DNA of 64,000 bases from an uncultured Sphingomonas sp. (GTDB lineage: Bacteria > Pseudomonadota > Alphaproteobacteria > Sphingomonadales > Sphingomonadaceae), in NCBI RefSeq assembly GCF_937871615.1, contig NZ_CALMPA010000046.1, positions 310,001-374,000 of the forward strand, in the 5' to 3' direction. This document shows, one piece after another, positions 1 to 64,000 of this stretch (positions are counted from its first letter, which is position 1; each line of letters opens with the position of its first letter). The translations under genes and the position numbers were made by a program. The notes beneath the pieces were generated by a model. The model made no database searches and was not told where the DNA came from. It saw only the letters and a list, made by a program, of their open reading frames with translations.

Positions 1-1
1 G

Positions 2-709
2 ATCGAGCAACTCGTTCGCCAGTGGCGCGTCGGCGGCGACGCCGCGATGGGCGAGCGGATCGTCGATGCGCTGCTCAATCAGGAGACATCGTTCTTCCGC
101 GATTCCGGCCTCATTGATGCGTTCGCCGATGCGGTGCGGGAGAGCGGGGCCGATCGCCCGCGCCTGTGGTCGGCTGGGTGCGCGTTCGGGCAGGAGCCGT
201 TGTCGCTCGCCATCGCCTTTGCCGAACGCGGGATCGCGGCCGAGGTGCTGGCGAGCGACGTATCGCAAAGCGCGCTGATCCGCGCCCGCGCCGCGCGCTA
301 CAGCCAGTTCGAGATACAGCGCGGCTTGCCCGTCACCCGGATGTTGCGCTGGTTCGAGCAGGCGGGGAACGACTGGATCGCGATCCCCGCGCTTCGTTCG
401 GCGATATCCTATCGCCGCCACAATCTCGTCGCGGACGCGCCGCCGGCCGGGCGGTTCGACGCGATCCTGTGCCGCAATGTGCTGTTCTATCTGACGCCGG
501 CATTGCGCGCCCGCGTGCTGAGCCGGCTTGCCGATGCGATGCGTCCCGGCGGGCTGCTCATGCTGGGCGCGGGGGAGACGGTGATCGGCCTGTCGGATCG
601 GTTCGTGCCGAGCAAGCGCTTCCGCGGTTTTTACGAACTCGTGGCGGAAGCGGCGGATAAGCACGTTCGCCATGCGGCCCCCCTTGGTTCCGTGGCCGCA
701 TCGGGCTAG
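2..709 (+). CDS. cheR: CheR-type protein-glutamate O-methyltransferase (5' end outside window)
   Basis: SAM-dependent methylation of glutamates on chemoreceptor-type proteins in the cytoplasm. The frame is open to the left edge, so the N-terminal helical domain is only partly present; an internal ATG at 47 is not the true start. Family signatures visible: TSFFRD near the start of the catalytic domain, the SAM-binding SAGCAFGQEPLS motif (canonical form SAGCSTGEEPYS), and LCRNVLFYL (canonical fcRNVliYF). It ends shortly before the amidase gene on the same strand. The CheB or receptor partner must lie outside the window. Family assignment is firm; whether it serves classical chemotaxis or another Che-like system cannot be told. 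Confidence 0.9.
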   Translation: MEQLVRQWRVGGDAAMGERIVDALLNQETSFFRDSGLIDAFADAVRESGADRPRLWSAGCAFGQEPLSLAIAFAERGIAAEVLASDVSQSALIRARAARYSQFEIQRGLPVTRMLRWFEQAGNDWIAIPALRSAISYRRHNLVADAPPAGRFDAILCRNVLFYLTPALRARVLSRLADAMRPGGLLMLGAGETVIGLSDRFVPSKRFRGFYELVAEAADKHVRHAAPLGSVAASG

Positions 710-756
710 CCATGGTCGCGGGGGGCGGTTCGCGCCGTCCGGCACGGGGAAAGGCA

Positions 757-1446
757 ATGAAGGTCATCGAGGCGCCGTCGCCCAATTTCGACGAACGCTC
801 GCTGCCGATCACGATGATCGTGCTTCACTATACCGGAATGCAGGATGGCGAATCGGCGATCGCCCGGCTGCGCGATCCGGCGGCGAAGGTTTCGTCGCAT
901 TATGTCGTGGCGGAGGACGGCACTGTCCTGCGGCTGGTGGCGGATGAAAAGCGCGCCTGGCACGCCGGGGCTTCGCACTGGCGCGAGATCGATGACGTGA
1001 ATTCCGCCTCGCTCGGGATCGAGATCGTCAATCCCGGCCATGAATTCGGCTATCGTCCGTTTCCTGATGAACAGATGGATGCGGTGATCCGGCTGGTTCA
1101 TGATCTGAAGGATCGTTACGCGATCACGCGCGGCAATATCGTCGGCCATTCCGATATCGCGCCCGCGCGCAAGCGCGATCCGGGCGAGTTGTTCCCCTGG
1201 GGGAAGCTGGCGCGCTTGCGGCTCGCGCTGCCGCGCCCGACCAGAAATCTGATGGACCCGATGTGGAGCCAGTCCGGCTTCCTGCTCGCGCTGGAGCGTT
1301 TCGGCTATGATGTGAGCGATGCCATGGCGGCGATCGTGGCGTTCCAGCGCCGTTTTCGCCCCGAGTTGATCGACGGGGAGATTGATGCCGAATGTCGCAT
1401 GATCCTGCTCGCGCTGCTTCTTCCCAAGCCGCAGGGAGATGAGTAA
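757..1446 (+). CDS. amiD: N-acetylmuramoyl-L-alanine amidase, AmiD/amidase_2 family
   Basis: Zinc amidase cleaving the lactyl-L-alanine bond in peptidoglycan or its turnover products. The 229-residue protein has an amidase_2 domain with probable zinc ligands in VLHYTG, VGHSDI and the Asp of KRDPG, followed by a C-terminal peptidoglycan-binding-like segment (about residues 160-225). I chose the ATG at 757 because GGGAAAGG sits just upstream; an in-frame ATG at 712 lacks a ribosome site. No convincing signal peptide or lipobox is visible, unlike E. coli AmiD, so it may act on recycled muropeptides in the cytoplasm. That last point is inference. Confidence 0.88.
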   Translation: MKVIEAPSPNFDERSLPITMIVLHYTGMQDGESAIARLRDPAAKVSSHYVVAEDGTVLRLVADEKRAWHAGASHWREIDDVNSASLGIEIVNPGHEFGYRPFPDEQMDAVIRLVHDLKDRYAITRGNIVGHSDIAPARKRDPGELFPWGKLARLRLALPRPTRNLMDPMWSQSGFLLALERFGYDVSDAMAAIVAFQRRFRPELIDGEIDAECRMILLALLLPKPQGDE

Positions 1447-1454
1447 TAGGGCGT

Positions 1455-1836
1455 CGCGCCAGAGGGCCGGGCGGCCGCGGCCTCCCGCAAGGGAGGGCGA
1501 GGAAAGTCCGGGCTCCATGGAACGACGGTGGCGGGTAACGCCCGCCGGGGGTGACCCCAGGGAAAGTGCCACAGAGAGCAGACCGCCAAACGCCCGGCAA
1601 TGGGCGCGGCAAGGGTGAAAGGGTGCGGTAAAAGCGCACCGCGCGGCTGGTAACAGCGGCGGCATGGCAAACCCCACCGGGAGCAAGACCGAATAGGGGC
1701 GGCATATCGGCGTGTTCCCGCCGGTCGCCCGGGTTGGTTGCTTGAGCCTGTCGGTAACGGCAGGCCTAGAGGAATGGTCGCCCAATCCCGGTTCGCCGGG
1801 ATGGACAAAACCCGGCTTACAGGCCCTCTGGCGCGC
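1455..1836 (+). ncRNA. rnpB: RNase P RNA, bacterial class A
   Basis: Catalytic RNA that removes 5' leaders from pre-tRNAs. The signature GAGGAAAGTCCGGGCTCC lies about 40 nt from the 5' end, the ACAGAGAGCAGACCGCC-type core block follows, and the 3' part holds the AGGAATGGTCGCC block and an ACAAAACCCGGCTTAC segment. The terminal P1 helix is explicit: GCGCCAGAGGGCC at 1456-1468 is the exact reverse complement of GGCCCTCTGGCGC at 1822-1834. It fills the gap between the amidase and the J-domain gene; ends are set by the P1 helix and are accurate to a few bases. Confidence 0.96.
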
Positions 1837-1968
1837 TTAATGCATTGAAAATAGTTATATAAAACCGCCGGTGGTGTTGGCGAAGATGGGCGCCCCATGG
1901 CATTTCTTGCGACACGGCACGCTGTCTTGCGGTTGCGTCGCGTCGCGATCGCCTTATGTCGCTTGCCT

Positions 1969-2505
1969 ATGGCGCGATCGAGCAGAACCAATGATTGGGG
2001 CTTTCCCCGCTGGCGTGGCTATGGCGCCGGGCGTGAGGCGCAGCAGGTGCGGATCTGCGATCGTCACGGCTGTGACGAGCCGGGCGACTGCCCCGCGCCG
2101 AAATCCCCGAACAGCCCCGATCGCTGGTATTTCTGCGAGCGTCACGCGGCGGAATACAATCGCGGATGGAATTATTTCGAGGGGCTGGATGCGGAAGAAG
2201 CCGCCGAGCGCGAGGCGGCGGAGCGGCGCACCTCATCCGGCTTCGAGCAGGCGCGCCATTATAGCTGGGGCGGGCCGGGGGACGGCACGCGATCGCGCGA
2301 CGAGATGCGCGCGCTTGAGGTGCTGGAACTCGAATCGGATGCGGATTTCGAGGCGGTGCGCGGCGCATGGCGGCGGCTTGCCAAAATCTATCATCCCGAT
2401 CTGCGCCCCGGTGACGCCGAGGCCGCAACCCGTTTCCAGGCGATCCAGGCGGCCTATGAAGTGTTGCGCGTCGCGGAAGAAGCCAAGAGCTGGCGCCCGG
2501 CGTGA
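1969..2505 (+). CDS. J-domain (DnaJ-like) protein with N-terminal Cys/His-rich segment
   Basis: Probable Hsp70 co-chaperone. A J domain occupies the C-terminus (about residues 120-175) and carries the essential HPD tripeptide in KIYHPDLRPG. The N-terminal half has clustered Cys/His residues (CDRHGC, DCPAP, FCERH) that could bind a metal. The start at MARSSRTNDWGF is chosen because the conserved-looking region begins there; an ATG 72 bases upstream would add an unusual Arg/Leu-rich stretch. No strong ribosome site marks either. The client is unknown. The next gene starts on its stop codon (GTGA overlap), so the two are probably co-translated. Confidence 0.8.
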   Translation: MARSSRTNDWGFPRWRGYGAGREAQQVRICDRHGCDEPGDCPAPKSPNSPDRWYFCERHAAEYNRGWNYFEGLDAEEAAEREAAERRTSSGFEQARHYSWGGPGDGTRSRDEMRALEVLELESDADFEAVRGAWRRLAKIYHPDLRPGDAEAATRFQAIQAAYEVLRVAEEAKSWRPA

Positions 2506-2801
2506 AGCAGGCGCGAGCGGGATGGCATGGCGTGGCGCTGGTTTGCGGCAAATGCTCGCGCAAGCTGGACGGCGGCTTTGGCCGCAAGGGCCGCACCCCG
2601 CTGGCGAAAGTGCTGCGCAAAGCGCCGGGATTGGGCAAAGGCCGCAAGGCGACGATCGGTGTCGTCGAGACGAAATGCCTCGGGCTTTGTCCCAAAAACG
2701 CGGTGACGGTGATTGATACGCGCCGCCCTGGCGAATGGCTGGTGGTGGATCGCGGCGAAGACGTAAGCGCGCTCGCCGCCCGCCTCCTGCTCCGCGTCTG
2801 A
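2502..2801 (+). CDS. Thioredoxin-like (2Fe-2S) ferredoxin domain protein
   Basis: Small 99-residue protein with the cysteine pattern of thioredoxin-fold [2Fe-2S] ferredoxins: CGKC near residues 15-18 and CLGLC near 59-63. These proteins carry electrons in the cytoplasm. It begins with GTG in a GTGA overlap with the J-domain gene stop codon, which suggests translational coupling. A SufE gene lies convergently just downstream, giving a small Fe-S theme. The N-terminus is Lys/Arg-rich and basic. The redox partner is not identifiable. Confidence 0.72.
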   Translation: MKQARAGWHGVALVCGKCSRKLDGGFGRKGRTPLAKVLRKAPGLGKGRKATIGVVETKCLGLCPKNAVTVIDTRRPGEWLVVDRGEDVSALAARLLLRV

Positions 2802-2808
2802 AATGAGG

Positions 2809-3222
2809 TCAGCCGAGCCGGTTCGCGGTATCGCGGATCAGCGCGATCATGTTCGGGATGCCCTGCGTCCGGTTGGAACTGAGCTGTGCTTTCAGCTCGA
2901 ACGGGGCCAGCGCCGCTTCGATATCCGTCGATCTTACCTCAGCCGGGCTGCGATCCTGCACCGTCGCCAGCACCAGCGCGATGATCCCCTTGGTGATCGC
3001 CGCGTTGCTGTCTGCGAGGAAATGGAGCGTGCCGTCATCGCGTTGCTGCGGATAGACCCACACCGCCGCCGAGCAGCCGCGCACCAGCGTCGCATCCGTC
3101 TTGAGCGCATCCGGCATCGGCTCCAGCGCGCGGCCCAGATCAATCAGCAGGCGATAACGGTCGTCGGCGTCGAGGAAATCATATTCGGCGTAAAGCTCGG
3201 CAAGATTGGTGCGGTCGGCCAT
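2809..3222 (-). CDS. sufE: SufE family cysteine-desulfuration protein
   Basis: Accepts persulfide sulfur from the desulfurase SufS and passes it to the Fe-S scaffold. The protein is 137 residues, normal for SufE, with the sulfur-accepting Cys in VRGCSAAVWV (about residue 51) and the family ending IPNMIALIRDTANRL. Start ATG at 3222 gives the usual SufE N-terminus; an in-frame upstream codon would add a Gly/Cys-rich tail of doubtful reality. It is separate from a suf operon here, which is common in alphaproteobacteria. It converges with the ferredoxin-like gene. Confidence 0.92.
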   Translation of the reverse strand: MADRTNLAELYAEYDFLDADDRYRLLIDLGRALEPMPDALKTDATLVRGCSAAVWVYPQQRDDGTLHFLADSNAAITKGIIALVLATVQDRSPAEVRSTDIEAALAPFELKAQLSSNRTQGIPNMIALIRDTANRLG

Positions 3223-3291
3223 CACCGGCCCGCCTAGAACTTCGCACCCGCCGCCGCAACCGCATGGCGGCAAGCGACGGCGCGATGCGGT

Positions 3292-3531
3292 TTACAGATC
3301 GACGCCGGCAGCGATCGCTTCGAGTTTGCGGATGCGTTCCTTCAGGTCGGCGATCTCGATCCGCGCGGTGGCGCCGGGCGTGCCGGGCGAGCGCATTTCG
3401 CTATCAATAACCATCTGCTGCTGCTTGAGCTGGAGCCAGCCGCGCCAGCCCGAATGCGCCGCGGCGGTCAGGATCGCGAGGCCCGCCAGCCCGGCGGATG
3501 CCATGGTGAGATAGAAGCTCGGGTCGGTCAT
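3292..3531 (-). CDS. Small membrane/coiled-coil protein, last gene of the Psp array
   Basis: A 79-residue protein with one N-terminal membrane segment (ASAGLAGLAILTAAA, about residues 11-25) and a C-terminal coiled coil (IADLKERIRKLEAIAAG). GAGGAG precedes the ATG. The layout, one helix in the membrane then a short charged coiled coil, is that of PspB, and the LKERIRKLE heptads echo the three upstream paralogues and PspB itself. It is 15 nt downstream of the next small gene and reads in the same direction as pspABC, so it is probably the distal gene of that operon. No function is known to me. Confidence 0.72.
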   Translation of the reverse strand: MTDPSFYLTMASAGLAGLAILTAAAHSGWRGWLQLKQQQMVIDSEMRSPGTPGATARIEIADLKERIRKLEAIAAGVDL

Positions 3532-3546
3532 TGCTCGACTCCTCGT

Positions 3547-3792
3547 TCAACGGTCGCGCAGTTCATCAATCTGACGGCTCAGATCGTGGCTGCCGTGATT
3601 GTCGGTGATGACACGCTCAAGAACGGCGACGCGCTCCTTGAGCTGGCGGATCTCGTCGCGCGCCGCGATCAGATCGGCCGGGGGCACGATCTGTCCCTGC
3701 TGTTCGCGCCCGAGCGCCTTGTAGCGTTCCGAAAAAATCTTGCCCAGTGTCGCGATCAGCACGATCGCCACCACCATCGAAAACGGACCCAT
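3547..3792 (-). CDS. PspB-like small membrane/coiled-coil protein (paralogue 3)
   Basis: An 81-residue protein: membrane helix at the very N-terminus (FSMVVAIVLIATLGKIF), then a charged linker and a coiled coil ending in RVAVLERVITDNHG and a final RQIDELRDR. PspB in this locus has the matching RVNTVERLVAADNPD, and the two neighbouring small proteins have ANVERIVTD and AVLERIATD. I therefore read it as a PspB paralogue. GGGAG lies upstream of the ATG. It probably sits in the inner membrane with the coiled coil in the cytoplasm, able to contact PspA or PspC; this is inference. Confidence 0.75.
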   Translation of the reverse strand: MGPFSMVVAIVLIATLGKIFSERYKALGREQQGQIVPPADLIAARDEIRQLKERVAVLERVITDNHGSHDLSRQIDELRDR

Positions 3793-3842
3793 CGTCCAGG
3801 CTCCCTTGCCTAATCGTTTCTATTCGCGCCGTTCTTGCGGCG

Positions 3843-4178
3843 TCAGTTCAGTTCGCGATCGTCGCGCAGCCGCTCGATCTCGTGGCTCAGCATGTTGCCG
3901 CTGTCGGTCACGATGCGTTCGACGTTCGCCAGCCGGTCCTTGATCGCGCCCAGTTCCGCGCGAAGCTGGCCGTTCTCCTGCGTCAGCAGCCTCACCCGCT
4001 CGACCGTCTCGTCATCGCGCTTCGGATAGAGCGCCTGTCCCCATTGCCCGTCGAGCGGATAACCGTTGCGGACCCGCAGCCATGTGTTGAGAACCCAGCC
4101 GATCACGCCCGCCACGCCGATGATCGTGATGATCGGGGCGATGCTGGTGATAAGCTCGATCTTGTCGGCGCCGTTCAT
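3843..4178 (-). CDS. PspB-like small membrane/coiled-coil protein (paralogue 2)
   Basis: A 111-residue protein with a long hydrophobic segment (about residues 10-30), the motif VRNGYPLDG just after it, and a coiled coil through DRLANVERIVTDSG to HEIERLRDD. The GYPLD motif and the VERIVTD block recur in the next gene upstream (KHGYPLDD and LERIATD), which makes duplication likely. GGGGAAG precedes the ATG. It lies between two similar genes with gaps of about 20-50 nt, consistent with one operon. The function beyond membrane-stress association is unknown. Confidence 0.75.
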   Translation of the reverse strand: MNGADKIELITSIAPIITIIGVAGVIGWVLNTWLRVRNGYPLDGQWGQALYPKRDDETVERVRLLTQENGQLRAELGAIKDRLANVERIVTDSGNMLSHEIERLRDDRELN

Positions 4179-4196
4179 TCGTTCTTCCCCTCGTAT

Positions 4197-4499
4197 TCAG
4201 TGGTCGCGCAGCGCTTCGATCTCGGCGGCGGTGCGGGTCGCGGGATCGGTGGCGATCCGCTCCAGCACGGCGAGCCGCTCCTCAAGCCGTCCGATCTGCC
4301 CTGTGAGCTTCTCGTTCTCGTTCGACAGCAGCATGATCTGCCGCTGATCGTCGAGGGAGGCGGCGGCGCGGTTGCGGCGACCCCGGCGATGATCGTCCAG
4401 CGGATAGCCGTGCTTCGCCTGCACCCAGGTGCGGAAGGCGCGGCTGCCGAAGACGATCCCGACGATCGCGATCGGCACCAGAAAACCGAATTCGTGCAT
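4197..4499 (-). CDS. PspB-like small membrane/coiled-coil protein (paralogue 1)
   Basis: A 100-residue protein starting MHEFGFLVPI with an N-terminal membrane helix, the KHGYPLDD motif, a basic stretch, then a coiled coil with RLAVLERIATDPAT and a terminal EIEALRDH. GGAGAG lies upstream of the ATG. The frame is open far upstream, but that extension runs through pspC out of frame and is not coding. It follows pspC by about 30 nt. It shares GYPLD and the LERIxTD block with paralogue 2 and the coiled-coil block with PspB. Role inferred only from operon position. Confidence 0.78.
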   Translation of the reverse strand: MHEFGFLVPIAIVGIVFGSRAFRTWVQAKHGYPLDDHRRGRRNRAAASLDDQRQIMLLSNENEKLTGQIGRLEERLAVLERIATDPATRTAAEIEALRDH

Positions 4500-4531
4500 G
4501 GCGTTTCTCTCCGTGCGCCGCGCCCGCTTTT

Positions 4532-4915
4532 TCAGCGCAGGCTGTCGATCTCTTTGGCGAGTTGCGTATTGCGGCTGGTATAGTGCAGCTCGATGTCGGC
4601 CAGCCGGCGATCGAGTTCGCGGAATTTGGAACGGACCTCGGCGGTGGTGCGCTTCGGATTGGAGCGCACGCCCTGCCAGAATTTCTCCTCGTCGCGGTTG
4701 TTGTAGAGGCCGATCGGCTTCCTCGGCGTCACCCAGGCCACCACCATATAGGCGATGATGATCCACCATTGCTGCGCGATGAAGACCATCGCGGCGGTGC
4801 CAAGGCGCACCCAGAGCGGGTCGATCCCGGTATAGTCCGCGATCCCGGCGCAGACGCCTTTCCATTTCGCGTTCTGCTTATCGAGATAGAATCTCGTGGG
4901 GCTGTCCTCGGCCAT
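4532..4915 (-). CDS. pspC: Phage shock protein C, PspC-domain membrane protein
   Basis: Inner-membrane sensor that, with PspB, releases PspA-mediated inhibition of PspF during envelope stress. The PspC domain fills the first 65 residues: KWKGVCAGIADYTGIDPLWVR followed by one membrane segment (TAAMVFIAQQWWIIIAYMVVAW). The cytoplasmic tail ends in a coiled coil (SKFRELDRRLADIELHY). Its ATG overlaps the pspB stop codon (TGATG) after AGGAGGAACTG, so pspB and pspC are translationally coupled. The length of 127 residues is close to enterobacterial PspC. Confidence 0.93.
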   Translation of the reverse strand: MAEDSPTRFYLDKQNAKWKGVCAGIADYTGIDPLWVRLGTAAMVFIAQQWWIIIAYMVVAWVTPRKPIGLYNNRDEEKFWQGVRSNPKRTTAEVRSKFRELDRRLADIELHYTSRNTQLAKEIDSLR

Positions 4916-5202
4916 CAGTTCCTCCTCTGATGCTGGTCTTCCAGCCGATAGTCGCGGTCGCGCGCATAATCGGTGAGTCCAGGGCGGAAATCGGGGTTGT
5001 CGGCGGCGACCAGCCGCTCGACGGTGTTCACGCGGTCCTCAAGCCGGCGGGCGAGCGAGTGAAGCTCGTCGAGCAATTGCTCGTCCTCGGTCGTCATCGC
5101 GCCGGGGGCCTGCTTCCACTTGGTGACATAATGCATGATGAGCCAGGGCAATCCGATGAACAGGATGCCGCAGACGAACACCGGGACGATCACGTCCTCC
5201 AT
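4915..5202 (-). CDS. pspB: Phage shock protein B
   Basis: Small inner-membrane partner of PspC. The 95-residue protein has a membrane helix at residues 4-25 (VPVFVCGILFIGLPWLIMHY) and a cytoplasmic coiled coil (LLDELHSLARRLEDRVNTVER). I start it at 5202: the GGGGGGAATTGAG in front is a good ribosome site and the ATG lies 1 nt after the pspA stop. An ATG 15 bases upstream would consume that site. The tail, rich in Arg and Asp after the coiled coil, is about 20 residues longer than in E. coli PspB. Confidence 0.9.
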   Translation of the reverse strand: MEDVIVPVFVCGILFIGLPWLIMHYVTKWKQAPGAMTTEDEQLLDELHSLARRLEDRVNTVERLVAADNPDFRPGLTDYARDRDYRLEDQHQRRN

Positions 5203-5203
5203 C

Positions 5204-5884
5204 TCAATTCCCCCCATTCTGTTGGGCGTTCAGCCGGGCTTTCAGCGCGGCCAGCTCGGCATCAATCTTGTCGGCGGATTTCAGCTCGGCGATTTCTTCG
5301 TCGAGCGTCTTGGGATGCGCGCCCAGGCCCATCGCGTCGGCGCGCCCCTCGGCCTCGTCCACGCGGCGCTCCAGCATGTCGAAGCGGCTGAACGCCTCGT
5401 GCGTCCGCGGGCCGTTCCACATCTCGCGCAGCCGGGTGCGGTTGTTGGCGCTTTCCAGCCGGGTGGCGATATTGTTCTGCTTGGCGCGTGCCTCGCGCAG
5501 CTTGTTCTGGAGCTTGGCGATATCCTCCTCCGAGGAGCGAAGCGCATCATCGAGCACCTTCACTTCGGCGCGAAGCTGATCGGCCATGCCGGTGGCGCGC
5601 TGGCGCTCGACCAGCGCGGCCTTGGCGAGATCCTCGCGATCCTTGGAAAGGGCGAGTTCGGCCTTCTCCGTCCAGTTCGCCTCCAGCGACTCCAGCTTGG
5701 CGATGTGCCGGCGCATTTCCTTGCTGTCGGCGATCGTGCGGGCGGCTGAAGCGCGGACCTCGACCAGCGTTTCCTCCATTTCGAGGATTATCATGCGGAT
5801 CATCTTCGCCGGGTCTTCCGCCTTGTCGAGCAGCTCGGCCATGTTCGCGGCAAAGATGTCGCGGGTGCGGGAAAAGATGCCCAT
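5204..5884 (-). CDS. pspA: Phage shock protein A (ESCRT-III/Vipp1 family)
   Basis: Peripheral membrane protein that polymerises on damaged inner membrane and, in unstressed cells of model species, holds PspF inactive. The 226-residue protein is almost wholly helical: amphipathic N-terminal helix (MGIFSRTRDIFAANMAELL), DPAKMIRMIILEMEETL motif, then long coiled coils to about residue 180 and an A/L/K-rich tail. Length and N-terminal motif match the family. It follows the sigma-54-controlled mini-gene by about 80 nt and starts the pspABC block. Expression is expected to depend on PspF and sigma-54. Confidence 0.96.
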   Translation of the reverse strand: MGIFSRTRDIFAANMAELLDKAEDPAKMIRMIILEMEETLVEVRASAARTIADSKEMRRHIAKLESLEANWTEKAELALSKDREDLAKAALVERQRATGMADQLRAEVKVLDDALRSSEEDIAKLQNKLREARAKQNNIATRLESANNRTRLREMWNGPRTHEAFSRFDMLERRVDEAEGRADAMGLGAHPKTLDEEIAELKSADKIDAELAALKARLNAQQNGGN

Positions 5885-5922
5885 TCACGAAACTCCAGGA
5901 TTGCCCCGTTGATATAAACATT

Positions 5923-5959
5923 CCGCCGGGGCTGGGCGAGGGGGAGCGCGCCCCGGCGG
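5923..5959 (-). terminator. Perfect 10-bp hairpin between the mini-gene and pspA
   Basis: On the minus strand CCGCCGGGGC pairs exactly with GCCCCGGCGG across a 17-nt loop. It lies just after the stop codon of the secreted mini-protein and about 40 nt before the pspA ATG. No T-run follows directly (AATGTTTATAT), so it is either a weak attenuator or a stabilising intercistronic structure that sets the ratio of the two products. Function is inference. Confidence 0.5.
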
Positions 5960-5966
5960 TGGCGAT

Positions 5967-6113
5967 TTACGCGATCGAACGGGCGATCGCGCTCGCCTCG
6001 GCGGCGGTTCCCTGGCTTGCCGGGCCGACCGCCATGAACAGCATCGACGCGCTGGCGAGAGCGGTGAGGGCGATGGCGGCGAAGGTGCGGCCGAGGGTGC
6101 TGAAGCTGGTCAT
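5967..6113 (-). CDS. 48-residue secreted or membrane mini-protein, first gene under the psp promoter
   Basis: Begins MTSFSTLGRTFAAIAL with a hydrophobic stretch (about residues 10-30: FAAIALTALASASMLFMAVG), then a small Ala/Ser tail. This is either an N-terminal signal or a single membrane anchor. GGAGG with 6 nt spacing precedes the ATG, and a sigma-54 promoter lies about 60 nt upstream, so it should be the first cistron of the psp operon. I do not recognise the family. The evidence for it being real is the ribosome site, the promoter and the sensible hydrophobic profile. Confidence 0.72.
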   Translation of the reverse strand: MTSFSTLGRTFAAIALTALASASMLFMAVGPASQGTAAEASAIARSIA

Positions 6114-6169
6114 ATATTCCTCCACGATTACGATCTGCGGTTCCGCCATGCGGCGGTTGCCCAGTACGT

Positions 6170-6186
6170 AGCATATGGCGTGCCAA
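6170..6186 (-). promoter_or_regulatory. Sigma-54 (RpoN) promoter of the psp operon
   Basis: On the minus strand the sequence TTGGCACGCCATATGCT has the invariant GG and GC separated by exactly 10 nt, and matches TGGCACG-N4-TTGCW at all but one base. It points at the mini-gene and pspABC. PspF, which activates sigma-54, is encoded divergently next door, as in enterobacteria. The predicted start of transcription is near 6158-6160; PspF binding sites would lie upstream, around 6230-6290. Confidence 0.85.
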
Positions 6187-6284
6187 TTCTGTTTTTGGCG
6201 GATTTCCAGGACTTTTGGCCAGGCGCGCGAAAAAGTCGCGGCGTCATGCTTGCCAAGCGTTGGGAAATTGCGCCAGATGTTGGC

Positions 6285-7334
6285 ATGGAACGGACCACGC
6301 AGGTTATCGGGCAATCGGGCGCATTCCTCGATGCGCTGGAGCGTGCCAGCCGCGCGGCGGCGCTCGATCGCCCGGTGCTCGTCATCGGCGAACGCGGGAC
6401 CGGCAAGGAACTCGTCGCCGAGCGTCTTCATCGCCTGAGCCCGCGCTGGGATCAGCCGCTGGTGGTGATGAATTGCGCGGCGCTGCCCGAAACGCTGATC
6501 GAGGCGGAACTGTTCGGGCATGAAGCGGGCGCCTTTACCGGGGCGGCCAAGGCGCGGGCGGGGCGGTTCGAGGAGGCGCATGGCGGCACCTTGTTCCTCG
6601 ATGAACTGGGCACGCTTTCGATGGCGGCGCAGGAGCGCCTTTTGCGCGCGGTCGAATATGGCGAGGTGACGCGGATCGGCGCGTCGCGCCCGATGCAGGT
6701 GGATGTGCGGATCGTCGCGGCAACGAACGAGCATCTGCCCGGCAAGGTGGAGCGGAACGAGTTTCGCGCCGACTTGCTCGATCGGCTGTCGTTCGAGGTG
6801 GTGACCCTCCCGCCGCTCCGCGCGCGGCGTGGCGATATCGCGGTGCTGGCCGATTTCTTCGGGCGGCGCATGGCGGCGGAACTGGGGTGGGAATCCTGGA
6901 CGGGCTTCGGCCCGGCGGCGCTCGATGCGATGCTCGAATATCGCTGGCCGGGAAATGTGCGCGAATTGCGCAACGTGGTGGAGCGCGCGGTTTATCGCTG
7001 GGATTTGACCGATCCGGTCGACGCGATCGAATTCGATCCGTTTGTTTCGCCCTACAGCCCCGGCTCGCCCGGCATGAGCGCGCCGCCGCCCCCCGCCGCA
7101 CCGCGCCAGGCGGACCGTCCACTACCCGCCGGAGACGAGGAGGAGATCGCGCTCCGCGAGATTGGTCCATCCGATTTCAAGAGCCGGGTGGCGCGGTTCG
7201 AAAAGGAATTGCTCACGCGCGCGCTGGCCGAAAATCGCTTCAACCAGCGCGCCACCGCCGATGCGCTGGGGCTGAGCTATGACCAGCTTCGCCACGCGCT
7301 TCGTCGTCACGATATGGTCGGAGCGGTTGCGTAA
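6285..7334 (+). CDS. pspF: Phage shock operon transcriptional activator PspF
   Basis: AAA+ enhancer-binding activator of sigma-54 RNA polymerase. Visible: Walker A GERGTGKE, the sigma-54 contact loop GAFTGA within FGHEAGAFTGAAK, Walker B region GTLFLDELG, an arginine-finger region (FRADLLDRLSFEVV), WPGNVRELRNVVER, and a C-terminal Fis-type helix-turn-helix (NQRATADALGLSYDQLRHAL). Like E. coli PspF it lacks an N-terminal receiver. Start MERTTQVIGQSGAF aligns with the E. coli N-terminus; an upstream in-frame ATG would overlap the divergent sigma-54 promoter. A Pro-rich linker (about residues 265-285) precedes the HTH. Confidence 0.94.
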   Translation: MERTTQVIGQSGAFLDALERASRAAALDRPVLVIGERGTGKELVAERLHRLSPRWDQPLVVMNCAALPETLIEAELFGHEAGAFTGAAKARAGRFEEAHGGTLFLDELGTLSMAAQERLLRAVEYGEVTRIGASRPMQVDVRIVAATNEHLPGKVERNEFRADLLDRLSFEVVTLPPLRARRGDIAVLADFFGRRMAAELGWESWTGFGPAALDAMLEYRWPGNVRELRNVVERAVYRWDLTDPVDAIEFDPFVSPYSPGSPGMSAPPPPAAPRQADRPLPAGDEEEIALREIGPSDFKSRVARFEKELLTRALAENRFNQRATADALGLSYDQLRHALRRHDMVGAVA

Positions 7335-7396
7335 CGAGGCCGGGGGAGCCATTTGGGCCGCGTCGCGTTTGCCAACGCGAGACCAAGGAGGATTCA

Positions 7397-8008
7397 ATGG
7401 CTTTCGAACTGCCGCCGCTGCCCTATGCCTATGATGCGCTGGAGCCTGTCATCTCCAAGGAGACGATGACGTTCCACCACGACAAGCATCATGCCGCTTA
7501 TACCGCGAAGCTGAACGAGGCCGTCGCCGCCGACGCCAAGCTCGCGGGCAAGACCATCGAGCAGATTTTCGGCATGATGTCCCAGCTTCCCGCGCCCGTC
7601 CGCAATAACGGCGGGGGGTATTGGAACCATGATTTCTTCTGGAAGATCATGGCGCCGAAGGGCTCGACCCAGCCGTCGGGCAAGCTCAAGGCGGCGATCG
7701 ACGCTTATGGCGGGCTGGACAAGCTGAAGGAAGATTTCAACGGCAAGGGCGCGGGCCAGTTCGGTTCGGGCTGGGCATGGGTGATCGCCGATTCGTCCGG
7801 CGCGCTGAAGGTCACCTCCACCCCCAATCAGGACAATCCCCTGATGGACGACGCCAAGGAGCCGGGCACCCCGATCCTCGGCAACGACGTGTGGGAACAC
7901 GCTTATTACCTCACCTACATGAACGATCGCCCCGGCTATCTGAAGGCGTGGTGGGATGTGGTGAACTGGGACGAGGCCGGTCGCCGCTATGACGCCGCGG
8001 TCGCCTGA
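7397..8008 (+). CDS. sodB: Superoxide dismutase, Fe/Mn family
   Basis: Converts superoxide to oxygen and hydrogen peroxide, cytoplasmic (no signal peptide). The 203-residue protein shows all metal ligands: His in SKETMTFHHDKHH, His in WNHDFFW, and Asp/His in DVWEHAYYL. The outer-sphere glutamine used by Fe enzymes before the NH motif (AQVWNH) is replaced by GGGYWNH, while a Gln is present in TPNQDNPLM as in Mn enzymes. The sequence therefore suits Mn or cambialistic use despite the usual annotation as Fe-SOD. AAGGAGG precedes the ATG and a strong terminator follows. Confidence 0.94.
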   Translation: MAFELPPLPYAYDALEPVISKETMTFHHDKHHAAYTAKLNEAVAADAKLAGKTIEQIFGMMSQLPAPVRNNGGGYWNHDFFWKIMAPKGSTQPSGKLKAAIDAYGGLDKLKEDFNGKGAGQFGSGWAWVIADSSGALKVTSTPNQDNPLMDDAKEPGTPILGNDVWEHAYYLTYMNDRPGYLKAWWDVVNWDEAGRRYDAAVA

Positions 8009-8033
8009 TCGCTGAATCGGCAAGATCAAATCG

Positions 8034-8068
8034 CGGGGCGGTGCCTGATGCGCCGCCCCGTTTTTTTT
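8034..8068 (+). terminator. Rho-independent terminator after sodB
   Basis: CGGGGCGG pairs with CCGCCCCG across an 11-nt loop and is followed by eight T residues. It lies between the convergent sodB and yciB genes and may stop both transcripts. Confidence 0.9.
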
Positions 8069-8073
8069 GGGGT

Positions 8074-8682
8074 TCAGCCCTCGGGCGGAATGGTGTCCGG
8101 CGCGTTTTCCATCTGTAGGCCGTGCTTCAGCAGCATCGGCACGTTGGCGAACGCGAACAGCAAGGTCAGCGGGATCGCGCCCCACAGCTTGAAGCCGACC
8201 CAGAAGTCGGTCGAGCTATGGCGCCACACCGCTTCGTTGAGCACCGCCATGAAGACGAAGAAGATCGTCCAGTTGCGCGTCAGCTTGCGCCAGCCATCCT
8301 CGCTCAGCCCCGGATAGGCGGTTTCGAGCAGGCTCTGGAGCAAGGGCCGGCCAGTCGCGAGGCCGAAGCCCAGAACGGCGGCGAAAATGGCGTAAACGAA
8401 GGTCGGCTTCATCTTGATGAAGCGTTCGTCGTGGAAATAGATCGTCAGCCCGCCGAACACGAGCACCAGCACGGCCGAGATCAGCAGCATCGGCGACAGC
8501 CGCCGTGTCTTGATCCACGACAGGATGAGTGCCACCACCATCGCGACCATGAAGGCGGCGGTGGCGGCGATGATCCGCATGATCGCGGCGCCCGGCGTCA
8601 GGAAATTGACCGCAAAGAAAACGAGCAGCGGCCCATAATCGAGCGCCAGTCGGAAACCGGCGGAGGGGGATTTCGTCGTCAC
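8074..8682 (-). CDS. yciB: Inner-membrane septation protein YciB/IspZ
   Basis: Polytopic membrane protein linked to cell division and envelope synthesis. The 202-residue length and motifs are typical: DYGPLLVFFAVNF at the N-terminus, KMKPTFVYAIFA in the middle and the family block RNWTIFFVFMAVLNEAVWR followed by DFWVGFKLWG. Five or six membrane segments are visible. It lies downstream of ftsY on the same strand with a 78-nt gap, an order (mtaB-ftsY-yciB) I regard as typical of sphingomonads. The exact biochemical role is not settled for the family. Confidence 0.93.
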   Translation of the reverse strand: MTTKSPSAGFRLALDYGPLLVFFAVNFLTPGAAIMRIIAATAAFMVAMVVALILSWIKTRRLSPMLLISAVLVLVFGGLTIYFHDERFIKMKPTFVYAIFAAVLGFGLATGRPLLQSLLETAYPGLSEDGWRKLTRNWTIFFVFMAVLNEAVWRHSSTDFWVGFKLWGAIPLTLLFAFANVPMLLKHGLQMENAPDTIPPEG

Positions 8683-8760
8683 GTCAACTCCGTTCGCGCG
8701 GCACCTGCCGATGCGCCATAATATGTTCCGGTCGCCCGAGAAACATGCCCGTTGCGGCTG

Positions 8761-9696
8761 CTATTTTCGCCTGTCATCCACCCCGGCGATGATCCGGCTG
8801 ACCTCATTGGCGTCGAACGGGCGCAGGTCCGTCATGCCTTCGCCCACGCCGATCGCGTGGATCGGCAGCCCGTATCGCTCCGCCGCCGCCACCAGCACGC
8901 CGCCGCGCGCGGTGCCGTCCAGTTTGGTCATCACCAGCCCGGTGACGCCCGCCACCTCCTTGAACACTTCGATCTGAGACAGCGCGTTCTGCCCGGTGGT
9001 GGCATCGAGTACGAGCACCACGTCGTGCGGCGCGGCTGGATTGAGGCGGCCCAGCACGCGGCGGATCTTCGCCAGTTCGTCCATCAGCTCGCGCTTGTTC
9101 TGAAGCCGTCCGGCGGTATCGACGATCAGCACGTCGATGCCGGTCGCGGTCGCCTGTTTCACCGCGTCCCACACCACGCCCGCCGCGTCGCCGCCCTCCG
9201 GCCCGGTGACGATCGGCACGCCGATCCGCTCCGCCCATGTGGCGAGCTGCCCGATCGCCGCGGCGCGAAATGTGTCGCCGGCGGCCAACATCACACCATA
9301 ATCCTGTTCGAGGAACAGATGCGCGAGCTTGGCAATGGTCGTCGTCTTGCCCGATCCGTTCACCCCGATGACGAGGATCACCTGCGGGCGGGGAAAAGCA
9401 TCCACTTCCATCGGCCTGGCGACCTCGGCCAGCACCTTTTCCACCTCCTCGGCAACGACGAGGCGGATGCCGAGATCCTCCATATCGCGCTCGAAGCTTC
9501 CGGCGGCCAGCCGTGCGCGAATCCTGCCCGCCGTTTCCGGCCCAAGGTCCGAGGCGATCAGCGCCTCCTCCACCTCATCGAGCGTCGCGCTGTCGAGCGG
9601 CGCCGTGCCGAGGCCGGTCAGATTGCCGATCAGCCGATCCGAAGTGCGGCGGAATCCGCCGAGCAGCTTTTCATGCCAAGAGGGGGTGGAGTTCAT
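8761..9696 (-). CDS. ftsY: Signal recognition particle receptor FtsY
   Basis: GTPase receptor that docks SRP-ribosome complexes on the membrane. The 311-residue protein has the NG domain only, without the long acidic A domain of E. coli. G motifs: GVNGSGKTTT (G1), DTFRAAA (G2), VLIVDTAGR (G3), TKLDGTARGG (G4). The ATG at 9696 overlaps the mtaB stop codon by 4 nt (ATGA), showing coupling. Its partner Ffh is encoded about 4 kb away on the other strand. Confidence 0.95.
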   Translation of the reverse strand: MNSTPSWHEKLLGGFRRTSDRLIGNLTGLGTAPLDSATLDEVEEALIASDLGPETAGRIRARLAAGSFERDMEDLGIRLVVAEEVEKVLAEVARPMEVDAFPRPQVILVIGVNGSGKTTTIAKLAHLFLEQDYGVMLAAGDTFRAAAIGQLATWAERIGVPIVTGPEGGDAAGVVWDAVKQATATGIDVLIVDTAGRLQNKRELMDELAKIRRVLGRLNPAAPHDVVLVLDATTGQNALSQIEVFKEVAGVTGLVMTKLDGTARGGVLVAAAERYGLPIHAIGVGEGMTDLRPFDANEVSRIIAGVDDRRK

Positions 9697-10883
9697 ATCG
9701 TCGTTCCGATGAGATGGTCGTCGGTCGCGCCGGTGACGCGCAGGGACAGGATTTGCCCGATCGCGGGGGAGGCGAGCGGGTCCGCCACGCGAAGCTCGGC
9801 GAAGCCGGGCGTGTGCCCGCGATCGCCGGGTTTTTCCAGCACGATCGCTTGTTGCGAACCGATCATGCCGGCGAGCCAGGCGCGCTTCTGCCGCTGGGCG
9901 GCCTCGCGCAACCGGGCGGCGCGCTCGCGCGCAAGTGCTGGCGTCACCTGCGGCATACGCGCCGCCGGGGTGTTGGCGCGCGGCGAATAAGGGAAAACAT
10001 GCGCATGGACGATCGCGCAATCATGGATCAGCGCCAGCGTATTGGCGAACATCGCCTCATCCTCGGTCGGGAAGCCCGCGATCAGATCGGCGCCGATCGC
10101 GATATCGCGCTTCGCCTTCAATCGCTCGATCATCCGGATCGCGTCGGCGCGCAGATGGCGCCGCTTCATCCGCTTGAGCACCAGATCGTCGCCAGCCTGA
10201 AGCGACAGGTGCAGATGCGGCATGACACGCGGCTCGCCGGTGACGAGATCGAACAGCTTGTCGTCGATTTCGATCGTATCGAGCGACGAAAGGCGCAGCC
10301 GAGGCAGCGCGGGCACGGCGCGCAGGATATGCTCGACCAGCCCGCCCAAAGTCACCGCGCCATCGGCATAGCTGGTGAGATCGACCCCGGTGAGCACCAC
10401 CTCCTGCGTCCCGGCATCCACCAGCGCGGCGATCCGCGCGACCACCGCGCCCACGGGATCGCTGCGGCTCGGCCCGCGCCCGGCGGGGATCGCGCAGAAG
10501 GTGCAGGAATGATCGCAGCCGTTCTGCACGCCGACGAAGGCGCGCGCGTGGCGGCGGGCGGGCGGGCGATTGGGAAATGCGCCCCAGGTGGCGGGCAGCA
10601 GCTTGGCCGCGTTGCCGATCACCCGCGTTACCCCCGGCAGTTCGGCGAAACCGGCGGAATCCATCTGCGCCGCGCAGCCGGTCGCGACGATCTCCGCCGC
10701 CGGGCGATCGCGATGCGCGCGGCGGATCGCGGCGCGGCTTTGCTTGACGGCCTCGTTGGTTACGCCGCAGGTGTTGACCACAACCATGTCGCGCGATCCG
10801 ATCAGGCCGCGGATCGTTTCGCTTTCGGCAAGGTTCAGGCGACACCCCAGGGTCACGACATCGGGTCGGGGCAGGGCGGTCAT
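9693..10883 (-). CDS. mtaB: tRNA (N6-threonylcarbamoyladenosine-37) methylthiotransferase MtaB
   Basis: Radical-SAM enzyme that adds a methylthio group to t6A37 of tRNAs. N-terminal UPF0004 domain with cysteines in TLGCRLN, NTCGVT and TGCAAQ (first cluster), radical-SAM motif CDHSCTFC (second cluster, CxxxCxxC), and LHLSLQAGDD and FPYSPRANTPA blocks typical of the MtaB/YqeV branch rather than MiaB. 396 residues, slightly short: the C-terminal TRAM region is reduced. It is the first gene of mtaB-ftsY-yciB and starts within a couple of bases of the divergent DUF924 gene. Confidence 0.92.
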   Translation of the reverse strand: MTALPRPDVVTLGCRLNLAESETIRGLIGSRDMVVVNTCGVTNEAVKQSRAAIRRAHRDRPAAEIVATGCAAQMDSAGFAELPGVTRVIGNAAKLLPATWGAFPNRPPARRHARAFVGVQNGCDHSCTFCAIPAGRGPSRSDPVGAVVARIAALVDAGTQEVVLTGVDLTSYADGAVTLGGLVEHILRAVPALPRLRLSSLDTIEIDDKLFDLVTGEPRVMPHLHLSLQAGDDLVLKRMKRRHLRADAIRMIERLKAKRDIAIGADLIAGFPTEDEAMFANTLALIHDCAIVHAHVFPYSPRANTPAARMPQVTPALARERAARLREAAQRQKRAWLAGMIGSQQAIVLEKPGDRGHTPGFAELRVADPLASPAIGQILSLRVTGATDDHLIGTTI

Positions 10884-10899
10884 GCGGGGCGATCTAGGG

Positions 10900-11457
10900 A
10901 TGTGTGAAGGCGAAGTCCACGAAAAGGCCGGCGCGGTGCTCGGCTTCTGGTTCGGGCTGGCCCCGGAAAAGCATTTCGCGAAGGATGCCGCGCTCGATCG
11001 GGAGATAGCGGATCGCTTCGGTGCGCTGCGCGATCAGGTGCTCGCGTCAGGCGCCGCCGGATGGGATGGCGCGCCGGAAAGCCTGCTTGCCGCGATCATC
11101 CTGCTCGATCAATTCTCGCGCAATATCCATCGCGGCTCGGCGCAGGCCTATGCGGGCGATCCGCTGGCGCTGTCTTTGGTCTTGTCGGCGATCGAGCGCG
11201 GATGGGATGCGCGCTACACCAGCGAGGAGCGCGCGTTCCTCTATATTCCGCTGATGCACGCTGAAAGCGCGGCGATGCAGGCGCTGAGCGTGGAGAAATA
11301 CACCGCATTGGGACTGGCGTCGCAATTGCGCTTCGCCCGCGATCATGCCGCGGTGATCGCGCGGTTCGGTCGCTATCCCAGCCGCAACGCCGCTTTGGGG
11401 CGGGATTCCACGCCCGAGGAAAAGGAATATCTCAGCCAGCCAGGCGCCGGGTGGTGA
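10900..11457 (+). CDS. DUF924 family protein
   Basis: A 185-residue soluble, helical protein with the DUF924 hallmarks VLGFWFGLAPEKHF, LLDQFSRNIHRG, AFLYIPLMHAES and a final RFGRYPSRN. The family has a TPR-like fold and no established biochemical role that I know. An in-frame ATG at 10882 is possible; I prefer 10900 because the earlier one overlaps the divergent mtaB start. Its 3' end overlaps the convergent EAL gene by 26 bp. Confidence 0.85.
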   Translation: MCEGEVHEKAGAVLGFWFGLAPEKHFAKDAALDREIADRFGALRDQVLASGAAGWDGAPESLLAAIILLDQFSRNIHRGSAQAYAGDPLALSLVLSAIERGWDARYTSEERAFLYIPLMHAESAAMQALSVEKYTALGLASQLRFARDHAAVIARFGRYPSRNAALGRDSTPEEKEYLSQPGAGW

Positions 11458-12814
11458 CGGCGGAGGGGATCAGGCGCTGCTCGGCCAGCATCCGGCGGGT
11501 CTGCATCAGGTTCATCGGCTGGCCGAACAGATAGCCCTGGCCGATCGAACATCCCATCGCGCGCATCCGATCCGCGTTCTGCGCGGTTTCGATGCCTTCC
11601 GCGATGATCGGCAGGTTGAGGCTTTCGCCAAGCCGCAGGATCGCCGCCGCGATCGAGGCGCGGGCCGGGTCTTCCATCACCCTGGTGACGATCGAATGGT
11701 CGATCTTGATCCGGTCGAACGGCAGCGCGCGCAGATGCGTGAGGCTCGATACGCCGGTGCCGAAATCGTCGAGCGCGACGCGCACGCCCTGCGCCTTCAG
11801 GCTTTCGACGATCGAGCCGGCGATGCCGTGCGGGTCCATCAGCGCGCCTTCGGTCAGCTCGATTTCAAGCCGGGCCGGCGGATAGCCAAGCTCCGTCAGC
11901 AGGCGGATGACCTTTTGCGCCAGCCACGGATCGCGCAATTGCGATACCGCGAAATTCACCGCCAGGATCAGCCGCCCGTCCCAATCACGCGCGGCGAGCA
12001 GCGCCTGGCGCATGACCGACAGGGTGAGATCGGAAATCGCGCTGCTTTCGCGGGCGATATCAAGGAAATGCGCGGGGGTGATGAGGCCATGGACCGGATG
12101 CTCCCACCGCGCCAGCACCTCGAACCCGAGCAATTCCCCGCTATGAAGGTCGATGACCGGCTCGAAATAGGGTGCGATCGCCCCGCTTTCGATCGCGTCG
12201 GGAAGGCTGTGCGCGATCGTATCACGCGCACGCTGCCGCGCGGCCATTTCCTGCGCGAACCACAGCGAGCGGATGCCATCCGATCGCGCGACCCCGGCGG
12301 CGGTCGCCGCGGCTTCCACCAGCCCGTCGAGCGAGCCGCCGTCGCGATCCGATCGTGCCAGCCCGATCGTCGCGCCGCGCGCCGCGCTATCGTCATGCTG
12401 GCCGAGCAGCGATACGATCCGCCCGGCGACCCGGTCCGCCGCCTCGGGCGAATAGGGATCGAGCATCACGATGCAGGCGAATTGCGTCGGCTGGATCATG
12501 CCGGTCGGCATTTCAGCCGGCAGCGCCGCCGCGATCGCCGGCGCGATATCGCCCATCCTGCCGAGCGGCGCCTCCGGCCCGATGTCGACAAGGACGATCG
12601 CAACCGCGCGCTCCCCCGCGTGCGCAAGCAATTGCTGCCCGCGCTCAAGAAAGCCCTGCCGATTGGACAGGCCCGTGGCCGCATCGCGCGGCAGCGCGCG
12701 GTGGATGCGGGCCGCCGGGGTAGCGGCGCGGTGCCGCGCGCGGCGCCAGAGCAGGAAGACGCCCGCGAACACGAAAACGCTCGACAGCGCTGTAACGACG
12801 AGCATTTTCATCAA
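11432..12814 (-). CDS. Membrane-anchored GGDEF-like/EAL-domain protein, probable c-di-GMP phosphodiesterase
   Basis: Hydrolyses or senses cyclic di-GMP. One N-terminal membrane helix (VVTALSSVFVFAGVFLLW), a degenerate GGDEF-like segment (about 45-185, starting DAATGLSNRQGF but without GGDEF), then a full EAL domain. EAL residues are kept in spirit: FEVLARWEHP (ExLxR), NFAVSQLRD, ELTEGALM, DDFGTGVSSL, IKIDHSIV, EGIETAQ and GQGYLFGQP. The metal and catalytic positions look intact, so activity is plausible. It probably converts a local signal in the GGDEF-like part into phosphodiesterase control; that is inference. Confidence 0.88.
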   Translation of the reverse strand: MMKMLVVTALSSVFVFAGVFLLWRRARHRAATPAARIHRALPRDAATGLSNRQGFLERGQQLLAHAGERAVAIVLVDIGPEAPLGRMGDIAPAIAAALPAEMPTGMIQPTQFACIVMLDPYSPEAADRVAGRIVSLLGQHDDSAARGATIGLARSDRDGGSLDGLVEAAATAAGVARSDGIRSLWFAQEMAARQRARDTIAHSLPDAIESGAIAPYFEPVIDLHSGELLGFEVLARWEHPVHGLITPAHFLDIARESSAISDLTLSVMRQALLAARDWDGRLILAVNFAVSQLRDPWLAQKVIRLLTELGYPPARLEIELTEGALMDPHGIAGSIVESLKAQGVRVALDDFGTGVSSLTHLRALPFDRIKIDHSIVTRVMEDPARASIAAAILRLGESLNLPIIAEGIETAQNADRMRAMGCSIGQGYLFGQPMNLMQTRRMLAEQRLIPSAVTTRRLAG

Positions 12815-12972
12815 CCGTCCATTCCCTCCCGTATCGCGGGTCTCGCATCTGGCATGACAGGGTGTAGAAGCGGTTAAGCGCGGGCGACTTGCCTCCGGGC
12901 GGGCTTTCCTTTAGGAGCCGCGCCACGTTCCGACGTTGAACGCTGAAGAAAAGCGCTCAAGTGCGCACGCTG

Positions 12973-13005
12973 GCCGGCGAGTTTTCGCCCGCCGGCGCTT
13001 TTTCG
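12973..13005 (+). terminator. Hairpin with T-run upstream of ffh
   Basis: GCCGGCG pairs with CGCCGGC around a 10-nt loop and is followed by GCTTTTTCG. It sits about 60 nt before the ffh ATG. It resembles an intrinsic terminator, so it may end a short upstream transcript or attenuate ffh. No ORF or known RNA was recognised between it and the EAL gene. Confidence 0.5.
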
Positions 13006-13066
13006 TTTGGGGTCGGGGCTCCGTTGCGGCTGTTGCCGTTGGCGGGCAAAAAGAATTGGATAGTGG

Positions 13067-14551
13067 ATGTTCGACAGCCTCAGTGATCGTCTTGGTGGCG
13101 TATTCGATCGGTTGCGTGGCCGTGGCGCGCTGACCGATGCGGATGTGCGCCAGGCGATGCGCGAGGTGCGTATCGCGCTGCTTGAGGCGGATGTGGCGCT
13201 GCCCGTCGCGCGGCAGTTCGTCGATGAGGTGACCGAGAAGGCCGTCGGGCAGAATGTGCTCCGCTCGATCACGCCGGGGCAGCAGGTCGTCAAGATCGTC
13301 AATGACGCGCTGGTCGAGATGCTGGGCGGCGCGAATGCGCAGGCCGCCGAACTGGAGCTGAACGTCGCGCCGCCCGCCGTGGTGATGATGGTCGGCCTGC
13401 AAGGCTCGGGCAAGACGACGACCACCGCGAAGATCGCCAAGCGGCTTGCGGGCAAGGAGCGCAAGAAGGTGCTGATGGCGTCGCTCGACGTCAATCGCCC
13501 CGCCGCGCAGGAGCAGCTTGCGACGCTCGGCACGCAGATCGAGGTGCAGACGCTGCCGATCGTCGCCGGCCAGCAGCCGGTCGATATCGCGCGGCGCGCG
13601 CTTCAGGCGGCGAAGCTCCAGGGCTTCGATGTGGTGATGCTCGATACGGCGGGCCGCCTTCACGTCGATCAGGCGCTGATGGACGAGATGAAGGCCGTCG
13701 CGGAAATCGCCCGGCCGCAGGAAATCCTGCTCGTCGTCGATTCGCTGACCGGGCAGGACGCGGTCAACGTCGCGCAGAGCTTTTCCGAACAGGTGCCGCT
13801 GACCGGCGTGGTGCTGACCCGGATGGACGGCGATGCGCGCGGCGGCGCGGCGCTGTCGATGCGCGCCGTCACCGGCAAGCCGATCAAATTCGCTGGCGTC
13901 GGCGAGAAGCTCGACGCGCTTGAGCCGTTTCATCCGGAGCGTGTCGCCGGGCGCATCCTCGGCATGGGCGACGTGGTGTCGCTGGTCGAGCGCGCGGCGG
14001 AGGCGATCCAGCAGGAAGATGCCGAGCGGATGACCGCGCGGCTCGCCAAGGGCCAGTTCGATATGAACGATCTGCGCGGCCAGCTTGCGCAGATGCGGCG
14101 GATGGGTGGTCTTGGCGCGCTTGCCGGGATGATCCCCGGCATGAAGAAGGCGCAGGCCGCGATGGCCTCCGGCGCGGTCGACGAGAAAATCCTGCTGCGC
14201 ATGGACGCGATGATTACCTCGATGACGCCCAAGGAGCGCGCCAAGCCCGAGCTGATTAACGCCAAGCGCAAGATACGCATCGCCAAGGGCAGCGGCACGA
14301 CCGTGCAGGACATCAACAAGCTGTTGAAGATGCATCAGGAAATGTCCTCCGCGATGAAGCGCATCAAGAAGATGGGCGGCCTCAAGGGGATGATGGCGAT
14401 GCTCGGCAAGGGCGGCATGGGCGGGCTGGGCAATGCGCTCGGCGGGCCTGATCTCGGCGACATGCTGGGCAAGGCCGGCGGCAGTCTGCCGGGCCTGCCG
14501 GGTGGCGCTGGCGGGTTGCCGCCGGGGTTCGGCAAGTTCGGAAAGAAGTGA
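13067..14551 (+). CDS. ffh: Signal recognition particle protein Ffh (SRP54)
   Basis: GTPase that binds 4.5S RNA and signal peptides on ribosomes. N domain starts MFDSLSDRLGGVFDRLRGRG; G motifs GLQGSGKTTTT, DVNRPAA, MLDTAGR and TRMDGDARGG are complete. The M domain (from about residue 300) is Met-rich (GGLGALAGMIPGM, KKMGGLKGMMAML) and ends in a Gly/Met/Leu-rich tail. 494 residues. First gene of the conserved ffh-rpsP-rimM-trmD-rplS cluster. Confidence 0.97.
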   Translation: MFDSLSDRLGGVFDRLRGRGALTDADVRQAMREVRIALLEADVALPVARQFVDEVTEKAVGQNVLRSITPGQQVVKIVNDALVEMLGGANAQAAELELNVAPPAVVMMVGLQGSGKTTTTAKIAKRLAGKERKKVLMASLDVNRPAAQEQLATLGTQIEVQTLPIVAGQQPVDIARRALQAAKLQGFDVVMLDTAGRLHVDQALMDEMKAVAEIARPQEILLVVDSLTGQDAVNVAQSFSEQVPLTGVVLTRMDGDARGGAALSMRAVTGKPIKFAGVGEKLDALEPFHPERVAGRILGMGDVVSLVERAAEAIQQEDAERMTARLAKGQFDMNDLRGQLAQMRRMGGLGALAGMIPGMKKAQAAMASGAVDEKILLRMDAMITSMTPKERAKPELINAKRKIRIAKGSGTTVQDINKLLKMHQEMSSAMKRIKKMGGLKGMMAMLGKGGMGGLGNALGGPDLGDMLGKAGGSLPGLPGGAGGLPPGFGKFGKK

Positions 14552-14591
14552 TCCCTCGCCATCCCGGCGGGGAATTGAACGACAACCAGAA

Positions 14592-14615
14592 AGTCCCGGC
14601 GCCAGGCCGGGATGA
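14592..14615. repeat. Imperfect palindrome of the sphingomonad CCCGGC-NNN-GCCGGG type
   Basis: TCCCGGCGCCAGGCCGGGATGAC lies between ffh and rpsP. The CCCGGC and GCCGGG arms form a hairpin. Intergenic palindromes of this kind, framed by TCATCCCGG, are frequent in GC-rich alphaproteobacteria. A related half site, ATCCCGGCGGGG, is present 30 nt earlier. There is no T-run, so I do not call it a terminator. Confidence 0.45.
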
Positions 14616-14635
14616 CGTTTGAAGGAAAGACCAAG

Positions 14636-15070
14636 ATGGCTCTCAGCATTCGCCTTTCGCGCGGCGGTTCCAAGAAGCGCCCCTATTACCGCATCGTCGT
14701 TGCGGACGCGCGCAGCCCGCGTGACGGCAAGTTCATCGAGAAGATCGGCAACTACAATCCGCTGCTCAAGAAGGACGACGAGAAGCGCGTCGTGCTCGAT
14801 GCCGATCGCGCCAAGCATTGGCTGGGCGTCGGCGCGCAGCCGACCGATCGCGTCGCTCGCTTCCTCGATGCGGCGGGCGTGCGTGAGCGCGCGGCGCGCA
14901 ACAACCCGAAGAAGGCTGAGCCGGGCGAGAAGGCCAAGGAGCGCGCCGAGGAGCGTGCCGAGAAGCTGAAGGCAGCGCAGGAAGCCGCCGAGGCGCCCGC
15001 CGCTGAGGCCGCTGAGGCCGCTGAGGCCGCTGAGGCCGAGCCGGCCGCCGAGGCGACCGCAGAGCAGTAA
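14636..15070 (+). CDS. rpsP: 30S ribosomal protein S16
   Basis: Small-subunit protein needed for 30S assembly. The S16 core (about 80 residues) begins [20 protein letters not shown] and contains [13 protein letters not shown]. The total of 144 residues is far longer than the 82 of E. coli because of a C-terminal Lys/Glu/Ala tail encoded by a run of GCCGCTGAG repeats; such tails occur in alphaproteobacteria. GAAGGAAAG marks the ATG at 14636 rather than an upstream in-frame codon. A terminator-like hairpin follows. Confidence 0.96.
14999..15040 (+). repeat. Tandem 9-bp repeat inside rpsP
   Basis: About four copies of GCCGCTGAG encode an AEAAEAAEA stretch in the S16 tail. Slippage at this site could change tail length between strains. 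Confidence 0.8.
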
Positions 15071-15075
15071 GATCG

Positions 15076-15116
15076 AAAAGGGGGCGTGGGCCATGCGGCG
15101 CGCGTTCCCCTTTTTT
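15076..15116 (+). terminator. Terminator-like hairpin between rpsP and rimM
   Basis: AAAAGGGG pairs with CCCCTTTT, supported by GCG/CGC inside, with six T residues on the 3' side. It lies within a co-directional cluster, so it probably reduces rather than ends transcription, giving more S16 than RimM and TrmD. That role is inference. Confidence 0.75.
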
Positions 15117-15127
15117 GACCGCTGACG

Positions 15128-15622
15128 ATGAGCGAGCGCCCGAAAACCGCCGATCCCGCTGTCGTGCTGGCCGTAATCATCGGCGCGCATGGCGTGACGG
15201 GAGAAGTGCGCCTCAAGGTGTTCGCCGAGGAACTTGGCGCGCACCACAGCTTCAACGGCGGCACGCTGACGTTGAAGTCGTTGCGCCACGGGTCGAATGG
15301 CGCGATCGCGCGTTTTGCCGAGATCGCCGATCGCAATCGCGCCGAAGCGCTGCGCGGGACGGAATTGTCCGTGCCGCGTTCGGCGCTGCCGCCGCTGGGT
15401 GAGGGCGAATATTATCATTGCGATCTGATCGGGCTGGCTGCGGTTTCCGCCGGTGGCGAGCCGCTCGGGCGCGTCGTGACGGTCGAGAATTTCGGCGCGG
15501 GCGACGTGATCGAGATCGAGCGCGATAACGGCAAGACCTTCATGGTGCCGATGCGGCCCGATGCCGTGTCCTCCTGGGATGCCGAACGGCTGGTGATCGA
15601 GCCGGCGTTCGTCGAAGGCTGA
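15128..15622 (+). CDS. rimM: Ribosome maturation factor RimM
   Basis: Assists maturation of the 30S head domain through contact with S19. 164 residues with the RimM N-terminal barrel ([20 protein letters not shown]) and the C-terminal PRC-like barrel ([22 protein letters not shown], with the final [10 protein letters not shown] block). Typical place between rpsP and trmD. The gap to trmD is 13 nt. Confidence 0.96.
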
Positions 15623-15635
15623 CGGCGGCCCGCCG

Positions 15636-16355
15636 ATGACCTTCGCCGCCACCGTTCTGACGCTGTATCCGGAAATGTTTCCGGGGCCGCTCGGCCTGTC
15701 GCTCGCCGGGCGCGCGCTGGCGGAGGCGCGCTGGTCGCTTGATGCGCGCAACATCCGCGATTTCGCGACCGACAGGCATCGCTCGGTCGATGATACGCCG
15801 GCAGGGGGCGGCGCGGGCATGGTATTGCGCGCGGATGTGGTGGCGCGCGCGGTGGATCATGTCGCGGATGATCGCCCGCTGCTGGCGATGACGCCGCGCG
15901 GCAGGCCGTTGACGCAGGATCGGGTGCGTTCGCTCGCCGCCAGGCCGGGCGTGGTCATCCTGTGCGGCCGGTTCGAGGGCTTCGACGAGCGATTGTTCGA
16001 GGCGCGCGCGATCGAGGAAGTCTCGATCGGCGATTATGTGCTGTCGGGTGGGGAGATGGGCGCGCTCGTCCTGCTCGATGCTTGCGTTCGGCTGCTTCCC
16101 GGCGTAATGGGCGCGGCTTCCAGTGGAGACGAGGAAAGCTTCGAAAGCGGCCTTCTTGAATATCCGCATTATACCCGACCTTATGAATGGGAAGGGCGCA
16201 CGATCCCCGAAGTGCTGCGATCGGGGGATCATGCGAGGATCGCCGCCTGGCGGAAACAACGGGCGGAGGATGATACACGGCTAAGGCGGCCGGACCTTTG
16301 GGAACGCCATACCGGCGTTCGGGTCAGCCGCCCTCTGGCGCGCGGCGAGGACTGA
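15636..16355 (+). CDS. trmD: tRNA (guanine-37-N1)-methyltransferase TrmD
   Basis: SPOUT-fold enzyme that makes m1G37 to prevent frameshifting. 239 residues. Signatures: [12 protein letters not shown] at the start, [29 protein letters not shown], the knot motif [20 protein letters not shown] and LEYPHYTRP with a downstream GDHARI. All catalytic-loop residues appear present. Co-directional with rimM and rplS. Confidence 0.97.
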
Positions 16356-16367
16356 GGAAGTCACGAG

Positions 16368-16751
16368 ATGAACCTGATCCAGCAGCTCGAAGCCGAGCAG
16401 ATCGAGAAGCTGACCGCGAAGCGCGCGATCCCCGAATTCCGCCCCGGCGATACGCTGAAGGTCGGCGTGAAGGTGATCGAAGGCGAGCGCACCCGCGTCC
16501 AGAATTACGAAGGCGTGTGCATCGCGCGTTCGAACAAGGGCATGGGTTCGAGCTTCACCGTCCGCAAGCTTTCGTTCGGTGAGGGCGTGGAGCGCGTGTT
16601 CCCGCTGTATTCGCCGAATATCGATTCGATCGAGGTGGTGCGCAAGGGCGCGGTCCGTCGTGCCAAGCTGTATTACCTGCGTGGTCGTACCGGCAAGGCG
16701 GCGCGTATCGCCGAGCGTCGCGACAATCGCCCGGCCGCCGCGGCCGAGTGA
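16368..16751 (+). CDS. rplS: 50S ribosomal protein L19
   Basis: Large-subunit protein at the 30S interface. 127 residues, starting [15 protein letters not shown], with [20 protein letters not shown] and a basic C-terminus containing [15 protein letters not shown], all typical of L19. Last gene of the cluster, closed by a strong terminator. Confidence 0.97.
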
Positions 16752-16775
16752 TCGCCGCTCAGCGCTGATGCGTCA

Positions 16776-16813
16776 GGGGCGCGGACGGGATGCCGTCCGC
16801 GCCCCTTTCCTTT
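16776..16813 (+). terminator. Strong rho-independent terminator after rplS
   Basis: A perfect 13-bp stem GGGGCGCGGACGG / CCGTCCGCGCCCC with a 4-nt loop, followed by TTTCCTTT. It ends the ffh-rplS cluster and isolates the peptidase gene downstream. Confidence 0.92.
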
Positions 16814-16895
16814 GCCACGCCCTGTGCTTTTTGCGATCGCGGCTTGTCTTTTCCGGCACGAGCGGCTTTCCCGTTGTGGCTCGACGGAGAAAGAA

Positions 16896-19121
16896 ATGCG
16901 CGCATGGTTGCCAGCGATTGCCCTTGCCTGTTCCACCGCCATGGCCGCGATCCCCGCCGTGGCTGAGCGCGCGCCCAAAACGACCACGCTGACGCTTGAT
17001 CGCGTCTTCGCCAGCCCCGATCTGGCCGGGCCGCAACCGCAGGCGCTGCGCCTTTCCCCCGACGGCAGCCTGCTCACATTGGTGCGCAACCGCGCCGATG
17101 AGCGGACCCGTTTCGACCTGTGGGCGATCGACACGCGCACCGGAGCGGAGCGGATGCTGGTGGATTCGCGCAAGATCGGCAGCGGCGCGGCGCTGACCGA
17201 AGCCGAGAAGATGCAGCGCGAGCGCGATCGTTCCAAGACCGGCAAGACCGGCGTGCTCGATTATGACTGGGCGCCCGACGGCCGCTCGCTGCTGGTGCCG
17301 ATCGACGGCGAATTGTTCCTCGCCGGGCTGGACGGCAACGCGCGGCGGATCGAGGGCACGAAGGGCGCGCTCAATCCGGTGATCTCGCCAAGTGGCGGGT
17401 TCCTGAGCTTCGTGCGCGATCAGAATCTGTGGGTGCAGCCGCTTGCCGGCGGTGCCGCGCGCGCGGTGACGAACGGCGGCGGCGGCACGGTTCATTTCGG
17501 CGAGGCGGAGTTCGTCGCGCAGGAGGAGATGGATCGCCGCACCGGCTATTGGTGGTCGCCCGATGACAGCCGGATCGCGGTGGAGCGGTTCGACGAGGCG
17601 CCGGTCAGGGTCTTCACCCGCGCCGCGATCGGTGCTGCGGGCACGAATATCTATCAGCAACGCTATCCCGCCGCCGGCACGCCCAACGTGCTGGTCGAAT
17701 TGTGGGTGATGCGCGCCGATGGCTCGGGGCAAGTGAAGGTCGATCTGGGCGATAATCCGGACATTTATCTCGCCCGCGTCAATTGGTTGCCGGATGGCTC
17801 CGCGCTGCTCGTCCAGCGCGAAAGCCGGGATCAGCGCACGCTCGATATGCTCCGCGTCGATCCCGTCACCGGCAAGGCCGTGGTGATATTCACCGAAAAG
17901 GCGGGCGAAAGGAGCTGGATCAACCTCACCAACGCCTATCGCGCGATGCCCGACGGCAGCCTGATCTGGCGTTCCGAACGCAGCGGGTTCGCGCATCTCT
18001 ATCGCTGGAAGGCGGGGAAATGGACCCAGCTTACCAGCGGCGATTGGGTGGTGAACGGGCTGGTCGGGGTGGATGACGCCGCGGGGCGGATTTTCTTCAC
18101 CGGCAATCGCGATGGCGTGCTTGAGCAGCATCTCTACGCGCTCGATGCGAAAACCCATCATATCACGCGGCTGACGGAGGCCGGCTGGTGGAATTCTGCC
18201 AGCGCCGATGCGCGCGGCTCGCGTTTCATCATCACGCGCTCCAATGCCGATCAGCCGCCGCAGACCTATCTCGCGGATGCGAACGGCAAGCGGCTGGCCT
18301 GGATCAACGAGAATGCGGTTGCATCCGCGCACCCCTATGCGCCCTATCTGGCGGCGCAGCGCCCGACCGAGTTCGGCACGCTGAAGGCGGCGGACGGCAC
18401 GATCCTGCACTGGAAGATGATCGCCCCACGAATCGAGCCGGGGCGGAAATATCCCGTGTTCTTCCAGCATTATGGCGGGCCGGGCAGCCAGACGGTATCG
18501 CGGGCGTGGAATCCGCCGCTGCTGCAATATCTCGCGCAGCAGGGGTGGATCGTCTTCCAGCTCGACAATCGCGGCTCGCCGGGGCGCGGCAAGCAGTTCG
18601 AGGATGCGATCTGGCACGCGATGGGCAGCGTGGAGGTTGAGGATCAACTCGCCGGCGCGCGCTATCTCAAATCGCTGCCGTTCGTCGATGGCGCGAAGAT
18701 CGCGACTTATGGCTGGTCCTATGGCGGCTATATGTCGCTGAAGATGCTGGAGAAGAACCCCGGCGTTTATGCCGCCGCCGTCGCCGGCGCGCCGGTTACG
18801 GATTGGTCGCTCTACGATACGCATTATACCGAGCGTTACATGGGCGATCCGACGAAGGACGCCGCCGGCTATGCCGCCGCCAGCGCGTTGCCGGATGCGA
18901 CAGGCATCCGCGATCCGCTGCTCATCATGCACGGCATGGCGGACGATAACGTGTTTCTCGACAATACCACCTCCTTCGTCGCGAAGCTTCAGGCGGCGGA
19001 TATGAAGTTCGAGATGATGCTCTATCCCGGCAAGGCGCATGGCGCGGTGCGCGAGATACATCCGTGGACGACGATACTCGACTTTCTGGATCGCACGGTG
19101 AAGAACAAGCCCGCGCAGTGA
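16896..19121 (+). CDS. Exported S9 family peptidase, dipeptidyl-peptidase IV type
   Basis: Serine peptidase that removes N-terminal dipeptides, likely periplasmic. The 741-residue precursor has a signal peptide (MRAWLPAIALACSTAMAAIP, cleavage near AVA), a DPP IV N-terminal beta-propeller (about 90-490, with the catalytic-loop EEMDRRTGYWWSPDD) and an alpha/beta hydrolase domain. Catalytic Ser is in GWSYGGYMS, Asp in MADDNV and His in KAHGAV. GGAGAAAGAA sets the ATG. It probably supplies dipeptides from proteins in the envelope. The MgtC-like gene follows after 10 nt. Confidence 0.93.
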   Translation: MRAWLPAIALACSTAMAAIPAVAERAPKTTTLTLDRVFASPDLAGPQPQALRLSPDGSLLTLVRNRADERTRFDLWAIDTRTGAERMLVDSRKIGSGAALTEAEKMQRERDRSKTGKTGVLDYDWAPDGRSLLVPIDGELFLAGLDGNARRIEGTKGALNPVISPSGGFLSFVRDQNLWVQPLAGGAARAVTNGGGGTVHFGEAEFVAQEEMDRRTGYWWSPDDSRIAVERFDEAPVRVFTRAAIGAAGTNIYQQRYPAAGTPNVLVELWVMRADGSGQVKVDLGDNPDIYLARVNWLPDGSALLVQRESRDQRTLDMLRVDPVTGKAVVIFTEKAGERSWINLTNAYRAMPDGSLIWRSERSGFAHLYRWKAGKWTQLTSGDWVVNGLVGVDDAAGRIFFTGNRDGVLEQHLYALDAKTHHITRLTEAGWWNSASADARGSRFIITRSNADQPPQTYLADANGKRLAWINENAVASAHPYAPYLAAQRPTEFGTLKAADGTILHWKMIAPRIEPGRKYPVFFQHYGGPGSQTVSRAWNPPLLQYLAQQGWIVFQLDNRGSPGRGKQFEDAIWHAMGSVEVEDQLAGARYLKSLPFVDGAKIATYGWSYGGYMSLKMLEKNPGVYAAAVAGAPVTDWSLYDTHYTERYMGDPTKDAAGYAAASALPDATGIRDPLLIMHGMADDNVFLDNTTSFVAKLQAADMKFEMMLYPGKAHGAVREIHPWTTILDFLDRTVKNKPAQ

Positions 19122-19131
19122 AAGGCCGGCG

Positions 19132-19848
19132 ATGAGCTTTCTGACGACCTTTCATCCATGGCCGTTCCTCGACACGCTGGTCAGCTATGTCGCCGCGTTC
19201 GTTCTCGGCACGCTGATCGGGGCGGAGCGGCAATATCGCCAGCGCACCGCCGGGCTGCGCACCAACGCGCTGGTGGCGATCGGCGCGGCGGCGTTCACCG
19301 ATCTGGGGCAGCGCCTGGGCGGCGATGTCGAATCGATCCGCGTCATCGCCTATGTCGTATCCGGCATCGGCTTCCTCGGCGCGGGCGTCATCATGAAGGA
19401 GGGGATGAACGTTCGCGGCCTCAATACCGCCGCGACGCTCTGGTGCTCCGCCGCAGTCGGCGCGATCGCGGGCAGCGACATGCTGGCGGAGGCGGCCCTG
19501 CTCACCACGCTGGTGATCGTCGCCAACACGCTGCTGCGCCCGCTGGTCGATGCGATCAACCGCATCCCGCTGGAGGGCCGCAGCCTTGAGGCGCATTATT
19601 CGGTGACGATCACCACCGCGACGGGCCAGTCCGGCCCGCTCGGCGATCTGCTGGTCGAGCATCTGGAGGCCAAATCCCTGCCGGTCGCCGAACTTGATGT
19701 GGAACAGCGCGGCGAGGGCAGGGTGGATATTGTCGCCACGCTCGTCAGCACCAATGTTCCTTCGAAGGAACTGGACGATATCGTCGATCACCTCGCGAGC
19801 GTCCACGGAATCGCGCACGCGACATGGCAGGCGCGGACGCACGATTAG
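19132..19848 (+). CDS. mgtC: MgtC/SapB family membrane protein
   Basis: Inner-membrane protein of the MgtC family, linked in other bacteria to Mg limitation and control of the F-type ATPase. N-terminal MgtC domain with about four or five helices: FVLGTLIGAERQYRQRTAGLRTNALVAIGAA carries the family signature, followed by YVVSGIGFLGAGVIM and GLNTAATLWCSAAVG. The C-terminal 90 residues form an ACT-like cytoplasmic domain (SVTITTATG... LDVEQRGEG). 238 residues, close to MgtC. No riboswitch is visible in the 10-nt gap upstream. Confidence 0.9.
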   Translation: MSFLTTFHPWPFLDTLVSYVAAFVLGTLIGAERQYRQRTAGLRTNALVAIGAAAFTDLGQRLGGDVESIRVIAYVVSGIGFLGAGVIMKEGMNVRGLNTAATLWCSAAVGAIAGSDMLAEAALLTTLVIVANTLLRPLVDAINRIPLEGRSLEAHYSVTITTATGQSGPLGDLLVEHLEAKSLPVAELDVEQRGEGRVDIVATLVSTNVPSKELDDIVDHLASVHGIAHATWQARTHD

Positions 19849-19908
19849 AATAAGGTTGATGCGGCCCGCGCAATGACTGTAATGCCGCATTGCAGCAAGG
19901 AGTGAGTC

Positions 19909-20937
19909 ATGGGTTATCGGGTGGTGGTCGCCGGTGCGACGGGCAATGTCGGGCGCGAGATGCTGAACATTCTCGCCGAGCGCGAATTCCCGGCGGACGA
20001 GATCGCGGTCGTCGCCAGCGCACGGTCGACTGGCGATCAGGTCGAATATGGCGAGACGGGCCGGAAGCTCACCGTCAAGAATATCGAGCATTTCGATCCC
20101 GCCGGCTGGGATATCGCGCTGTTCGCGATCGGCAGCGAGGCGACCAAAATCTATGCCCCGAAATTCGCCGCCGCCGGCTGCACGGTGATCGACAATTCGT
20201 CGCTCTACCGCATGGATCCCGATGTGCCGCTGATCGTGCCGGAGGTGAACCCGGAAGCGGTGGACGGCTATACCCGGAAGAACATCATCGCGAATCCGAA
20301 TTGCTCGACCGCGCAGATGGTCGTCGCGCTGAAGCCGCTGCATGATGCCGCCACGATCAAGCGTGTCGTCGTCGCCACCTATCAGTCGGTTTCCGGCGCG
20401 GGCAAGCAGGGCATGGACGAACTGTTCGAGCAGAGCCGCAACATCTTCGTCGGTGACCAGGCCGAGCCGAAGAAGTTCACCAAGCAGATCGCGTTCAACG
20501 TGATCCCGCATATCGACAGCTTCCTGGAGGATGGCTCCACCAAGGAAGAATGGAAGATGGTCGCCGAGACGAAGAAGATCCTCGATCCGAAGATCAAGGT
20601 GACGGCAACCTGCGTGCGCGTGCCGGTGTTCGTTGGCCATTCCGAGGCGATCAATATCGAGTTCGAGCGCGAATTGTCCGCCGAACAGGCGCAGAAGATT
20701 CTGCGCGAGGCGCCCGGCGTGATGCTGGTCGATAAGCGCGAGGATGGCGGATATGTCACCCCGGTCGAATGCGTCGGCGATTATGCGACCTTCATCAGCC
20801 GCGTGCGCGATGATTCGACGGTCGATAACGGCCTGTCGCTGTGGTGCGTCAGCGACAATCTGCGCAAGGGTGCTGCGCTCAACGCGGTGCAGATCGCCGA
20901 ACTGCTTGGCCGCCGACATCTGAAGAAAGCGGCGTGA
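19909..20937 (+). CDS. asd: Aspartate-semialdehyde dehydrogenase
   Basis: Reduces aspartyl phosphate to aspartate semialdehyde for lysine, threonine, methionine and diaminopimelate. 342 residues. NADP-binding GATGNVGREM at the N-terminus, catalytic Cys in ANPNCSTAQM, and the later VGHSEAINIEFE with the base His. The motif set is that of the Gram-positive/alphaproteobacterial branch. CAAGGAG lies 7 nt before the ATG. Housekeeping gene; a GFA-type protein follows after 1 nt and is probably co-transcribed. Confidence 0.96.
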   Translation: MGYRVVVAGATGNVGREMLNILAEREFPADEIAVVASARSTGDQVEYGETGRKLTVKNIEHFDPAGWDIALFAIGSEATKIYAPKFAAAGCTVIDNSSLYRMDPDVPLIVPEVNPEAVDGYTRKNIIANPNCSTAQMVVALKPLHDAATIKRVVVATYQSVSGAGKQGMDELFEQSRNIFVGDQAEPKKFTKQIAFNVIPHIDSFLEDGSTKEEWKMVAETKKILDPKIKVTATCVRVPVFVGHSEAINIEFERELSAEQAQKILREAPGVMLVDKREDGGYVTPVECVGDYATFISRVRDDSTVDNGLSLWCVSDNLRKGAALNAVQIAELLGRRHLKKAA

Positions 20938-20938
20938 G

Positions 20939-21373
20939 ATGACGATCACCGGCGGCTGTCGCTGCGGTGCCTGCCGTTACGAGCTGGCACTTGATGCGCT
21001 GCCGCCGGTTTATGCCTGCCATTGCCATATCTGCCAGCGCGCTTCGGGCAGCGCGTTCAGCGTTCAGGCGCTGGTCGGCGAGGAACAGCTCACGGTGACC
21101 GGGCCGGTCATCGTTCACGAAATCACCACCGCGGATCGCACCTCGGTCCAGCGTTTCTGCGGCATATGCCATGCGCGGATTTACAATACGAACACGCGCC
21201 GTCCGGGCGTCGCGGTGATCCGCGCGGGCACGCTCGATCGCTCCGAGGAGCTTGAGTGCCGCGCGCATATCTTCACCGATTACCGGCAGCGGTGGGTGGA
21301 TATTCCCGAAGGCGTGCCGCAATGGCCGGAAATGGCCCCGATGGCGGAATTCGTCGCGGCGCTTTCAGGCTGA
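20939..21373 (+). CDS. GFA (glutathione-dependent formaldehyde-activating enzyme-like) family protein
   Basis: Zinc-binding Mss4-like fold. Cysteine pairs are GGCRCGACRY (CxC), YACHCHICQRA (CxCxxC) and FCGICHA. 144 residues, the usual size. The founding member was thought to bind S-hydroxymethylglutathione, but the physiological role of most members is unknown. It starts 1 nt after asd. A second GFA gene lies near 24.6 kb and shares the same motif order. Confidence 0.88.
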   Translation: MTITGGCRCGACRYELALDALPPVYACHCHICQRASGSAFSVQALVGEEQLTVTGPVIVHEITTADRTSVQRFCGICHARIYNTNTRRPGVAVIRAGTLDRSEELECRAHIFTDYRQRWVDIPEGVPQWPEMAPMAEFVAALSG

Positions 21374-21384
21374 CGCGCGGCACG

Positions 21385-22956
21385 TCATTCCGAGTGGATG
21401 ACCTCCAGCTTGCCCTTGGGCTTTCTCAACACGAGCACCAGCGGCACGGCGGCGATGCTGATCCAGCTCATCATGTAGAAATCGTCGATATAGGCGATCA
21501 TCGCCGCCTGCTTGTTAATCATCGCGTCTGCGAACGCGAAAACGCTGTCGCCGAGGCGACCGAACTGGTCGACCTGGCTGAGGTTGATCGCGGGTAGCTT
21601 GTCCTGCGTCACATGCTGCACAAGGTCGGCGTGACTGGTCTGGATATTGCGCGCGAGTAGCACCGTAACCATGGAAATGCCCGCAGATTGCCCGATCGAG
21701 CGCATCAAATTAAGCAAACTGGCCCCATCAGTCCGATAACGATTGTCGAGTGTCGCGAAGGCCAGCGCGTTCATCGGCATGAAGACCAGCCCCATGCCGA
21801 GCCCTTGCAGGAAGCCGGAGGTAATCACCGGCCAGAAATCCATTTCAAGGTTGAATCCAGCCATCCAGCGAAGCGAAAGCGCGAACAGGACGAAGCCGAA
21901 CATGATTACCCACCGCGTATCGACGCGCCCCATGAGGCGGCCGGCTAGCCACATGGTGAACAGAACGCCGACGCCGCGCGGCGCCATCATCATCCCGGTG
22001 TCGATCACCGGATAGCCGAACAATTGCTGGAGCATCGGCGGCAGCAACGCCATCGGCGCCATCGTGGAAATGCCGATGACGATCATGAAGAACATGCCGG
22101 TCACCAGATTGCGGTTGCCGAACAGATGGCGATCGAACAACGGCTTCTTCGCGGTTGCGAGATGGACGATCCCCATCCACGCGAAGGCGGCGGCGATCAT
22201 CCCCTCCACCACGATTTCCCAACTGGAGAACCAATCCTGATCCTGCCCGCGATCAAGCATCAACTGGAAGGAGGCCACCGCGATCCCGATGAACAGGAAG
22301 CCCGTCCAGTCGAATGACCGCTGCGCGCGCGGACGGGAGGGGAGCAGGAACCACAGGATGCCGAAGGTCAGAGCGCCGACCGGCAGGTTGACGTAGAACA
22401 CCCAGCGCCAGTTATAATTCTCTGTCAGCCAGCCGCCGATCACCGGCCCCATGATCGGCCCGACCATCACGCCCATGCCCCAGATACTCATCGCCTTCGC
22501 CGCGTTTCCCGGCGGGTTGATATCGAGCATCGAGGTTTGCGACAGCGGGTTGATGAACGCGGCGAAAATGCCCTGGAAGACGCGGAAGACCACCATCTCC
22601 TCCAGGCTGACGGCGGTGCCGCAGGCCATCGACGCCAGGATGAACCCGCCGACCGCGATCAGGAACAGATTACGGCTGCCGAGATGATCGGAAAGCCAGC
22701 CCGTGGCTGGAAGCGCGATCGCGGTGGCGACGATATAGCTCGTCAACACCCAGGTCACGGTATCGGCGGTCGCGCCGAGGCTTGTCTGCATGTGCGGCAG
22801 TGCGACATTGGCGATGGTGGTGTCGAGGATCTGCATGATCATCGCCCCCATCACCCCGAGCGTGAGGATCCCGCGATGCCGGACCGGCAACAGCGGCTGA
22901 CCGGCGCCAGCACTTCCTGGCGCGGCACCGGCCGGGGCGGCAGCGGCGGCGGCCAT
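21385..22956 (-). CDS. emrB: DHA2 family (EmrB/QacA) drug efflux transporter
   Basis: Proton-driven inner-membrane exporter with 14 predicted helices. Signatures: ILDTTIANVALPHMQTSLG (motif in helix 1), WVLTSYIVATAIALPATGWLSD, GVMVGPIMGPVIGGWLTENYNWRWVFYVNLPVG (family motif C). The ATG overlaps the emrA stop in TGATG, so EmrA and EmrB are coupled. An Ala/Gly-rich N-terminal tail of about 25 residues precedes helix 1. 523 residues. Works with EmrA and a TolC-type outer-membrane channel not found in this window. Substrate unknown. Confidence 0.93.
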   Translation of the reverse strand: MAAAAAAPAGAAPGSAGAGQPLLPVRHRGILTLGVMGAMIMQILDTTIANVALPHMQTSLGATADTVTWVLTSYIVATAIALPATGWLSDHLGSRNLFLIAVGGFILASMACGTAVSLEEMVVFRVFQGIFAAFINPLSQTSMLDINPPGNAAKAMSIWGMGVMVGPIMGPVIGGWLTENYNWRWVFYVNLPVGALTFGILWFLLPSRPRAQRSFDWTGFLFIGIAVASFQLMLDRGQDQDWFSSWEIVVEGMIAAAFAWMGIVHLATAKKPLFDRHLFGNRNLVTGMFFMIVIGISTMAPMALLPPMLQQLFGYPVIDTGMMMAPRGVGVLFTMWLAGRLMGRVDTRWVIMFGFVLFALSLRWMAGFNLEMDFWPVITSGFLQGLGMGLVFMPMNALAFATLDNRYRTDGASLLNLMRSIGQSAGISMVTVLLARNIQTSHADLVQHVTQDKLPAINLSQVDQFGRLGDSVFAFADAMINKQAAMIAYIDDFYMMSWISIAAVPLVLVLRKPKGKLEVIHSE

Positions 22957-24032
22957 CAATGTTCCTTCGTGTCGATCGTCACATCGGTGGAAAGGCCCGC
23001 GATCATCGCGCGCGGCGGCGTGCCGTCGATCGCGATGCGCACCGGCACGCGCTGGGTGACCTTCACCCAGTTGCCGGTGGCATTCTGCGCCGGGAGCACC
23101 GAGAATTCACTGCCGGTGCCGGCGCCGATCGACTGGACGTGCCCCTTCACCTTCAGCCCCGGATAGGCATCGAACGACAGCTTCGCCGGCTGGCCGACGC
23201 GCATATGATTGAGATCGGTTTCCTTGAAATTCGCTTCCACCCACGCCTGCTGGCTGACGACGAGGCTGAGCGCGGGAACGCCGGATGGCGTGATATTGCC
23301 GACCTGAAGCCGCCCCGTCTGGCTGACGATGCCGTCCTTGGGCGCACGCACGACTGTACGCTGGAGGTCATAAGCGGCCTTTTCGCGCTTCGCGAGCGCG
23401 ACCTGGATCGCCGCCGGTTGCCCGGAGCCACCGCCCGAGCCGAGCTGCTGGCGCGCGCGCGCCGCGGCGGCTTCCGCCGTTGCGAGCTTCGCTTTCGCGG
23501 CGGCGACACTTTGCGTTGCGGCATCGAAAGCCGCGCGGGTGGTGAAACCCTGCTTCATCAGCGCGGTCTGCCGGCCATAGGTCGCCTGCGCCAGCGTCAG
23601 TTCGGCGCGGGCGTTCTGGATATCGGCGGCGGCGCTACCGGTGTCGGTAGCCATGGTGGAGACCTGCACGCGCGCGGTCGCCAGATCGGCTTCCGTCTGC
23701 GCCAATGCGATGCGATAAGGCTCGGGATCAATGCGGAACAGCACATCGCCCGCCTTCACCCGCTGGTTCTCGCGCACGTTGACCGCGACGATACGACCGG
23801 ACACATCCGGGCTGACCGAGATCATATCCTGCCGGACATAAGCGTTATCGGTGGAGATGTAGCGACCGGAGATGATGTAGAAATAACCCCCGATAGCCGC
23901 GATCAGCAGCGGCACGCCAAGCATCAGCACAAGGCGCGATACGCGCCGGCGTTTGGGTGGAGCGGTGATTTTCTCCGCCAGCGAAACTTCGCTGTCGGCG
24001 GCAAAAGCGCGTTTTGGATCGGCGTCAGCCAT
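22956..24032 (-). CDS. emrA: EmrA/HlyD family membrane fusion protein
   Basis: Periplasmic adaptor bridging EmrB to an outer-membrane channel. One N-terminal membrane helix (LVLMLGVPLLIAAIGGYFY), a biotinyl-lipoyl half motif (GRIVAVNVRENQRVKAGDVLFRID), an alpha-helical hairpin and a second lipoyl half (VRAPKDGIVSQTGRLQVG), then a beta barrel. 358 residues. It overlaps marR by 8 nt and emrB by 1 nt, so marR-emrA-emrB is one operon. The order fits a MarR that senses the EmrAB substrate. Confidence 0.93.
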   Translation of the reverse strand: MADADPKRAFAADSEVSLAEKITAPPKRRRVSRLVLMLGVPLLIAAIGGYFYIISGRYISTDNAYVRQDMISVSPDVSGRIVAVNVRENQRVKAGDVLFRIDPEPYRIALAQTEADLATARVQVSTMATDTGSAAADIQNARAELTLAQATYGRQTALMKQGFTTRAAFDAATQSVAAAKAKLATAEAAAARARQQLGSGGGSGQPAAIQVALAKREKAAYDLQRTVVRAPKDGIVSQTGRLQVGNITPSGVPALSLVVSQQAWVEANFKETDLNHMRVGQPAKLSFDAYPGLKVKGHVQSIGAGTGSEFSVLPAQNATGNWVKVTQRVPVRIAIDGTPPRAMIAGLSTDVTIDTKEH

Positions 24033-24474
24033 GGGCGGAGTCCTTCTCCGGCTGCGGCAGTTCCGCGAGATTTTCGCGGATGCGATTTAATACGTCGGTC
24101 AATTGAATGATCGAATCCTCGGGAATGCCGCGCAATGCCTGAGCGGAAAGCTCAGCGCCGGTATCGTGAAGTTCGGCGAGGATCGGGTGGGCTTTGTCCG
24201 TGAGGAACAATTGCCACGCCCGCCGATCGTTCGGATCGCGCCGACGCTCGACCAGCCCGGCCTCCTCGATCCGATCAATCAGGCGGCAGAGCGTGATCGG
24301 CTCCACTTCCAGGATATCGGCGAGGCTGCCTTGATTGATCCCCTCGCGCCGGCTGATGCTCAACAGCGCCTTCCATTGCGCGCGCGTGGCACCGAGCGAG
24401 CGGGCGCGCTCGTCGAACCGGCGGCGCAGCAACCGCGATGTATCGCTCAGCAGGAACCCGAATGTTTCGGTCAT
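24025..24474 (-). CDS. MarR family transcriptional regulator of emrAB
   Basis: Winged-helix repressor of 149 residues. The HTH lies in NQGSLADILEVEPITLCRLIDRIEEAGLVERR, followed by the wing DPNDRRAW, classic for MarR. Start MTETFGFLLSDTSRLLRR gives a normal length; a much longer frame upstream has no support. A palindrome centred about 20 nt before the ATG is its likely operator, implying autoregulation and control of emrAB. The stop overlaps the emrA start. Ligand not known. Confidence 0.92.
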   Translation of the reverse strand: MTETFGFLLSDTSRLLRRRFDERARSLGATRAQWKALLSISRREGINQGSLADILEVEPITLCRLIDRIEEAGLVERRRDPNDRRAWQLFLTDKAHPILAELHDTGAELSAQALRGIPEDSIIQLTDVLNRIRENLAELPQPEKDSAHG

Positions 24475-24487
24475 AACCGCGCATATA

Positions 24488-24501
24488 ATAAGCGTGCTTA
24501 T
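24488..24501. promoter_or_regulatory. Palindromic operator between marR and the GFA gene
   Basis: ATAAGC-GT-GCTTAT, a 6+2+6 inverted repeat in an AT-rich patch inside GC-rich DNA. A perfect TATAAT reads rightward immediately after it, and TATTAT reads leftward within it. It therefore overlaps divergent promoters for marR-emrAB and the GFA-hydrolase pair. MarR proteins typically bind such sites; binding here is inferred. Confidence 0.7.
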
Positions 24502-24578
24502 ATAATGGAAGCGCCGTTCCTTGCGAAATTTGCAATCATGCCGCCAGTTCGCGAAACTCCATGACCGAAAGGTGCGCG

Positions 24579-25022
24579 ATGACCGAGATGACGGGCGGAT
24601 GCCAATGCGGGCGAGTGCGTTATGTGGCGGAGATCGACAGCGACGACGCCTATCTTTGCCACTGCCGCATGTGCCAGCGCGCGACCGGCGGGGTTTCAAT
24701 CGCATTCAAGAACGTGCGCCGGGCGGCGGTGCGCTGGGAGCGCGAGCCGGATCGTTACGCTTCCTCGCCGATCGCGCGGCGCGGGTTTTGCGCGGTATGC
24801 GGCACGCCGCTGACGTTTGAATATGTCGCAGGGTCCGACAGGCTCGATCTAACGGTGGGGAGCTTCGACGATCCTTCCCGTTTCCGCCCCACCGCGCATT
24901 TCGGGATCGAGCATCGCCATGACGCGTGGCTCGACACGCGCGACTTGCCGGGCACCCGGTGCGACGAATATCAGGCGCTGATTGAGCGTTGGCGAGCAGC
25001 AGGTAGCGATGTCCCCGAATGA
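24579..25022 (+). CDS. GFA family protein (second copy)
   Basis: Zinc-binding Mss4-like protein of 147 residues: GGCQCGRVRY, LCHCRMCQRATGG and FCAVCGTPL carry the metal cysteines. AAAGG with 6-nt spacing favours this ATG over one 18 bases earlier. It is divergent from marR and could share its operator, and it overlaps the next gene by 14 nt. It is similar in motif order to the GFA gene near 21 kb but has a different N-terminus. Function unknown. Confidence 0.88.
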   Translation: MTEMTGGCQCGRVRYVAEIDSDDAYLCHCRMCQRATGGVSIAFKNVRRAAVRWEREPDRYASSPIARRGFCAVCGTPLTFEYVAGSDRLDLTVGSFDDPSRFRPTAHFGIEHRHDAWLDTRDLPGTRCDEYQALIERWRAAGSDVPE

Positions 25023-25764
25023 ACCGCGTTATTTTGACAGCTTCGATGGCACGCGGCTGGCGTGGCACGAGATGGGTGAGGGGCGCGCCGCCGTCCTGAT
25101 CCACGGCTATTTTTCTGACGCGCGGACCAACTGGATCCGTTACGGCCATGCCGCCGCGCTCGCCGAACAAGGCTTTCGCGTGATAATGCCCGATCTGCGC
25201 GCGCATGGAGACAGCGCCCGCCCGCACGATCCCGCCGCCTATCCGCCGGACGCGCTGACCAGCGATGGACATGCGCTGATCGCGCACCTTGGGCTGACCG
25301 ATTATGATCTGGGCGGCTATTCGCTTGGCGCGCGGACGGCTGCGCGGATGCTCGCGACCGGCGCAACGCCGCGCCGCGTGATCTTCGCCGGGATGGGGCT
25401 GGATGGGCTGACTTCGGCGGATCGCCGCGCCGGCCATTTCCGGCACGTCCTCACCAATCTCGGCAAGCATCCGCGTGGCAGCGCGGAATGGATGGCGGAG
25501 GCGTTCCTGAAAACCACTGGCGGCGATCCGATCGCGCTGCTCAACGTGATCGACACGTTCGTCAGCACGCCGATCGCCGCGATCGAGGGCTTTTCGTGGC
25601 CCGCGCTATGCGTGAACGGGGTGGACGATGCGGATAACGGATCAGCCGCGGCGCTCGCGGATGCGCTGCCCGACGCCCGCTACGTCGAAATACCGGGCAA
25701 CCATATGAGCGCGGTCACCAGGCCCGAACTGGGCAGGGCCATGGCGGACTTCCTCGTCGGCTGA
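25009..25764 (+). CDS. Alpha/beta hydrolase
   Basis: Esterase or hydrolase-like protein of 251 residues. Oxyanion loop HGYF, nucleophile elbow GGYSLGAR, a late Asp (GVDDAD) and His in PGNHMS complete the triad. Start MSPNEPRYFDSFDG is preceded by CAGG and overlaps the GFA gene. No signal peptide, so cytoplasmic. The pairing with GFA next to an efflux operon hints at detoxification, but substrate specificity cannot be read from the sequence. Confidence 0.85.
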   Translation: MSPNEPRYFDSFDGTRLAWHEMGEGRAAVLIHGYFSDARTNWIRYGHAAALAEQGFRVIMPDLRAHGDSARPHDPAAYPPDALTSDGHALIAHLGLTDYDLGGYSLGARTAARMLATGATPRRVIFAGMGLDGLTSADRRAGHFRHVLTNLGKHPRGSAEWMAEAFLKTTGGDPIALLNVIDTFVSTPIAAIEGFSWPALCVNGVDDADNGSAAALADALPDARYVEIPGNHMSAVTRPELGRAMADFLVG

Positions 25765-25768
25765 GCGA

Positions 25769-25786
25769 CCGATCAGCCCTGATCGG
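25769..25786. terminator. Small hairpin between convergent genes
   Basis: CCGATCA-GCCC-TGATCGG, a perfect 7-bp stem. It sits at the convergent ends of the hydrolase gene and the Lys/Ala-rich gene and overlaps the latter's stop region. There is no T-run, so function as a terminator is uncertain. Confidence 0.4.
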
Positions 25787-26267
25787 GGACGGAGTTTTCA
25801 TCGGCGATGCCCGCATCGAATGACGCGGAGGCATCGCGGCCATCCGGGCTGTGTGCACCCTTCTTTTTCGGCTCGGCCCTGGGTGTCGAGCCGCGCAGCG
25901 AAAGGAGTGCGGCGGTCGCGGCGGCACCGACCACCGCCAGCCCCCCGGCAATCGCCGCCGATCCCCATTTGCCGCCGAGTTTCTCACTCGCCCCGGAAAT
26001 CTTCCCGGCGGCGGCCGATAATCTCGATCGCGCGGAGGTGGCGGCCGTGGTGGCCGGGACAACCTTGGTATCGCGCTCTTTCTTCGCCGCGGTGCCGCGC
26101 GTGCGCGTCTTGGCGGCGGGCTTGGCGGTGTCCGCGCTTGCCGGTCGCTTGGCCTTCGCGCTTTTCGCCGCCTGCGGCTTGGGGGCGCTGGTCTTGCGTG
26201 GCGCGTGCCGGCGCGTGGTGGAGCGCGGCGGGGTGGATGGCTTGGGCGTCTCGGGCGTGTCGGCCAT
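25773..26267 (-). CDS. Histone H1-like Lys/Ala/Pro-rich protein with membrane segment
   Basis: A 164-residue low-complexity protein. Residues 1-75 are rich in Lys, Ala, Pro, Thr and Arg (KTSAPKPQAAKSAKAKRP), like the C-terminal tail of histone H1. A hydrophobic Ala/Gly segment (AAIAGGLAVVGAAATAALLSL, about 110-130) then looks like a single membrane helix, and the tail is acidic. AGGGAGAA precedes the ATG. A DNA-binding or cell-wall-spanning role is possible. I do not recognise a named family. The coding character is supported by GC-rich third positions. Confidence 0.7.
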   Translation of the reverse strand: MADTPETPKPSTPPRSTTRRHAPRKTSAPKPQAAKSAKAKRPASADTAKPAAKTRTRGTAAKKERDTKVVPATTAATSARSRLSAAAGKISGASEKLGGKWGSAAIAGGLAVVGAAATAALLSLRGSTPRAEPKKKGAHSPDGRDASASFDAGIADENSVPDQG

Positions 26268-26327
26268 GCGATATTCTCCCTGAATTCGATACCGGCGGAT
26301 CAACGCACATCCCCGCCGGTCGTTGCG

Positions 26328-27758
26328 TCAGCGGAAAGGTGGCTCGTTGAACGCACGAAGCTTGCGGCTGTGCAACCGCGCGCCCTCGCGCCGCAACTCC
26401 TCGCACGTTTCGATGCCGATCCGCATATGCTCGCTGATCGCGCGCTCATAGAAGCGGTTGGCCTGCCCCGGCAGCTTCAATTCGCCATGAAGCGGCTTGT
26501 CCGACACGCACAGCAGCGTGCCATAGGGGACGCGGAAACGATAACCCTGGGCGGCGATGGTCGCCGATTCCATATCAATTCCCACCGCGCGGCTCAGCGA
26601 GAAGCGGAGCGCGGAGCGGCTGTAACGCAATTCCCAGTTGCGGTCGTCGGTGGTGACGATCGTGCCGGTGCGCAGCCGGCGCTTGAGATCCTCGCCCGAT
26701 TGGCCGGATACCGTTGCCGCGGCACGGGCGAGCGCCAGTTGCACTTCCGCGATCGCCGGCACCGGGATTTCCGGCGGCAACACGTCGTCCAGCACATGAT
26801 CGTCGCGCAGATAGGCGTGGGCGAGCACATAATCGCCGATCCGCTGCGACGGGCGCAGGCCGCCGCAATGGCCGATCATCAGCCATGCGTCAGGGCGCAA
26901 CACCGCGAGGTGATCGGTGATCGTCTTGGCGTTCGACGGGCCGACGCCGATGTTCACCAGCGTGATCCCGCTGCGATCCGGCGCGATCAGATGATAGGCC
27001 GGCATCTGGAGCCGCCGCCACGCGCTGTCGTCCAGCATCGCGGGATCGTCGCCGGGGCGGAACATCACCCCGCCGGGGCCGGACAGGGCGGTGAAGCGGG
27101 AATCGCCGTTGACCTGGGCCGCCGACCAGCGAACGAACTCGTCGATATAGCGGTGATAGTTGGTGAACAGCACGTAACGCTGCACATGTTCCGGCGGCGT
27201 CCCCGTATAATGCCGCAGCCGCGCAAGGCTGAAATCGGTGCGCAGGCCATCGAACAGCGCGAGCGGGCGAACGTCATCGGGCGCGGACCACAGCCCATCG
27301 GCGATTTCGTCGCCGATGTGCGACAGTTCCGTCGCCGGGAAGAAGCGCGCCAGTTCAGCCGCGGATACTTCGTCGAGCCCGAGCGCGTGGCCCGGATCGA
27401 GGACATAGGGGAAGGGGATTTCCGTCCGCCCGGCAACCGCCTGCACATCAACGTCATAATCTTCGAGCAGCAGCGTGATCTGTTCGGTCAGATAATCGGC
27501 GAAGATCGCGGGCTTGGTCACGCTGATGCGATAGTCGCCCGGTGTCACCAGTCGCCCGAACGAACGCAGCGGCGTCGGGCGGGCATCCTGCCCGCGATAG
27601 CGCAGGTGGATTTCGGGATAGGCGAATGAGCCGTCGCGGCGAGATTCCGGCGCGGGCGGCGTGCCATCGGTGAGATAACGGGTGAGTGCCTGTTGCAACC
27701 GGGCGACGGAGGCGGTGTACAGCCGATCCAGTTCGGCGACGATTTCTGAAGCGATCAT
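26328..27758 (-). CDS. amn: AMP nucleosidase
   Basis: Hydrolyses AMP to adenine and ribose 5-phosphate. 476 residues, the normal length, with the N-terminal regulatory AMN domain (about 1-180) and a C-terminal phosphorylase-like domain: VNIGVGPSNAKTITDHLAVLRPDAWLMIGHCGGL and the ligand-binding GIDMESATIAAQGYRFRVPYGTLLCVSDKP. Start MIASEIVAELDRLY is chosen over far-upstream codons that lie in the region facing the next gene. Regulates purine nucleotide pools. Confidence 0.94.
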   Translation of the reverse strand: MIASEIVAELDRLYTASVARLQQALTRYLTDGTPPAPESRRDGSFAYPEIHLRYRGQDARPTPLRSFGRLVTPGDYRISVTKPAIFADYLTEQITLLLEDYDVDVQAVAGRTEIPFPYVLDPGHALGLDEVSAAELARFFPATELSHIGDEIADGLWSAPDDVRPLALFDGLRTDFSLARLRHYTGTPPEHVQRYVLFTNYHRYIDEFVRWSAAQVNGDSRFTALSGPGGVMFRPGDDPAMLDDSAWRRLQMPAYHLIAPDRSGITLVNIGVGPSNAKTITDHLAVLRPDAWLMIGHCGGLRPSQRIGDYVLAHAYLRDDHVLDDVLPPEIPVPAIAEVQLALARAAATVSGQSGEDLKRRLRTGTIVTTDDRNWELRYSRSALRFSLSRAVGIDMESATIAAQGYRFRVPYGTLLCVSDKPLHGELKLPGQANRFYERAISEHMRIGIETCEELRREGARLHSRKLRAFNEPPFR

Positions 27759-27852
27759 CCCAAGGGGGTAAAGCGCGAACGTTACGCTGGCAAGCGGGAG
27801 TGATTCGGGCCGGCGCCGCGAAATGCGCTTCAGCGCATTTCCTGACAAACTC

Positions 27853-30800
27853 TCAAGCCGCCTGCACCCGCCCCGAACGCTCCAGTTTGCCCCAGCCGAC
27901 CACCCAGCCGCCGATCGCCGAACTGATCGCGCGCAGCACCACCCAATACATGATCTGGCGATAGACCAGCCGCTGCGCGACCAGCAGGAACGCCGGATAA
28001 CGCACCTTCCGCCCATCCAGGCGATAGGCGATCCAGCCGCACAGCACGTCGATCGCGGTGAAGCACAGCCAGTAAATGCCCATCTTCCCGACATCGCCGC
28101 TGGTCTGCGCCCAGCCATGTTGTGAGACGCGCATGATCGTGCCGAGGATCGAGACGATCAGCGCCAGATCAATCAACGGCGAAATCGCGGCGAAAGCGAT
28201 CTGGAACAGCCACGCCTGGGGAAGGCCGACATGCGCCAGCCCCTTGGGCTTGCCGCTGGCGATCACGCCGCGATGCTTCCACAGGCATTGCAGCGTGCCG
28301 AACGCCCAGCGATAACGCTGCTTGGCGAGCGAGCGGAACGTCTCCGGCGCCTCGGTCCACGCCACAGCGCGCGGATCATAGGAGACGCGCCAGCCCGCGC
28401 GCTGGATCGCGATGGTGAGATCCTGATCCTCGGCCAGCGTGTTTTCCGGATAGCCGCCGACGGATTCCAGCGCCGCCCGCCGCCACGCACCGACCGCGCC
28501 GGGCACCACCGTCATCGCATCGAACCCCGCGAGCGCGCGGCGTTCGAGATTCTGCGCCGTGATATATTCGATCGCCTGCCAGCGCGTGACAAGGTTCACG
28601 CGATTGCCGACGCGCGCGTCGCCCGCCACCGCGCCGATCGCCGGATCGGCGAACCAGCGCGTCAGCCGACCGATCGTCTCCGGTTCGAATTGCGTATCGG
28701 CATCGAGCGCGATCACCACCTCACTGCTCGCCTGCGCCAGCGCGCGGTTGAGCGCGGCGGCCTTCCCGCCGTTCACCAGCGTCATCAGCGTCACGCGCGG
28801 ATCATCGGCGAAGGATTCCGCGACCAGCGCGCTGGTGCGATCCTTCGACCCATCGTCGGCGACGATCACCTCGATCCCCGGATAATTGCTGGCGAGCACG
28901 CGCCGCACCGATGCGACGATCACCCGTTCCTCGTTATAGGCGGGGATGATGACCGATACGCTGGGATGGAAATCGGGCGGCACGGCGCGGCGGCGGCGCG
29001 TCTGAACCCATGCCAGCCCGGCCATCAGCACCGCGCGGGCGATGCCCAGCACGATCGCGACGTAGAACAGCCACGAAAGCGCCGCAGACAACAGCGCCAG
29101 CGCGATGAAGATGCCGACATCGGTTCGCACCGCGATCAGATCGCGTCCCGTGACTTCCGGCATGGCGACCGATTGCGGGACGCCGACCAGCCCGGATGCG
29201 GTGACGAAGCTGTAGCCGCGCGCGCGCAGCCCGGCGATGATCGAGGGCAACGCCTCCACCGTCTGCTGCCGATTGCCGCCGCCGTCGTGCAGCAGCACGA
29301 CGTTCGCCGAGCGATCGGGGGTGGCATCATCCGCCTGTTGCAACACCTGCCGGACGATTTCCTGCGTGCCGGGCCGTTGCCAATCGTTCGGATCGACGTG
29401 CAGGCCGACGACCGTATAGCCATGCTGCTGTGCGATGAGCGCAGGCCCGATCTCGTCCGCCGTGGTCGGCTCGGCATCCCCGAAATAGGGCGCGCGGAAC
29501 AATGTCATCGAGCGACCGGTGTATGCCTGCACCAGCCGCTGCGTGGTGTTCAGCTCCAGATCCACCGTCCGCTCGCCGCTTAGCGCGAGATTGGGGTGGG
29601 TGTAGGTGTGGTTGCCGATCTCCGACCCACCCGCGACGATGCGGCGCAGGATCTGTGGATGCTGCAACGCATTCTCGCCGATCACGAAGAACGTCGCGGG
29701 GACACGTTCGCGTTCGAGGATGTCGAGGATCTTGGGTGTCCAGTCCGCGTCCGGGCCATCGTCGAAGGTCAGCGCGATCTTTTTGGGCACGGCGCCGGCG
29801 CGCTGGACGACATAGGGCGTGGGAAGCGAAAGATAATCCTCGCGCCGGATCATCCCGTGCTGGTCATACCATACCTTGCGCTGCCCGTCGGTCGGCGAGG
29901 CGGTGATGCGCAGGATTTCGCCTGAGCCTTCGACATCGACATCAAGATTGGCCTGGAGCTTGTTCAGCACAGGCACCTTGTTGGGCAGGGTGGTGCGGAA
30001 TGCGGCGAGGGCGTTCCAGAAGCCGGGGTCTTCGCTGCCGATCCGCCACATCGCGACATTAGCGATGCCGAGCCGCCGCAGCGCGACGAACTGGTTCCAG
30101 CTCGTCGCCGCATCGAGCATCCAGATCTGATGCTGGGTGCCATCCTGATTATAGGCGAATCCGGCATTGCCGCTCGCCCGATCGAAGGTGACGGAGGCGC
30201 CGCTGTTGCGCGCGGCAAGCCACGCCTCGCCGACCGACGTGGCGTCGGCGGAACCATTATTCCAGTCATAGCCATAGCTGCCGAGCGCGACGATCAGCTT
30301 GTCATGCCCCACCTGGCGCAGCGCATCCTCCACCACCTGGACGAACCATGGCTGGGAAGCGATCGGGCCGGCCTTGCCGCTCTGCCAATGTTCGTCATAG
30401 GCCATCAGGATGACGTTATCGACGACGCGGGCGAAGCTTCCGAGATGCCATTCCGGTTCGCCCGCCGGCACGGTGACCGCCAGCGTCGCGCTTTTCGGCA
30501 GCGCGTCGTTCAGTTGCCGGAGGAACGAGATATACGCCGGAAGCACCTCGGGCGGCAGGTTTTCATAATCCATCACCAGCCCGGCGGCATGTTGTTCCGC
30601 AACGAACGCCACCAGCCGCTGGATCACCGCTGTGCGCCGTGCCGGGCTGCGCAGCATCGTTGCCGCGCCCTTGCCGTCCCATTGCGTATTTACGATGTTC
30701 TGCACCATCGGCAGCAGCTTCGGCGGATGCTGCGCGGCGGCCATCACCTGCGCCAGGCGCGGCGCGCGGACCTGGATCACATTGCCCGCCGCATCGGTGG

Positions 30801-31170
30801 AAAGCAGCGCCGGCACGACCCAGTCGAGCGCGTTGATGTGACGCTGGAGCGAGGCGATGCTCCCGTCGTTACCGGAAACGTAGAAGCCGATCGTCACCGG
30901 CTTGCCCGCGGTCCCCTTCGTTGTCTTTGCCGTGCGGACAAGGCGCGGCAGCCAGCGTGACGAGGCCTTGGCGGGGGCGGCGTGCGGGTTGAACCGTTCC
31001 GCCTGGCGATGCGCGAATGGCAGGGGCAGATCCGGCCCCGAAGGAACGGCAACGAGCGTGGAGGCGAATGCGATGGCGATCAGCACGATCAGCACGATCA
31101 GCACGGCCACCGATCGCCGCGCGCGCGTTCCCCGCCGGCCGCTCGGATCGTAGAAGATCGGTGTGCTCAC
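27853..31170 (-). CDS. Three-domain membrane enzyme: GH18-like hydrolase, polysaccharide deacetylase, GT2 glycosyltransferase
   Basis: About 1,105 residues. After a membrane anchor (VAVLIVLIVLIAIAFAS) comes a GH18/YaaH-like domain (about 90-410; LVMDYENLPPE holds the catalytic Asp/Glu pair), then a CE4 deacetylase (about 460-680; TFDDGPD, GNHTYTHPN, RAPYFGD, LHDGGGN), a membrane helix, and a GT2 domain (ADDGSKDRT, DADTQF, EDQDL, QRYRWAFG) with four or five C-terminal helices. It looks like a self-contained machine to polymerise, deacetylate and trim a beta-linked N-acetylglucosamine polymer, like PgaBC in one chain. GTG start chosen for the compact N-terminus; a TTG lies 39 bases upstream. 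Confidence 0.88.
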   Translation of the reverse strand: MSTPIFYDPSGRRGTRARRSVAVLIVLIVLIAIAFASTLVAVPSGPDLPLPFAHRQAERFNPHAAPAKASSRWLPRLVRTAKTTKGTAGKPVTIGFYVSGNDGSIASLQRHINALDWVVPALLSTDAAGNVIQVRAPRLAQVMAAAQHPPKLLPMVQNIVNTQWDGKGAATMLRSPARRTAVIQRLVAFVAEQHAAGLVMDYENLPPEVLPAYISFLRQLNDALPKSATLAVTVPAGEPEWHLGSFARVVDNVILMAYDEHWQSGKAGPIASQPWFVQVVEDALRQVGHDKLIVALGSYGYDWNNGSADATSVGEAWLAARNSGASVTFDRASGNAGFAYNQDGTQHQIWMLDAATSWNQFVALRRLGIANVAMWRIGSEDPGFWNALAAFRTTLPNKVPVLNKLQANLDVDVEGSGEILRITASPTDGQRKVWYDQHGMIRREDYLSLPTPYVVQRAGAVPKKIALTFDDGPDADWTPKILDILERERVPATFFVIGENALQHPQILRRIVAGGSEIGNHTYTHPNLALSGERTVDLELNTTQRLVQAYTGRSMTLFRAPYFGDAEPTTADEIGPALIAQQHGYTVVGLHVDPNDWQRPGTQEIVRQVLQQADDATPDRSANVVLLHDGGGNRQQTVEALPSIIAGLRARGYSFVTASGLVGVPQSVAMPEVTGRDLIAVRTDVGIFIALALLSAALSWLFYVAIVLGIARAVLMAGLAWVQTRRRRAVPPDFHPSVSVIIPAYNEERVIVASVRRVLASNYPGIEVIVADDGSKDRTSALVAESFADDPRVTLMTLVNGGKAAALNRALAQASSEVVIALDADTQFEPETIGRLTRWFADPAIGAVAGDARVGNRVNLVTRWQAIEYITAQNLERRALAGFDAMTVVPGAVGAWRRAALESVGGYPENTLAEDQDLTIAIQRAGWRVSYDPRAVAWTEAPETFRSLAKQRYRWAFGTLQCLWKHRGVIASGKPKGLAHVGLPQAWLFQIAFAAISPLIDLALIVSILGTIMRVSQHGWAQTSGDVGKMGIYWLCFTAIDVLCGWIAYRLDGRKVRYPAFLLVAQRLVYRQIMYWVVLRAISSAIGGWVVGWGKLERSGRVQAA

Positions 31171-31254
31171 GTCGTATTTTTCCCGGACCGTGCCGCGCCC
31201 CTGCGGCAACGCGCCCCTATAGCACGCTCGTTTGCAGATGCAGTGTTTTGCTTA

Positions 31255-32706
31255 TTACGCTTTTGTCACCTCCCGCTCCACCGCGCCGATCCGCCCGGCG
31301 GCGATCGCGAGCCAGCACAAGGTGGGAAGCGCGATCGCCTGCCACAGGATGAAGCCGGCGCCGGGGGACCAGCCGAACCACTCGCTCATGAACGTGCGCA
31401 GATGGCCTTTGATGAACGGCACCATCACCACCTCGCGCAACTGGAACGAAGCGGTGGGGCTGCCATAGATGTCGGTCGCCGCGAAGCAGGCGTTGATCGC
31501 GATCGACAGGACGATCACTTCCGCCGGCAGATACCGCCCCGCGCCGTGGCCGCGCTTCATCCACACCGGCGCGATGCCCAGCGCGAGAACCCCGACGATG
31601 GGGATCGAATGACGCGGCCCGGTCGAATAGCCGCCGTCCCAGTAGAAATAGCCGGCGTTGATGAGGAGCGTAATCACGGTGATGGCCAGCACGATCACGC
31701 CGATGTCGCGCGTGTTCCCGTCCCGGATCATCAGCCAGACGCCCCACAAGGCGAGTAGCAGCACCGGCGCGAACCAGAATAGGCCGCGCTGATGGCCGAA
31801 CGTGATCCGCCACAACACCTCCGGATCGGGCAAGCTGATGCCGAACAGGCCCTGGCTCATCCCGTCGAACCCGATCACGCCTTCATAGCCGAGCTGGAAG
31901 GGGCTGCCGAACGCGAACATGTTATAGGCGAATAGCGGCAACAGCCCGATCAATCCCCCCGCGGTCGCCAGCCCGAGCACCGTCACGCGATCCGGCCTGC
32001 GCCATGCGCGCCACGCCGTCCACAGCGCGATCGCGCTGCCCGCGATCGCGGCGGGATATTCCACCACCACCGCCCAGCCGAGCGTGATCCCGAGCAGGAA
32101 GGCGGGCCATCGACGGGTTTTCTCTCCCGTAGTTGCCCGTATCGCCGCCCATAAGGCGATGACGTAGAGCGCGGCGAGCGGAGCGTGGCCGAGCAACGAG
32201 GTGGACCACGCCCATGCCGGCGTGCCGAGCCCGTAGGCGAGGGCCGTCGCCAGCGCCGCCGACGCGCTGCCGGTGAGAGTGAGCGCAAGATCGAACAGCA
32301 GCAGCGCGGCGATCGCCGTCAACAGTGCCGGCCCGGTCGCCACCGCAAGCCGCGTGCGCAGCCGGATGAAACGCGCGAAATCGCTGCTTCCCGTCAGAAG
32401 CTGGAACTCGTTGCTCTTTTTTGAAGACAGGGCCTGAAGCGCCGCGACCGCCGGAACGGCCATCAGCGTCATCCCCGGCGCCTTGTCGAGATAGACGTGC
32501 TGGCCGAACCGCGCCTTGTCGGTCGTCGCCGAATCATATTGGTCTATCGTCGCTTCGCCGCGTTCGACGATCGCCAGCGTGGCATAGAGGCGCACAGCAT
32601 TGTTGGTGTTCATCTCCCACGATCCGAACCAACTGCAACTGGCCCAGATGAGCAGGAACAGAACGATCCTGATCGGGCGCATCCGCCCGTCGCGCGGCGT
32701 GGTCAC
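31255..32706 (-). CDS. Polytopic membrane protein, mannosyltransferase-like (GT-C fold)
   Basis: About 483 residues with 10 or more hydrophobic segments. Features such as a first luminal loop with YLDKAPGMTLMAVP, and later GHAPLAALYVIALW and DGGYSTGPRHSIP, resemble bacterial membrane glycosyltransferases of the dolichyl-phosphate-mannose or ArnT superfamily. It may transfer sugars from a lipid carrier in the periplasm. The GTG start overlaps the asparaginase stop (GTGA); an ATG 24 bases further in (MRPIRIVLFLL) is equally good by sequence. The adjoining polysaccharide enzyme suggests an envelope-glycan setting. Exact reaction unknown. Confidence 0.72.
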   Translation of the reverse strand: MTTPRDGRMRPIRIVLFLLIWASCSWFGSWEMNTNNAVRLYATLAIVERGEATIDQYDSATTDKARFGQHVYLDKAPGMTLMAVPAVAALQALSSKKSNEFQLLTGSSDFARFIRLRTRLAVATGPALLTAIAALLLFDLALTLTGSASAALATALAYGLGTPAWAWSTSLLGHAPLAALYVIALWAAIRATTGEKTRRWPAFLLGITLGWAVVVEYPAAIAGSAIALWTAWRAWRRPDRVTVLGLATAGGLIGLLPLFAYNMFAFGSPFQLGYEGVIGFDGMSQGLFGISLPDPEVLWRITFGHQRGLFWFAPVLLLALWGVWLMIRDGNTRDIGVIVLAITVITLLINAGYFYWDGGYSTGPRHSIPIVGVLALGIAPVWMKRGHGAGRYLPAEVIVLSIAINACFAATDIYGSPTASFQLREVVMVPFIKGHLRTFMSEWFGWSPGAGFILWQAIALPTLCWLAIAAGRIGAVEREVTKA

Positions 32707-33188
32707 ACGGGCACGAAAGCGTTGGCGCCCCGATCCTTGCGGACATGTGCTGCCGGAAAGATGGTGCCATTCATCGCGATCCACACACCGGGTGGCGCCA
32801 CCTGCGCGGCGGCAAAGGCCATGCCGAGGTTGAAGCTCGCGTCGCTGTCCGCAAATCGCGCCGGGGCGAGCGCGCCGACCAGCACGATCGTCTTTCCCGC
32901 GATCTGCGCCAGCGCCCTGGCGGTCTCGGTCATCGTATCGGTGCCATGGGTGATGACGATCTGTCGCTCGGGTGCTTCCGCCACCGCCGCGGCGATGGCG
33001 GCGCGGTCGGCGTCGTCGAGATCGAGGCTGTCCTTGCGCATCAGGCCCTGGACACGAAACGGCTTTCTGACCCGCGCGGTGGCGAGTAGGCGATCCACCA
33101 CGCTGTCACCGATCTGATATTCGCTCAGCGCATCGAAATAGAGTTTGTCGATCGTGCCCCCGGTGGTGAGCACCAAGATATCCGCCAT
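32703..33188 (-). CDS. Short asparaginase-domain protein
   Basis: 161 residues, about half a normal L-asparaginase. It carries both nucleophile-loop motifs, LTTGGTIDK and ITHGTDTM, and the following GALAPARFADSDASFNLG, so the N-terminal catalytic domain is present, but the C-terminal domain is missing. Single-domain asparaginase-like proteins of this size are widespread in proteobacteria. Activity is not certain because the usual dimer interface is absent. Start MADILVLTTGGT with AGAGG upstream. Coupled to the downstream membrane protein by a GTGA overlap. Confidence 0.85.
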   Translation of the reverse strand: MADILVLTTGGTIDKLYFDALSEYQIGDSVVDRLLATARVRKPFRVQGLMRKDSLDLDDADRAAIAAAVAEAPERQIVITHGTDTMTETARALAQIAGKTIVLVGALAPARFADSDASFNLGMAFAAAQVAPPGVWIAMNGTIFPAAHVRKDRGANAFVPV

Positions 33189-33272
33189 TACGCAACCTCT
33201 TGCTTCCAGCCGCCTCCTAGCGCCCTCCACGGGAGAGCGCGAGCAGGAAGCGGCCAGATGGGTTGCGTGCGA

Positions 33273-34664
33273 CTATTTGCTGAGATCGGTCAGCAGCGAG
33301 CGATAGTAAATGACCCCGAGCGGGATGTTGTCGATCGGCGTCCGCTCATTAAGGCCATGCGCGAACTCATCCGATTCCTTGATGAACAACGGGCTGACGC
33401 CGTAGCTCGGGATGCCGACCGCGCGAAAGTGCATCGAATCGCTCGCGCCCGCCGACATGGATGGAAACACCGGCACGCCGGGCCGAACGATGCCGATCGC
33501 CTTCTTCACCGCGTTTACCAGATCGGGGCGCAGCGGCGACGCGTCCGTAGGGTTGGACCCTTCGGTGACATCGCTGAACTTCACGCCCGGATCGCCGGCG
33601 ACCTTTTCAAGCTCAGCCATCACGGCGGCGGGCTTCACGCCGGGGAAGATGCGGCAGTTGATGTTCGCCGTGGCGCGCTGCGGCAGCGCGTTGAGCGCAT
33701 GTCCGCCCGACACCATCGTCGGCACGCAGGTCGTGCCGATCTGGCCGACGAAGGCCGGGTTCGCCGCAAGTGTCTCGATCGCCTGCTCGTCCGCCGGATT
33801 GGCCGCGAACGCCTTCATCGCGGCGCCGATCTCGGGCGTCTGGAGCGGGGCAACACCCTCGAAATAGCCCTTGGTGATTGGCGACAGTTGCGGGGTGAAG
33901 CGATAGCCGCCGATCTTCACCAGCGCGGCAGACAGCTCCACGATCGCATTCACCTTGCGCGGCGCGGAGGAATGGCCGCCCGGATTGGTCACCTCCAGCC
34001 TGAAATCGGCATAGGTTTTTTCCGCCGCGCTGATCGTGAGATATTCGGCCTTGCCGCTTTCGCTGAGCTGGCCGCCGCCGCCATCGACGTTGAGCACCAT
34101 TTCCGCGATGCCCTTCATCTTGCCGGCGAGGATCGCGGAGGTTTTCATCGTCGTCTCCTCGTCGCCCGAGAAGGCCAGCACGATATCCCGCTTCGGCTTG
34201 TAGCCCGCGCGCTTCATGTCGATCACCGTCGCGGTGACGAGCGCCAGATCCATCTTCATGTCGCTCGCGCCGCGCCCGAAGATATAGCCGTTTTCCACGA
34301 CCGGCTTGAATGGATCGCGCTGCCAGTCGGCGGGCTTGGCCTCCACCACATCCATATGGCCGGAAATGACCAGCGCCTTCGCTTTCGGATCGGTGCCGCG
34401 CCAGCGCAGCATCAGATAGGCGGTGTCGTCGACCGGCTCGACGGTGATGTCCGTCGCCGGAAAACCCGCCTCGATAAACAATTGCTTGAGATAGGCGGCG
34501 AGTTGCGGGGTCTGGTTGCCGGGGCCTTGCACGCTGCGGAAGGCGATCGCGCGTTTGGTGATTTCCAGCGCGTTTTCAGCCGCGGAACCCGCCGGGGCAG
34601 GGGCCGCATGGGCCGCGCCGGAAAGGAGGAGGGAAAGGGTTGCCGCGAGTCCGATTCTGTTCAT
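33273..34664 (-). CDS. Exported M20 family metallopeptidase
   Basis: Zinc carboxypeptidase/aminoacylase-type enzyme, 463 residues. Signal peptide MNRIGLAATLSLLLSGAAHA. Zinc-site motifs: SGHMDVVEA, GRGASDMKMDLA and FSGDEETTMK, with a dimerisation domain around 220-330 (ADFRLEVTNPGGHSSAPRKVNA). AAAAGGTGGGG lies in front of the ATG. It probably removes C-terminal residues from peptides in the periplasm. Upstream is a structured leader with an 18-codon ORF and a terminator, described separately; it may regulate this gene. Confidence 0.9.
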   Translation of the reverse strand: MNRIGLAATLSLLLSGAAHAAPAPAGSAAENALEITKRAIAFRSVQGPGNQTPQLAAYLKQLFIEAGFPATDITVEPVDDTAYLMLRWRGTDPKAKALVISGHMDVVEAKPADWQRDPFKPVVENGYIFGRGASDMKMDLALVTATVIDMKRAGYKPKRDIVLAFSGDEETTMKTSAILAGKMKGIAEMVLNVDGGGGQLSESGKAEYLTISAAEKTYADFRLEVTNPGGHSSAPRKVNAIVELSAALVKIGGYRFTPQLSPITKGYFEGVAPLQTPEIGAAMKAFAANPADEQAIETLAANPAFVGQIGTTCVPTMVSGGHALNALPQRATANINCRIFPGVKPAAVMAELEKVAGDPGVKFSDVTEGSNPTDASPLRPDLVNAVKKAIGIVRPGVPVFPSMSAGASDSMHFRAVGIPSYGVSPLFIKESDEFAHGLNERTPIDNIPLGVIYYRSLLTDLSK

Positions 34665-34737
34665 GCCCCACCTTTTTATGTTGGTTTGGCGGGCAGGCTA
34701 ACGCGCGACCGGGAACGATGGAAGCCGTAAGCCTCCT

Positions 34738-34797
34738 AAAATCGTCAAAAATGAGAAGAGGTTGCCGGACACCCCCGAGGGGAGATGCCCGACAACC
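34738..34797 (-). terminator. Intrinsic terminator upstream of the M20 peptidase gene
   Basis: On the minus strand GGTTGTCGGGCA pairs with TGTCCGGCAACC (12 bp with two G-U pairs), topped by a CCCC-TCG-GGGG hairpin. It is followed by TCTTCTCATTTTT and then GATTTT. It lies about 75 nt before the peptidase ATG and ends the structured leader transcript, so it may act as an attenuator for the peptidase. Confidence 0.78.
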
Positions 34798-34803
34798 CCT
34801 AAA

Positions 34804-34843
34804 CATGGTCAGCGGCCGGAGAGCTCCAGCCCGGGAGACCATG
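34804..34843 (-). promoter_or_regulatory. Stem-loop in the leader RNA
   Basis: Minus strand CATGGTC pairs exactly with GACCATG, and the interval holds a second stem, GCTGGAG / CTCCGGC. The two hairpins lie between the 18-codon ORF and the terminator and give the leader a compact fold. Confidence 0.55.
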
Positions 34844-34911
34844 CGAGCCTCCATGCCGGTGGACCTTGCCGTTGTTTGGAGGAGGATACCCCCCGGCGCG
34901 GCCCGATGGCG

Positions 34912-34968
34912 TTAGAAGCGCGTCCCCCGAACGAACTGAACCGACCCCATTGCTGAACCATGAGACAT
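34912..34968 (-). CDS. 18-residue leader peptide with an extended Shine-Dalgarno
   Basis: Encodes MSHGSAMGSVQFVRGTRF. The ribosome site GAAAGGAGGTGATC is a full-length complement of the 16S rRNA 3' end with 7-nt spacing, far better than at any other gene in the window. No protein of normal size is found here. The transcript continues into hairpins and a terminator before the M20 peptidase gene, which fits either a translated leader that controls transcription, or a small protein-coding RNA. A CCTCCTCC stretch about 25 nt after the stop could pair with the ribosome site. Not a family I know. Confidence 0.55.
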   Translation of the reverse strand: MSHGSAMGSVQFVRGTRF

Positions 34969-35001
34969 CGGATCACCTCCTTTCGCTGGTTGAAGACGTA
35001 T

Positions 35002-35100
35002 GTGGCTTGGGCCACGGTTGTTATGTCGGCCCTCTGGTTGGGATAAACAAGTCTTGTATTTCAGGCATCTTTCGACGATCTTTGATGGCTGTCGCCTGAA
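35002..35100 (-). promoter_or_regulatory. 5' part of the leader: inverted repeats, likely promoter zone
   Basis: TTCAGGC (35060-35066) and GCCTGAA (35094-35100) form a 7-bp inverted repeat, and ACAAG-A-CTTGT forms a smaller palindrome around 35048-35058. GTGGC-TTGG-GCCAC at 35002-35015 is a perfect hairpin just upstream of the strong ribosome site. The patch is AT-rich relative to its surroundings. The promoter itself was not identified with confidence. Confidence 0.4.
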
Positions 35101-35116
35101 CTTCGTAACGACTCGA

Positions 35117-35644
35117 TCAGCCCCGGCAATCTTCGATAACGCGCCCGATTTCGGCATAGGTGGGGACGACCAGCACGGGCGCGCCTTCCTGCTGGATCGC
35201 CACGCGCCCACGGCTGAACGCCATCGCATCGAGCAACGGATCATTCACCGCCAGCGCCGCCGCGATATAGGGTTGCGCGCCGCCGGTCGGTTGCGTGGGT
35301 AACGAGCGGGTCGCGCTGCTGGTGCGCACCACCATCGGCGTGGTCGCCGCGCCGGCGCGCAACAGGTACATCCGCCGCTCCCCGCGATCGCAGCGCAGCA
35401 CGACGCTGACATCCCCGCCATCGCCAAACATGGCACGGGTGCCCCGGTTGTCCGCCGCGTAGCGCCAGGTGCCCGGCGTAAGCGGCCAGTCATTCCAGTC
35501 GCTCGCCAGCGGAGGCGGGGCGGCGACCGGCGGTGGCGCAGGGGGCGCAGCGATCGGCGCGCGCGTCGGCGGTGGCGCGCTGACGCATGATGCGAGCGCG
35601 AGCGTGGCGGCAAGGGCGGCGGCGAAATGAGGCTGAAGACGCAT
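35117..35644 (-). CDS. Putative lipoprotein, Pro/Ala-rich, unknown function
   Basis: 175 residues with a lipoprotein signal: MRLQPHFAAALAATLALASC, with Cys at position 20 in a LASC lipobox. A Pro-rich linker (PPPTRAPIAAPPAPPPVAA) follows, then a globular domain of about 120 residues with WPLTPGTWRYAADNRGTRAMF and LRCDRGERRMYLLRAG. Likely anchored to the outer or inner membrane facing the periplasm. An alternative start 72 bases upstream would bury the signal. I do not recognise the globular family. Confidence 0.8.
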   Translation of the reverse strand: MRLQPHFAAALAATLALASCVSAPPPTRAPIAAPPAPPPVAAPPPLASDWNDWPLTPGTWRYAADNRGTRAMFGDGGDVSVVLRCDRGERRMYLLRAGAATTPMVVRTSSATRSLPTQPTGGAQPYIAAALAVNDPLLDAMAFSRGRVAIQQEGAPVLVVPTYAEIGRVIEDCRG

Positions 35645-35786
35645 GGCCCGAAATATGACCAAGCCCGCGGGGCTTCTCAACCGGAACCGGCGTGGGGGCG
35701 TATCGGTTGAACGCATATGGAACGAATTTCGCGGATGCAGTTATCGGCGGGGGCGGCGTTCATGATCCACAAGCACACCGGACGGG

Positions 35787-35996
35787 TTGGGAAAAGGCTC
35801 TTGCGCCGCGTCGTTCAGCCTGCCGAAATTCGATCCGGCGCATCATCTCCATATCGTCACCATCGACCGGCGGATGCTGGAAAGCGGCCCAGGCTGGGCC
35901 AACAACGCGCCGGTCTTCGATCGGCTTTATGCCGATCGGGTCGCCGGTTATCATGGCGCGGCGCACGAGGATTTCACGCTGGGCGAAGGAGTGTGA
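35787..35996 (+). CDS. Small conserved-looking hypothetical protein, 5' end uncertain
   Basis: Codons after 35810 have strong GC third-position bias and give PKFDPAHHLHIVTIDRR, ESGPGWANNAPVFDRLYADR and a short tail. The only start in this frame is TTG. Coding-like words occur in the other two frames just upstream (MIHKHTG in one, TGWEKALAPRRSA in the next), which suggests that one or two small indels separate the real N-terminus from the rest. It may be an intact small gene, a frameshifted gene or a sequence error. A 46-residue gene follows after 4 nt. Confidence 0.45.
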   Translation: MGKGSCAASFSLPKFDPAHHLHIVTIDRRMLESGPGWANNAPVFDRLYADRVAGYHGAAHEDFTLGEGV

Positions 35997-36000
35997 TGAA

Positions 36001-36141
36001 ATGACCGAACAGAAAAAGAAGGAGAATGTCGTCGAGGAAACGCTGCACGAAATTTTCGTCGATCCCGATTCGCCCGCCAACCACAAATCCAAGAAGCCGC
36101 CCCAGACGATCCAGGGCGGCCCGCAGGACGACAAGAGCTGA
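36001..36141 (+). CDS. 46-residue charged hypothetical protein
   Basis: Starts MTEQKKKENVVEETLHEIFV, then a disordered, lysine- and proline-rich tail ending GGPQDDKS. AAGGAG lies upstream of the ATG and the codons have the local bias. No membrane segment. It is convergent with uvrB and 4 nt downstream of the uncertain small gene, so the two may be one transcript. Function unknown. Confidence 0.62.
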   Translation: MTEQKKKENVVEETLHEIFVDPDSPANHKSKKPPQTIQGGPQDDKS

Positions 36142-36162
36142 CGAGCGCGAGCGCGCGCGATT

Positions 36163-38352
<2,190 letters not shown>

Positions 38353-38413
38353 GTTCTCTATATGGACCGGACCGCGGCGTAGCGAAAGAGCGTCCGTCGC
38401 GGCTCCGGCGCGC

Positions 38414-39232
38414 TCAGAACAGGCCGAGCGCGGCGACTTCCTCCACGGTCAGATCAATCCCGAACATCAGGCTCAGGCGCATTCGATAAACGCGCGGATC
38501 GGTGATTTCGCCGCTGGTGTCGCCATCGCCTGAATGCCGGCGATAATTGCGATCCGTCAGCGTCGCGAAGCCGCGCGGCAGCACGATCGAGGCGATATTG
38601 ATTTGGGTGAAGCGGCTTTCCGGCGCGGTCGAGGTCCAGCGATTGCCGATCACGATATCGTTTTCGTACACGGAACGCAGATCGAAACTATATTGCTGCT
38701 GCCAACCGGCGCCCGCCCCGGTGCTGACCGTGGTTGCGGGCACGCCATCGCGCAGCAGCATCCAGCCGAATTCGTCGTCGCGCTCCAGCCGATGGCGCGT
38801 GCCGTCCGGCGCCTCCGTCTCCGCGCCATCGGCAAGCGGCATCACCGGGGCGAAGCTGCCGCCGAAGCCGGCATCGGCGATCCAGTCCTCCCCGTCGATC
38901 GTGACAAGCGACAGCGTATGGGTAAGCGGTTGCGGCTCGGCCATGCCCAGCCACACCCGCGCGAGCAGCCCACGCGCGGTGAACCCCAGCGCCTCAAGCG
39001 CATCGAGCAGCAGGCGATTCTGCTCGAAACAATAGCCGCCGCGCCGCCGGGTGACGAGCTTGTCGAACACCGATGCCGAATCGGTCGCGATGCCGCGCCC
39101 CAGCTTCACGTCGAGATTTTCGAACGGGATCGCGAGGCGGTGGGCGCGTTGGAGCATCGCGAGTCCATCGCGATCGGCGGCAGGCGCTTGGGGGAGATCG
39201 AGGCGGGCGAGATAGGCGGGGAGATCGAACAT
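38414..39232 (-). CDS. nat: Arylamine N-acetyltransferase
   Basis: Transfers acetyl from acetyl-CoA to arylamines, hydrazines or related substrates. 272 residues. Catalytic triad visible: Cys in [11 protein letters not shown], His in THTLSLVTI, Asp in ADAGFGGS, with [12 protein letters not shown] near the N-terminus. The start [13 protein letters not shown] matches the usual family beginning. A GTG at 39265 overlaps the upstream kinase stop (GTGA) and would add 11 residues; coupling makes that start possible. Xenobiotic detoxification or a biosynthetic acyl transfer is likely. Confidence 0.92.
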
Positions 39233-39261
39233 CGCGCGGATATAGCGCAGCTTCGCGGCAA

Positions 39262-40329
39262 TCACACGATGGGCGTGTCTATCCTGCGCAGCGCGCGGCG
39301 GAACAGCGCGATCGCATGGGTGTGGAGCTGGTCGCCGATCGGCTTCGGGGTCAGGCCGGCGCAGGCGCGCGCATGGCTCCCCTCAAGGATCGCGCCGAGC
39401 TTGAAGCAGGCGAGCACGGCATACCAGCGCGCATCCGCCGCGCTGCGCCCGGTGGCGGAGAGATAGCGTTCGACGATCTCCGCGAGCGATGGAAAGCCGT
39501 CCCATGGGGTCACCGCGACGCGCTGATCGCCCTCCGCCGGATCGCGCCACGTAGCGGTCAGCCAGCCGAGATCGAGCAGCGGATCGCCGAGCGTTGCGAG
39601 TTCCCAATCGACGATCGCGGCGAGTTCGGGCGCGTCGGGACGAAACATCACGTTGGCGAGGTGAAAGTCGCCATGAATCAACCCGTTGCGCATCGTCGCC
39701 GGCCGGTTCGCCGCAAGCCAGTCACAGATCGCATCGACATCGGGGAGGGCGGCATAGCCCGTCCAGCCATCCAATTTCGCATAGCCATCGAGCTGCGCGC
39801 GCCAGCGCGGCACCTGTCGCTCGACCCAGCCGTCCGCCTTGCCGAAGCCGCCAAGCCCCACGCGATCGGGATCAATCCGCGAAAGCGCGACCGCCGCATC
39901 GACCATCGCCTCGCCCATCCGTCGCCGCATCGCGGGATCGCCTGCATGAAGCGCCGGGAGAGCGACCGTCGGGTTGAAGCCTTCGACCGGGTCCATGAGG
40001 TAGAATGCGGTGCCGAGAATGGCGGGATCGCCTTCGCCGGCGATAAAGCCGGGATGTGGGACATCGGAACCGGCGAGCGCGCCGAGCACCTTCATTTCGC
40101 GCCGCATCACTTCATCACTTTCGGGGCGCGGGCGCCGCGGTGGACGGCGCAGGACATAGCCGCGCCCCGCGCGATCGAAGCGCAGCAGGATGTTCTGCGT
40201 GCCGCCGCCAAGCGTATCCGCGCGCTCGATCGGCGCGCCGTTGCCCAGGCCCGCCCGATCCATCCAGCGGGCCAGCGCATCAAGGTCGATCAGTTCGCGC
40301 CATGCCTCGCGATCATGCGCCAGCGCCAC
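39262..40329 (-). CDS. APH-family phosphotransferase (ACAD10-like kinase domain)
   Basis: Kinase-fold protein of 355 residues. TLGGGTQNILLRF is the glycine-rich loop, LIHGDFHLANVMF holds the catalytic HGDxxxxN and IVDWELATLGDPLLDLG carries the metal-binding Asp. This is the branch found beside acyl-CoA dehydrogenases in the 4-hydroxy-fatty acid and acyl-CoA context, rather than an antibiotic kinase. It starts GTG after GGGAG. Divergent from the TetR gene, and followed by NAT with a GTGA overlap. Confidence 0.85.
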   Translation of the reverse strand: MALAHDREAWRELIDLDALARWMDRAGLGNGAPIERADTLGGGTQNILLRFDRAGRGYVLRRPPRRPRPESDEVMRREMKVLGALAGSDVPHPGFIAGEGDPAILGTAFYLMDPVEGFNPTVALPALHAGDPAMRRRMGEAMVDAAVALSRIDPDRVGLGGFGKADGWVERQVPRWRAQLDGYAKLDGWTGYAALPDVDAICDWLAANRPATMRNGLIHGDFHLANVMFRPDAPELAAIVDWELATLGDPLLDLGWLTATWRDPAEGDQRVAVTPWDGFPSLAEIVERYLSATGRSAADARWYAVLACFKLGAILEGSHARACAGLTPKPIGDQLHTHAIALFRRALRRIDTPIV

Positions 40330-40438
40330 GCGGCTCTCCCAGTTGTAAGTCGATTGAATTAGTAATTGCCGGCCCGGCGCGGGTCAATCATGCGGTGCCG
40401 CTTGCCGAACCGGGTGTCATCATCAATGGTGCCGCACG

Positions 40439-41098
40439 ATGAACGCCACCCGATCCCTTTCCGCCGGCCGAGGCGGCGCCACACGCAACGAGCTGAAACG
40501 CGCGGCGCGGCGTCTGTTCGCCGAACGCGGCATCGCGGCGACAGGAATGCGCGAGATCGTCGAGGCGGCGGGGCAGCGCAACGCGGCGGCGGTTCATTAT
40601 TATTTCGGCGGCAAGGACGATCTGCTGCGCGAATTGCTGATCGACGGGGCGGATCTGATTGATGTCGCGCGCCAGGCGCTGATCGACGAGGCGGAAGCGA
40701 ATGGCGTGCCCGATCTGCGCGCGATCGTCCGCGCGATGGTGATATCGAACGTCGATATCGTGGGCGAGGGGGGCGAGAACGAAACCTATTTCCGCTTCAT
40801 GATTAACGTGCAGAACGAGCGGCGGCAGCTTTTCACCGAAACGATGCCCGAGCATTCGGAAGGATATGCACGCTATATCGCCCATGTCCGGCGCCTGCTC
40901 GCCGATGTGCCGGAAGCGCTGATGCGACAGCGCATCCTTTATGCCGGGCTGGCGCTAGGCTCGTTGATGACCGCGCGCGAGGCCGCGCTCGATGCGAGCG
41001 ACAGTGGATATCATCCCTATTGGAGCGGCCAGCCGGCGATCGAGGGAATGATCGACGCGGTGGAGGCGATCCTCACCGGCCCCGCCACGCGAGCCTGA
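40439..41098 (+). CDS. TetR family regulator
   Basis: 219 residues with an N-terminal HTH (AARRLFAERGIAATGMREIVEAAGQRNAAAVHYYFGGKDDLL) and a ligand domain with a C-terminal TetR fold. It faces the APH kinase-NAT pair across a 109-nt gap and is the obvious candidate repressor of it. The gap contains an AT-rich patch TTGTAAGTCGATTGAATTAGTAATT, but no convincing perfect operator was found. Its 3' end overlaps the GNAT gene. Confidence 0.88.
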   Translation: MNATRSLSAGRGGATRNELKRAARRLFAERGIAATGMREIVEAAGQRNAAAVHYYFGGKDDLLRELLIDGADLIDVARQALIDEAEANGVPDLRAIVRAMVISNVDIVGEGGENETYFRFMINVQNERRQLFTETMPEHSEGYARYIAHVRRLLADVPEALMRQRILYAGLALGSLMTAREAALDASDSGYHPYWSGQPAIEGMIDAVEAILTGPATRA

Positions 41099-42161
41099 GC
41101 AACGGCGCCAGACGCGCCGGCAGCCCCGGACGCAGCAACAGCCAGTCGCGGATCATCGGCCCCGGCGTCGCGCCGATCACGCTCTTGTAGCCACTGTCGC
41201 CCGCGCCCCAATCCACGTGCGTGGTGCCGCGAGCCAGCGCATCGACGAGGTTACGGTAGTAGAGCAATTTCCCCGGCGAATGCTTGGCATAAGCGGGATC
41301 ATAACTGTTGGCGATCGCATAGCGCAGCCCGCCGACATCCAGATCGAACGAAAAGGCCGCCGGCTTGCCCGCTACCGTCAGCAGCGCACCGCGCATCATC
41401 TCCGCGAGCGTCGCGTCCTCCGCGAGTGAGCGCCAGAATGCGCCGTGCCCGATATCGGTGAACTTGGCGTCGCTGCCGTCGGTACGGTCGTTGATCCAGC
41501 TTGCCCGCTCGATGCTGGCGAGGGCGTCGAATGCCTCGGGCCAGTCGCCTCCCGAAAGAAAGCGCCAGTCCAGTTCGCCGTGCGCGCCGAGATGTTTTTC
41601 GTGAAAGCGGTTCTTGCGCAGCGTTGAATTGCGCGGCCATGTCCCTTCCGCGCGCGCCGCCGCCATATCCAGCAGGAAGCTTTGCGCGATGGTGCGCTCC
41701 ACGATCGCCCAGCCGCGCGCGCGCGCCGCCTCCACCAGCGGCGCGGCGGCGGGATCGCCCTGATAGACCGGGCCGATCCGTAGCGCGTTGACCTGCCGGG
41801 CCAATGCCGCGAGCGCCGCTTCCAGCACCTCCAGGCCGGCATTTTCCGCGATGGGGAAGCTCCTGAACGGCCAATAGCTTCCGGGCACCATCGCCAGCCT
41901 CAGCCACGCCGGCCCCGTCGCGATCATCGGCAGCGCGAGCGCGGGCACCTCCTCCGCGCTCACCAGCAGCGTGCGCGCCGCGCCGCCATAAGCCTTCAGC
42001 GCGGCGGCATACCATTGGTGGCGCAGGAAACGGTGCGTCGCGGGCGCCGCTTCCGCCACGATATCGAGCGCGGAGGCGAGGCCGTCGACGGTCTCGGTGC
42101 GCAGGATACGGGGCAGGCGGACGAACTGGTCGAGCGGCATCGGCTTGGTCATCTCATCCAT
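41073..42161 (-). CDS. GNAT/CelD-like N-acetyltransferase (acetyltransf_6 type)
   Basis: 362 residues built of two GNAT-like halves, as in FemABX and CelD-like proteins. The C-terminal half contains LRKNRFHEKHLGAHGELDW, then SYDPAYAKHSPGKLLYYRNL and THVDWGAGDSGYK, which is the common ending of this family. It probably transfers an acyl or aminoacyl group to an envelope sugar or lipid. No signal or membrane helix. It overlaps the 3' end of the convergent TetR gene by 26 bp. Confidence 0.82.
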   Translation of the reverse strand: MDEMTKPMPLDQFVRLPRILRTETVDGLASALDIVAEAAPATHRFLRHQWYAAALKAYGGAARTLLVSAEEVPALALPMIATGPAWLRLAMVPGSYWPFRSFPIAENAGLEVLEAALAALARQVNALRIGPVYQGDPAAAPLVEAARARGWAIVERTIAQSFLLDMAAARAEGTWPRNSTLRKNRFHEKHLGAHGELDWRFLSGGDWPEAFDALASIERASWINDRTDGSDAKFTDIGHGAFWRSLAEDATLAEMMRGALLTVAGKPAAFSFDLDVGGLRYAIANSYDPAYAKHSPGKLLYYRNLVDALARGTTHVDWGAGDSGYKSVIGATPGPMIRDWLLLRPGLPARLAPLLRLAWRGR

Positions 42162-42233
42162 GGGCTTAGGGTGCCAGGGTTACCAGCCCGTTGCCGCTTG
42201 CCTCCATTTGTCGCAGCGGGCATCCTGATCGCG

Positions 42234-42686
42234 GTGCTGCAATATTCCCCCGCCGTCTCGACGATCGCGCAGACGATCCAGCTTTCGCTCAGCCCGGTGT
42301 TCATGCTCGCGGGCATCGGCGCGCTGCTCAACGTGCTGACCGGCAGGCTCGCGCGGGTGATTGATCGCGCGCGCGTGCTCGAAGGGCTGCACCCGCGCTC
42401 GCAGGGGCCGGAACATGATCGCCACGTATGGGAATTGCGGCTGCTCGGCCGGCGCATCCAGATCATCAACCGGGCGCTGTTCCTCGCGGTTTCGTCCGCG
42501 GTGATGACCTGTGCGGTGGTCGCGTTGCTGTTCATCGCCGAACTCGCCACGCTGCATATCGGACAATTCGTCGCGATCGCCTTCGTCATGTCGATGCTGC
42601 TCCTGATCGCGGCGCTGATCTATTTCCTCGTCGAGGTGCGGATGTCGCTGAGCGCGGTGGAGGTGCGCGAGGAATTGCTGCAATAA
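42234..42686 (+). CDS. DUF2721 family membrane protein
   Basis: About 150 residues with three membrane segments and the family opening TIAQTIQLSLSPVFMLAGIGALLNV, then a charged loop NVLTGRLARVIDRARVLEGL and RRIQIINRALFLAVSSAVM. The family start normally precedes TIAQTI by about eight residues, so I chose the GTG at 42234; a TTG at 42198 is the alternative. Function of DUF2721 is unknown. The metallo-hydrolase gene begins about 55 nt downstream on the same strand. Confidence 0.75.
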   Translation: MLQYSPAVSTIAQTIQLSLSPVFMLAGIGALLNVLTGRLARVIDRARVLEGLHPRSQGPEHDRHVWELRLLGRRIQIINRALFLAVSSAVMTCAVVALLFIAELATLHIGQFVAIAFVMSMLLLIAALIYFLVEVRMSLSAVEVREELLQ

Positions 42687-42743
42687 CTGGCATCTGGCCG
42701 ATTGCCGCCCTATCTGCGTTCGACTTTTTCGAGGAGCTGGCGC

Positions 42744-43916
42744 TTGCCGATTTTCCTTAAGCTTGCCGGCACGGCGATGCTGTTCCTGTTCGTCACGGCC
42801 TGCCTCGCGATCACGATCATGCCGCGCTTCCTCGATCGCGTTTATTATGAAGGGCCGCGCAGCGACCATTTCGATGGCGCGCGTTTCTTCAATCCCGGCG
42901 CCGACGATGATACGTTCCGTATGCCGACGCAGGGCAGCCGCACCGGCTTCTTCTGGCGGTATTTCACCGGCAGCGATGGCCGCCCGGCGTGGCCGGCCAG
43001 CGTGCCCGTGACGCATGGAAAGCCCGAGCCGCGAGTCGAGGGCGAGCGGATGGTGGCGACATGGATCGGCCATGCGACGATGCTAATCCAGACGCAGGGG
43101 CTGAACATCCTGACCGATCCGATCTGGTCCGAACGGACCGGGCCGTTCGGCAGGGGGCCGAAGCGCGTCACCGCGCCGGGGGTGCGGATCGAGGATTTGC
43201 CGAAGATCGACCTGATCCTCGTCAGCCACAATCACTATGACCATCTCGACAAGCCGACGCTCAGGCAATTGTGGGAGCGCGATCGGCCGATGATCGTCAC
43301 CTCGCTCGGCAACGACAAGGTGATCGAATCGGTAGGGGCAAAGGCCCGCGCACTCGATTGGGGGCAGCGGCTGGCGATCCGGCCCGGCATCGAGGTGATC
43401 GTCGCGCGAAACCATCATTGGGGGAGCCGCTGGTTCACCGATCGCAACCGTGCCTTGTGGTCCGCCTTTGTCGTCAAGCTTCCGGCGGGGGGGAATATCT
43501 TCTTCGCCGGCGATACCGGGCTGGGGGACGGCAAATGGCCGGCCGAGGCGGCGGCGCTCGGCCCGGTGCGGCTCGCGATGATCCCGATCGGGGCGTTTCG
43601 CTTCGTCCCCGGCCAGATGGACACCGGGAGCCATATCGGCCCCGCCAACGCGATCCGCGTGTTCGATCGGCTTGGCGCCGCGCACGCCGTTCCGATCCAC
43701 TGGGGCACGTTTCGCCTGAGCTACGAAGCGCGCGAGACGCCGCCGGCGATGCTCACCGCGCTGATGCGGTGCACCGGCGGCGATGCGAGCAGGTTCGCCC
43801 CCGCAACTGTCGGCTCGCCGACCGACATCCCGCCTTATTCAGCCCCCGCGACGCGCCCGGATGAATCGCTGATCGACCCCTGCCTGAAGCGCTCGGAAAT
43901 CGCCGTGCTCAACTGA
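42744..43916 (+). CDS. Membrane-anchored metallo-beta-lactamase fold hydrolase (NAPE-PLD/UlaG-like)
   Basis: About 390 residues. N-terminal membrane helix (LAGTAMLFLFVTACLAITIMP), then an MBL fold: metal ligands in VSHNHYDHLD (HxHxDH), NHHWGSRW, and FAGDTGLGDG, with HWGTF later. The pattern matches bacterial proteins related to N-acyl-phosphatidylethanolamine phospholipase D, so a lipid phosphodiesterase is possible. GAGGAG with 7-nt spacing marks the TTG at 42744 as start; an upstream TTG in frame lacks a ribosome site. Periplasmic orientation is inferred. Confidence 0.85.
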   Translation: MPIFLKLAGTAMLFLFVTACLAITIMPRFLDRVYYEGPRSDHFDGARFFNPGADDDTFRMPTQGSRTGFFWRYFTGSDGRPAWPASVPVTHGKPEPRVEGERMVATWIGHATMLIQTQGLNILTDPIWSERTGPFGRGPKRVTAPGVRIEDLPKIDLILVSHNHYDHLDKPTLRQLWERDRPMIVTSLGNDKVIESVGAKARALDWGQRLAIRPGIEVIVARNHHWGSRWFTDRNRALWSAFVVKLPAGGNIFFAGDTGLGDGKWPAEAAALGPVRLAMIPIGAFRFVPGQMDTGSHIGPANAIRVFDRLGAAHAVPIHWGTFRLSYEARETPPAMLTALMRCTGGDASRFAPATVGSPTDIPPYSAPATRPDESLIDPCLKRSEIAVLN

Positions 43917-43949
43917 GGCGGCGATAGGTGAGACCGCGTTTGTCGGCCC

Positions 43950-43971
43950 GCCGATCAGTAGCCGATCAGTA
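43950..43971 (+). repeat. Perfect 11-bp tandem duplication
   Basis: GCCGATCAGTA occurs twice head to tail between the convergent metallo-hydrolase and TonB receptor genes. It may be a recent slippage event or a paired protein site; nothing in the sequence decides between these. Confidence 0.85.
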
Positions 43972-44032
43972 AGGGCCGGTGCGCGATCCGGCCACCGGCG
44001 GCTGTTTCGCCGTCGGCGGCCAGAACCGGCCC
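43972..44032 (-). terminator. Branched hairpin after the TonB receptor gene
   Basis: Outer arms GGGCCGGT and ACCGGCCC pair perfectly around an inner GC-rich stem-loop (CCGCCGACGGCGAAACAGCCGCCGG region). It lies just past the receptor stop codon between convergent genes. No T-run, so it may act as a transcript-end barrier rather than a classical terminator. Confidence 0.5.
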
Positions 44033-44039
44033 TGCGCCT

Positions 44040-46214
44040 TCAGAACTCCTTGCGGAGGCCGAAGGTGATGGTCCGCGGGTCGTTAAGCCCGCCAACCTGA
44101 CCCAGGCCAAGCGGACTGCCGAAGCTGAAGGTCCGATAGACCTCCTTGGTAAGATTGGCCCCGTTTATGAAGAGGCTGACGCGCGCAGGCTCATAGGTGA
44201 GTTGCAGGCGCGCGCTCATCAGATTGGAAGGAAGGCTCCAGTTGTCGCCGGGCGCGGAGGCCGGCTGGTGCAGCATCGATTCCGAGTGCACCCATTGGCC
44301 GAAGCCGGAGAAGGTAAAGTCGTCCGACAGCGGCACGCTGAAACGCGTCCCCAGGGTGGAGGTGAAGCGCGGCGCACGCTGCATCCGCTCACCGTTTGCC
44401 AGCTTGGCCTCCGGGTTCCAGGAGAAGTTGCCATAAGCGGTCAGCGCGGAACTGAGCTTGAACTGGCCCTCCGCTTCGACCCCGGTGCTTTTCGCGTTAA
44501 GCGAGCGGACCTGGAATGCGCGCGCAGCCGAATTGTAGAAGCTGTCCTGAAAATCCTTGATGTCCATGTGGTACACGGCCATCGACAGATAGGCGCGCCC
44601 ATCGAGGAAGCGGCCCTTGAACCCCGCCTCATAGGTCGTCACGCGCTCCACCGGCACAACGAATGTCGTCGGCCACCGATCGGCGAGTGCCGCCTGATTG
44701 ACGAAGCCCGAACCCTTGTTGCCTTGCCCGACCGATACATAAAGCGTCGAGGCGGCGGTGGGATTGTAGCTGAGCGTGCCGGAGAAATCGAAGGTGGTGT
44801 CGCGTACCTTGGCCTGATGGAAAGGCCCGTTGCCGAGCAATGCGACAAGCCCGGTCGGGTGACCGAGATCGTCGATCAGGAACTTCTGGTAATCGGCATC
44901 CTTCTTGTCGCTCGTCAGACGACCGCCAAGGTTCAGTTGCAGGTTGCTGGCCATATGCCATGTGGCCTGCCCGAACCCGGCGAAGGTGTTCTCATATTGA
45001 TTGAAACGCTGTGACACGGTGCCGAACAGCCCGCCGAGGACCGGGAAATTATTGTAATAGCTCAGATAATTATAGTGCGTTATTGAATGCAGATAGAATC
45101 CGCCCAGGATGAACTCCACCGCTTTTCCGGTTGGCGAAGTCAGGCGGATTTCTTGCGTAACCTGCCGGAAATTCTCGTTGAAACGCGAAAAGAGGAGCGG
45201 CGCGGGGGTTGAATCCGAATCGAACCCGTTCGTGAAATCGTATCTGGAATAACCCGATGTCGCGGTGAGCGAATAATCGTTGCCCAGATCGAGCTTCACC
45301 TCGAGCGAATGATCCTGACTTTTCTGATAGTCGTTCGGATCACCCGCGGCACCGGCGCTCTCGTATTTCATGTAATTATGAAGGCCGCCGTCGGCCACGC
45401 CAAGCGCCTGAAGTGCCGCGACGTTCTGGTTGGCGATGAACTCGAAATTGTTGCCGATCATGTTGAGCCGGCTGAACTGGCTCTTGGCCCGCACAGATAC
45501 GCCGGCAACGGGATTCCATTCCGCGATGCCCCGGATCACATAGCGATCGCCCGAAGGCTCGTCGCGGTTCTTGGTGACGTTATGGACGAAGCCTTCCTGA
45601 TTGTCGTACATCCCCGCGATACGCACCTTGAAGGTGTCGCTGGGAACAACGTCGAGCGCCCCTTCGAGGCCATAACTGCCGTAATTCGCCTCGACCTGGC
45701 CCTGAACATAGCCGCCGGTCCGATCGCCGGGGCCGCGCGAAATAATGCTGACCGCGCCGACGCTCGTGTTCTTGCCGAACAGCACGCCCTGGCTACCCTT
45801 GACAACCTCGACGCGCGCGACATCGAAAAGCGCGTCGCGATACTGGCGCGCGCGGGGATGGTACACGCCATCGACGAACAGGCCGACCGACTGCTCGAAC
45901 ACCTGGCTGCCTGCCGAGGTGCCGATGCCACGGACGGTGACGCCGCTGAAGCCGCCGGGGGATTCGTCCATGCTGAGCCCTGGCACGCTAGCGGCGAGAT
46001 TCTTGATTTCGATCGCGCCCATCGAGGCGATCTGATCGCCGCTGACCACGTTGATGGTCATCGGCGTCTTCTCAAGCTTGGTTTCGCGCTTCTGGGCGGT
46101 GACGACGATTTCGCCGAGCGCGTTGGAATCTTTGGTATCCGAGCCGGCTTGTGCCAGCGCTGGCGTCGCGCTGATCGCAACACCCGAGCACAGAATCGCG
46201 AATAGCTTCCTCAA
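44040..46214 (-). CDS. TonB-dependent outer-membrane receptor
   Basis: Imports a substrate through the outer membrane using TonB energy. 724 residues: signal peptide MRKLFAILCSGVAISATPALA, a TonB-box-like EIVVTAQKRE, plug domain (VSGDQIASMGAIEIKNLAASVPG, and VTVRGIGTSAG), then a 22-strand barrel ending ...ITFGLRKEF with the terminal Phe. GGGAGGG with 5-nt spacing supports a TTG start. The absence of siderophore genes and the neighbouring catabolic genes suggest uptake of a hydrophobic or aromatic nutrient. Two palindromes lie upstream. Confidence 0.93.
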   Translation of the reverse strand: MRKLFAILCSGVAISATPALAQAGSDTKDSNALGEIVVTAQKRETKLEKTPMTINVVSGDQIASMGAIEIKNLAASVPGLSMDESPGGFSGVTVRGIGTSAGSQVFEQSVGLFVDGVYHPRARQYRDALFDVARVEVVKGSQGVLFGKNTSVGAVSIISRGPGDRTGGYVQGQVEANYGSYGLEGALDVVPSDTFKVRIAGMYDNQEGFVHNVTKNRDEPSGDRYVIRGIAEWNPVAGVSVRAKSQFSRLNMIGNNFEFIANQNVAALQALGVADGGLHNYMKYESAGAAGDPNDYQKSQDHSLEVKLDLGNDYSLTATSGYSRYDFTNGFDSDSTPAPLLFSRFNENFRQVTQEIRLTSPTGKAVEFILGGFYLHSITHYNYLSYYNNFPVLGGLFGTVSQRFNQYENTFAGFGQATWHMASNLQLNLGGRLTSDKKDADYQKFLIDDLGHPTGLVALLGNGPFHQAKVRDTTFDFSGTLSYNPTAASTLYVSVGQGNKGSGFVNQAALADRWPTTFVVPVERVTTYEAGFKGRFLDGRAYLSMAVYHMDIKDFQDSFYNSAARAFQVRSLNAKSTGVEAEGQFKLSSALTAYGNFSWNPEAKLANGERMQRAPRFTSTLGTRFSVPLSDDFTFSGFGQWVHSESMLHQPASAPGDNWSLPSNLMSARLQLTYEPARVSLFINGANLTKEVYRTFSFGSPLGLGQVGGLNDPRTITFGLRKEF

Positions 46215-46251
46215 GGCTTCCCTCCCCTAAATTGTTCCGCCAGATGCCGGC

Positions 46252-46268
46252 ATTCCGCTGATCGGAAT
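46252..46268. promoter_or_regulatory. Palindrome upstream of the TonB receptor gene
   Basis: ATTCCG-CTGAT-CGGAAT, a perfect 6+5+6 inverted repeat about 40 nt before the receptor start codon. A plausible operator for a local regulator; binding partner unknown. Confidence 0.5.
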
Positions 46269-46360
46269 TTGCCGCCCCTGGGGGTTCCGCACGCCATTTT
46301 GTTTTAGCCGCAACGGGCGCGGTAAGGTGCCATTAGCCGTTCGACGGGGTAAGAGAAGCC

Positions 46361-46377
46361 AGACGGCCTTGCCGTCT
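46361..46377. repeat. Perfect 7-bp hairpin in the receptor upstream region
   Basis: AGACGGC-CTT-GCCGTCT. It lies about 150 nt before the receptor start. It may be part of the 5' untranslated region or mark an upstream terminator; no T-run follows on the minus strand. The rest of the roughly 300-nt gap shows no other gene-like signal. Confidence 0.45.
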
Positions 46378-46476
46378 TGAGAAGGTAGGTTTCTTTACAA
46401 TCGGCGGCGCGATCCCGCTACTGCAAGCAACGTGCTTTTGCGATGATTTCAGCGCGCTCGAATGCGCTTGTGAACA

Positions 46477-46504
46477 GGATGGGTGCCGATAGTCGCACCC
46501 ATCC
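46477..46504 (-). terminator. Perfect 10-bp hairpin after the alpha/beta hydrolase gene
   Basis: GGATGGGTGC pairs exactly with GCACCCATCC across an 8-nt loop, 10 nt past the hydrolase stop. The following bases (TGTTCACAAG) do not form a T-run. Probably a transcript end or processing signal before the TonB receptor gene. Confidence 0.6.
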
Positions 46505-46514
46505 CGTTCGGCCG

Positions 46515-47666
46515 TTACGCGAGCAGGTCGTTTTCGGTCAGCCAGGTCCGGATCGTCTGGGCAGCCTGCTGCGCCAGTTCGGGTTGGTCCTGATAATAAT
46601 GGGTCGCGCCCTTGATATGGACGAGCTTCTTTCGATCGTGCGCAACCGCGTCGAACAGACGCTGAGAATGGCTGGGTGTGCAGGCGTCATCGGCGGTGTT
46701 GTTCATGACGAGGACGGGCTTCGAAACCGTGGCGAGGCTGCGCAGGCCATCGGCATTGGCGTCGCTATGGCTCCATTGCGACAGCCAGCTACGCAGGGTG
46801 GAAAAGCGGGCGAGGCCGACCGGGCTCATGTTCACGATGCGGGGATCGCCCATGTAGCACCAGTTCGCCTTGCGGTCGTTCGGGTCGATGGCGGGATCGA
46901 GCCAGCGCGGATCGGCCATCGTGCCGTGCGTGGCGAAGGCGAATTCCTCATTCTCCCGACCGGTCGCCCGCAGATGGGCGAGCTTTTCTTTCACCCAGGC
47001 GGTGATCCGGTGATTCCGCGCGAGTTGCGCCGCGCGGTAACGCTCGATGAACTCGGGCGTGTAGGGCGGTTTCACGAGATCGCCGTACAGATCGAGTTCG
47101 GGATCGCGGATATCCGGGTTCGCCTCGTCGAGGATCGACGCGTCGATCCACTCGGTAAGTGTGCCGTGCCGCGAAACGTGCGCCGCGATCTCGATCACGC
47201 CGTCTCCGGGGATCAGCCCCGCCTTGGTCAGATCGGGGCCGCCGCCGCCCGGACTGTCTGTAACCGTGGGGTTTTCGGCCTGGGCCTGATAGAAGGCCGA
47301 GAGCGATCCACCACCGCTCCAGCCAAGCATGATGACCTTTTTGTAGCCGAGCTTTTCGCGCGCGTAACGAACCGCCGCGCCCAGATCGAGCGCGACCTTT
47401 TCCATGATGAGCGCATAATCGACACCGCGATACCGGCTATCCATCGCCAGCACATGCAGGCCGGCTTCGGCGAGCCGCGGCATGACCGGAACGCCCTGCG
47501 TTCCACCGATCGGATGCATCGTCAGCAGCACCGTGTCGGACGGATTGCCGTCGGTGAAATGCATACCGCCGATCGCGACAACGCCAACGTCGCCGCCGTA
47601 CGTGTCCTTGAAGATCGCTTCTTCCCGCCAGATGATCCGTACGGGCGTGCGTGTGATGCGGGCCAT
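46515..47666 (-). CDS. Alpha/beta hydrolase, 383 residues
   Basis: Serine hydrolase with nucleophile elbow MLGWSGGGS, late Asp in NNTADDACTP and His in KGATHYYQ. No signal peptide, so cytoplasmic. A large cap insertion lies between residues 150 and 300. AAGGACATC precedes the ATG. It is transcribed towards the TonB receptor and may be co-expressed with it. In the island context it could cleave an ester or a C-C bond of a ring-opened intermediate (as HsaD-type enzymes do), but the primary sequence does not prove which. Confidence 0.85.
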   Translation of the reverse strand: MARITRTPVRIIWREEAIFKDTYGGDVGVVAIGGMHFTDGNPSDTVLLTMHPIGGTQGVPVMPRLAEAGLHVLAMDSRYRGVDYALIMEKVALDLGAAVRYAREKLGYKKVIMLGWSGGGSLSAFYQAQAENPTVTDSPGGGGPDLTKAGLIPGDGVIEIAAHVSRHGTLTEWIDASILDEANPDIRDPELDLYGDLVKPPYTPEFIERYRAAQLARNHRITAWVKEKLAHLRATGRENEEFAFATHGTMADPRWLDPAIDPNDRKANWCYMGDPRIVNMSPVGLARFSTLRSWLSQWSHSDANADGLRSLATVSKPVLVMNNTADDACTPSHSQRLFDAVAHDRKKLVHIKGATHYYQDQPELAQQAAQTIRTWLTENDLLA

Positions 47667-48062
47667 AATCAGATGTCCTTAGTTCAGATGCGCCGCCCGG
47701 AATGACGGTGCGGCGGAAAGTTGTCGATTTCGGAATGAACGGTATCGCGGTGCGGGGCGCTTGCGGCGAAGGCGCATGGGTCGATCGGCCTCCTGGCATG
47801 AAGCGCGGTCATCCTCTCGCATCAGGCGACTATCGAAATCGGGTGAGGGCATGTCCATTCTTGCCTCGACAATGCTGCGTTGCCGTTCCTGGCTCCCTGC
47901 GGAGGAAGTCCACCCACTTAGCCACCGTCACCGATTAATGTAAAGTAACTTGACTAAATTGGCGAGGCGAGGCTAGCCACCCGAAAGGCGCCGGCCTGTT
48001 GCGATCGCACCGTCCATGACGGCGCGAGGCGCGGGATGGGGGCGTATGTCAGGAGAGCGCTC
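47667..48062. other. Divergent intergenic region of the hydrolase and P450 genes
   Basis: About 400 nt without a supported gene. Most is GC-rich like coding DNA, but it has no frame with a start and coding bias. The one distinct element is an AT-rich island GATTAATGTAAAGTAACTTG at 47933-47952 with a small palindrome AAGT-A-ACTT. It loosely resembles the AT-rich MarR site before the flavin monooxygenase gene (GATTAAT...ACTTAAC). This is the likely promoter/operator zone for the P450 gene. Confidence 0.4.
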
Positions 48063-49286
48063 ATGCAGATCGAACCGCGATTCAATCTGATCGACCCATC
48101 TACATTCAGCCGCGGCCATCCCCATGAGGCCTATGACTGGTTACGCGAGCATTCGCCGGTCTGGCGCCATCCCGGCTCCGCGCGTCAGCCCGAGTTCTGG
48201 GCGCTCACCCGCTTTGAGGATATTCGCGCGGTCTCGCTCGACGGGGCGAATTTCACCTCAACGCGCGGGTTCCGCATCCCCACCGACATATTCGCCGGGC
48301 TGAACCCTGAAATCGGGCGCATCATCTCTCGGTTCATGCTCGCGATGGACAACCCCGAGCATCAGGAGTTTCGCGCCATCGTAAGTTCCGCCTTCATGCC
48401 GGCGGCGATCGCGCGGGCGGAGCCACGGATCAAGGCATCGGTGGACGCTCTTATCAGCGGCCTGCGCGGGCAAGACCTTGTCGATGTCGTCCCCGATGTC
48501 GCCGCGCTCGTCCCGATCAAGACGATCTGTGCGATCATGGGGGTGCCGGAGGAGGATGAATGGCGCGTCTTCCAGTTCACCAACGCGGTATTTGGTGCCG
48601 ACGACCCCGATTTCACGCCGAACACCGACCTCGCCAACGAACGCTACCTGGAGATATTCGATTACGCCTGGCATCTGTTCGAGGCGCGCCGGCGGGAGCC
48701 GCGCGACGATTTGCTGACCCGTATTGCGCACGCGACCGTCGCCGGTCGATCGCTGACCCCGGACGAGCAGAAAAGTTTCTTCTCGAACCTGATCGCGGCC
48801 GGCAATGAGACGACGCGCAGTTCGCTTGCCGGCGCGATCTGGGCGCTCGCGCTTCACCCCGATCAGCGCCGCGTGTTGCTCGATCAGCCGGAGCTTCTAC
48901 AATCGTCCTTGCCGGAATTGCTGCGCTGGTTCGGCCCGGTGATACAGATGTCGCGCACCGCCATACGCGATGTCGAGGTGGGGGGCGTGCGGATCGAGAC
49001 CGGCGAGCGGGTGGCGATGCTCTATGCCGCGGGAAATCGCGATCCGGCGGTCTTTGCCGATCCCCACCGGCTCGATCTGCGCCGGGAAGGAGCCGCCGGC
49101 CACCTGACGTTCGGCTATGGCGTTCATCATTGCCTCGGCTCGCGGCTCGCGCTGCTGCAGCTGCGCTTGATTTTGTCGGCGTTCCTCGCGGAGTTTCCGG
49201 GCTATGAACTGGCAGGCGAGCCAACCTATTTGCGCTCGAACCTCGTCCGCGCCATGAAAACCCTGCCGATCCGCCTCGCGGCCTGA
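48063..49286 (+). CDS. Cytochrome P450
   Basis: Soluble bacterial P450, 407 residues, inserting one oxygen atom into a substrate. Signatures: I-helix AAGNETTRS, ELLRW (ExxR), and heme loop FGYGVHHCLGSRLA with the Cys thiolate. The sequence style (FNLIDPSTFSRGHPHEAYDWLREHSPVWRH) resembles CYP families of mycobacteria and sphingomonads acting on terpenoid or steroid-like substrates. AGGAGAGCG sets the ATG. No ferredoxin or reductase gene accompanies it, so it must borrow redox partners encoded elsewhere. Convergent with a MarR gene. Confidence 0.93.
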   Translation: MQIEPRFNLIDPSTFSRGHPHEAYDWLREHSPVWRHPGSARQPEFWALTRFEDIRAVSLDGANFTSTRGFRIPTDIFAGLNPEIGRIISRFMLAMDNPEHQEFRAIVSSAFMPAAIARAEPRIKASVDALISGLRGQDLVDVVPDVAALVPIKTICAIMGVPEEDEWRVFQFTNAVFGADDPDFTPNTDLANERYLEIFDYAWHLFEARRREPRDDLLTRIAHATVAGRSLTPDEQKSFFSNLIAAGNETTRSSLAGAIWALALHPDQRRVLLDQPELLQSSLPELLRWFGPVIQMSRTAIRDVEVGGVRIETGERVAMLYAAGNRDPAVFADPHRLDLRREGAAGHLTFGYGVHHCLGSRLALLQLRLILSAFLAEFPGYELAGEPTYLRSNLVRAMKTLPIRLAA

Positions 49287-49304
49287 ACGGGCGGCAGGCT
49301 GGGG

Positions 49305-49787
49305 TCAGCGCTTTCCAATCCGGATAGCCGCGCCGGTGCGCTCGACGGTCGGGATTTCGCCCCAGTCCGACGCGAGCGAGCGCTTCAGGCTGTCGAGCAG
49401 CCGTTGGCCGAGGCGTTTGCCAAGATCCTGTTCAACCAGATCGAGGATCCTGAGCGCGTCGCTGCGGATCGCCTCGGAATCAGCGCTGAACTCCACGATC
49501 TGCGCGCGCCGATCGTTCGGATCGGGGCGAAATTCGATCAGCCCCTTCACCTTCATCTCCTTCAGGAACTGGCTCATCGCCGCGCGTGACACGCCCATGT
49601 TCCGGGCGATGTCGGAGGCCTTGTGGACGCCGTTGGCGACATGGACGAGGATAAGGCATTGCGAGCGGGAAACGGCGGGCCAGCCCAGCCCCACCAGGTT
49701 GCGATTCAGCGCGTCATCCAGCCAGTAATAATGCCGCAGCATATCCATCAGCAGGAAACTCGGCTGAGGCGCCTTTTGGTCGGGCAT
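49305..49787 (-). CDS. MarR family regulator of the catabolic island
   Basis: 160-residue winged-helix regulator: HKASDIARNMGVSRAAMSQFLKEMKVKGLIEF (HTH) and wing PDPNDRRAQ. It stands between the P450 gene and the divergent flavin monooxygenase gene, and a palindrome overlaps the monooxygenase promoter. It probably represses that gene, and perhaps the P450, in the absence of a pathway intermediate. The start MPDQKAPQPSF is chosen because the longer frame upstream would cross the operator. Confidence 0.88.
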   Translation of the reverse strand: MPDQKAPQPSFLLMDMLRHYYWLDDALNRNLVGLGWPAVSRSQCLILVHVANGVHKASDIARNMGVSRAAMSQFLKEMKVKGLIEFRPDPNDRRAQIVEFSADSEAIRSDALRILDLVEQDLGKRLGQRLLDSLKRSLASDWGEIPTVERTGAAIRIGKR

Positions 49788-49979
49788 TCTGATACGCTTC
49801 TCCGTGAAGGCCGGGCAGGCCGGATGCGACGCGCCGACCCTAGAGGATAGTCGCCTCTCGAAAAAGTGCCGCCGACTCGCGTTGCGACCGCGCGCCAATT
49901 CGACTGCAACAAAATATCTATCATTATGGATTTCAATACAAAAGTTTGCGTTGCGAGTGAGGGTTTGAGCGATTAATAT

Positions 49980-49994
49980 GTTAATATACTTAAC
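49980..49994. promoter_or_regulatory. Palindromic operator upstream of the first flavin monooxygenase
   Basis: GTTAA-TATAC-TTAAC, a perfect 5+5+5 inverted repeat in an AT-rich segment, 12 nt before the ATG at 50007. It lies in the divergent gap to the MarR gene and is the best candidate MarR operator. Confidence 0.65.
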
Positions 49995-50006
49995 AATGGA
50001 GAGCAT

Positions 50007-51257
50007 ATGTCGGTGGCGAATGTCGCGGTGAAGTGGGCAGACCGCAGGATTCCGCAGGGCGGAGGCTATCTGGGCGATGGGGAATTGGCCGCGCTGACCC
50101 CGGCCGCGCTGTGCGAGCGGGTGCGGGCGCTTCAGCCGCTCATCGCCGAACACGCCGCCGAGGCGGAACGGTTGCGGCGTCCGCATGACGCGGTGTGGGC
50201 GGCGCTGCGCGAGTGCGGCTTCTTCTACCAGTTCGTGCCGAAGGAGTTCGGCGGGATGGAGAGCGATTTCGACACGTTCATTGATGTCGGCATGGCGATC
50301 GCGGAGGTTGACGCCTCAACCGCCTGGACGGCGACCTTCTGTGCCGAGCACAACTGGATTTTCACGCACTTCCCCGTCGAGACGCAGCGCGAACTATGGG
50401 CGGGCGAATTTCCCTATATCATCGCCCCGGTGGTTTCGGTGCCCCCCGGCAAGGCTGTGGAGGTGGAGGGCGGATACCGCGTTTCCGCCCACTGGAAATG
50501 GGGAACCGGGGTGATGCACGCCGATTGGGTGATGGGCAATGCGCTGCTGATGCGCGAGGGGCACCCACCTGAAATGATGATCGTTGCCATTCCGGCCGAT
50601 CAGGTCGAAGTGCTCGATACGTGGAACGCCTGCGGCATGGCGGGAACCGGCAGCAACGATATCGTGGTGAAGGATGTGTTCGTGCCGCGCCGTTTCGCCG
50701 CGCTGGGCGTCGCGCGTGGCGGCTCGGCGCCCGCGCAACGACATCACGCAAATCCGATTTACGGCGTTCCGATGCTGCCGTTTCTCGCCATGTCGGCGGC
50801 GATCCCGGCGGCTGGCGCGGCGCGCGGCATGGTGAACCTCTTTCGCGAACGGATGGCCGCGTTCGCGCGTCCGGGCGCAGAGAGCGCGATGGCGGAGAAG
50901 GCGCCGCCGCAAATCCGGCTGGCGCGCGCGGATATGCTGGCACGCAGCGCGGAAATCCTCATCCGCGAGGCCGGGCGCCGGTTGCTGGATGTGCCCGCGC
51001 TGGCGGAGCCGCAGCGCACCAACGAGCGGCTCGCGTTGCGTGCCCAGATCGCGCAGGCGGTTATTCTTTGTCGCGACGCCGCGATGACGTTGGTGGAGGG
51101 CGCCGGCACCAGCATCCTGCTTCTTGATCAGCCCTTCCAGCGGGCGATGCGCGATATCCTCGTCGTATCCTCTCACATCGTGTTCGATATCGACATCGCG
51201 ATGGAGCAGCATGGACGCGGGCTGCTCGGCCTGGCGCCCAACACGCCGCTTAACTGA
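50007..51257 (+). CDS. Acyl-CoA dehydrogenase-fold flavin monooxygenase (HsaA-like)
   Basis: 416 residues with the acyl-CoA dehydrogenase fold of group-D flavin monooxygenases. These use reduced flavin from a partner reductase to hydroxylate aromatic or heteroaromatic substrates. Marks: ASTAWTATFCAEHNWIF, WKWGTGVMHADWVM and AGTGSNDIVVKDVFVP, typical of HsaA/HpaB-like enzymes, and no acyl-CoA dehydrogenase catalytic Glu. No flavin reductase is encoded close by. GGAGAGC lies in front of the ATG, with the palindrome overlapping the promoter. A related gene lies near 61 kb. Confidence 0.88.
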   Translation: MSVANVAVKWADRRIPQGGGYLGDGELAALTPAALCERVRALQPLIAEHAAEAERLRRPHDAVWAALRECGFFYQFVPKEFGGMESDFDTFIDVGMAIAEVDASTAWTATFCAEHNWIFTHFPVETQRELWAGEFPYIIAPVVSVPPGKAVEVEGGYRVSAHWKWGTGVMHADWVMGNALLMREGHPPEMMIVAIPADQVEVLDTWNACGMAGTGSNDIVVKDVFVPRRFAALGVARGGSAPAQRHHANPIYGVPMLPFLAMSAAIPAAGAARGMVNLFRERMAAFARPGAESAMAEKAPPQIRLARADMLARSAEILIREAGRRLLDVPALAEPQRTNERLALRAQIAQAVILCRDAAMTLVEGAGTSILLLDQPFQRAMRDILVVSSHIVFDIDIAMEQHGRGLLGLAPNTPLN

Positions 51258-51457
51258 CGGCTGGAGGCTCCTTGGCGATTTTCGGGTGGCGGGCATCCGA
51301 AACGGGGAACCCTGCGTTCCCCAATCGGCAAGGAGGCATCTCTTTTCCTGCCGGTCCAGGCGGCTATCAGCCTGAACCCACAATCACGGGGGCAGGATGA
51401 TGGCCGCGCCTGAACCGGCGTGAGGCGTGACCCGCCGCTCGCCTGAAGGAGAGGATG

Positions 51458-52750
51458 ATGAATTTTGATCTCCCGCTGGAAATCGAAACCTATCTCGGCG
51501 AACTCGATGATTTCATCGAGCGGGAGATAAAGCCGCTTGAGCAAGCGGACGACAACATCCGCTTCTTCGATCATCGCCGTGAATGGGCGCGCACAGATTT
51601 CGAAAACGGCGGCCTTCCACGGCATGAATGGGAAGATTTGCTGCGCGAGGCGCAGCGCCGGGCGGACGCGGCCGGCCACTGGCGCTTTTCCGCGCCCGCT
51701 CGCTACGGCGGGAAGGACGGCTCCAATCTGGCGATGGCGGTCATCCGCGAGCATTTCGCGGCCAGGGGGCTGGGGCTGCACAACGATCTGCAGAATGAGC
51801 ATTCGATCGTCGGCAACTTCCCGTTCGTCAACATGTTCGAGCATTTCGGGACCGCGGATCAGCAGCGCGAATTCATCCTGGGCGGATTCGAGCGCACCCG
51901 CTGCATCGCCTTTGGCCTCACCGAACCGGATCACGGCTCCGACGCGACCCATATGTCGACCCGCGCCGTGCCCGAAGTGCGTGATGGCGTTGCCGGCTGG
52001 CGCATCGACGGCGAGAAGATGTGGACCACCGGGATGCACGAGGCGACGCACTGCGCCACCTTCGCGCGAACCGGCGGCGATGATGGCGAGGCCGCCGGGA
52101 TCACCTGTTTCCTGGTGCCGAACCCCGCCGACGGCATGGTGATCGAGGAATATCTGTGGACCTTCAACATGCCCACGGATCACCCGCGCGTGTCGTTCAC
52201 GAATGTCTGGGTTCCCGACGCGGCGGTGCTGGGGAAGATCGGCGGCGGCCTGTCGATCGCACAAAGCTTCGTGCACCAGAACCGCATCCGCCAGGCGGCG
52301 TCATCGCTCGGCGCGGCGGCTTTCTGCATCGAGGAGTCTGTGCGTTATGCGCGCGCGCGGAAGCCCTTCGGTCAGGATCTGGCGCGTAATCAGGCGATCC
52401 AGTTTCCCGTGGTCGAACTGGCGACGCAATGCGCGATGCTGCGCCAGCTGATCCGCAAGACCGCGTGGGAAATGGACCGGATGGAGCACAAGGAGATCGA
52501 ACTCAGGCTCTCTCACGAAATCTCGATGTGCAATTATTGGGCGAACCGGCTTGTCTGCGAGGCGGCGGATCGCGCGATGCAGATACATGGCGGCATCGGC
52601 TATTCGCGGCACAAGCCGTTCGAGCATATCTATCGCCACCACCGCCGCTATCGCATCACCGAGGGCGCGGAGGAAATCCAGATGCGCAAGGTGGCGGGCT
52701 ATCTGTTCGGCTATATGGGGCCACGAAAGAGCGAGTTCGCGCGCGGATGA
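51458..52750 (+). CDS. Acyl-CoA dehydrogenase
   Basis: 430 residues; introduces a 2,3 double bond into an acyl-CoA. FAD/substrate motifs: IAFGLTEPDHGSDATHM and GWRIDGEKMWTTG. The C-terminal IHGGIGYSRHKPFEHIYRHHRRYRITEGAEEIQ matches the region holding the end-domain catalytic/FAD contacts. The family is that of larger ACADs linked to branched or cyclic substrates (ACAD10/11-like). AAGGAGAGG favours the second of two adjacent ATGs. The next gene starts within its stop codon (ATGA), so it is co-translated with the CoA transferase. Confidence 0.93.
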   Translation: MNFDLPLEIETYLGELDDFIEREIKPLEQADDNIRFFDHRREWARTDFENGGLPRHEWEDLLREAQRRADAAGHWRFSAPARYGGKDGSNLAMAVIREHFAARGLGLHNDLQNEHSIVGNFPFVNMFEHFGTADQQREFILGGFERTRCIAFGLTEPDHGSDATHMSTRAVPEVRDGVAGWRIDGEKMWTTGMHEATHCATFARTGGDDGEAAGITCFLVPNPADGMVIEEYLWTFNMPTDHPRVSFTNVWVPDAAVLGKIGGGLSIAQSFVHQNRIRQAASSLGAAAFCIEESVRYARARKPFGQDLARNQAIQFPVVELATQCAMLRQLIRKTAWEMDRMEHKEIELRLSHEISMCNYWANRLVCEAADRAMQIHGGIGYSRHKPFEHIYRHHRRYRITEGAEEIQMRKVAGYLFGYMGPRKSEFARG

Positions 52751-53973
52751 CCATTCGACAAGGCGCAAGCCCCATGGTGACGGGCGAGAATAACGGCGCG
52801 CTCACGGGCCTCAAGGTCATCGAGATGGGGCAGTTGATCGCGGGGCCGTTCTGCGGCCAGTTGCTGGGCGATATGGGCGCCGACGTGGTCAAGATCGAGC
52901 CGCCGGGCGCGGGCGATCCGATGCGCAACTGGGGGAATGGCGAGCACAAGGTCTGGTGGGAGGTGATCGGGCGCAACAAGCGTTCCGTTACCGCCAATCT
53001 GCGGGTGCCCGAAGGCCAGGAACTCGCGCGTCGCCTGCTCGCGGACGCCGATATCATGATCGAAAATTTCAAGCCGGGCACGATGGAGAAATGGGGGCTG
53101 GCGCCGGATCGGCTCCATGCGCTCAACCCGCGTCTCATCATCGTGCGGATGTCCGGTTACGGCCAGACGGGGCCTTATTCCTCGCGTGCGGGCTTCGGCG
53201 GGATCGGCGAGGCGATGGGGGGCTGGCGTGCGATCGTCGGCGATCCGGATCGCCCGCCGAGCCGGATGGGCGTATCCATCGGCGATACGCTGGCTGCGAC
53301 CTATGGCGCGATGGGCGCGCTCGCCGCGCTGCGCGCGCGCGATGCGACCGGGCGGGGGCAGGTGGTCGATTCCGCGCTTTACGAGGCGGTGCTTCAGGTG
53401 ATGGAGAGCCTGATCCCCGAATATGACGTGATGGGAATCACGCGGCAGCGGTCCGGCTCGATCCTGCCCGGCATCGCGCCGTCGAACGTATATCGCTGCC
53501 GCGATGGCGAATATCTGATCGGTGGCAACGGAGACGCGATCTTCGCCCGGCTGTCACAGGCGATGGGGCGGCCCGAGCTTGCACAAGACGAGCGTTATGC
53601 AACGCATGTCGCACGCGGCAACCATCAGGCCGAGCTTGACGCGCTCATCAATGAATGGACGCAGACACTGACCATCGCTCAACTCGAAGCGCTGATGATC
53701 GAATATTCGGTTCCGGCCGGGCGGATCTATCGCGGCGCGGAAATGCTCGCCGATCCGCATTTCGCCGCGCGCGAAGCGATCGTGGCGGTCGATCATCCTA
53801 TCCATGGAAAAGTGCGTATGCAGGCGCCGATGCCGAAACTCTCCGATACGCCGTCAGCAGTAAGGCGTCCCGCGCCGCGCGTGCCGGGAGAGCATAACAT
53901 CGAGGTCTATCATGAACGCCTCGGACTGGATGAGGCCGCGCTGACGGACCTTGCGGCGAGGGGCGTGATCTGA
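52747..53973 (+). CDS. CaiB/BaiF family (class III) CoA transferase
   Basis: 408 residues. Moves CoA between carboxylic acids, activating a free acid. Motifs LTGLKVIEMGQLIAGPFCGQLLGDMGADVVKIEPPGAGD and the active-site Asp region SGYGQTGPYSSRAGF are classic. A GGNGDAIFARLSQAMGRPEL stretch is the second domain. ATG overlaps the dehydrogenase stop (ATGA); MVTGENNG further in is a second possible start. With the ligase downstream, the island has two routes to CoA thioesters. Confidence 0.93.
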   Translation: MTIRQGASPMVTGENNGALTGLKVIEMGQLIAGPFCGQLLGDMGADVVKIEPPGAGDPMRNWGNGEHKVWWEVIGRNKRSVTANLRVPEGQELARRLLADADIMIENFKPGTMEKWGLAPDRLHALNPRLIIVRMSGYGQTGPYSSRAGFGGIGEAMGGWRAIVGDPDRPPSRMGVSIGDTLAATYGAMGALAALRARDATGRGQVVDSALYEAVLQVMESLIPEYDVMGITRQRSGSILPGIAPSNVYRCRDGEYLIGGNGDAIFARLSQAMGRPELAQDERYATHVARGNHQAELDALINEWTQTLTIAQLEALMIEYSVPAGRIYRGAEMLADPHFAAREAIVAVDHPIHGKVRMQAPMPKLSDTPSAVRRPAPRVPGEHNIEVYHERLGLDEAALTDLAARGVI

Positions 53974-54001
53974 ACGGCATGTTTGGAATGGAGTGCAATC
54001 T

Positions 54002-55528
54002 ATGCAGTTGACCCAGGGCATTCATCGTTCGGCCCGCATCAACCCGCTCGGCATCGCCACGATCGACGGCGAGCGGCAGCGGACCTGGCGCGAGGTGGCG
54101 AACGATGTCGCGCGCTTCGCCGCCCTGTTGCGCTCGCTCGGCGTGGAGCGGGATGACCGGGTGGCGGTGCTCGCGGCGAACGGCGATCATTATTTCGACG
54201 CCTATTTCGCGATATTCTGGGCCGGCGCGGTGATCGTTCCGCTCAATACCCGGTTGTCGGTCGCCGAGCTTTCATTCCAGCTTGAGGATGTTGGCGCGAA
54301 GGTGCTGCTGGTCGGGGACGGGTTCGAAGCGCAGGCCGAGGCGATCGGCGCGGCATTCCCGAACCTGGCGATCGAGCGTTTCGACGAGGCGGGCGGCGAA
54401 TTGCGTCGCCGCATCGCGGATCTCGCGCCGATCGACGACGCCGAACGGGCGGACACCGATCTTGCCGGCGTGTTCTACACCGGCGGCACCACGGGGCTGC
54501 CCAAGGGCGTGATGCTGACCCACCGCAATCTGGTGTCGGTGGCATCCAATCTCGTCATGATTATCCATTTCGCACCGGATTGCATCAATCTGCATTGCGC
54601 GCCCATGTTTCATCTGGCGGACATCGGCACCTTCACGGTGACGATGGTGGGGGGCACCCACGTCTTCTCGCAGCGGCTTGATCCACCGACGATCATGGCG
54701 CTGACCGAGCGTCATCGCGTCACCCACATCTTCACGGTCCCTTCGGTGATCGACGCGCTGAGCCGCGCCGATCTTTCCGCGCACGATCTCTCGTCGCTGC
54801 GGATGCTCGGCTATGGCGGTTCGCCGATGCCCGCCGCGACAATCGCGCGCGCGCAGGATCGGATGCCGGGGATCGAATTCATTCAGGGCTTCGGGATGAC
54901 CGAAATGCCATCCGTCACTTTTCTATCGCCGGCAAACCACCGCGCCGAATCCGGGCTGGGCAAGCTGCGCACGGCGGGCGTGCCGGCCTACGGGTTTGAG
55001 GTGATGGTTGTCGATCCGAGCGGACGAGAGCTGCCGCGCGGTGAGGTCGGCGAGATCGTCGGGCGGGGGCCGTGCGTGATGGCGGGATACTGGAACCGCC
55101 CGGATGAAACGCGAGCCGCGCTACGCGGCGGGTGGATGCACTCGCAGGATGCGGGCTTCATGGATGCGGACGGCTTCATCACGATCACCGATCGGATGAA
55201 GGACATGATCGTTTCCGGCGCGGAGAATATCTATTCGATCGAGGTGGAAAACGCGCTCGGCCTCCATCCGCACGTGCTCGAATGCGCCGTAATCGGTGTG
55301 CCCGATGCGCGCTGGGGGGAGCGGGTTCATGCGATCGTCGTTCCAGTGGCGGGGGCCGATCCTGTCGCGGAGGCGCTGCTTGCTCACCTGCATGAGCGCC
55401 TGGCCAGATACAAATGCCCCAAGAGCTGGGAAATGCGATCGCAGCCTTTGCCGCGCAGCCCGGCGGGGAAGGTGCTCAAGGCGGAATTGCGTAAACCCCA
55501 TTGGGAGGGGCGACAGGCCGCCGTCTGA
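54002..55528 (+). CDS. Acyl-CoA synthetase (AMP-forming)
   Basis: 508 residues. ATP-dependent ligation of CoA to a carboxylic acid. AMP-binding signature FYTGGTTGLPKGVMLTH, then YGGSPMPAATI, QGFGMTEM and the C-terminal GAENIYSIEVENAL and PRSPAGKVLK with the catalytic Lys. Start at the ATG after GGAG (MQLTQGIHRSARIN); a GTG three codons earlier is also in frame. Substrate likely an aromatic or medium-chain acid, not determined. Convergent with a TetR gene 11 nt away. Confidence 0.93.
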   Translation: MQLTQGIHRSARINPLGIATIDGERQRTWREVANDVARFAALLRSLGVERDDRVAVLAANGDHYFDAYFAIFWAGAVIVPLNTRLSVAELSFQLEDVGAKVLLVGDGFEAQAEAIGAAFPNLAIERFDEAGGELRRRIADLAPIDDAERADTDLAGVFYTGGTTGLPKGVMLTHRNLVSVASNLVMIIHFAPDCINLHCAPMFHLADIGTFTVTMVGGTHVFSQRLDPPTIMALTERHRVTHIFTVPSVIDALSRADLSAHDLSSLRMLGYGGSPMPAATIARAQDRMPGIEFIQGFGMTEMPSVTFLSPANHRAESGLGKLRTAGVPAYGFEVMVVDPSGRELPRGEVGEIVGRGPCVMAGYWNRPDETRAALRGGWMHSQDAGFMDADGFITITDRMKDMIVSGAENIYSIEVENALGLHPHVLECAVIGVPDARWGERVHAIVVPVAGADPVAEALLAHLHERLARYKCPKSWEMRSQPLPRSPAGKVLKAELRKPHWEGRQAAV

Positions 55529-55539
55529 GGGCGCGAGGC

Positions 55540-56166
55540 CTATCCCGCCGCCCGCTCAGTGCCCGGCGTCAGACCGAAAAAATCGGCGGCCAGACGGTCA
55601 ACAGCGTCGATTTCCTCGGGCAGGAAGGGATCAATCCCCGCGACATCCCTGACCTCTCGTGAGAATACGAACGTCGTCGTCACCAGCCCGATGAACCCGT
55701 AGTGCAGCCGTGCCGGATCGCCCGATCGCGCCGAACCCGCCTGTTGCGCGGCGCGGATGAGCCGGATCGAGGATTCGAACTGCGGCTTCACATAGGTTTC
55801 GATCAGCCAGCGTGAGCGCGGGCTATCGGATTGCGCTTCGAGAGACCAGATTCGGTGAAATTGCGGACAATGCGCGGTGAACTGAACAAACGAGCGAACC
55901 CCCAGGCGAAGCGCCGCGCCGGGCGGAAGGTGCTTCAAATCGCCGCTGCGCGTCCGATAATCCCGCAACTGGGCGAGCAGGAATTCCATGACCGCGCGCC
56001 ACAGCCCATCCTTGGTCTTGAAATGATAGACCACAAGCTGATGCATGACGTTCGCGTTGCTGGCGATCTCGCGCAGGCTGACCCCTTCGAAGCCTTTCGT
56101 CGAAAACGCCTCCTGCGCCGCCATAAGGACGCGCGTGCGGTTGTCGTCGGTATTGCGTGAGTTCAT
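55540..56166 (-). CDS. TetR family regulator
   Basis: 208 residues. HTH region RVLMAAQEAFSTKGFEGVSLREIASNANVMHQLVVYHFKTKDGLWRAV; C-terminal ligand domain of the AcrR-like TetR_C type. Divergent from the VOC gene across a 160-nt gap that contains a perfect 7+4+7 palindrome, its probable operator. Likely responds to a pathway acyl-CoA or aromatic intermediate. The frame continues upstream without a sensible start beyond this ATG. Confidence 0.9.
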   Translation of the reverse strand: MNSRNTDDNRTRVLMAAQEAFSTKGFEGVSLREIASNANVMHQLVVYHFKTKDGLWRAVMEFLLAQLRDYRTRSGDLKHLPPGAALRLGVRSFVQFTAHCPQFHRIWSLEAQSDSPRSRWLIETYVKPQFESSIRLIRAAQQAGSARSGDPARLHYGFIGLVTTTFVFSREVRDVAGIDPFLPEEIDAVDRLAADFFGLTPGTERAAG

Positions 56167-56236
56167 CGGCGTGTCCTGCCACAACCACCGCGGAGGGGCC
56201 ATAATCGCATTTGACTTACCGGGCGGAAAGCGCCTA

Positions 56237-56254
56237 ACTTTCCGAATGGAAAGT
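56237..56254. promoter_or_regulatory. Perfect palindromic operator in the TetR-VOC gap
   Basis: ACTTTCC-GAAT-GGAAAGT. A symmetric 18-bp site between divergent genes, the expected place and form for the adjacent TetR regulator. Confidence 0.75.
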
Positions 56255-56325
56255 GTGCCATGATTGCCGAGCGCATCGACGTTCACCACGCCGAAGCCAG
56301 GCCGCCTATTCCGAAGGAACCTCAG

Positions 56326-57024
56326 ATGACCCAACCTGCCGGACTGCACCACGTCGCGATCTCCACCAGCAACATGAAGGCGCAGATCGAGTTTTTTTCC
56401 GATGTTCTGGGGATGGAACTGGTCGCCCTCTACTGGATGCACGGCGCAAAGGGATGCTGGCACGGCTTCATGCGAATGATCGACGACAGTTGCGTCGCTT
56501 TCGTGTTCGCGCCGGGCAACGAGAATCTTGCGCCGCAGATCGGGGTCACCCACGCCGGCCATGGTGCCGGGGCCTCCGCGCCGGGCACCATGCAGCATCT
56601 CGCGCTGAACGTGGCGACCATGGCGGACCTGCTCAACATGCGTGACCGGATTCGTTCGCGTGGGGTGAATGTGATCGGCCCGCTCGATCACGGGATTTGC
56701 CAATCCATGTATTTCGCCGGCCCGGAAAATCTGACGCTGGAGATCGCCACGTCGGACGGCGCATCGGCGCCGCTCGATCTCGACCGGACGTGGATCGACC
56801 CAGAGGTCGTCGCGCTTGCCGGCATCAGCGCGGAGGAACTCGCGCGCTATACCAGGCCGGAAAAATATGCCGGGGAAAACGGATCGCTTCCGCAGCCGCC
56901 TTACGATCCGGCCAAGCCGCATACGAGCGGCCCGGTGGATCGTTACAAGGCGACGCTTGCGATCCCCGACGATGTATTCAAGGCGCGCTTCAGCGAGACG
57001 ACGCCGCCGCATCCCCACGCCTGA
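56326..57024 (+). CDS. VOC-fold (glyoxalase/bleomycin resistance/dioxygenase) protein
   Basis: 232 residues. The VOC paired beta-alpha-beta fold uses one metal: likely ligands are His in LHHVAIST, His in MQHLALNV and Glu in LTLEIATSD, the two-His/one-carboxylate set. It may be an extradiol-type dioxygenase or a lyase/epimerase. The C-terminal 75 residues (Pro-rich, GPVDRYKATLAIP) are an unusual extension. AAGGAACC precedes the ATG. In the island it fits ring cleavage after hydroxylation by the flavin monooxygenases, but this is inference. Confidence 0.85.
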   Translation: MTQPAGLHHVAISTSNMKAQIEFFSDVLGMELVALYWMHGAKGCWHGFMRMIDDSCVAFVFAPGNENLAPQIGVTHAGHGAGASAPGTMQHLALNVATMADLLNMRDRIRSRGVNVIGPLDHGICQSMYFAGPENLTLEIATSDGASAPLDLDRTWIDPEVVALAGISAEELARYTRPEKYAGENGSLPQPPYDPAKPHTSGPVDRYKATLAIPDDVFKARFSETTPPHPHA

Positions 57025-57036
57025 TCGGGCCGGCCG

Positions 57037-57067
57037 GAGCCGAATTCGGCCACGCCGGATTCGGCTC
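57037..57067. terminator. Bidirectional hairpin between the VOC and LysR genes
   Basis: GAGCCGAAT and ATTCGGCTC pair perfectly (9 bp, 13-nt loop), immediately next to the LysR stop codon. The site is in the convergent gap and may end both transcripts. Confidence 0.65.
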
Positions 57068-57996
57068 TATTCCGTCAGGTGCTTGATAAGCAGGCGCGCC
57101 GCCGCTGATATCTGGCCCTTTGACCGGAAGCACAATTGCAGCGGTCGTTTCGCCCAACTGTCGGTCAGCGGGCGAACCACAAGGTTTTGCTGTTCGGCGA
57201 AGGGCAGCACCGCGGTCGCCGGCAATATCGACACGCCCAGGCCCGCCGCGACACAGGCACGGACGCTTTCGAAGCTCGTGGCGTGGACGCGCTCCAGCAT
57301 CATGCGATTCAGCGCGATCGCATGAGAGCGATAGAGCGTCAGCAAGGCGCTGTCGTGCTGCATCCCGACAAATGGCTCATCCAGCATCTCCGCCAGCGAT
57401 AGCTCTGCGCGCGCGGCAAGGGGCGAGCCCGGCGGCAGGATCGCGACCAGTTCGTCCCCGGCAAGGGGCAAGGATTCCAGGCTGCGCACATCCATGGTGC
57501 CCGAAATCAGGCCGACATCGCACAGGCCAGCCTGGATATCGTGGATGATCTCGATGCTCTTGCCTTCTTCGAGGATGATGTCGATCGAAGGGTTGGCGCG
57601 CAGAAAATCGGCCAGCTTCGCGGGAAGCCCCGCCATCATCGAAGATATGTGCGCCTGAATCCGGATCACGCCGGCCACGCCATCGCGCCGGTCGATCAGT
57701 TCACCGGCAACCTGTTCCAACTGGCCGATGATCCCCATCAGCCGATCGAGAAATTGCGTTCCGTCAGGGGTTGCGGAAACACCGCGATCGTGCCGGTTGA
57801 AAACCGCAAATCCGTAACGCTGCTCAAAGTCCGCGATCCTGCGGCTGACCGCGGAAATGGCGATGTTCTCACGCTCGGCGACGCGCGCCAGATTTCCTTC
57901 TTCGCGCGCTGCCAGCAGGATGCGCAAGGTCAGGAGATCAATCCCGTTCAGGAGATTGGTGGGCCTGCGCAAACCTGCATTCCGTGGCGAACTCAT
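57067..57996 (-). CDS. LysR family regulator
   Basis: 309 residues. N-terminal HTH (NLARVAERENIAISAVSRRIADFEQRYGFAVFNRHDRG) and a periplasmic-binding-protein-like effector domain. It starts MSSPRNAGLRRPTNLL. Divergent from the enoyl-CoA hydratase gene across about 280 nt, so it may activate the hydratase-SDR-WrbA genes. LysR activators commonly sense pathway intermediates. No clear T-N11-A motif was confirmed in the gap by eye. Confidence 0.9.
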   Translation of the reverse strand: MSSPRNAGLRRPTNLLNGIDLLTLRILLAAREEGNLARVAERENIAISAVSRRIADFEQRYGFAVFNRHDRGVSATPDGTQFLDRLMGIIGQLEQVAGELIDRRDGVAGVIRIQAHISSMMAGLPAKLADFLRANPSIDIILEEGKSIEIIHDIQAGLCDVGLISGTMDVRSLESLPLAGDELVAILPPGSPLAARAELSLAEMLDEPFVGMQHDSALLTLYRSHAIALNRMMLERVHATSFESVRACVAAGLGVSILPATAVLPFAEQQNLVVRPLTDSWAKRPLQLCFRSKGQISAAARLLIKHLTE

Positions 57997-58277
57997 AAGG
58001 CGTCTTACCGATCCTGAAGGAACCGGGAACGAGATCCCTACCCCGCGACGCGGATAACCAGACTTTCCACTTGGCACAATGCGGTCTAGAGGCACGGAAA
58101 GGCGGGCCGGCAAACCTGAATTCGCGGAAAGCGAATGGATGTGCCGGGCGGCGGCTCCTACCCTTGGTCACCCATGGAGCGGGGAGGGCGGGTCATCCCC
58201 GCACGCGCCCTGTCGACGGGATGCCGTCCATCCGCCGCCCGATCCTCACCCCTGTTCCCAATGAGAGGGATTGCGCG

Positions 58278-59075
58278 ATGGCCGAAGTGTTGACGATCGA
58301 AAGCCGTGGGCCGGTCGACTGGATCACGCTCAACCGGCCCGATCGGCTGAATGCGCTGGACGATCAACTCACCACCGAACTGCGCGAATATTTCGAACGC
58401 CAATATCGCAATTCCGATTGCAGGGTGATCGTTCTGCGCGGTGAAGGGCGCGGCTTCTGTGCCGGGCTCGACCTCGACAGCGAACAGTGCCGCAGCTTTG
58501 CCGAGGACGGCATTCCGGCGGCTCTCGATGTGCAGCGCAACATTCGGGATATCATGATCGCCATGCGGCGCTGCCCGCAGCCGATCGTGGCGATGATGCA
58601 CGGCGCTTCGGTGGGGGGCGGCTTCGTCCTCGCTTTGGCGTCCGACATCCGCATCGCGGCGATCGGCACCCGCATGAACGCGGCGTTCATCAAGATCGGG
58701 CTGGGGGGCTGCGACGTTGGCGCGAGCTATCTTCTGCCGCGCCTGATCGGCGCGTCGGCGGCGGCCGAAATCCTGTTCACCGGGCTCGATCTGCCTGCCG
58801 ATCGCGCCTTCGCGCTGGGGCTGATCTCGCGCCTCGTTCCGCCCGAACAGCTTGAGGAAAGCGCGCAGGAACTGGTCGAGGCGATGCTGGCCACCGCGCC
58901 GATGGGGCTGCGGCTGACCAAGCAATGCTTCAACGCAAACCTCGATGCGCCGAGCCTGGAGGCCGCGGTGGCGCTTGAGGATCGGAACCAGGTGCTGCTC
59001 GGCCAGACCCGCGATTTCCGGGAGGGCGTCGCCGCGTTCAAGGAGCGGCGCGCCTCGTCATTCGTCGGGCGATGA
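58278..59075 (+). CDS. Enoyl-CoA hydratase/isomerase family protein
   Basis: 265 residues of crotonase fold. It hydrates an enoyl-CoA or isomerises or hydrolyses a CoA ester. LNRPDRLNALDD, GEGRGFCAGLDLD (oxyanion loop), HGASVGGGFVLALASDIRIA and AFIKIGLGGCDVGASYLLPRLIG are visible. The canonical catalytic Glu pair of hydratases is not both evident: the second position reads GGCDVGAS, so a different crotonase reaction is possible. GAGAGGG precedes the ATG. The SDR gene follows after about 115 nt. Confidence 0.9.
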   Translation: MAEVLTIESRGPVDWITLNRPDRLNALDDQLTTELREYFERQYRNSDCRVIVLRGEGRGFCAGLDLDSEQCRSFAEDGIPAALDVQRNIRDIMIAMRRCPQPIVAMMHGASVGGGFVLALASDIRIAAIGTRMNAAFIKIGLGGCDVGASYLLPRLIGASAAAEILFTGLDLPADRAFALGLISRLVPPEQLEESAQELVEAMLATAPMGLRLTKQCFNANLDAPSLEAAVALEDRNQVLLGQTRDFREGVAAFKERRASSFVGR

Positions 59076-59191
59076 TCGACCCGACACGCGGAGCGAAGGC
59101 TCGGTTCCACTTTCAACAATGGACAGCTCAGCGGCGCCCGAGGGAGACGCAGCGGCTCACAAGCGCATCAACGCAATGCACGGGTAACAGC

Positions 59192-59965
59192 ATGAACGGT
59201 AATGAAAAAGAACTGGCGGGGCGCGTCATATTGATAACCGGCGCGTCGTCCGGCGTCGGCAAGCATCTTGCGCTGATGCTGGCGCAGCGCGGTGCGGCGG
59301 TGGCGTGCTGCGCCCGCCGGGTCGACAAGCTCCATGATCTTGTCACGCAGATCATGGCTCAAGGCGGGAGCGCGTGCGCGGTGCCGTGCGACGTTACCGA
59401 TCATCAATCCATCGTCGGCGCCTTTGCGGTCGCCGAGGAGCGGCTCGGTCCGATCGACAGCGTGATCTGCAACGCGGGGATCAACCATGCGGGGCCGGCG
59501 ATCAAGCTTTCGGCGGAGAGCCTCGACGCGATCCTGTCCGTCAACCTGCGGGGAGCTTTTCTGACCGCGCAGGAAGGCGCGCGCCGAATCATCGCAAACG
59601 ATATCGCCGCAACCAGGCGACGCGTAATATTCGTCGCGTCGATCCTCGGCACCAAGCCGCTGGCCGGTGCGGCTGTTTATGGCGCGACGAAGGCGGGCGT
59701 CATCCTCATGGCCAAAACCCTGGCGCTGGAATGGGCCAGGCGCGGCATCACCGTGAACACGATCTGCCCAGGCTTCATGCCCACCGAGATCATCGACGAT
59801 TGGTTCGAAACGCCCGGCGGCAAGGCCGATATGGCGCGCTGGCCGAACAAGGATTTCATGCCGGTCGAGAAGCTCGACCCGGCAATTCTGTTCCTGCTTT
59901 CCGAGGCGAGCGCGTCGATCACCGGAAATGCGATCATCGTGGATGAAGGCCAGTCGCTGGCTTGA
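59192..59965 (+). CDS. Short-chain dehydrogenase/reductase
   Basis: 257 residues. NAD(P)-binding TGASSGVGKH, NAG in VICNAGINHAG, catalytic Ser in FVASILG and Tyr/Lys in YGATKAG, all present. The C-terminal TGNAIIVDEGQSLA is the standard ending. It fits a 3-hydroxyacyl-CoA or cyclic-alcohol dehydrogenase step of the pathway. The upstream ribosome site is weak. Substrate unknown. WrbA follows after 27 nt. Confidence 0.92.
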   Translation: MNGNEKELAGRVILITGASSGVGKHLALMLAQRGAAVACCARRVDKLHDLVTQIMAQGGSACAVPCDVTDHQSIVGAFAVAEERLGPIDSVICNAGINHAGPAIKLSAESLDAILSVNLRGAFLTAQEGARRIIANDIAATRRRVIFVASILGTKPLAGAAVYGATKAGVILMAKTLALEWARRGITVNTICPGFMPTEIIDDWFETPGGKADMARWPNKDFMPVEKLDPAILFLLSEASASITGNAIIVDEGQSLA

Positions 59966-59992
59966 ACGACGCAATCCAACTGGGGAGGGGAA

Positions 59993-60592
59993 ATGACCAA
60001 GGTTCTGGTGCTATATTATTCGAGTTACGGCCACATCCAACAGATGGCGCAGGCGGTGGCGAAGGGCGCGCGCGAGGCGGGGGCCGAAGTGGATATCAAA
60101 CGCGCGCCCGAAACCGTTGCGGAGGAAGTGGCGCGGGCGAGCTTCTACAAGCTCGATCAGGCGGCCGAAATCGCGCGGATTGATGATCTGGTTGCCTATG
60201 ACGCCATCATCATTGGGACGGGAACGCGATTTGGCCGGATATCCTCACAGATGGCCGCCTTCCTCGATCAAGCCGGACGGCTCTGGGCAACGGGCGCGTT
60301 GATCGGCAAGGTCGGCGCGGCATTCACGTCCGCCGGGAGTCAGCACGGCGGGCAGGAAACCACTTTGTTCTCGCTCATCACCAACATGCTGCACTTCGGC
60401 ATGACGATCGTCGGGCTGGATTACGGTTTCGCCGGGCAGATGGGCGACGATACGATCCGGGGCGGCGCGCCTTATGGGGCGACGACGCTGGCCGGATCGA
60501 CCGGCGCGCGCCAGCCCGACGAGAACGATCTCGCCGGGGCGGCTTATCTCGGCGCGCGGGTGGCGCGGACGGCGGCAAAGCTCCGCGCCTGA
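59993..60592 (+). CDS. wrbA: NAD(P)H:quinone oxidoreductase WrbA
   Basis: 199-residue flavodoxin-like FMN enzyme reducing quinones by two electrons to avoid radical cycling. [12 protein letters not shown] (FMN phosphate loop), [27 protein letters not shown] and [11 protein letters not shown] are the family motifs. GGGGAGGGGAA upstream is a strong ribosome site. Placed with two aromatic monooxygenases, it probably handles quinones formed from hydroxylated intermediates. A perfect hairpin closes the transcript. Confidence 0.95.
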
Positions 60593-60607
60593 GCCGATCA
60601 TGATGGG

Positions 60608-60648
60608 GGAGAAACTGTCGCAAGCGATCGGCCGGCAATAGTTTCTCC
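60608..60648. terminator. Bidirectional hairpin between wrbA and the second flavin monooxygenase
   Basis: GGAGAAACT and AGTTTCTCC pair perfectly (9 bp) around a 23-nt loop, in a convergent gap. Transcript end for both sides is likely; no long T-run. Confidence 0.6.
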
Positions 60649-60670
60649 GATATTCAGGGCGCGCCCTTCG

Positions 60671-61825
60671 TCAGACGAGCGGATGATTGGGCTGGAGGCC
60701 AAGCCGGTGCCGCCCGACCAGTTCGCGCGTCGCGTCCCAATCCCAGAAGGCGTGGGAGCAGACCGTGTTCAGATCGCGCCAGAAGCGTTGCAGCGGCTGA
60801 TCGAGGTGGAAGGATGAGGCGCCAGCACTCGCCATCACCGCGTTCACCGTATCGCGGCAATGGCGCGACAGGAAAGCCAGTTTCGCCTTGAGCGCCAGCC
60901 GGTCGTCAAGCGTGAATGGCCGGGTGCCGATGATCTTTGTGGTGGTGTCGATCACCTGGGCGGCAAGGCTGTGCGCGATGTCAGCGGCGATGCGAAATTC
61001 ACCGAGCATGACGTGCGCATGTTGCTGATCCTTCACTACGGCCCCGGTATAGTTGCGCACGCGGCGTGCGACGATCGCTTCATATGCATCGACCGCGCCG
61101 AGCAGGCCGCCAGACAGCACGCCGACGACGGTGCAATAGGCCAGCGGCAGGACCGGCACTGAGTAAAGCGGGTTCTCATGCTGCGCGGAGCCCTCGGTGC
61201 GCCCGCCGCCGAACGCGATCCCGTTGATCGCGCGATATTCGGGGACGAACACCTTATCCACGACAATGTCGTTGCTGCCTGTCCCCGCCATGCCGGCGAA
61301 ATGCCATACGTCGCCCACCGAAACGTCGCTGGCCGGGAGCATGAAGGAATATGGCCCTTCCTCCGTCCGCCCGCTCACGAAGGCCCAGTCGGCATTCATG
61401 ATCCCCGATCCCCACGAAGCGCGGCCAGAGAGTTCCCAGCCGCCATCGACCCGGTGCGCGCTCATCGTCGGCGCATTGGCGCCTGGCATCAGGCAGAAGC
61501 CGCGCGGGCCGTACACTTCCTGCTGCAACCGGATATCCAGCTTTGCTGGATAGACGTTGTGATTGATGTAGAAGGAACTGATCCACCCTGTTGAAATGCA
61601 GGCGGAACTGATCTGTTCGACGACCGCGAACATGGTGGGAAGATCGGATTCCAGCCCGCCCCATCGGCGCGGCGCGAGCATCGCCATGATCTCCGCCTCG
61701 ATCAGATCCTCGATCGTTTCATCGAGCGGGCGGCGGGCGGATTCGGTCGCCGGCGCGCGTTCCGCGATGATCGGTTTCAGCGCCCTGGCGCGTTCGATGA
61801 GTTGTTCGTTGGTCGCCGCCACCAT
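60671..61825 (-). CDS. Acyl-CoA dehydrogenase-fold flavin monooxygenase (second HsaA-like paralogue)
   Basis: 384 residues, related to the gene near 50 kb by motif: RASWGSGIMNADWAFVSGR, GTGSNDIVVDKVFVP and a C-terminal FHLDQPLQRFWRDLNTV. It also lacks an acyl-CoA dehydrogenase Glu. The reduced-flavin partner is not encoded nearby. AGGAG lies just upstream of the ATG. Divergent from a TetR gene with a palindromic operator. Two enzymes of the same family suggest two separate hydroxylations or two substrates. Confidence 0.86.
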   Translation of the reverse strand: MVAATNEQLIERARALKPIIAERAPATESARRPLDETIEDLIEAEIMAMLAPRRWGGLESDLPTMFAVVEQISSACISTGWISSFYINHNVYPAKLDIRLQQEVYGPRGFCLMPGANAPTMSAHRVDGGWELSGRASWGSGIMNADWAFVSGRTEEGPYSFMLPASDVSVGDVWHFAGMAGTGSNDIVVDKVFVPEYRAINGIAFGGGRTEGSAQHENPLYSVPVLPLAYCTVVGVLSGGLLGAVDAYEAIVARRVRNYTGAVVKDQQHAHVMLGEFRIAADIAHSLAAQVIDTTTKIIGTRPFTLDDRLALKAKLAFLSRHCRDTVNAVMASAGASSFHLDQPLQRFWRDLNTVCSHAFWDWDATRELVGRHRLGLQPNHPLV

Positions 61826-61859
61826 TCTCTCCTGCGTTTATGGTGAGCGGGCTAAGCAT

Positions 61860-61882
61860 TTAATAGTCACATGTCTAATTAA
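61860..61882. promoter_or_regulatory. Palindromic operator in the monooxygenase-TetR gap
   Basis: TTAATAGTC-ACATG-TCTAATTAA: outer TTAAT/ATTAA arms with a central ACATGT symmetry, in an AT-rich patch of about 35 nt. Placed between divergent promoters, it is the likely binding site of the adjacent TetR protein. Confidence 0.65.
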
Positions 61883-61918
61883 TTTTTGCCTGTTCGGTCG
61901 CGGATGGTAAGGGGGGAT

Positions 61919-62581
61919 ATGCAGGAACCAGCACGCGCCACGAAAAGAAGCCGGGGACGGCCATCGTTGGATGCGGACAGGGCAGTCGACGAGGCCGAAT
62001 GCCTGCGCGCTGCGCTGGATGCATTCGCCGAGCATGGCTTCGAGGGCACGTCGGTACGCGAAGTCGCGCGGACGCTGAACGTGAGCCACGGGCTGCTCAA
62101 CGCGAAGTTCGGATCGAAGCGCGCCTTATGGGAGGCGGCGGTCGATTTCGGCATGGAAACGCTCCACGCGAGCATGTCGCGCCTTCCGTCTCCTGAACAC
62201 GAAAATCCCGATATCGTGCAGCGCCTGCGTGATGCCTGCTGCAACTTCCTCGAAGGTTTAATGGAGGTGCCCGCGCTCGTTCGCCTCATGAACGTCGAGG
62301 GCACGGCCCGAAGCGACCGGCTGGAGCATATCGCGGCGAAATTCTTCCATCGCCGCATCTGGCCTCTGCAAACCCTGCTGCGCGAGGGGCAGGAAGCGGG
62401 GATATTCAGGGAGGTTCATGCGGCGGTGCCCTTCACCCTCCTCGCCCATGGCGCCGGCGCGCTGATCGCGCTGGGTCCATTGATGAATGCGGCGGATGTC
62501 TCGCTGAATGACACCCCGCGCAGCGCAATCGGCAATGCGAAAGAGGCGGCGGAAATCATCGTTCGCGGCCTGCTCCGATAA
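61919..62581 (+). CDS. TetR family regulator
   Basis: 220 residues. Basic arm (ARATKRSRGRPSLDADR), HTH AALDAFAEHGFEGTSVREVARTLNVSHGLLNAKFGSKRALWEAAV, and a helical effector domain. AAGGGGGGAT favours the ATG at 61919 over two earlier in-frame codons. Divergent from the second flavin monooxygenase and probably its repressor. Last gene of the catabolic island; about 180 nt with no recognised gene separate it from trmB. Confidence 0.9.
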   Translation: MQEPARATKRSRGRPSLDADRAVDEAECLRAALDAFAEHGFEGTSVREVARTLNVSHGLLNAKFGSKRALWEAAVDFGMETLHASMSRLPSPEHENPDIVQRLRDACCNFLEGLMEVPALVRLMNVEGTARSDRLEHIAAKFFHRRIWPLQTLLREGQEAGIFREVHAAVPFTLLAHGAGALIALGPLMNAADVSLNDTPRSAIGNAKEAAEIIVRGLLR

Positions 62582-62763
62582 CGTGGCGTTGCCGATCGCG
62601 GTGCGACCACCTGCAATAGGGAACTTCCGTCAACTCGACGATCCGGGGGCAAGTGCTTGCCCATGCCTCGCTGAATGCGTTGGGCGAACAACTCGACCGA
62701 AACGCCTCGCGGATGCCGCTTCGCTCGAACAGCAGACGAAATCCCCGGTGGCGCACTATACGC

Positions 62764-63444
62764 TTAAATACGTCTGTAGGTGAAATACCATACTTCATGC
62801 CCCTGCCGGCGCGCCTTGCGCTCGTAGCGCGTCTCCGGCCAGTCGGCGGGGCGGGTGAGGAAATCCTGCGGCGTTCGCGCGGTCCATTCGAAATCGTGGC
62901 GCTGCCCCATAATCATCATCGCCCAGCGGCAATATGTCGGATCATCGGTGCCGAGGCGGAATTCGCAGCCGGGCTTGAGCTTCGCCGCGATCAGATCGAG
63001 CGGGCCGTGGTTGACCATCCGGCGCTTGGCATGGCGCGCCTTGGGCCACGGATCGGGGTGGAGCAGATAAACCCGCGTCAGGCTCGCGTCGGGCAGCCGT
63101 TCCACCACCTCCAGCGCGTCGCCCATGTGGAGGCGCACATTGCTCAGCGACTTATCGCGGATATGGCCGAGCGCGCCGACCACGCCGTTCAGAAACGGCT
63201 CGCAGCCGATGAACCCGGTGTCCGGGGCGGCACTTGCCTGCCCGGCGAGATGCTCGCCCGCGCCAAAGCCGATTTCGACCTGCAGCGGGCGATCGTCGCC
63301 GAACAGCGTTTCAGCCGTGAGCGCCCCGGTTTCGGGCACCGAAACGTGCGGCAGCAGGTCTTCGACAAGCGCCGCTTGTCCCGCGCGGAGCGCATGGCCC
63401 TGGCGCCGGCCATAGAGGCGGCGAATGGTCGTGGGATCGTTCAT
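62764..63444 (-). CDS. trmB: tRNA (guanine-46-N7)-methyltransferase
   Basis: 226 residues, makes m7G46. SAM fold with EIGFGAGEHL (motif I), FIGCEPFLNGVV and the family hallmark LLHPDPWPKARHAKRR, and TDDPTYCRWAM. Housekeeping; divergent from the right-edge gene with about 100 nt between them. Confidence 0.95.
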   Translation of the reverse strand: MNDPTTIRRLYGRRQGHALRAGQAALVEDLLPHVSVPETGALTAETLFGDDRPLQVEIGFGAGEHLAGQASAAPDTGFIGCEPFLNGVVGALGHIRDKSLSNVRLHMGDALEVVERLPDASLTRVYLLHPDPWPKARHAKRRMVNHGPLDLIAAKLKPGCEFRLGTDDPTYCRWAMMIMGQRHDFEWTARTPQDFLTRPADWPETRYERKARRQGHEVWYFTYRRI

Positions 63445-63541
63445 GATCGGGCGCGACTAATCGCGTGTCGCCAGAAGGGCAATGCCGCGTTCATTTAGGC
63501 GCGCATACACCGCACGCTGGCGAAGGATTGAGGAGAAGACG

Positions 63542-64000
63542 ATGCGTTGGGCTTGGGCGTTGGCGCTTCCGCTGGTGGTGGCCCCGGTCGCGGGCGATGC
63601 GCAACTGGATTCGGCGAAGTCGATCTCCTTCCTGAAGCGCGACGGCCATTGGGCCAACGTGCCGCTCATCTGCGATGCGACCAACCGTGATCGCGTGCTG
63701 GTGCTCGGCGCGCCGGGGCGTGAGCACCTGATGGACCTGTTCAGTTTCGCCAAGCCGGGGTTGAGCGCGCATCGCGTCGCGGTGCGGCTGGGGGCGGGCG
63801 ATCCGGGGGCGGGGCAGATTCACTATCCGCTGTTCAACCTCGCCGGGCGCGAGGTTGGCAATGTCCACGCGATCAACCCCGGCATGGTGGAGGCCGGGGC
63901 GACCACCCCCGCCGTCGTCTCGATCACTTATGGGGGTGAGATAACCAATTGCCGGTTCGCGGCGCAGACGCGGGTGCTGGGTGTGACCGGGCGCCGCTCG
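63542..64000 (+). CDS. Secreted protein of unknown function, cut by the window edge
   Basis: Starts MRWAWALALPLVVAPVAGDAQ, a clear signal peptide, with GAGGAGAAG just upstream of the ATG. 153 codons are visible with no stop and strong local codon bias, including DRVLVLGAPGREHLMDL, GQIHYPLFNLAGREVGN and a later TYGGEITNCRF. The 3' end lies outside. The rest of the fold is not recognisable to me. Periplasmic or secreted location is inferred from the signal peptide. Confidence 0.8.
   Translation, partial: MRWAWALALPLVVAPVAGDAQLDSAKSISFLKRDGHWANVPLICDATNRDRVLVLGAPGREHLMDLFSFAKPGLSAHRVAVRLGAGDPGAGQIHYPLFNLAGREVGNVHAINPGMVEAGATTPAVVSITYGGEITNCRFAAQTRVLGVTGRRS

What the first reader, a model, noticed from the sequence alone, without database searches (positions are those of the whole stretch)
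44040..62581. Catabolic island with uptake, oxygenation, CoA activation and four local regulators
TonB receptor, hydrolase, P450, two HsaA-like flavin monooxygenases, acyl-CoA dehydrogenase, CaiB transferase, AMP ligase, VOC protein, hydratase, SDR and WrbA, interleaved with MarR, TetR, LysR and TetR. The set resembles degradation of a hydrophobic cyclic or aromatic compound such as a terpenoid or steroid-like molecule. I do not recognise the exact combination, and several expected parts are missing (flavin reductase, P450 redox partners, thiolase, ring-hydroxylating Rieske enzyme).
Basis: partly seen in the sequence, partly recalled or inferred. Interest (0 to 1): 0.72.

Follow-up and report, generated by a model that had tools for sequence, protein, structure and literature searches.

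The report
Acquired steroid-type catabolic gene island
A bacterium of the sphingomonad family carries, inserted at one exact spot in its chromosome, a block of 16 genes that looks like the front end of a pathway for taking up and breaking down an oily ring-shaped molecule, probably of the steroid kind; what the molecule is remains unknown.

Summary
The gene list is confirmed: 16 genes in 44040-62581. It is a true island: two relatives have the metallo-hydrolase gene and trmB adjacent. The 18.85-kb insert sits in the 3' end of trmB, with a trmB tail remnant at the left junction, a substitute tail at the right, and TAGGTGA at both; no integrase. Three other sphingomonad genomes carry rearranged versions. 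One matches Caenibius tardaugens, a model steroid degrader, by exact genome length. All four carriers also hold a nine-gene hsa/ipd-type steroid set elsewhere. Most likely a peripheral pathway for a hydrophobic, probably steroid-type substrate. It is neither hsa nor edc: the HsaA cut-off is failed and the P450 is 25% identical to the probable EdcA. The VOC protein probably supplies ring cleavage. A palindrome recurrent in relatives suggests that MarR governs the P450 and HsaA1 promoters; TetR2 looks local. Substrate unproven; four C. tardaugens papers, searched by locus tag, do not mention this cluster. No PF01613 flavin reductase was found in the genome.

The parts
43925..43931 (.). left copy of TAGGTGA; next to it the remnant of the old trmB 3' end (...TYRRLS stop on the minus strand)
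43932..62776 (.). island, absent from G573 and G574
44040..46214 (-). TonB-dependent receptor
   Evidence: PF00593, PF07715; 74% identical in G056 and G185, 32% in G189
46515..47666 (-). alpha/beta hydrolase, 383 aa, GWSGGG nucleophile elbow with Asp and His conserved
47939..47955 (.). operator-like palindrome TGTAAAGTAACTTGACT upstream of the P450
48063..49286 (+). cytochrome P450
49305..49787 (-). MarR regulator
49979..49995. second, weaker operator-like palindrome between MarR and HsaA1 (2 mismatches to the pattern)
50007..51257 (+). HsaA-like flavin-dependent monooxygenase 1
51455..52750 (+). acyl-CoA dehydrogenase
   Evidence: 77% identical in G189
52774..53973 (+). class III (CaiB) CoA-transferase
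   Evidence: 80% identical in G189, 86% in G185
54002..55528 (+). AMP-forming acyl-CoA ligase
   Evidence: 76% identical in G056, 75% in G185
55540..56166 (-). TetR regulator 1
   Evidence: not listed by the gene caller
56237..56254 (.). perfect 7-bp-arm palindrome between TetR1 and VOC (candidate operator, not tested in relatives)
56326..57024 (+). VOC protein, candidate one-domain ring-cleaving dioxygenase
57067..57996 (-). LysR regulator
58120..58136 (.). palindrome between LysR and hydratase (candidate operator, not tested in relatives)
58278..59075 (+). enoyl-CoA hydratase
59192..59965 (+). short-chain dehydrogenase
   Evidence: 58% identical in G189
59993..60592 (+). WrbA NAD(P)H:quinone oxidoreductase
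   Evidence: above cut-off
60671..61825 (-). HsaA-like flavin-dependent monooxygenase 2
61858..61886 (.). palindrome conserved in four HsaA2/TetR2 divergent promoters
61886..62581 (+). TetR regulator 2 (start uncertain: one search puts it at 61967)
   Evidence: 52% in G056, 71% in G189
62777..62783 (.). right copy of TAGGTGA, inside the rebuilt 3' end of trmB

Best explanation
An acquired island of about 18.85 kb inserted into the 3' end of trmB, the way an integrase inserts an element into a gene end, and now without an integrase. It encodes a peripheral (upper) pathway for a hydrophobic polycyclic, most likely steroid-type, compound. Inferred steps: the TonB receptor imports the compound; the P450 oxidises a methyl or other unactivated carbon; ligase and CaiB make the CoA ester; dehydrogenase, hydratase and SDR shorten or modify the acyl part; the two HsaA-like oxygenases hydroxylate rings, with WrbA keeping quinones reduced; the VOC protein with the alpha/beta hydrolase opens a ring. 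The remaining nucleus goes to the hsa/ipd-type steroid genes on another contig. Ferredoxin, reductases and thiolase presumably act in trans. MarR controls the P450 and HsaA1 promoters; TetR1, LysR and TetR2 control their own divergent neighbours. Shown by sequence: the genes, the island, the related clusters, the hsa/ipd-type set, palindromes conserved in relatives. Inferred: every reaction, the substrate class and which regulator binds which palindrome.
For: Empty site in two relatives and a split trmB 3' end. P450 at 57% identity or more in 4 of 249 family genomes, next best 44%; in the three other carriers it is clustered with TonB receptor, HsaA2, MarR, ligase and hydrolase. A nine-gene set read as hsaE-hsaD-hsaA / SDR-hsaC-ipdA-ipdB-echA20-ipdC in 4 of 4 carriers, counting two contigs in G056. 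P450 best PDB sequence matches CYP125 ancestor, CYP124, CYP125. VOC residues H9, H91, Y129 and E139 align with His, His, Tyr and Glu of the biphenyl-diol dioxygenase 1han. Recurrent palindrome: 9, 9, 2 and 7 sites in the relatives' loci L032, L034, L036 and L037 against about 0.5-0.7 expected.
Against: Co-occurrence rests on four genomes, and I had no genome search left for the background frequency of the hsa/ipd set in this family; kstD and kshAB were not searched. The hsaA-, hsaC- and hsaD-like proteins on contig C9 are all below their NCBIfam cut-offs. The C. tardaugens papers that I searched, covering estradiol, testosterone, progesterone and cholate, name other clusters; text searches for tags EGO55_14xxx found only 14520-14525, induced on progesterone. 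Relatives' clusters carry an APH-family kinase with DUF6285 and, in G189, an HMG-CoA lyase, which I do not know from steroid routes. HsaA2 homologues in G453 and G348 lie next to what read, by eye, as protocatechuate and phthalate genes. The cluster palindrome is not clearly enriched at the hsa/ipd loci.
Confidence: 0.45

Rival explanations
1. The island degrades a phenolic or hydroquinone compound with a branched or isoprenoid tail (for example a plant or lignin product or a quinone), unrelated to the steroid genes. The P450 and beta-oxidation genes shorten the tail, HsaA-like enzymes and WrbA handle the phenol/quinone, VOC and hydrolase open the ring.
For: Nearest PDB match of the VOC profile is 9u42 (4.4e-28), titled homogentisate 1,2-dioxygenase from Acinetobacter; MhqO (2.9e-13) and a dichlorohydroquinone dioxygenase (0.00093) also match. 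WrbA is a quinone reductase by family. The best ligase matches in PDB include a feruloyl-CoA synthetase. Carriers have an APH-family kinase with DUF6285 (LvaA-like by recall) and G189 an HMG-CoA lyase.
Against: All four carriers also hold the hsa/ipd-type set. VOC/VOC2 plus hydrolase pairs also sit among genes that read, by eye, as housekeeping, so the pair may have a general role.
Confidence: 0.27
2. The island is a collection of separately regulated modules (P450/HsaA1/CoA genes; VOC; hydratase/SDR/WrbA; HsaA2) with different substrates that happen to sit together.
For: Four divergent regulator/enzyme pairs. The TetR2 palindrome occurs once in the window (44.2 bits, next independent site 14.7). 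The MarR-type palindrome occurs at only two promoters here, no more than chance could give by count (2 against 0.59 expected, largest shuffle 4). HsaA1 of G056 and G185 is only 35-36% identical.
Against: The same families co-occur in three other genomes in different orders, and relatives have the palindrome at many cluster promoters.
Confidence: 0.22
3. A known steroid cluster (edc, hsa/SD, pdc, bsd) in another arrangement.
For: TonB receptor, P450 and a ring-cleaving dioxygenase also occur in the edc cluster.
Against: P450 25% identical to the probable EdcA; edc lies about 145 kb from the homologous cluster in C. tardaugens. HsaA1 and HsaA2 are 27% and 29% identical to the HsaA-like protein on contig C9 of the same genome.
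Confidence: 0.03

Closest known systems
edc estrogen cluster of Caenibius tardaugens (PMC7793797, passages seen)
   Same: TonB receptor, P450 and ring-cleaving dioxygenase in one locus with a TetR gene; no ferredoxin or ferredoxin reductase in the cluster
   Different: P450 25% identical; edc has ChsH2-like, thiolase and HMG-CoA synthase genes; island has two HsaA-like genes, CaiB, alpha/beta hydrolase and WrbA
hsa/ipd-type (SD) steroid genes, present on contig C9 of the same genome (L242)
   Same: both have HsaA-family oxygenases, a candidate extradiol dioxygenase and an alpha/beta hydrolase
   Different: island HsaA1 and HsaA2 27% and 29% identical to the C9 HsaA; none of the 16 island genes reads as HsaE, IpdA or IpdB; island hydratase is 31% identical to the C9 EchA20
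Homologous cluster of C. tardaugens, about 3.020-3.045 Mb (tags about EGO55_142xx-143xx by extrapolation), named in none of the four papers searched
   Same: P450 57%, HsaA2 74%, TetR2 71%, ACAD 77%, CaiB 80%, SDR 58%, hydrolase 55%, WrbA 42%, TonB receptor 32%, MarR and ligase
   Different: has an APH-family kinase, DUF6285, HMG-CoA lyase and a second CaiB; no LysR or VOC match at the limits, hydratase only at 37% further on
iac indole-3-acetate cluster (iacABCDEFGHIR; PMC11630574, passages seen)
   Same: MarR regulator; IacA as an HsaA-type oxygenase is my recall
   Different: no Rieske enzyme here (that iac has one is recall); sequences not compared
9u42, VOC-type homogentisate 1,2-dioxygenase from Acinetobacter
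   Same: same VOC family by profile (E 4.4e-28), shared His, Tyr and Glu positions
   Different: window VOC has a C-terminal extension; activity untested; nothing read about 9u42 beyond its title

Membership tests
HsaA (NCBIfam NF045629, equivalog) | score at or above the curated cut-off of 450 bits | tested here: not met
   HsaA1 208.8 bits, HsaA2 244.8 bits; the HsaA-like protein on contig C9 scores 362, also below
two-component flavin monooxygenase, oxygenase component (HpaH-C2/HsaA/XiaF family) | conserved active-site His and Ser/Thr of the C2 oxygenase | tested here: met
   His120-, Ser171- (Ser or Thr) and His396-equivalents of chain 2jbr conserved; Ser146-equivalent not conserved (residue roles recalled)
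two-component flavin monooxygenase | partner flavin reductase of PF01613 in the genome | tested here: not met
   0 matches in G000 (control 13 of 14 genomes) and with a relative's protein (no control of its own); 8 of 8 relatives searched have one
type I extradiol dioxygenase (VOC) | 2-His-1-Glu metal triad and catalytic Tyr | tested here: met
   H9, H91, Y129, E139 invariant in 14 of 14 aligned VOC/VOC2 proteins and aligned with His, His, Tyr, Glu of 1han; roles recalled
type I extradiol dioxygenase (VOC) | second-sphere catalytic His residues | tested here: inconclusive
   H122 invariant in 14 of 14 but two residues off the His of 1han in the alignment; H76 present in 10 of 11 VOC rows and 0 of 3 VOC2 rows, outside the 1han alignment; its spacing to H91 fits by recall only
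type I extradiol dioxygenase (VOC) | ring-cleaving activity | not testable with these tools
   needs assay; the model also matches epimerases and glyoxalases
CYP125/CYP142 sterol oxidases | family-level identity to a characterised CYP125 | tested here: inconclusive
   best PDB sequence matches are a CYP125 ancestor, CYP124 and CYP125, but no identity was computed
edc estrogen cluster | EdcA-type P450 and edc gene content | tested here: not met
   25% identity to the P450 at the extrapolated edcA position; gene content differs
hsa/ipd-type steroid set (contig C9 of the own genome) | scores above NCBIfam cut-offs | tested here: inconclusive
   EchA20-type PRK08290 (423, cut-off 280) and SDR PRK07856 (340, cut-off 255) pass; HsaA 362/450, HsaC 242/450, HsaD 172/400 do not; ipdA and ipdB matched no model at 1e-30
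iac cluster | iacABCDEFGHI gene set | not tested
   no iac sequences compared
site-specific integrative element | empty site, gene-end target, direct repeat, rebuilt gene end | tested here: met
site-specific integrative element | integrase gene in the element | tested here: not met
   none of the 16 genes is an integrase or transposase

The most novel reading that the evidence does not exclude
The island and its relatives are a proteobacterial P450-initiated route for steroids with an alkyl side chain (sterols or sterol-like triterpenoids), an analogue of the actinobacterial CYP125 route. A 2016 genome survey (PMC4810484, passages seen) relates the inability of Proteobacteria to use cholesterol to the absence of CYP125 and CYP142 orthologues.
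Probability: 0.12. Interest if true: 0.72.

Novelty: new variant of a known kind. Interest (0 to 1): 0.45.

Why it matters
It gives a bounded, testable unit (an 18.85-kb island with a known empty site) and a homologue in a genetically tractable steroid degrader, Caenibius tardaugens, where mutants have been made. If the steroid reading holds, it is a further peripheral steroid route in sphingomonads beside edc, pdc and bsd, and it tests whether Proteobacteria can start sterol side-chain removal with a P450. It also asks how HsaA-type oxygenases are fed with reduced flavin in a genome in which no PF01613 reductase was found.

Tried and rejected
Steroid link first doubted, then revived: the HsaC family search gave 0 of 4 genomes over its cut-off, but reading the neighbourhood of the best own-genome hit showed a nine-gene hsa/ipd-type set.

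Estrogen (edc) identity rejected: the probable EdcA, located by extrapolated position, is 25% identical.

An LvaC-like role for the island ACAD was considered, because its paralogue on contig C8 lies divergent to an APH-family kinase. Not taken up: the best PDB matches are ordinary acyl-CoA dehydrogenases.

Tocopherol/plastoquinone-type substrate: two literature searches gave 2 unrelated papers and 0 papers; no positive evidence; kept only inside rival 1.

Plasmid searches gave only distant single-gene matches, P450 1 record (36%) and HsaA1 6 records (31-36%); their neighbourhoods were not opened. The genome-contig scan gave 79 loci, two of them close; of the rest, a few actinobacterial loci share three or more families at low identity, for example Nocardia L080 and L087 with P450, ligase, ACAD and CaiB at 31-46%. 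Literature: searches returned 0 papers; in the listings I saw no paper on this combination, judging by titles and abstract starts, except the papers that I opened.

Fold search for the hydrolase gave generic lipases and esterases, HsaD at ranks 49-50. Fold search for VOC is weak in TM-score (0.22-0.49 by query length). Promoter and terminator scans were at shuffle level. The codon score was trained on ten of the window's own genes, so it is no independent proof of genes.
Full report
OBSERVATION. My simple gene caller listed 15 of them and missed TetR1. Four regulator genes stand divergent to an enzyme gene: MarR/HsaA1, TetR1/VOC, LysR/hydratase, TetR2/HsaA2. G+C is 0.631 against 0.653 for the window left of the island.

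ISLAND. In two relatives (G574, TrmB 93% identical, and G573, 92%) the metallo-hydrolase gene (window 42744-43916) and trmB are adjacent; window bases 43932-62776 are absent. Three other relatives fetched (G581, G536, G561) lack the hydrolase neighbour; among 19 relatives' trmB loci, 2 have it within 1.5 kb. At the left junction the minus strand still reads ...TYRRLS-stop, the tail of a trmB gene; at the right junction trmB ends ...YFTYRRI-stop, while the empty site of G574 reads ...YFTYRRVN-stop. The shared core at both junctions is TAGGTGA. A left-over tail on one side and a rebuilt tail on the other speak for insertion here rather than loss in the relatives, and are how many tyrosine recombinases act (general knowledge). 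None of the 16 genes is an integrase or transposase and the window has no tRNA gene. HsaA2 is found at E 1e-80 or better in 4 of 396 genomes of the order sample, own included, and in none of the 20 same-genus genomes listed there (372 further genomes without a match are not listed).

RELATED CLUSTERS. The P450 has relatives at 57% identity or more in 4 of 249 genomes of the family sample (own, G056, G185, G189); the next best is 44% (68 of 249 match at E 1e-60 or better). In the three others it lies within a cluster of the same families: TonB receptor, HsaA2 and hydrolase in 3 of 3; MarR and the ligase (75-76% in two, 48-57% in G189, where the gene is cut by my two loci) in 3 of 3; TetR2 in 2 of 3; CaiB in 2 of 3 (80% and 86%; the G056 contig is short); VOC in 2 of 3; HsaA1 in 2 of 3 but at 35-36%; ACAD, SDR and WrbA in G189 only. 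A VOC2 gene lies beside the hydrolase in all three. Gene order differs in each. G189 contig C1 is 4,358,096 bases, the published length of the Novosphingobium (now Caenibius) tardaugens genome (PMC6895838, passages).

STEROID LINK. The own genome holds on contig C9 (8.4 kb) genes that I read as hsaE, hsaD, hsaA, an SDR, hsaC, ipdA, ipdB, echA20 and ipdC. In NCBIfam the SDR (PRK07856, 340 bits, cut-off 255) and echA20 (PRK08290, 423, cut-off 280) pass; HsaA 362 of 450, HsaC 242 of 450 and HsaD 172 of 400 do not, and ipdA and ipdB matched no model at 1e-30. That PRK07856 and PRK08290 are steroid-gene families, and the ipd names, are my recall. The nine genes recur in one block in G185 (67-82% identical) and in G189 (61-78%); in G056 eight lie on one 10.2-kb contig and echA20 on another. 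In C. tardaugens this block coincides with the published SD cluster: anchored at the divergence point, my tag extrapolation puts EdcA and EdcB 12-13 tags below their published numbers (13525, 13570), so it is usable to about that error. kstD and kshAB were not searched. A survey reported 265 putative steroid degraders among over 8,000 genomes, 53 of them Proteobacteria (PMC4810484, passages), so four of four is notable, but I had no genome search left to measure the rate in this family. The homologous cluster in C. tardaugens corresponds to tags about EGO55_142xx-143xx. It is not one of the named clusters edc (13520-13600), SD (13670-13795), pdc (13845-13860), bsd I (16295-16335), bsd II (11460-11480) or igr-like (03105-03125), and the four C. 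tardaugens papers that I searched mention no tag of the 14xxx range except 14520-14525 (supplements not read; PMC8700777 listed but not opened).

ENZYMES. P450: best sequence matches in PDB are an ancestral CYP125, CYP124 and CYP125; it is 25% identical to the P450 at the position of edcA. HsaA1 and HsaA2: nearest PDB relatives HsaA, XiaF and HpaH-C2. Equivalents of C2 His120, Ser171 (Ser or Thr) and His396 are conserved, that of Ser146 is not (roles recalled). They are below the HsaA cut-off and 27% and 29% identical to the C9 protein. VOC: 14 aligned VOC/VOC2 proteins keep H9, H91, H122, Y129 and E139. H9, H91, Y129 and E139 align with His, His, Tyr and Glu of 1han. H122 falls two residues off the nearest His there. 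H76 is kept in 10 of 11 VOC rows and in none of 3 VOC2 rows and lies outside that alignment; that both match catalytic His residues of BphC or XylE is recall. The closest PDB entry is 9u42, titled homogentisate 1,2-dioxygenase from Acinetobacter. The model is of fair quality (pLDDT 81.6), and its fold matches also include epimerases and glyoxalases. Hydrolase: confident model (pLDDT 93), generic lipase/esterase matches. Homologues were found in 44 of 249 family genomes; of the 30 best loci (own included), 19 have a VOC or VOC2 match within about 1.5 kb, one of these partial, which supports a joint role. Some of these pairs sit among genes that I read, by eye, as housekeeping, so the pair is not confined to catabolic clusters.

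COFACTOR SUPPLY. No PF01613 flavin reductase was found in the own genome (control 13 of 14 genomes positive), nor with a relative's protein as query (which had no positive control); all 8 relatives searched have one to four. The own genome is in 71 contigs, so a gap cannot be excluded. Eight ferredoxin-domain places exist. The edc cluster also lacks ferredoxin and ferredoxin reductase genes, and the testosterone paper reports no tesA1 homologue in C. tardaugens and does not exclude unspecific reductases. So the absence of partners in the island does not by itself argue against function.

REGULATION. The HsaA2/TetR2 divergent region keeps a palindrome in four genomes (window, L032, L036, L154; the score was built from these four); in the window it scores 44.2 bits at 61858-61886 and the next independent site 14.7. 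A second palindrome, TGTCAA-N5-TTGACA-like, was noticed at single sites in the window, L032 and L034 and then counted: 9, 9, 2 and 7 sites in L032, L034, L036 and L037 (expected 0.5-0.7; largest of 100 shuffles 4, 2, 4 and 3), two in the island (expected 0.59, largest 4, so not significant alone) and 0 in window 1-43900. Over 19 other loci it gives 0-4 hits against 0.07-0.93 expected, most near expectation; the highest are L211 with 4 and L252 and L248 with 3 each. The island sites lie before the P450 and between MarR and HsaA1, which fits a MarR regulon that is wide in relatives and narrow here. That MarR binds it is inference.

VERDICT. A real inserted catabolic island and one member of a rare sphingomonad cluster family that I saw described in none of the papers listed or opened. 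Kind: new variant of a known kind. The steroid-type assignment is the best single reading at 0.45; the substrate stays open.

Noticed in passing
G000 contig C9, L242:70-8369: Nine-gene steroid-type set (read as hsaE, hsaD, hsaA / SDR, hsaC, ipdA, ipdB, echA20, ipdC) on an 8.4-kb contig outside the window.
   Followed up: yes
G000 whole genome: No PF01613 flavin reductase found although three HsaA-like oxygenases are present; 8 of 8 relatives searched have one.
   Followed up: partly
G000 contig C8, L241:8936-11386: APH-family kinase (43% to the G056 gene) divergent from what looks like a close paralogue of the island acyl-CoA dehydrogenase.
   Followed up: partly
G000 contig C21, L243:2044-16344: Another catabolic-looking cluster, read by eye: CaiB, MarR, HMG-CoA lyase-like, a second hydrolase homologue (37%), enolase-like and TonB receptor genes; a similar-looking set lies in G348 (L155). 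One palindrome of the MarR type lies at L243:19676.
   Followed up: no
L223:11044-12722, L226:9876-11536: VOC2 plus hydrolase pair in what looks like a conserved housekeeping neighbourhood, function unknown.
   Followed up: partly
L224:10670-11251 and L037:7628-8089: VOC2 genes with an internal stop (G111) and an apparent frame change (G189, C. tardaugens); not examined further.
   Followed up: no
L080 and L087: Nocardia loci with P450, ligase, ACAD and CaiB homologues at 31-46% identity in one neighbourhood.
   Followed up: no
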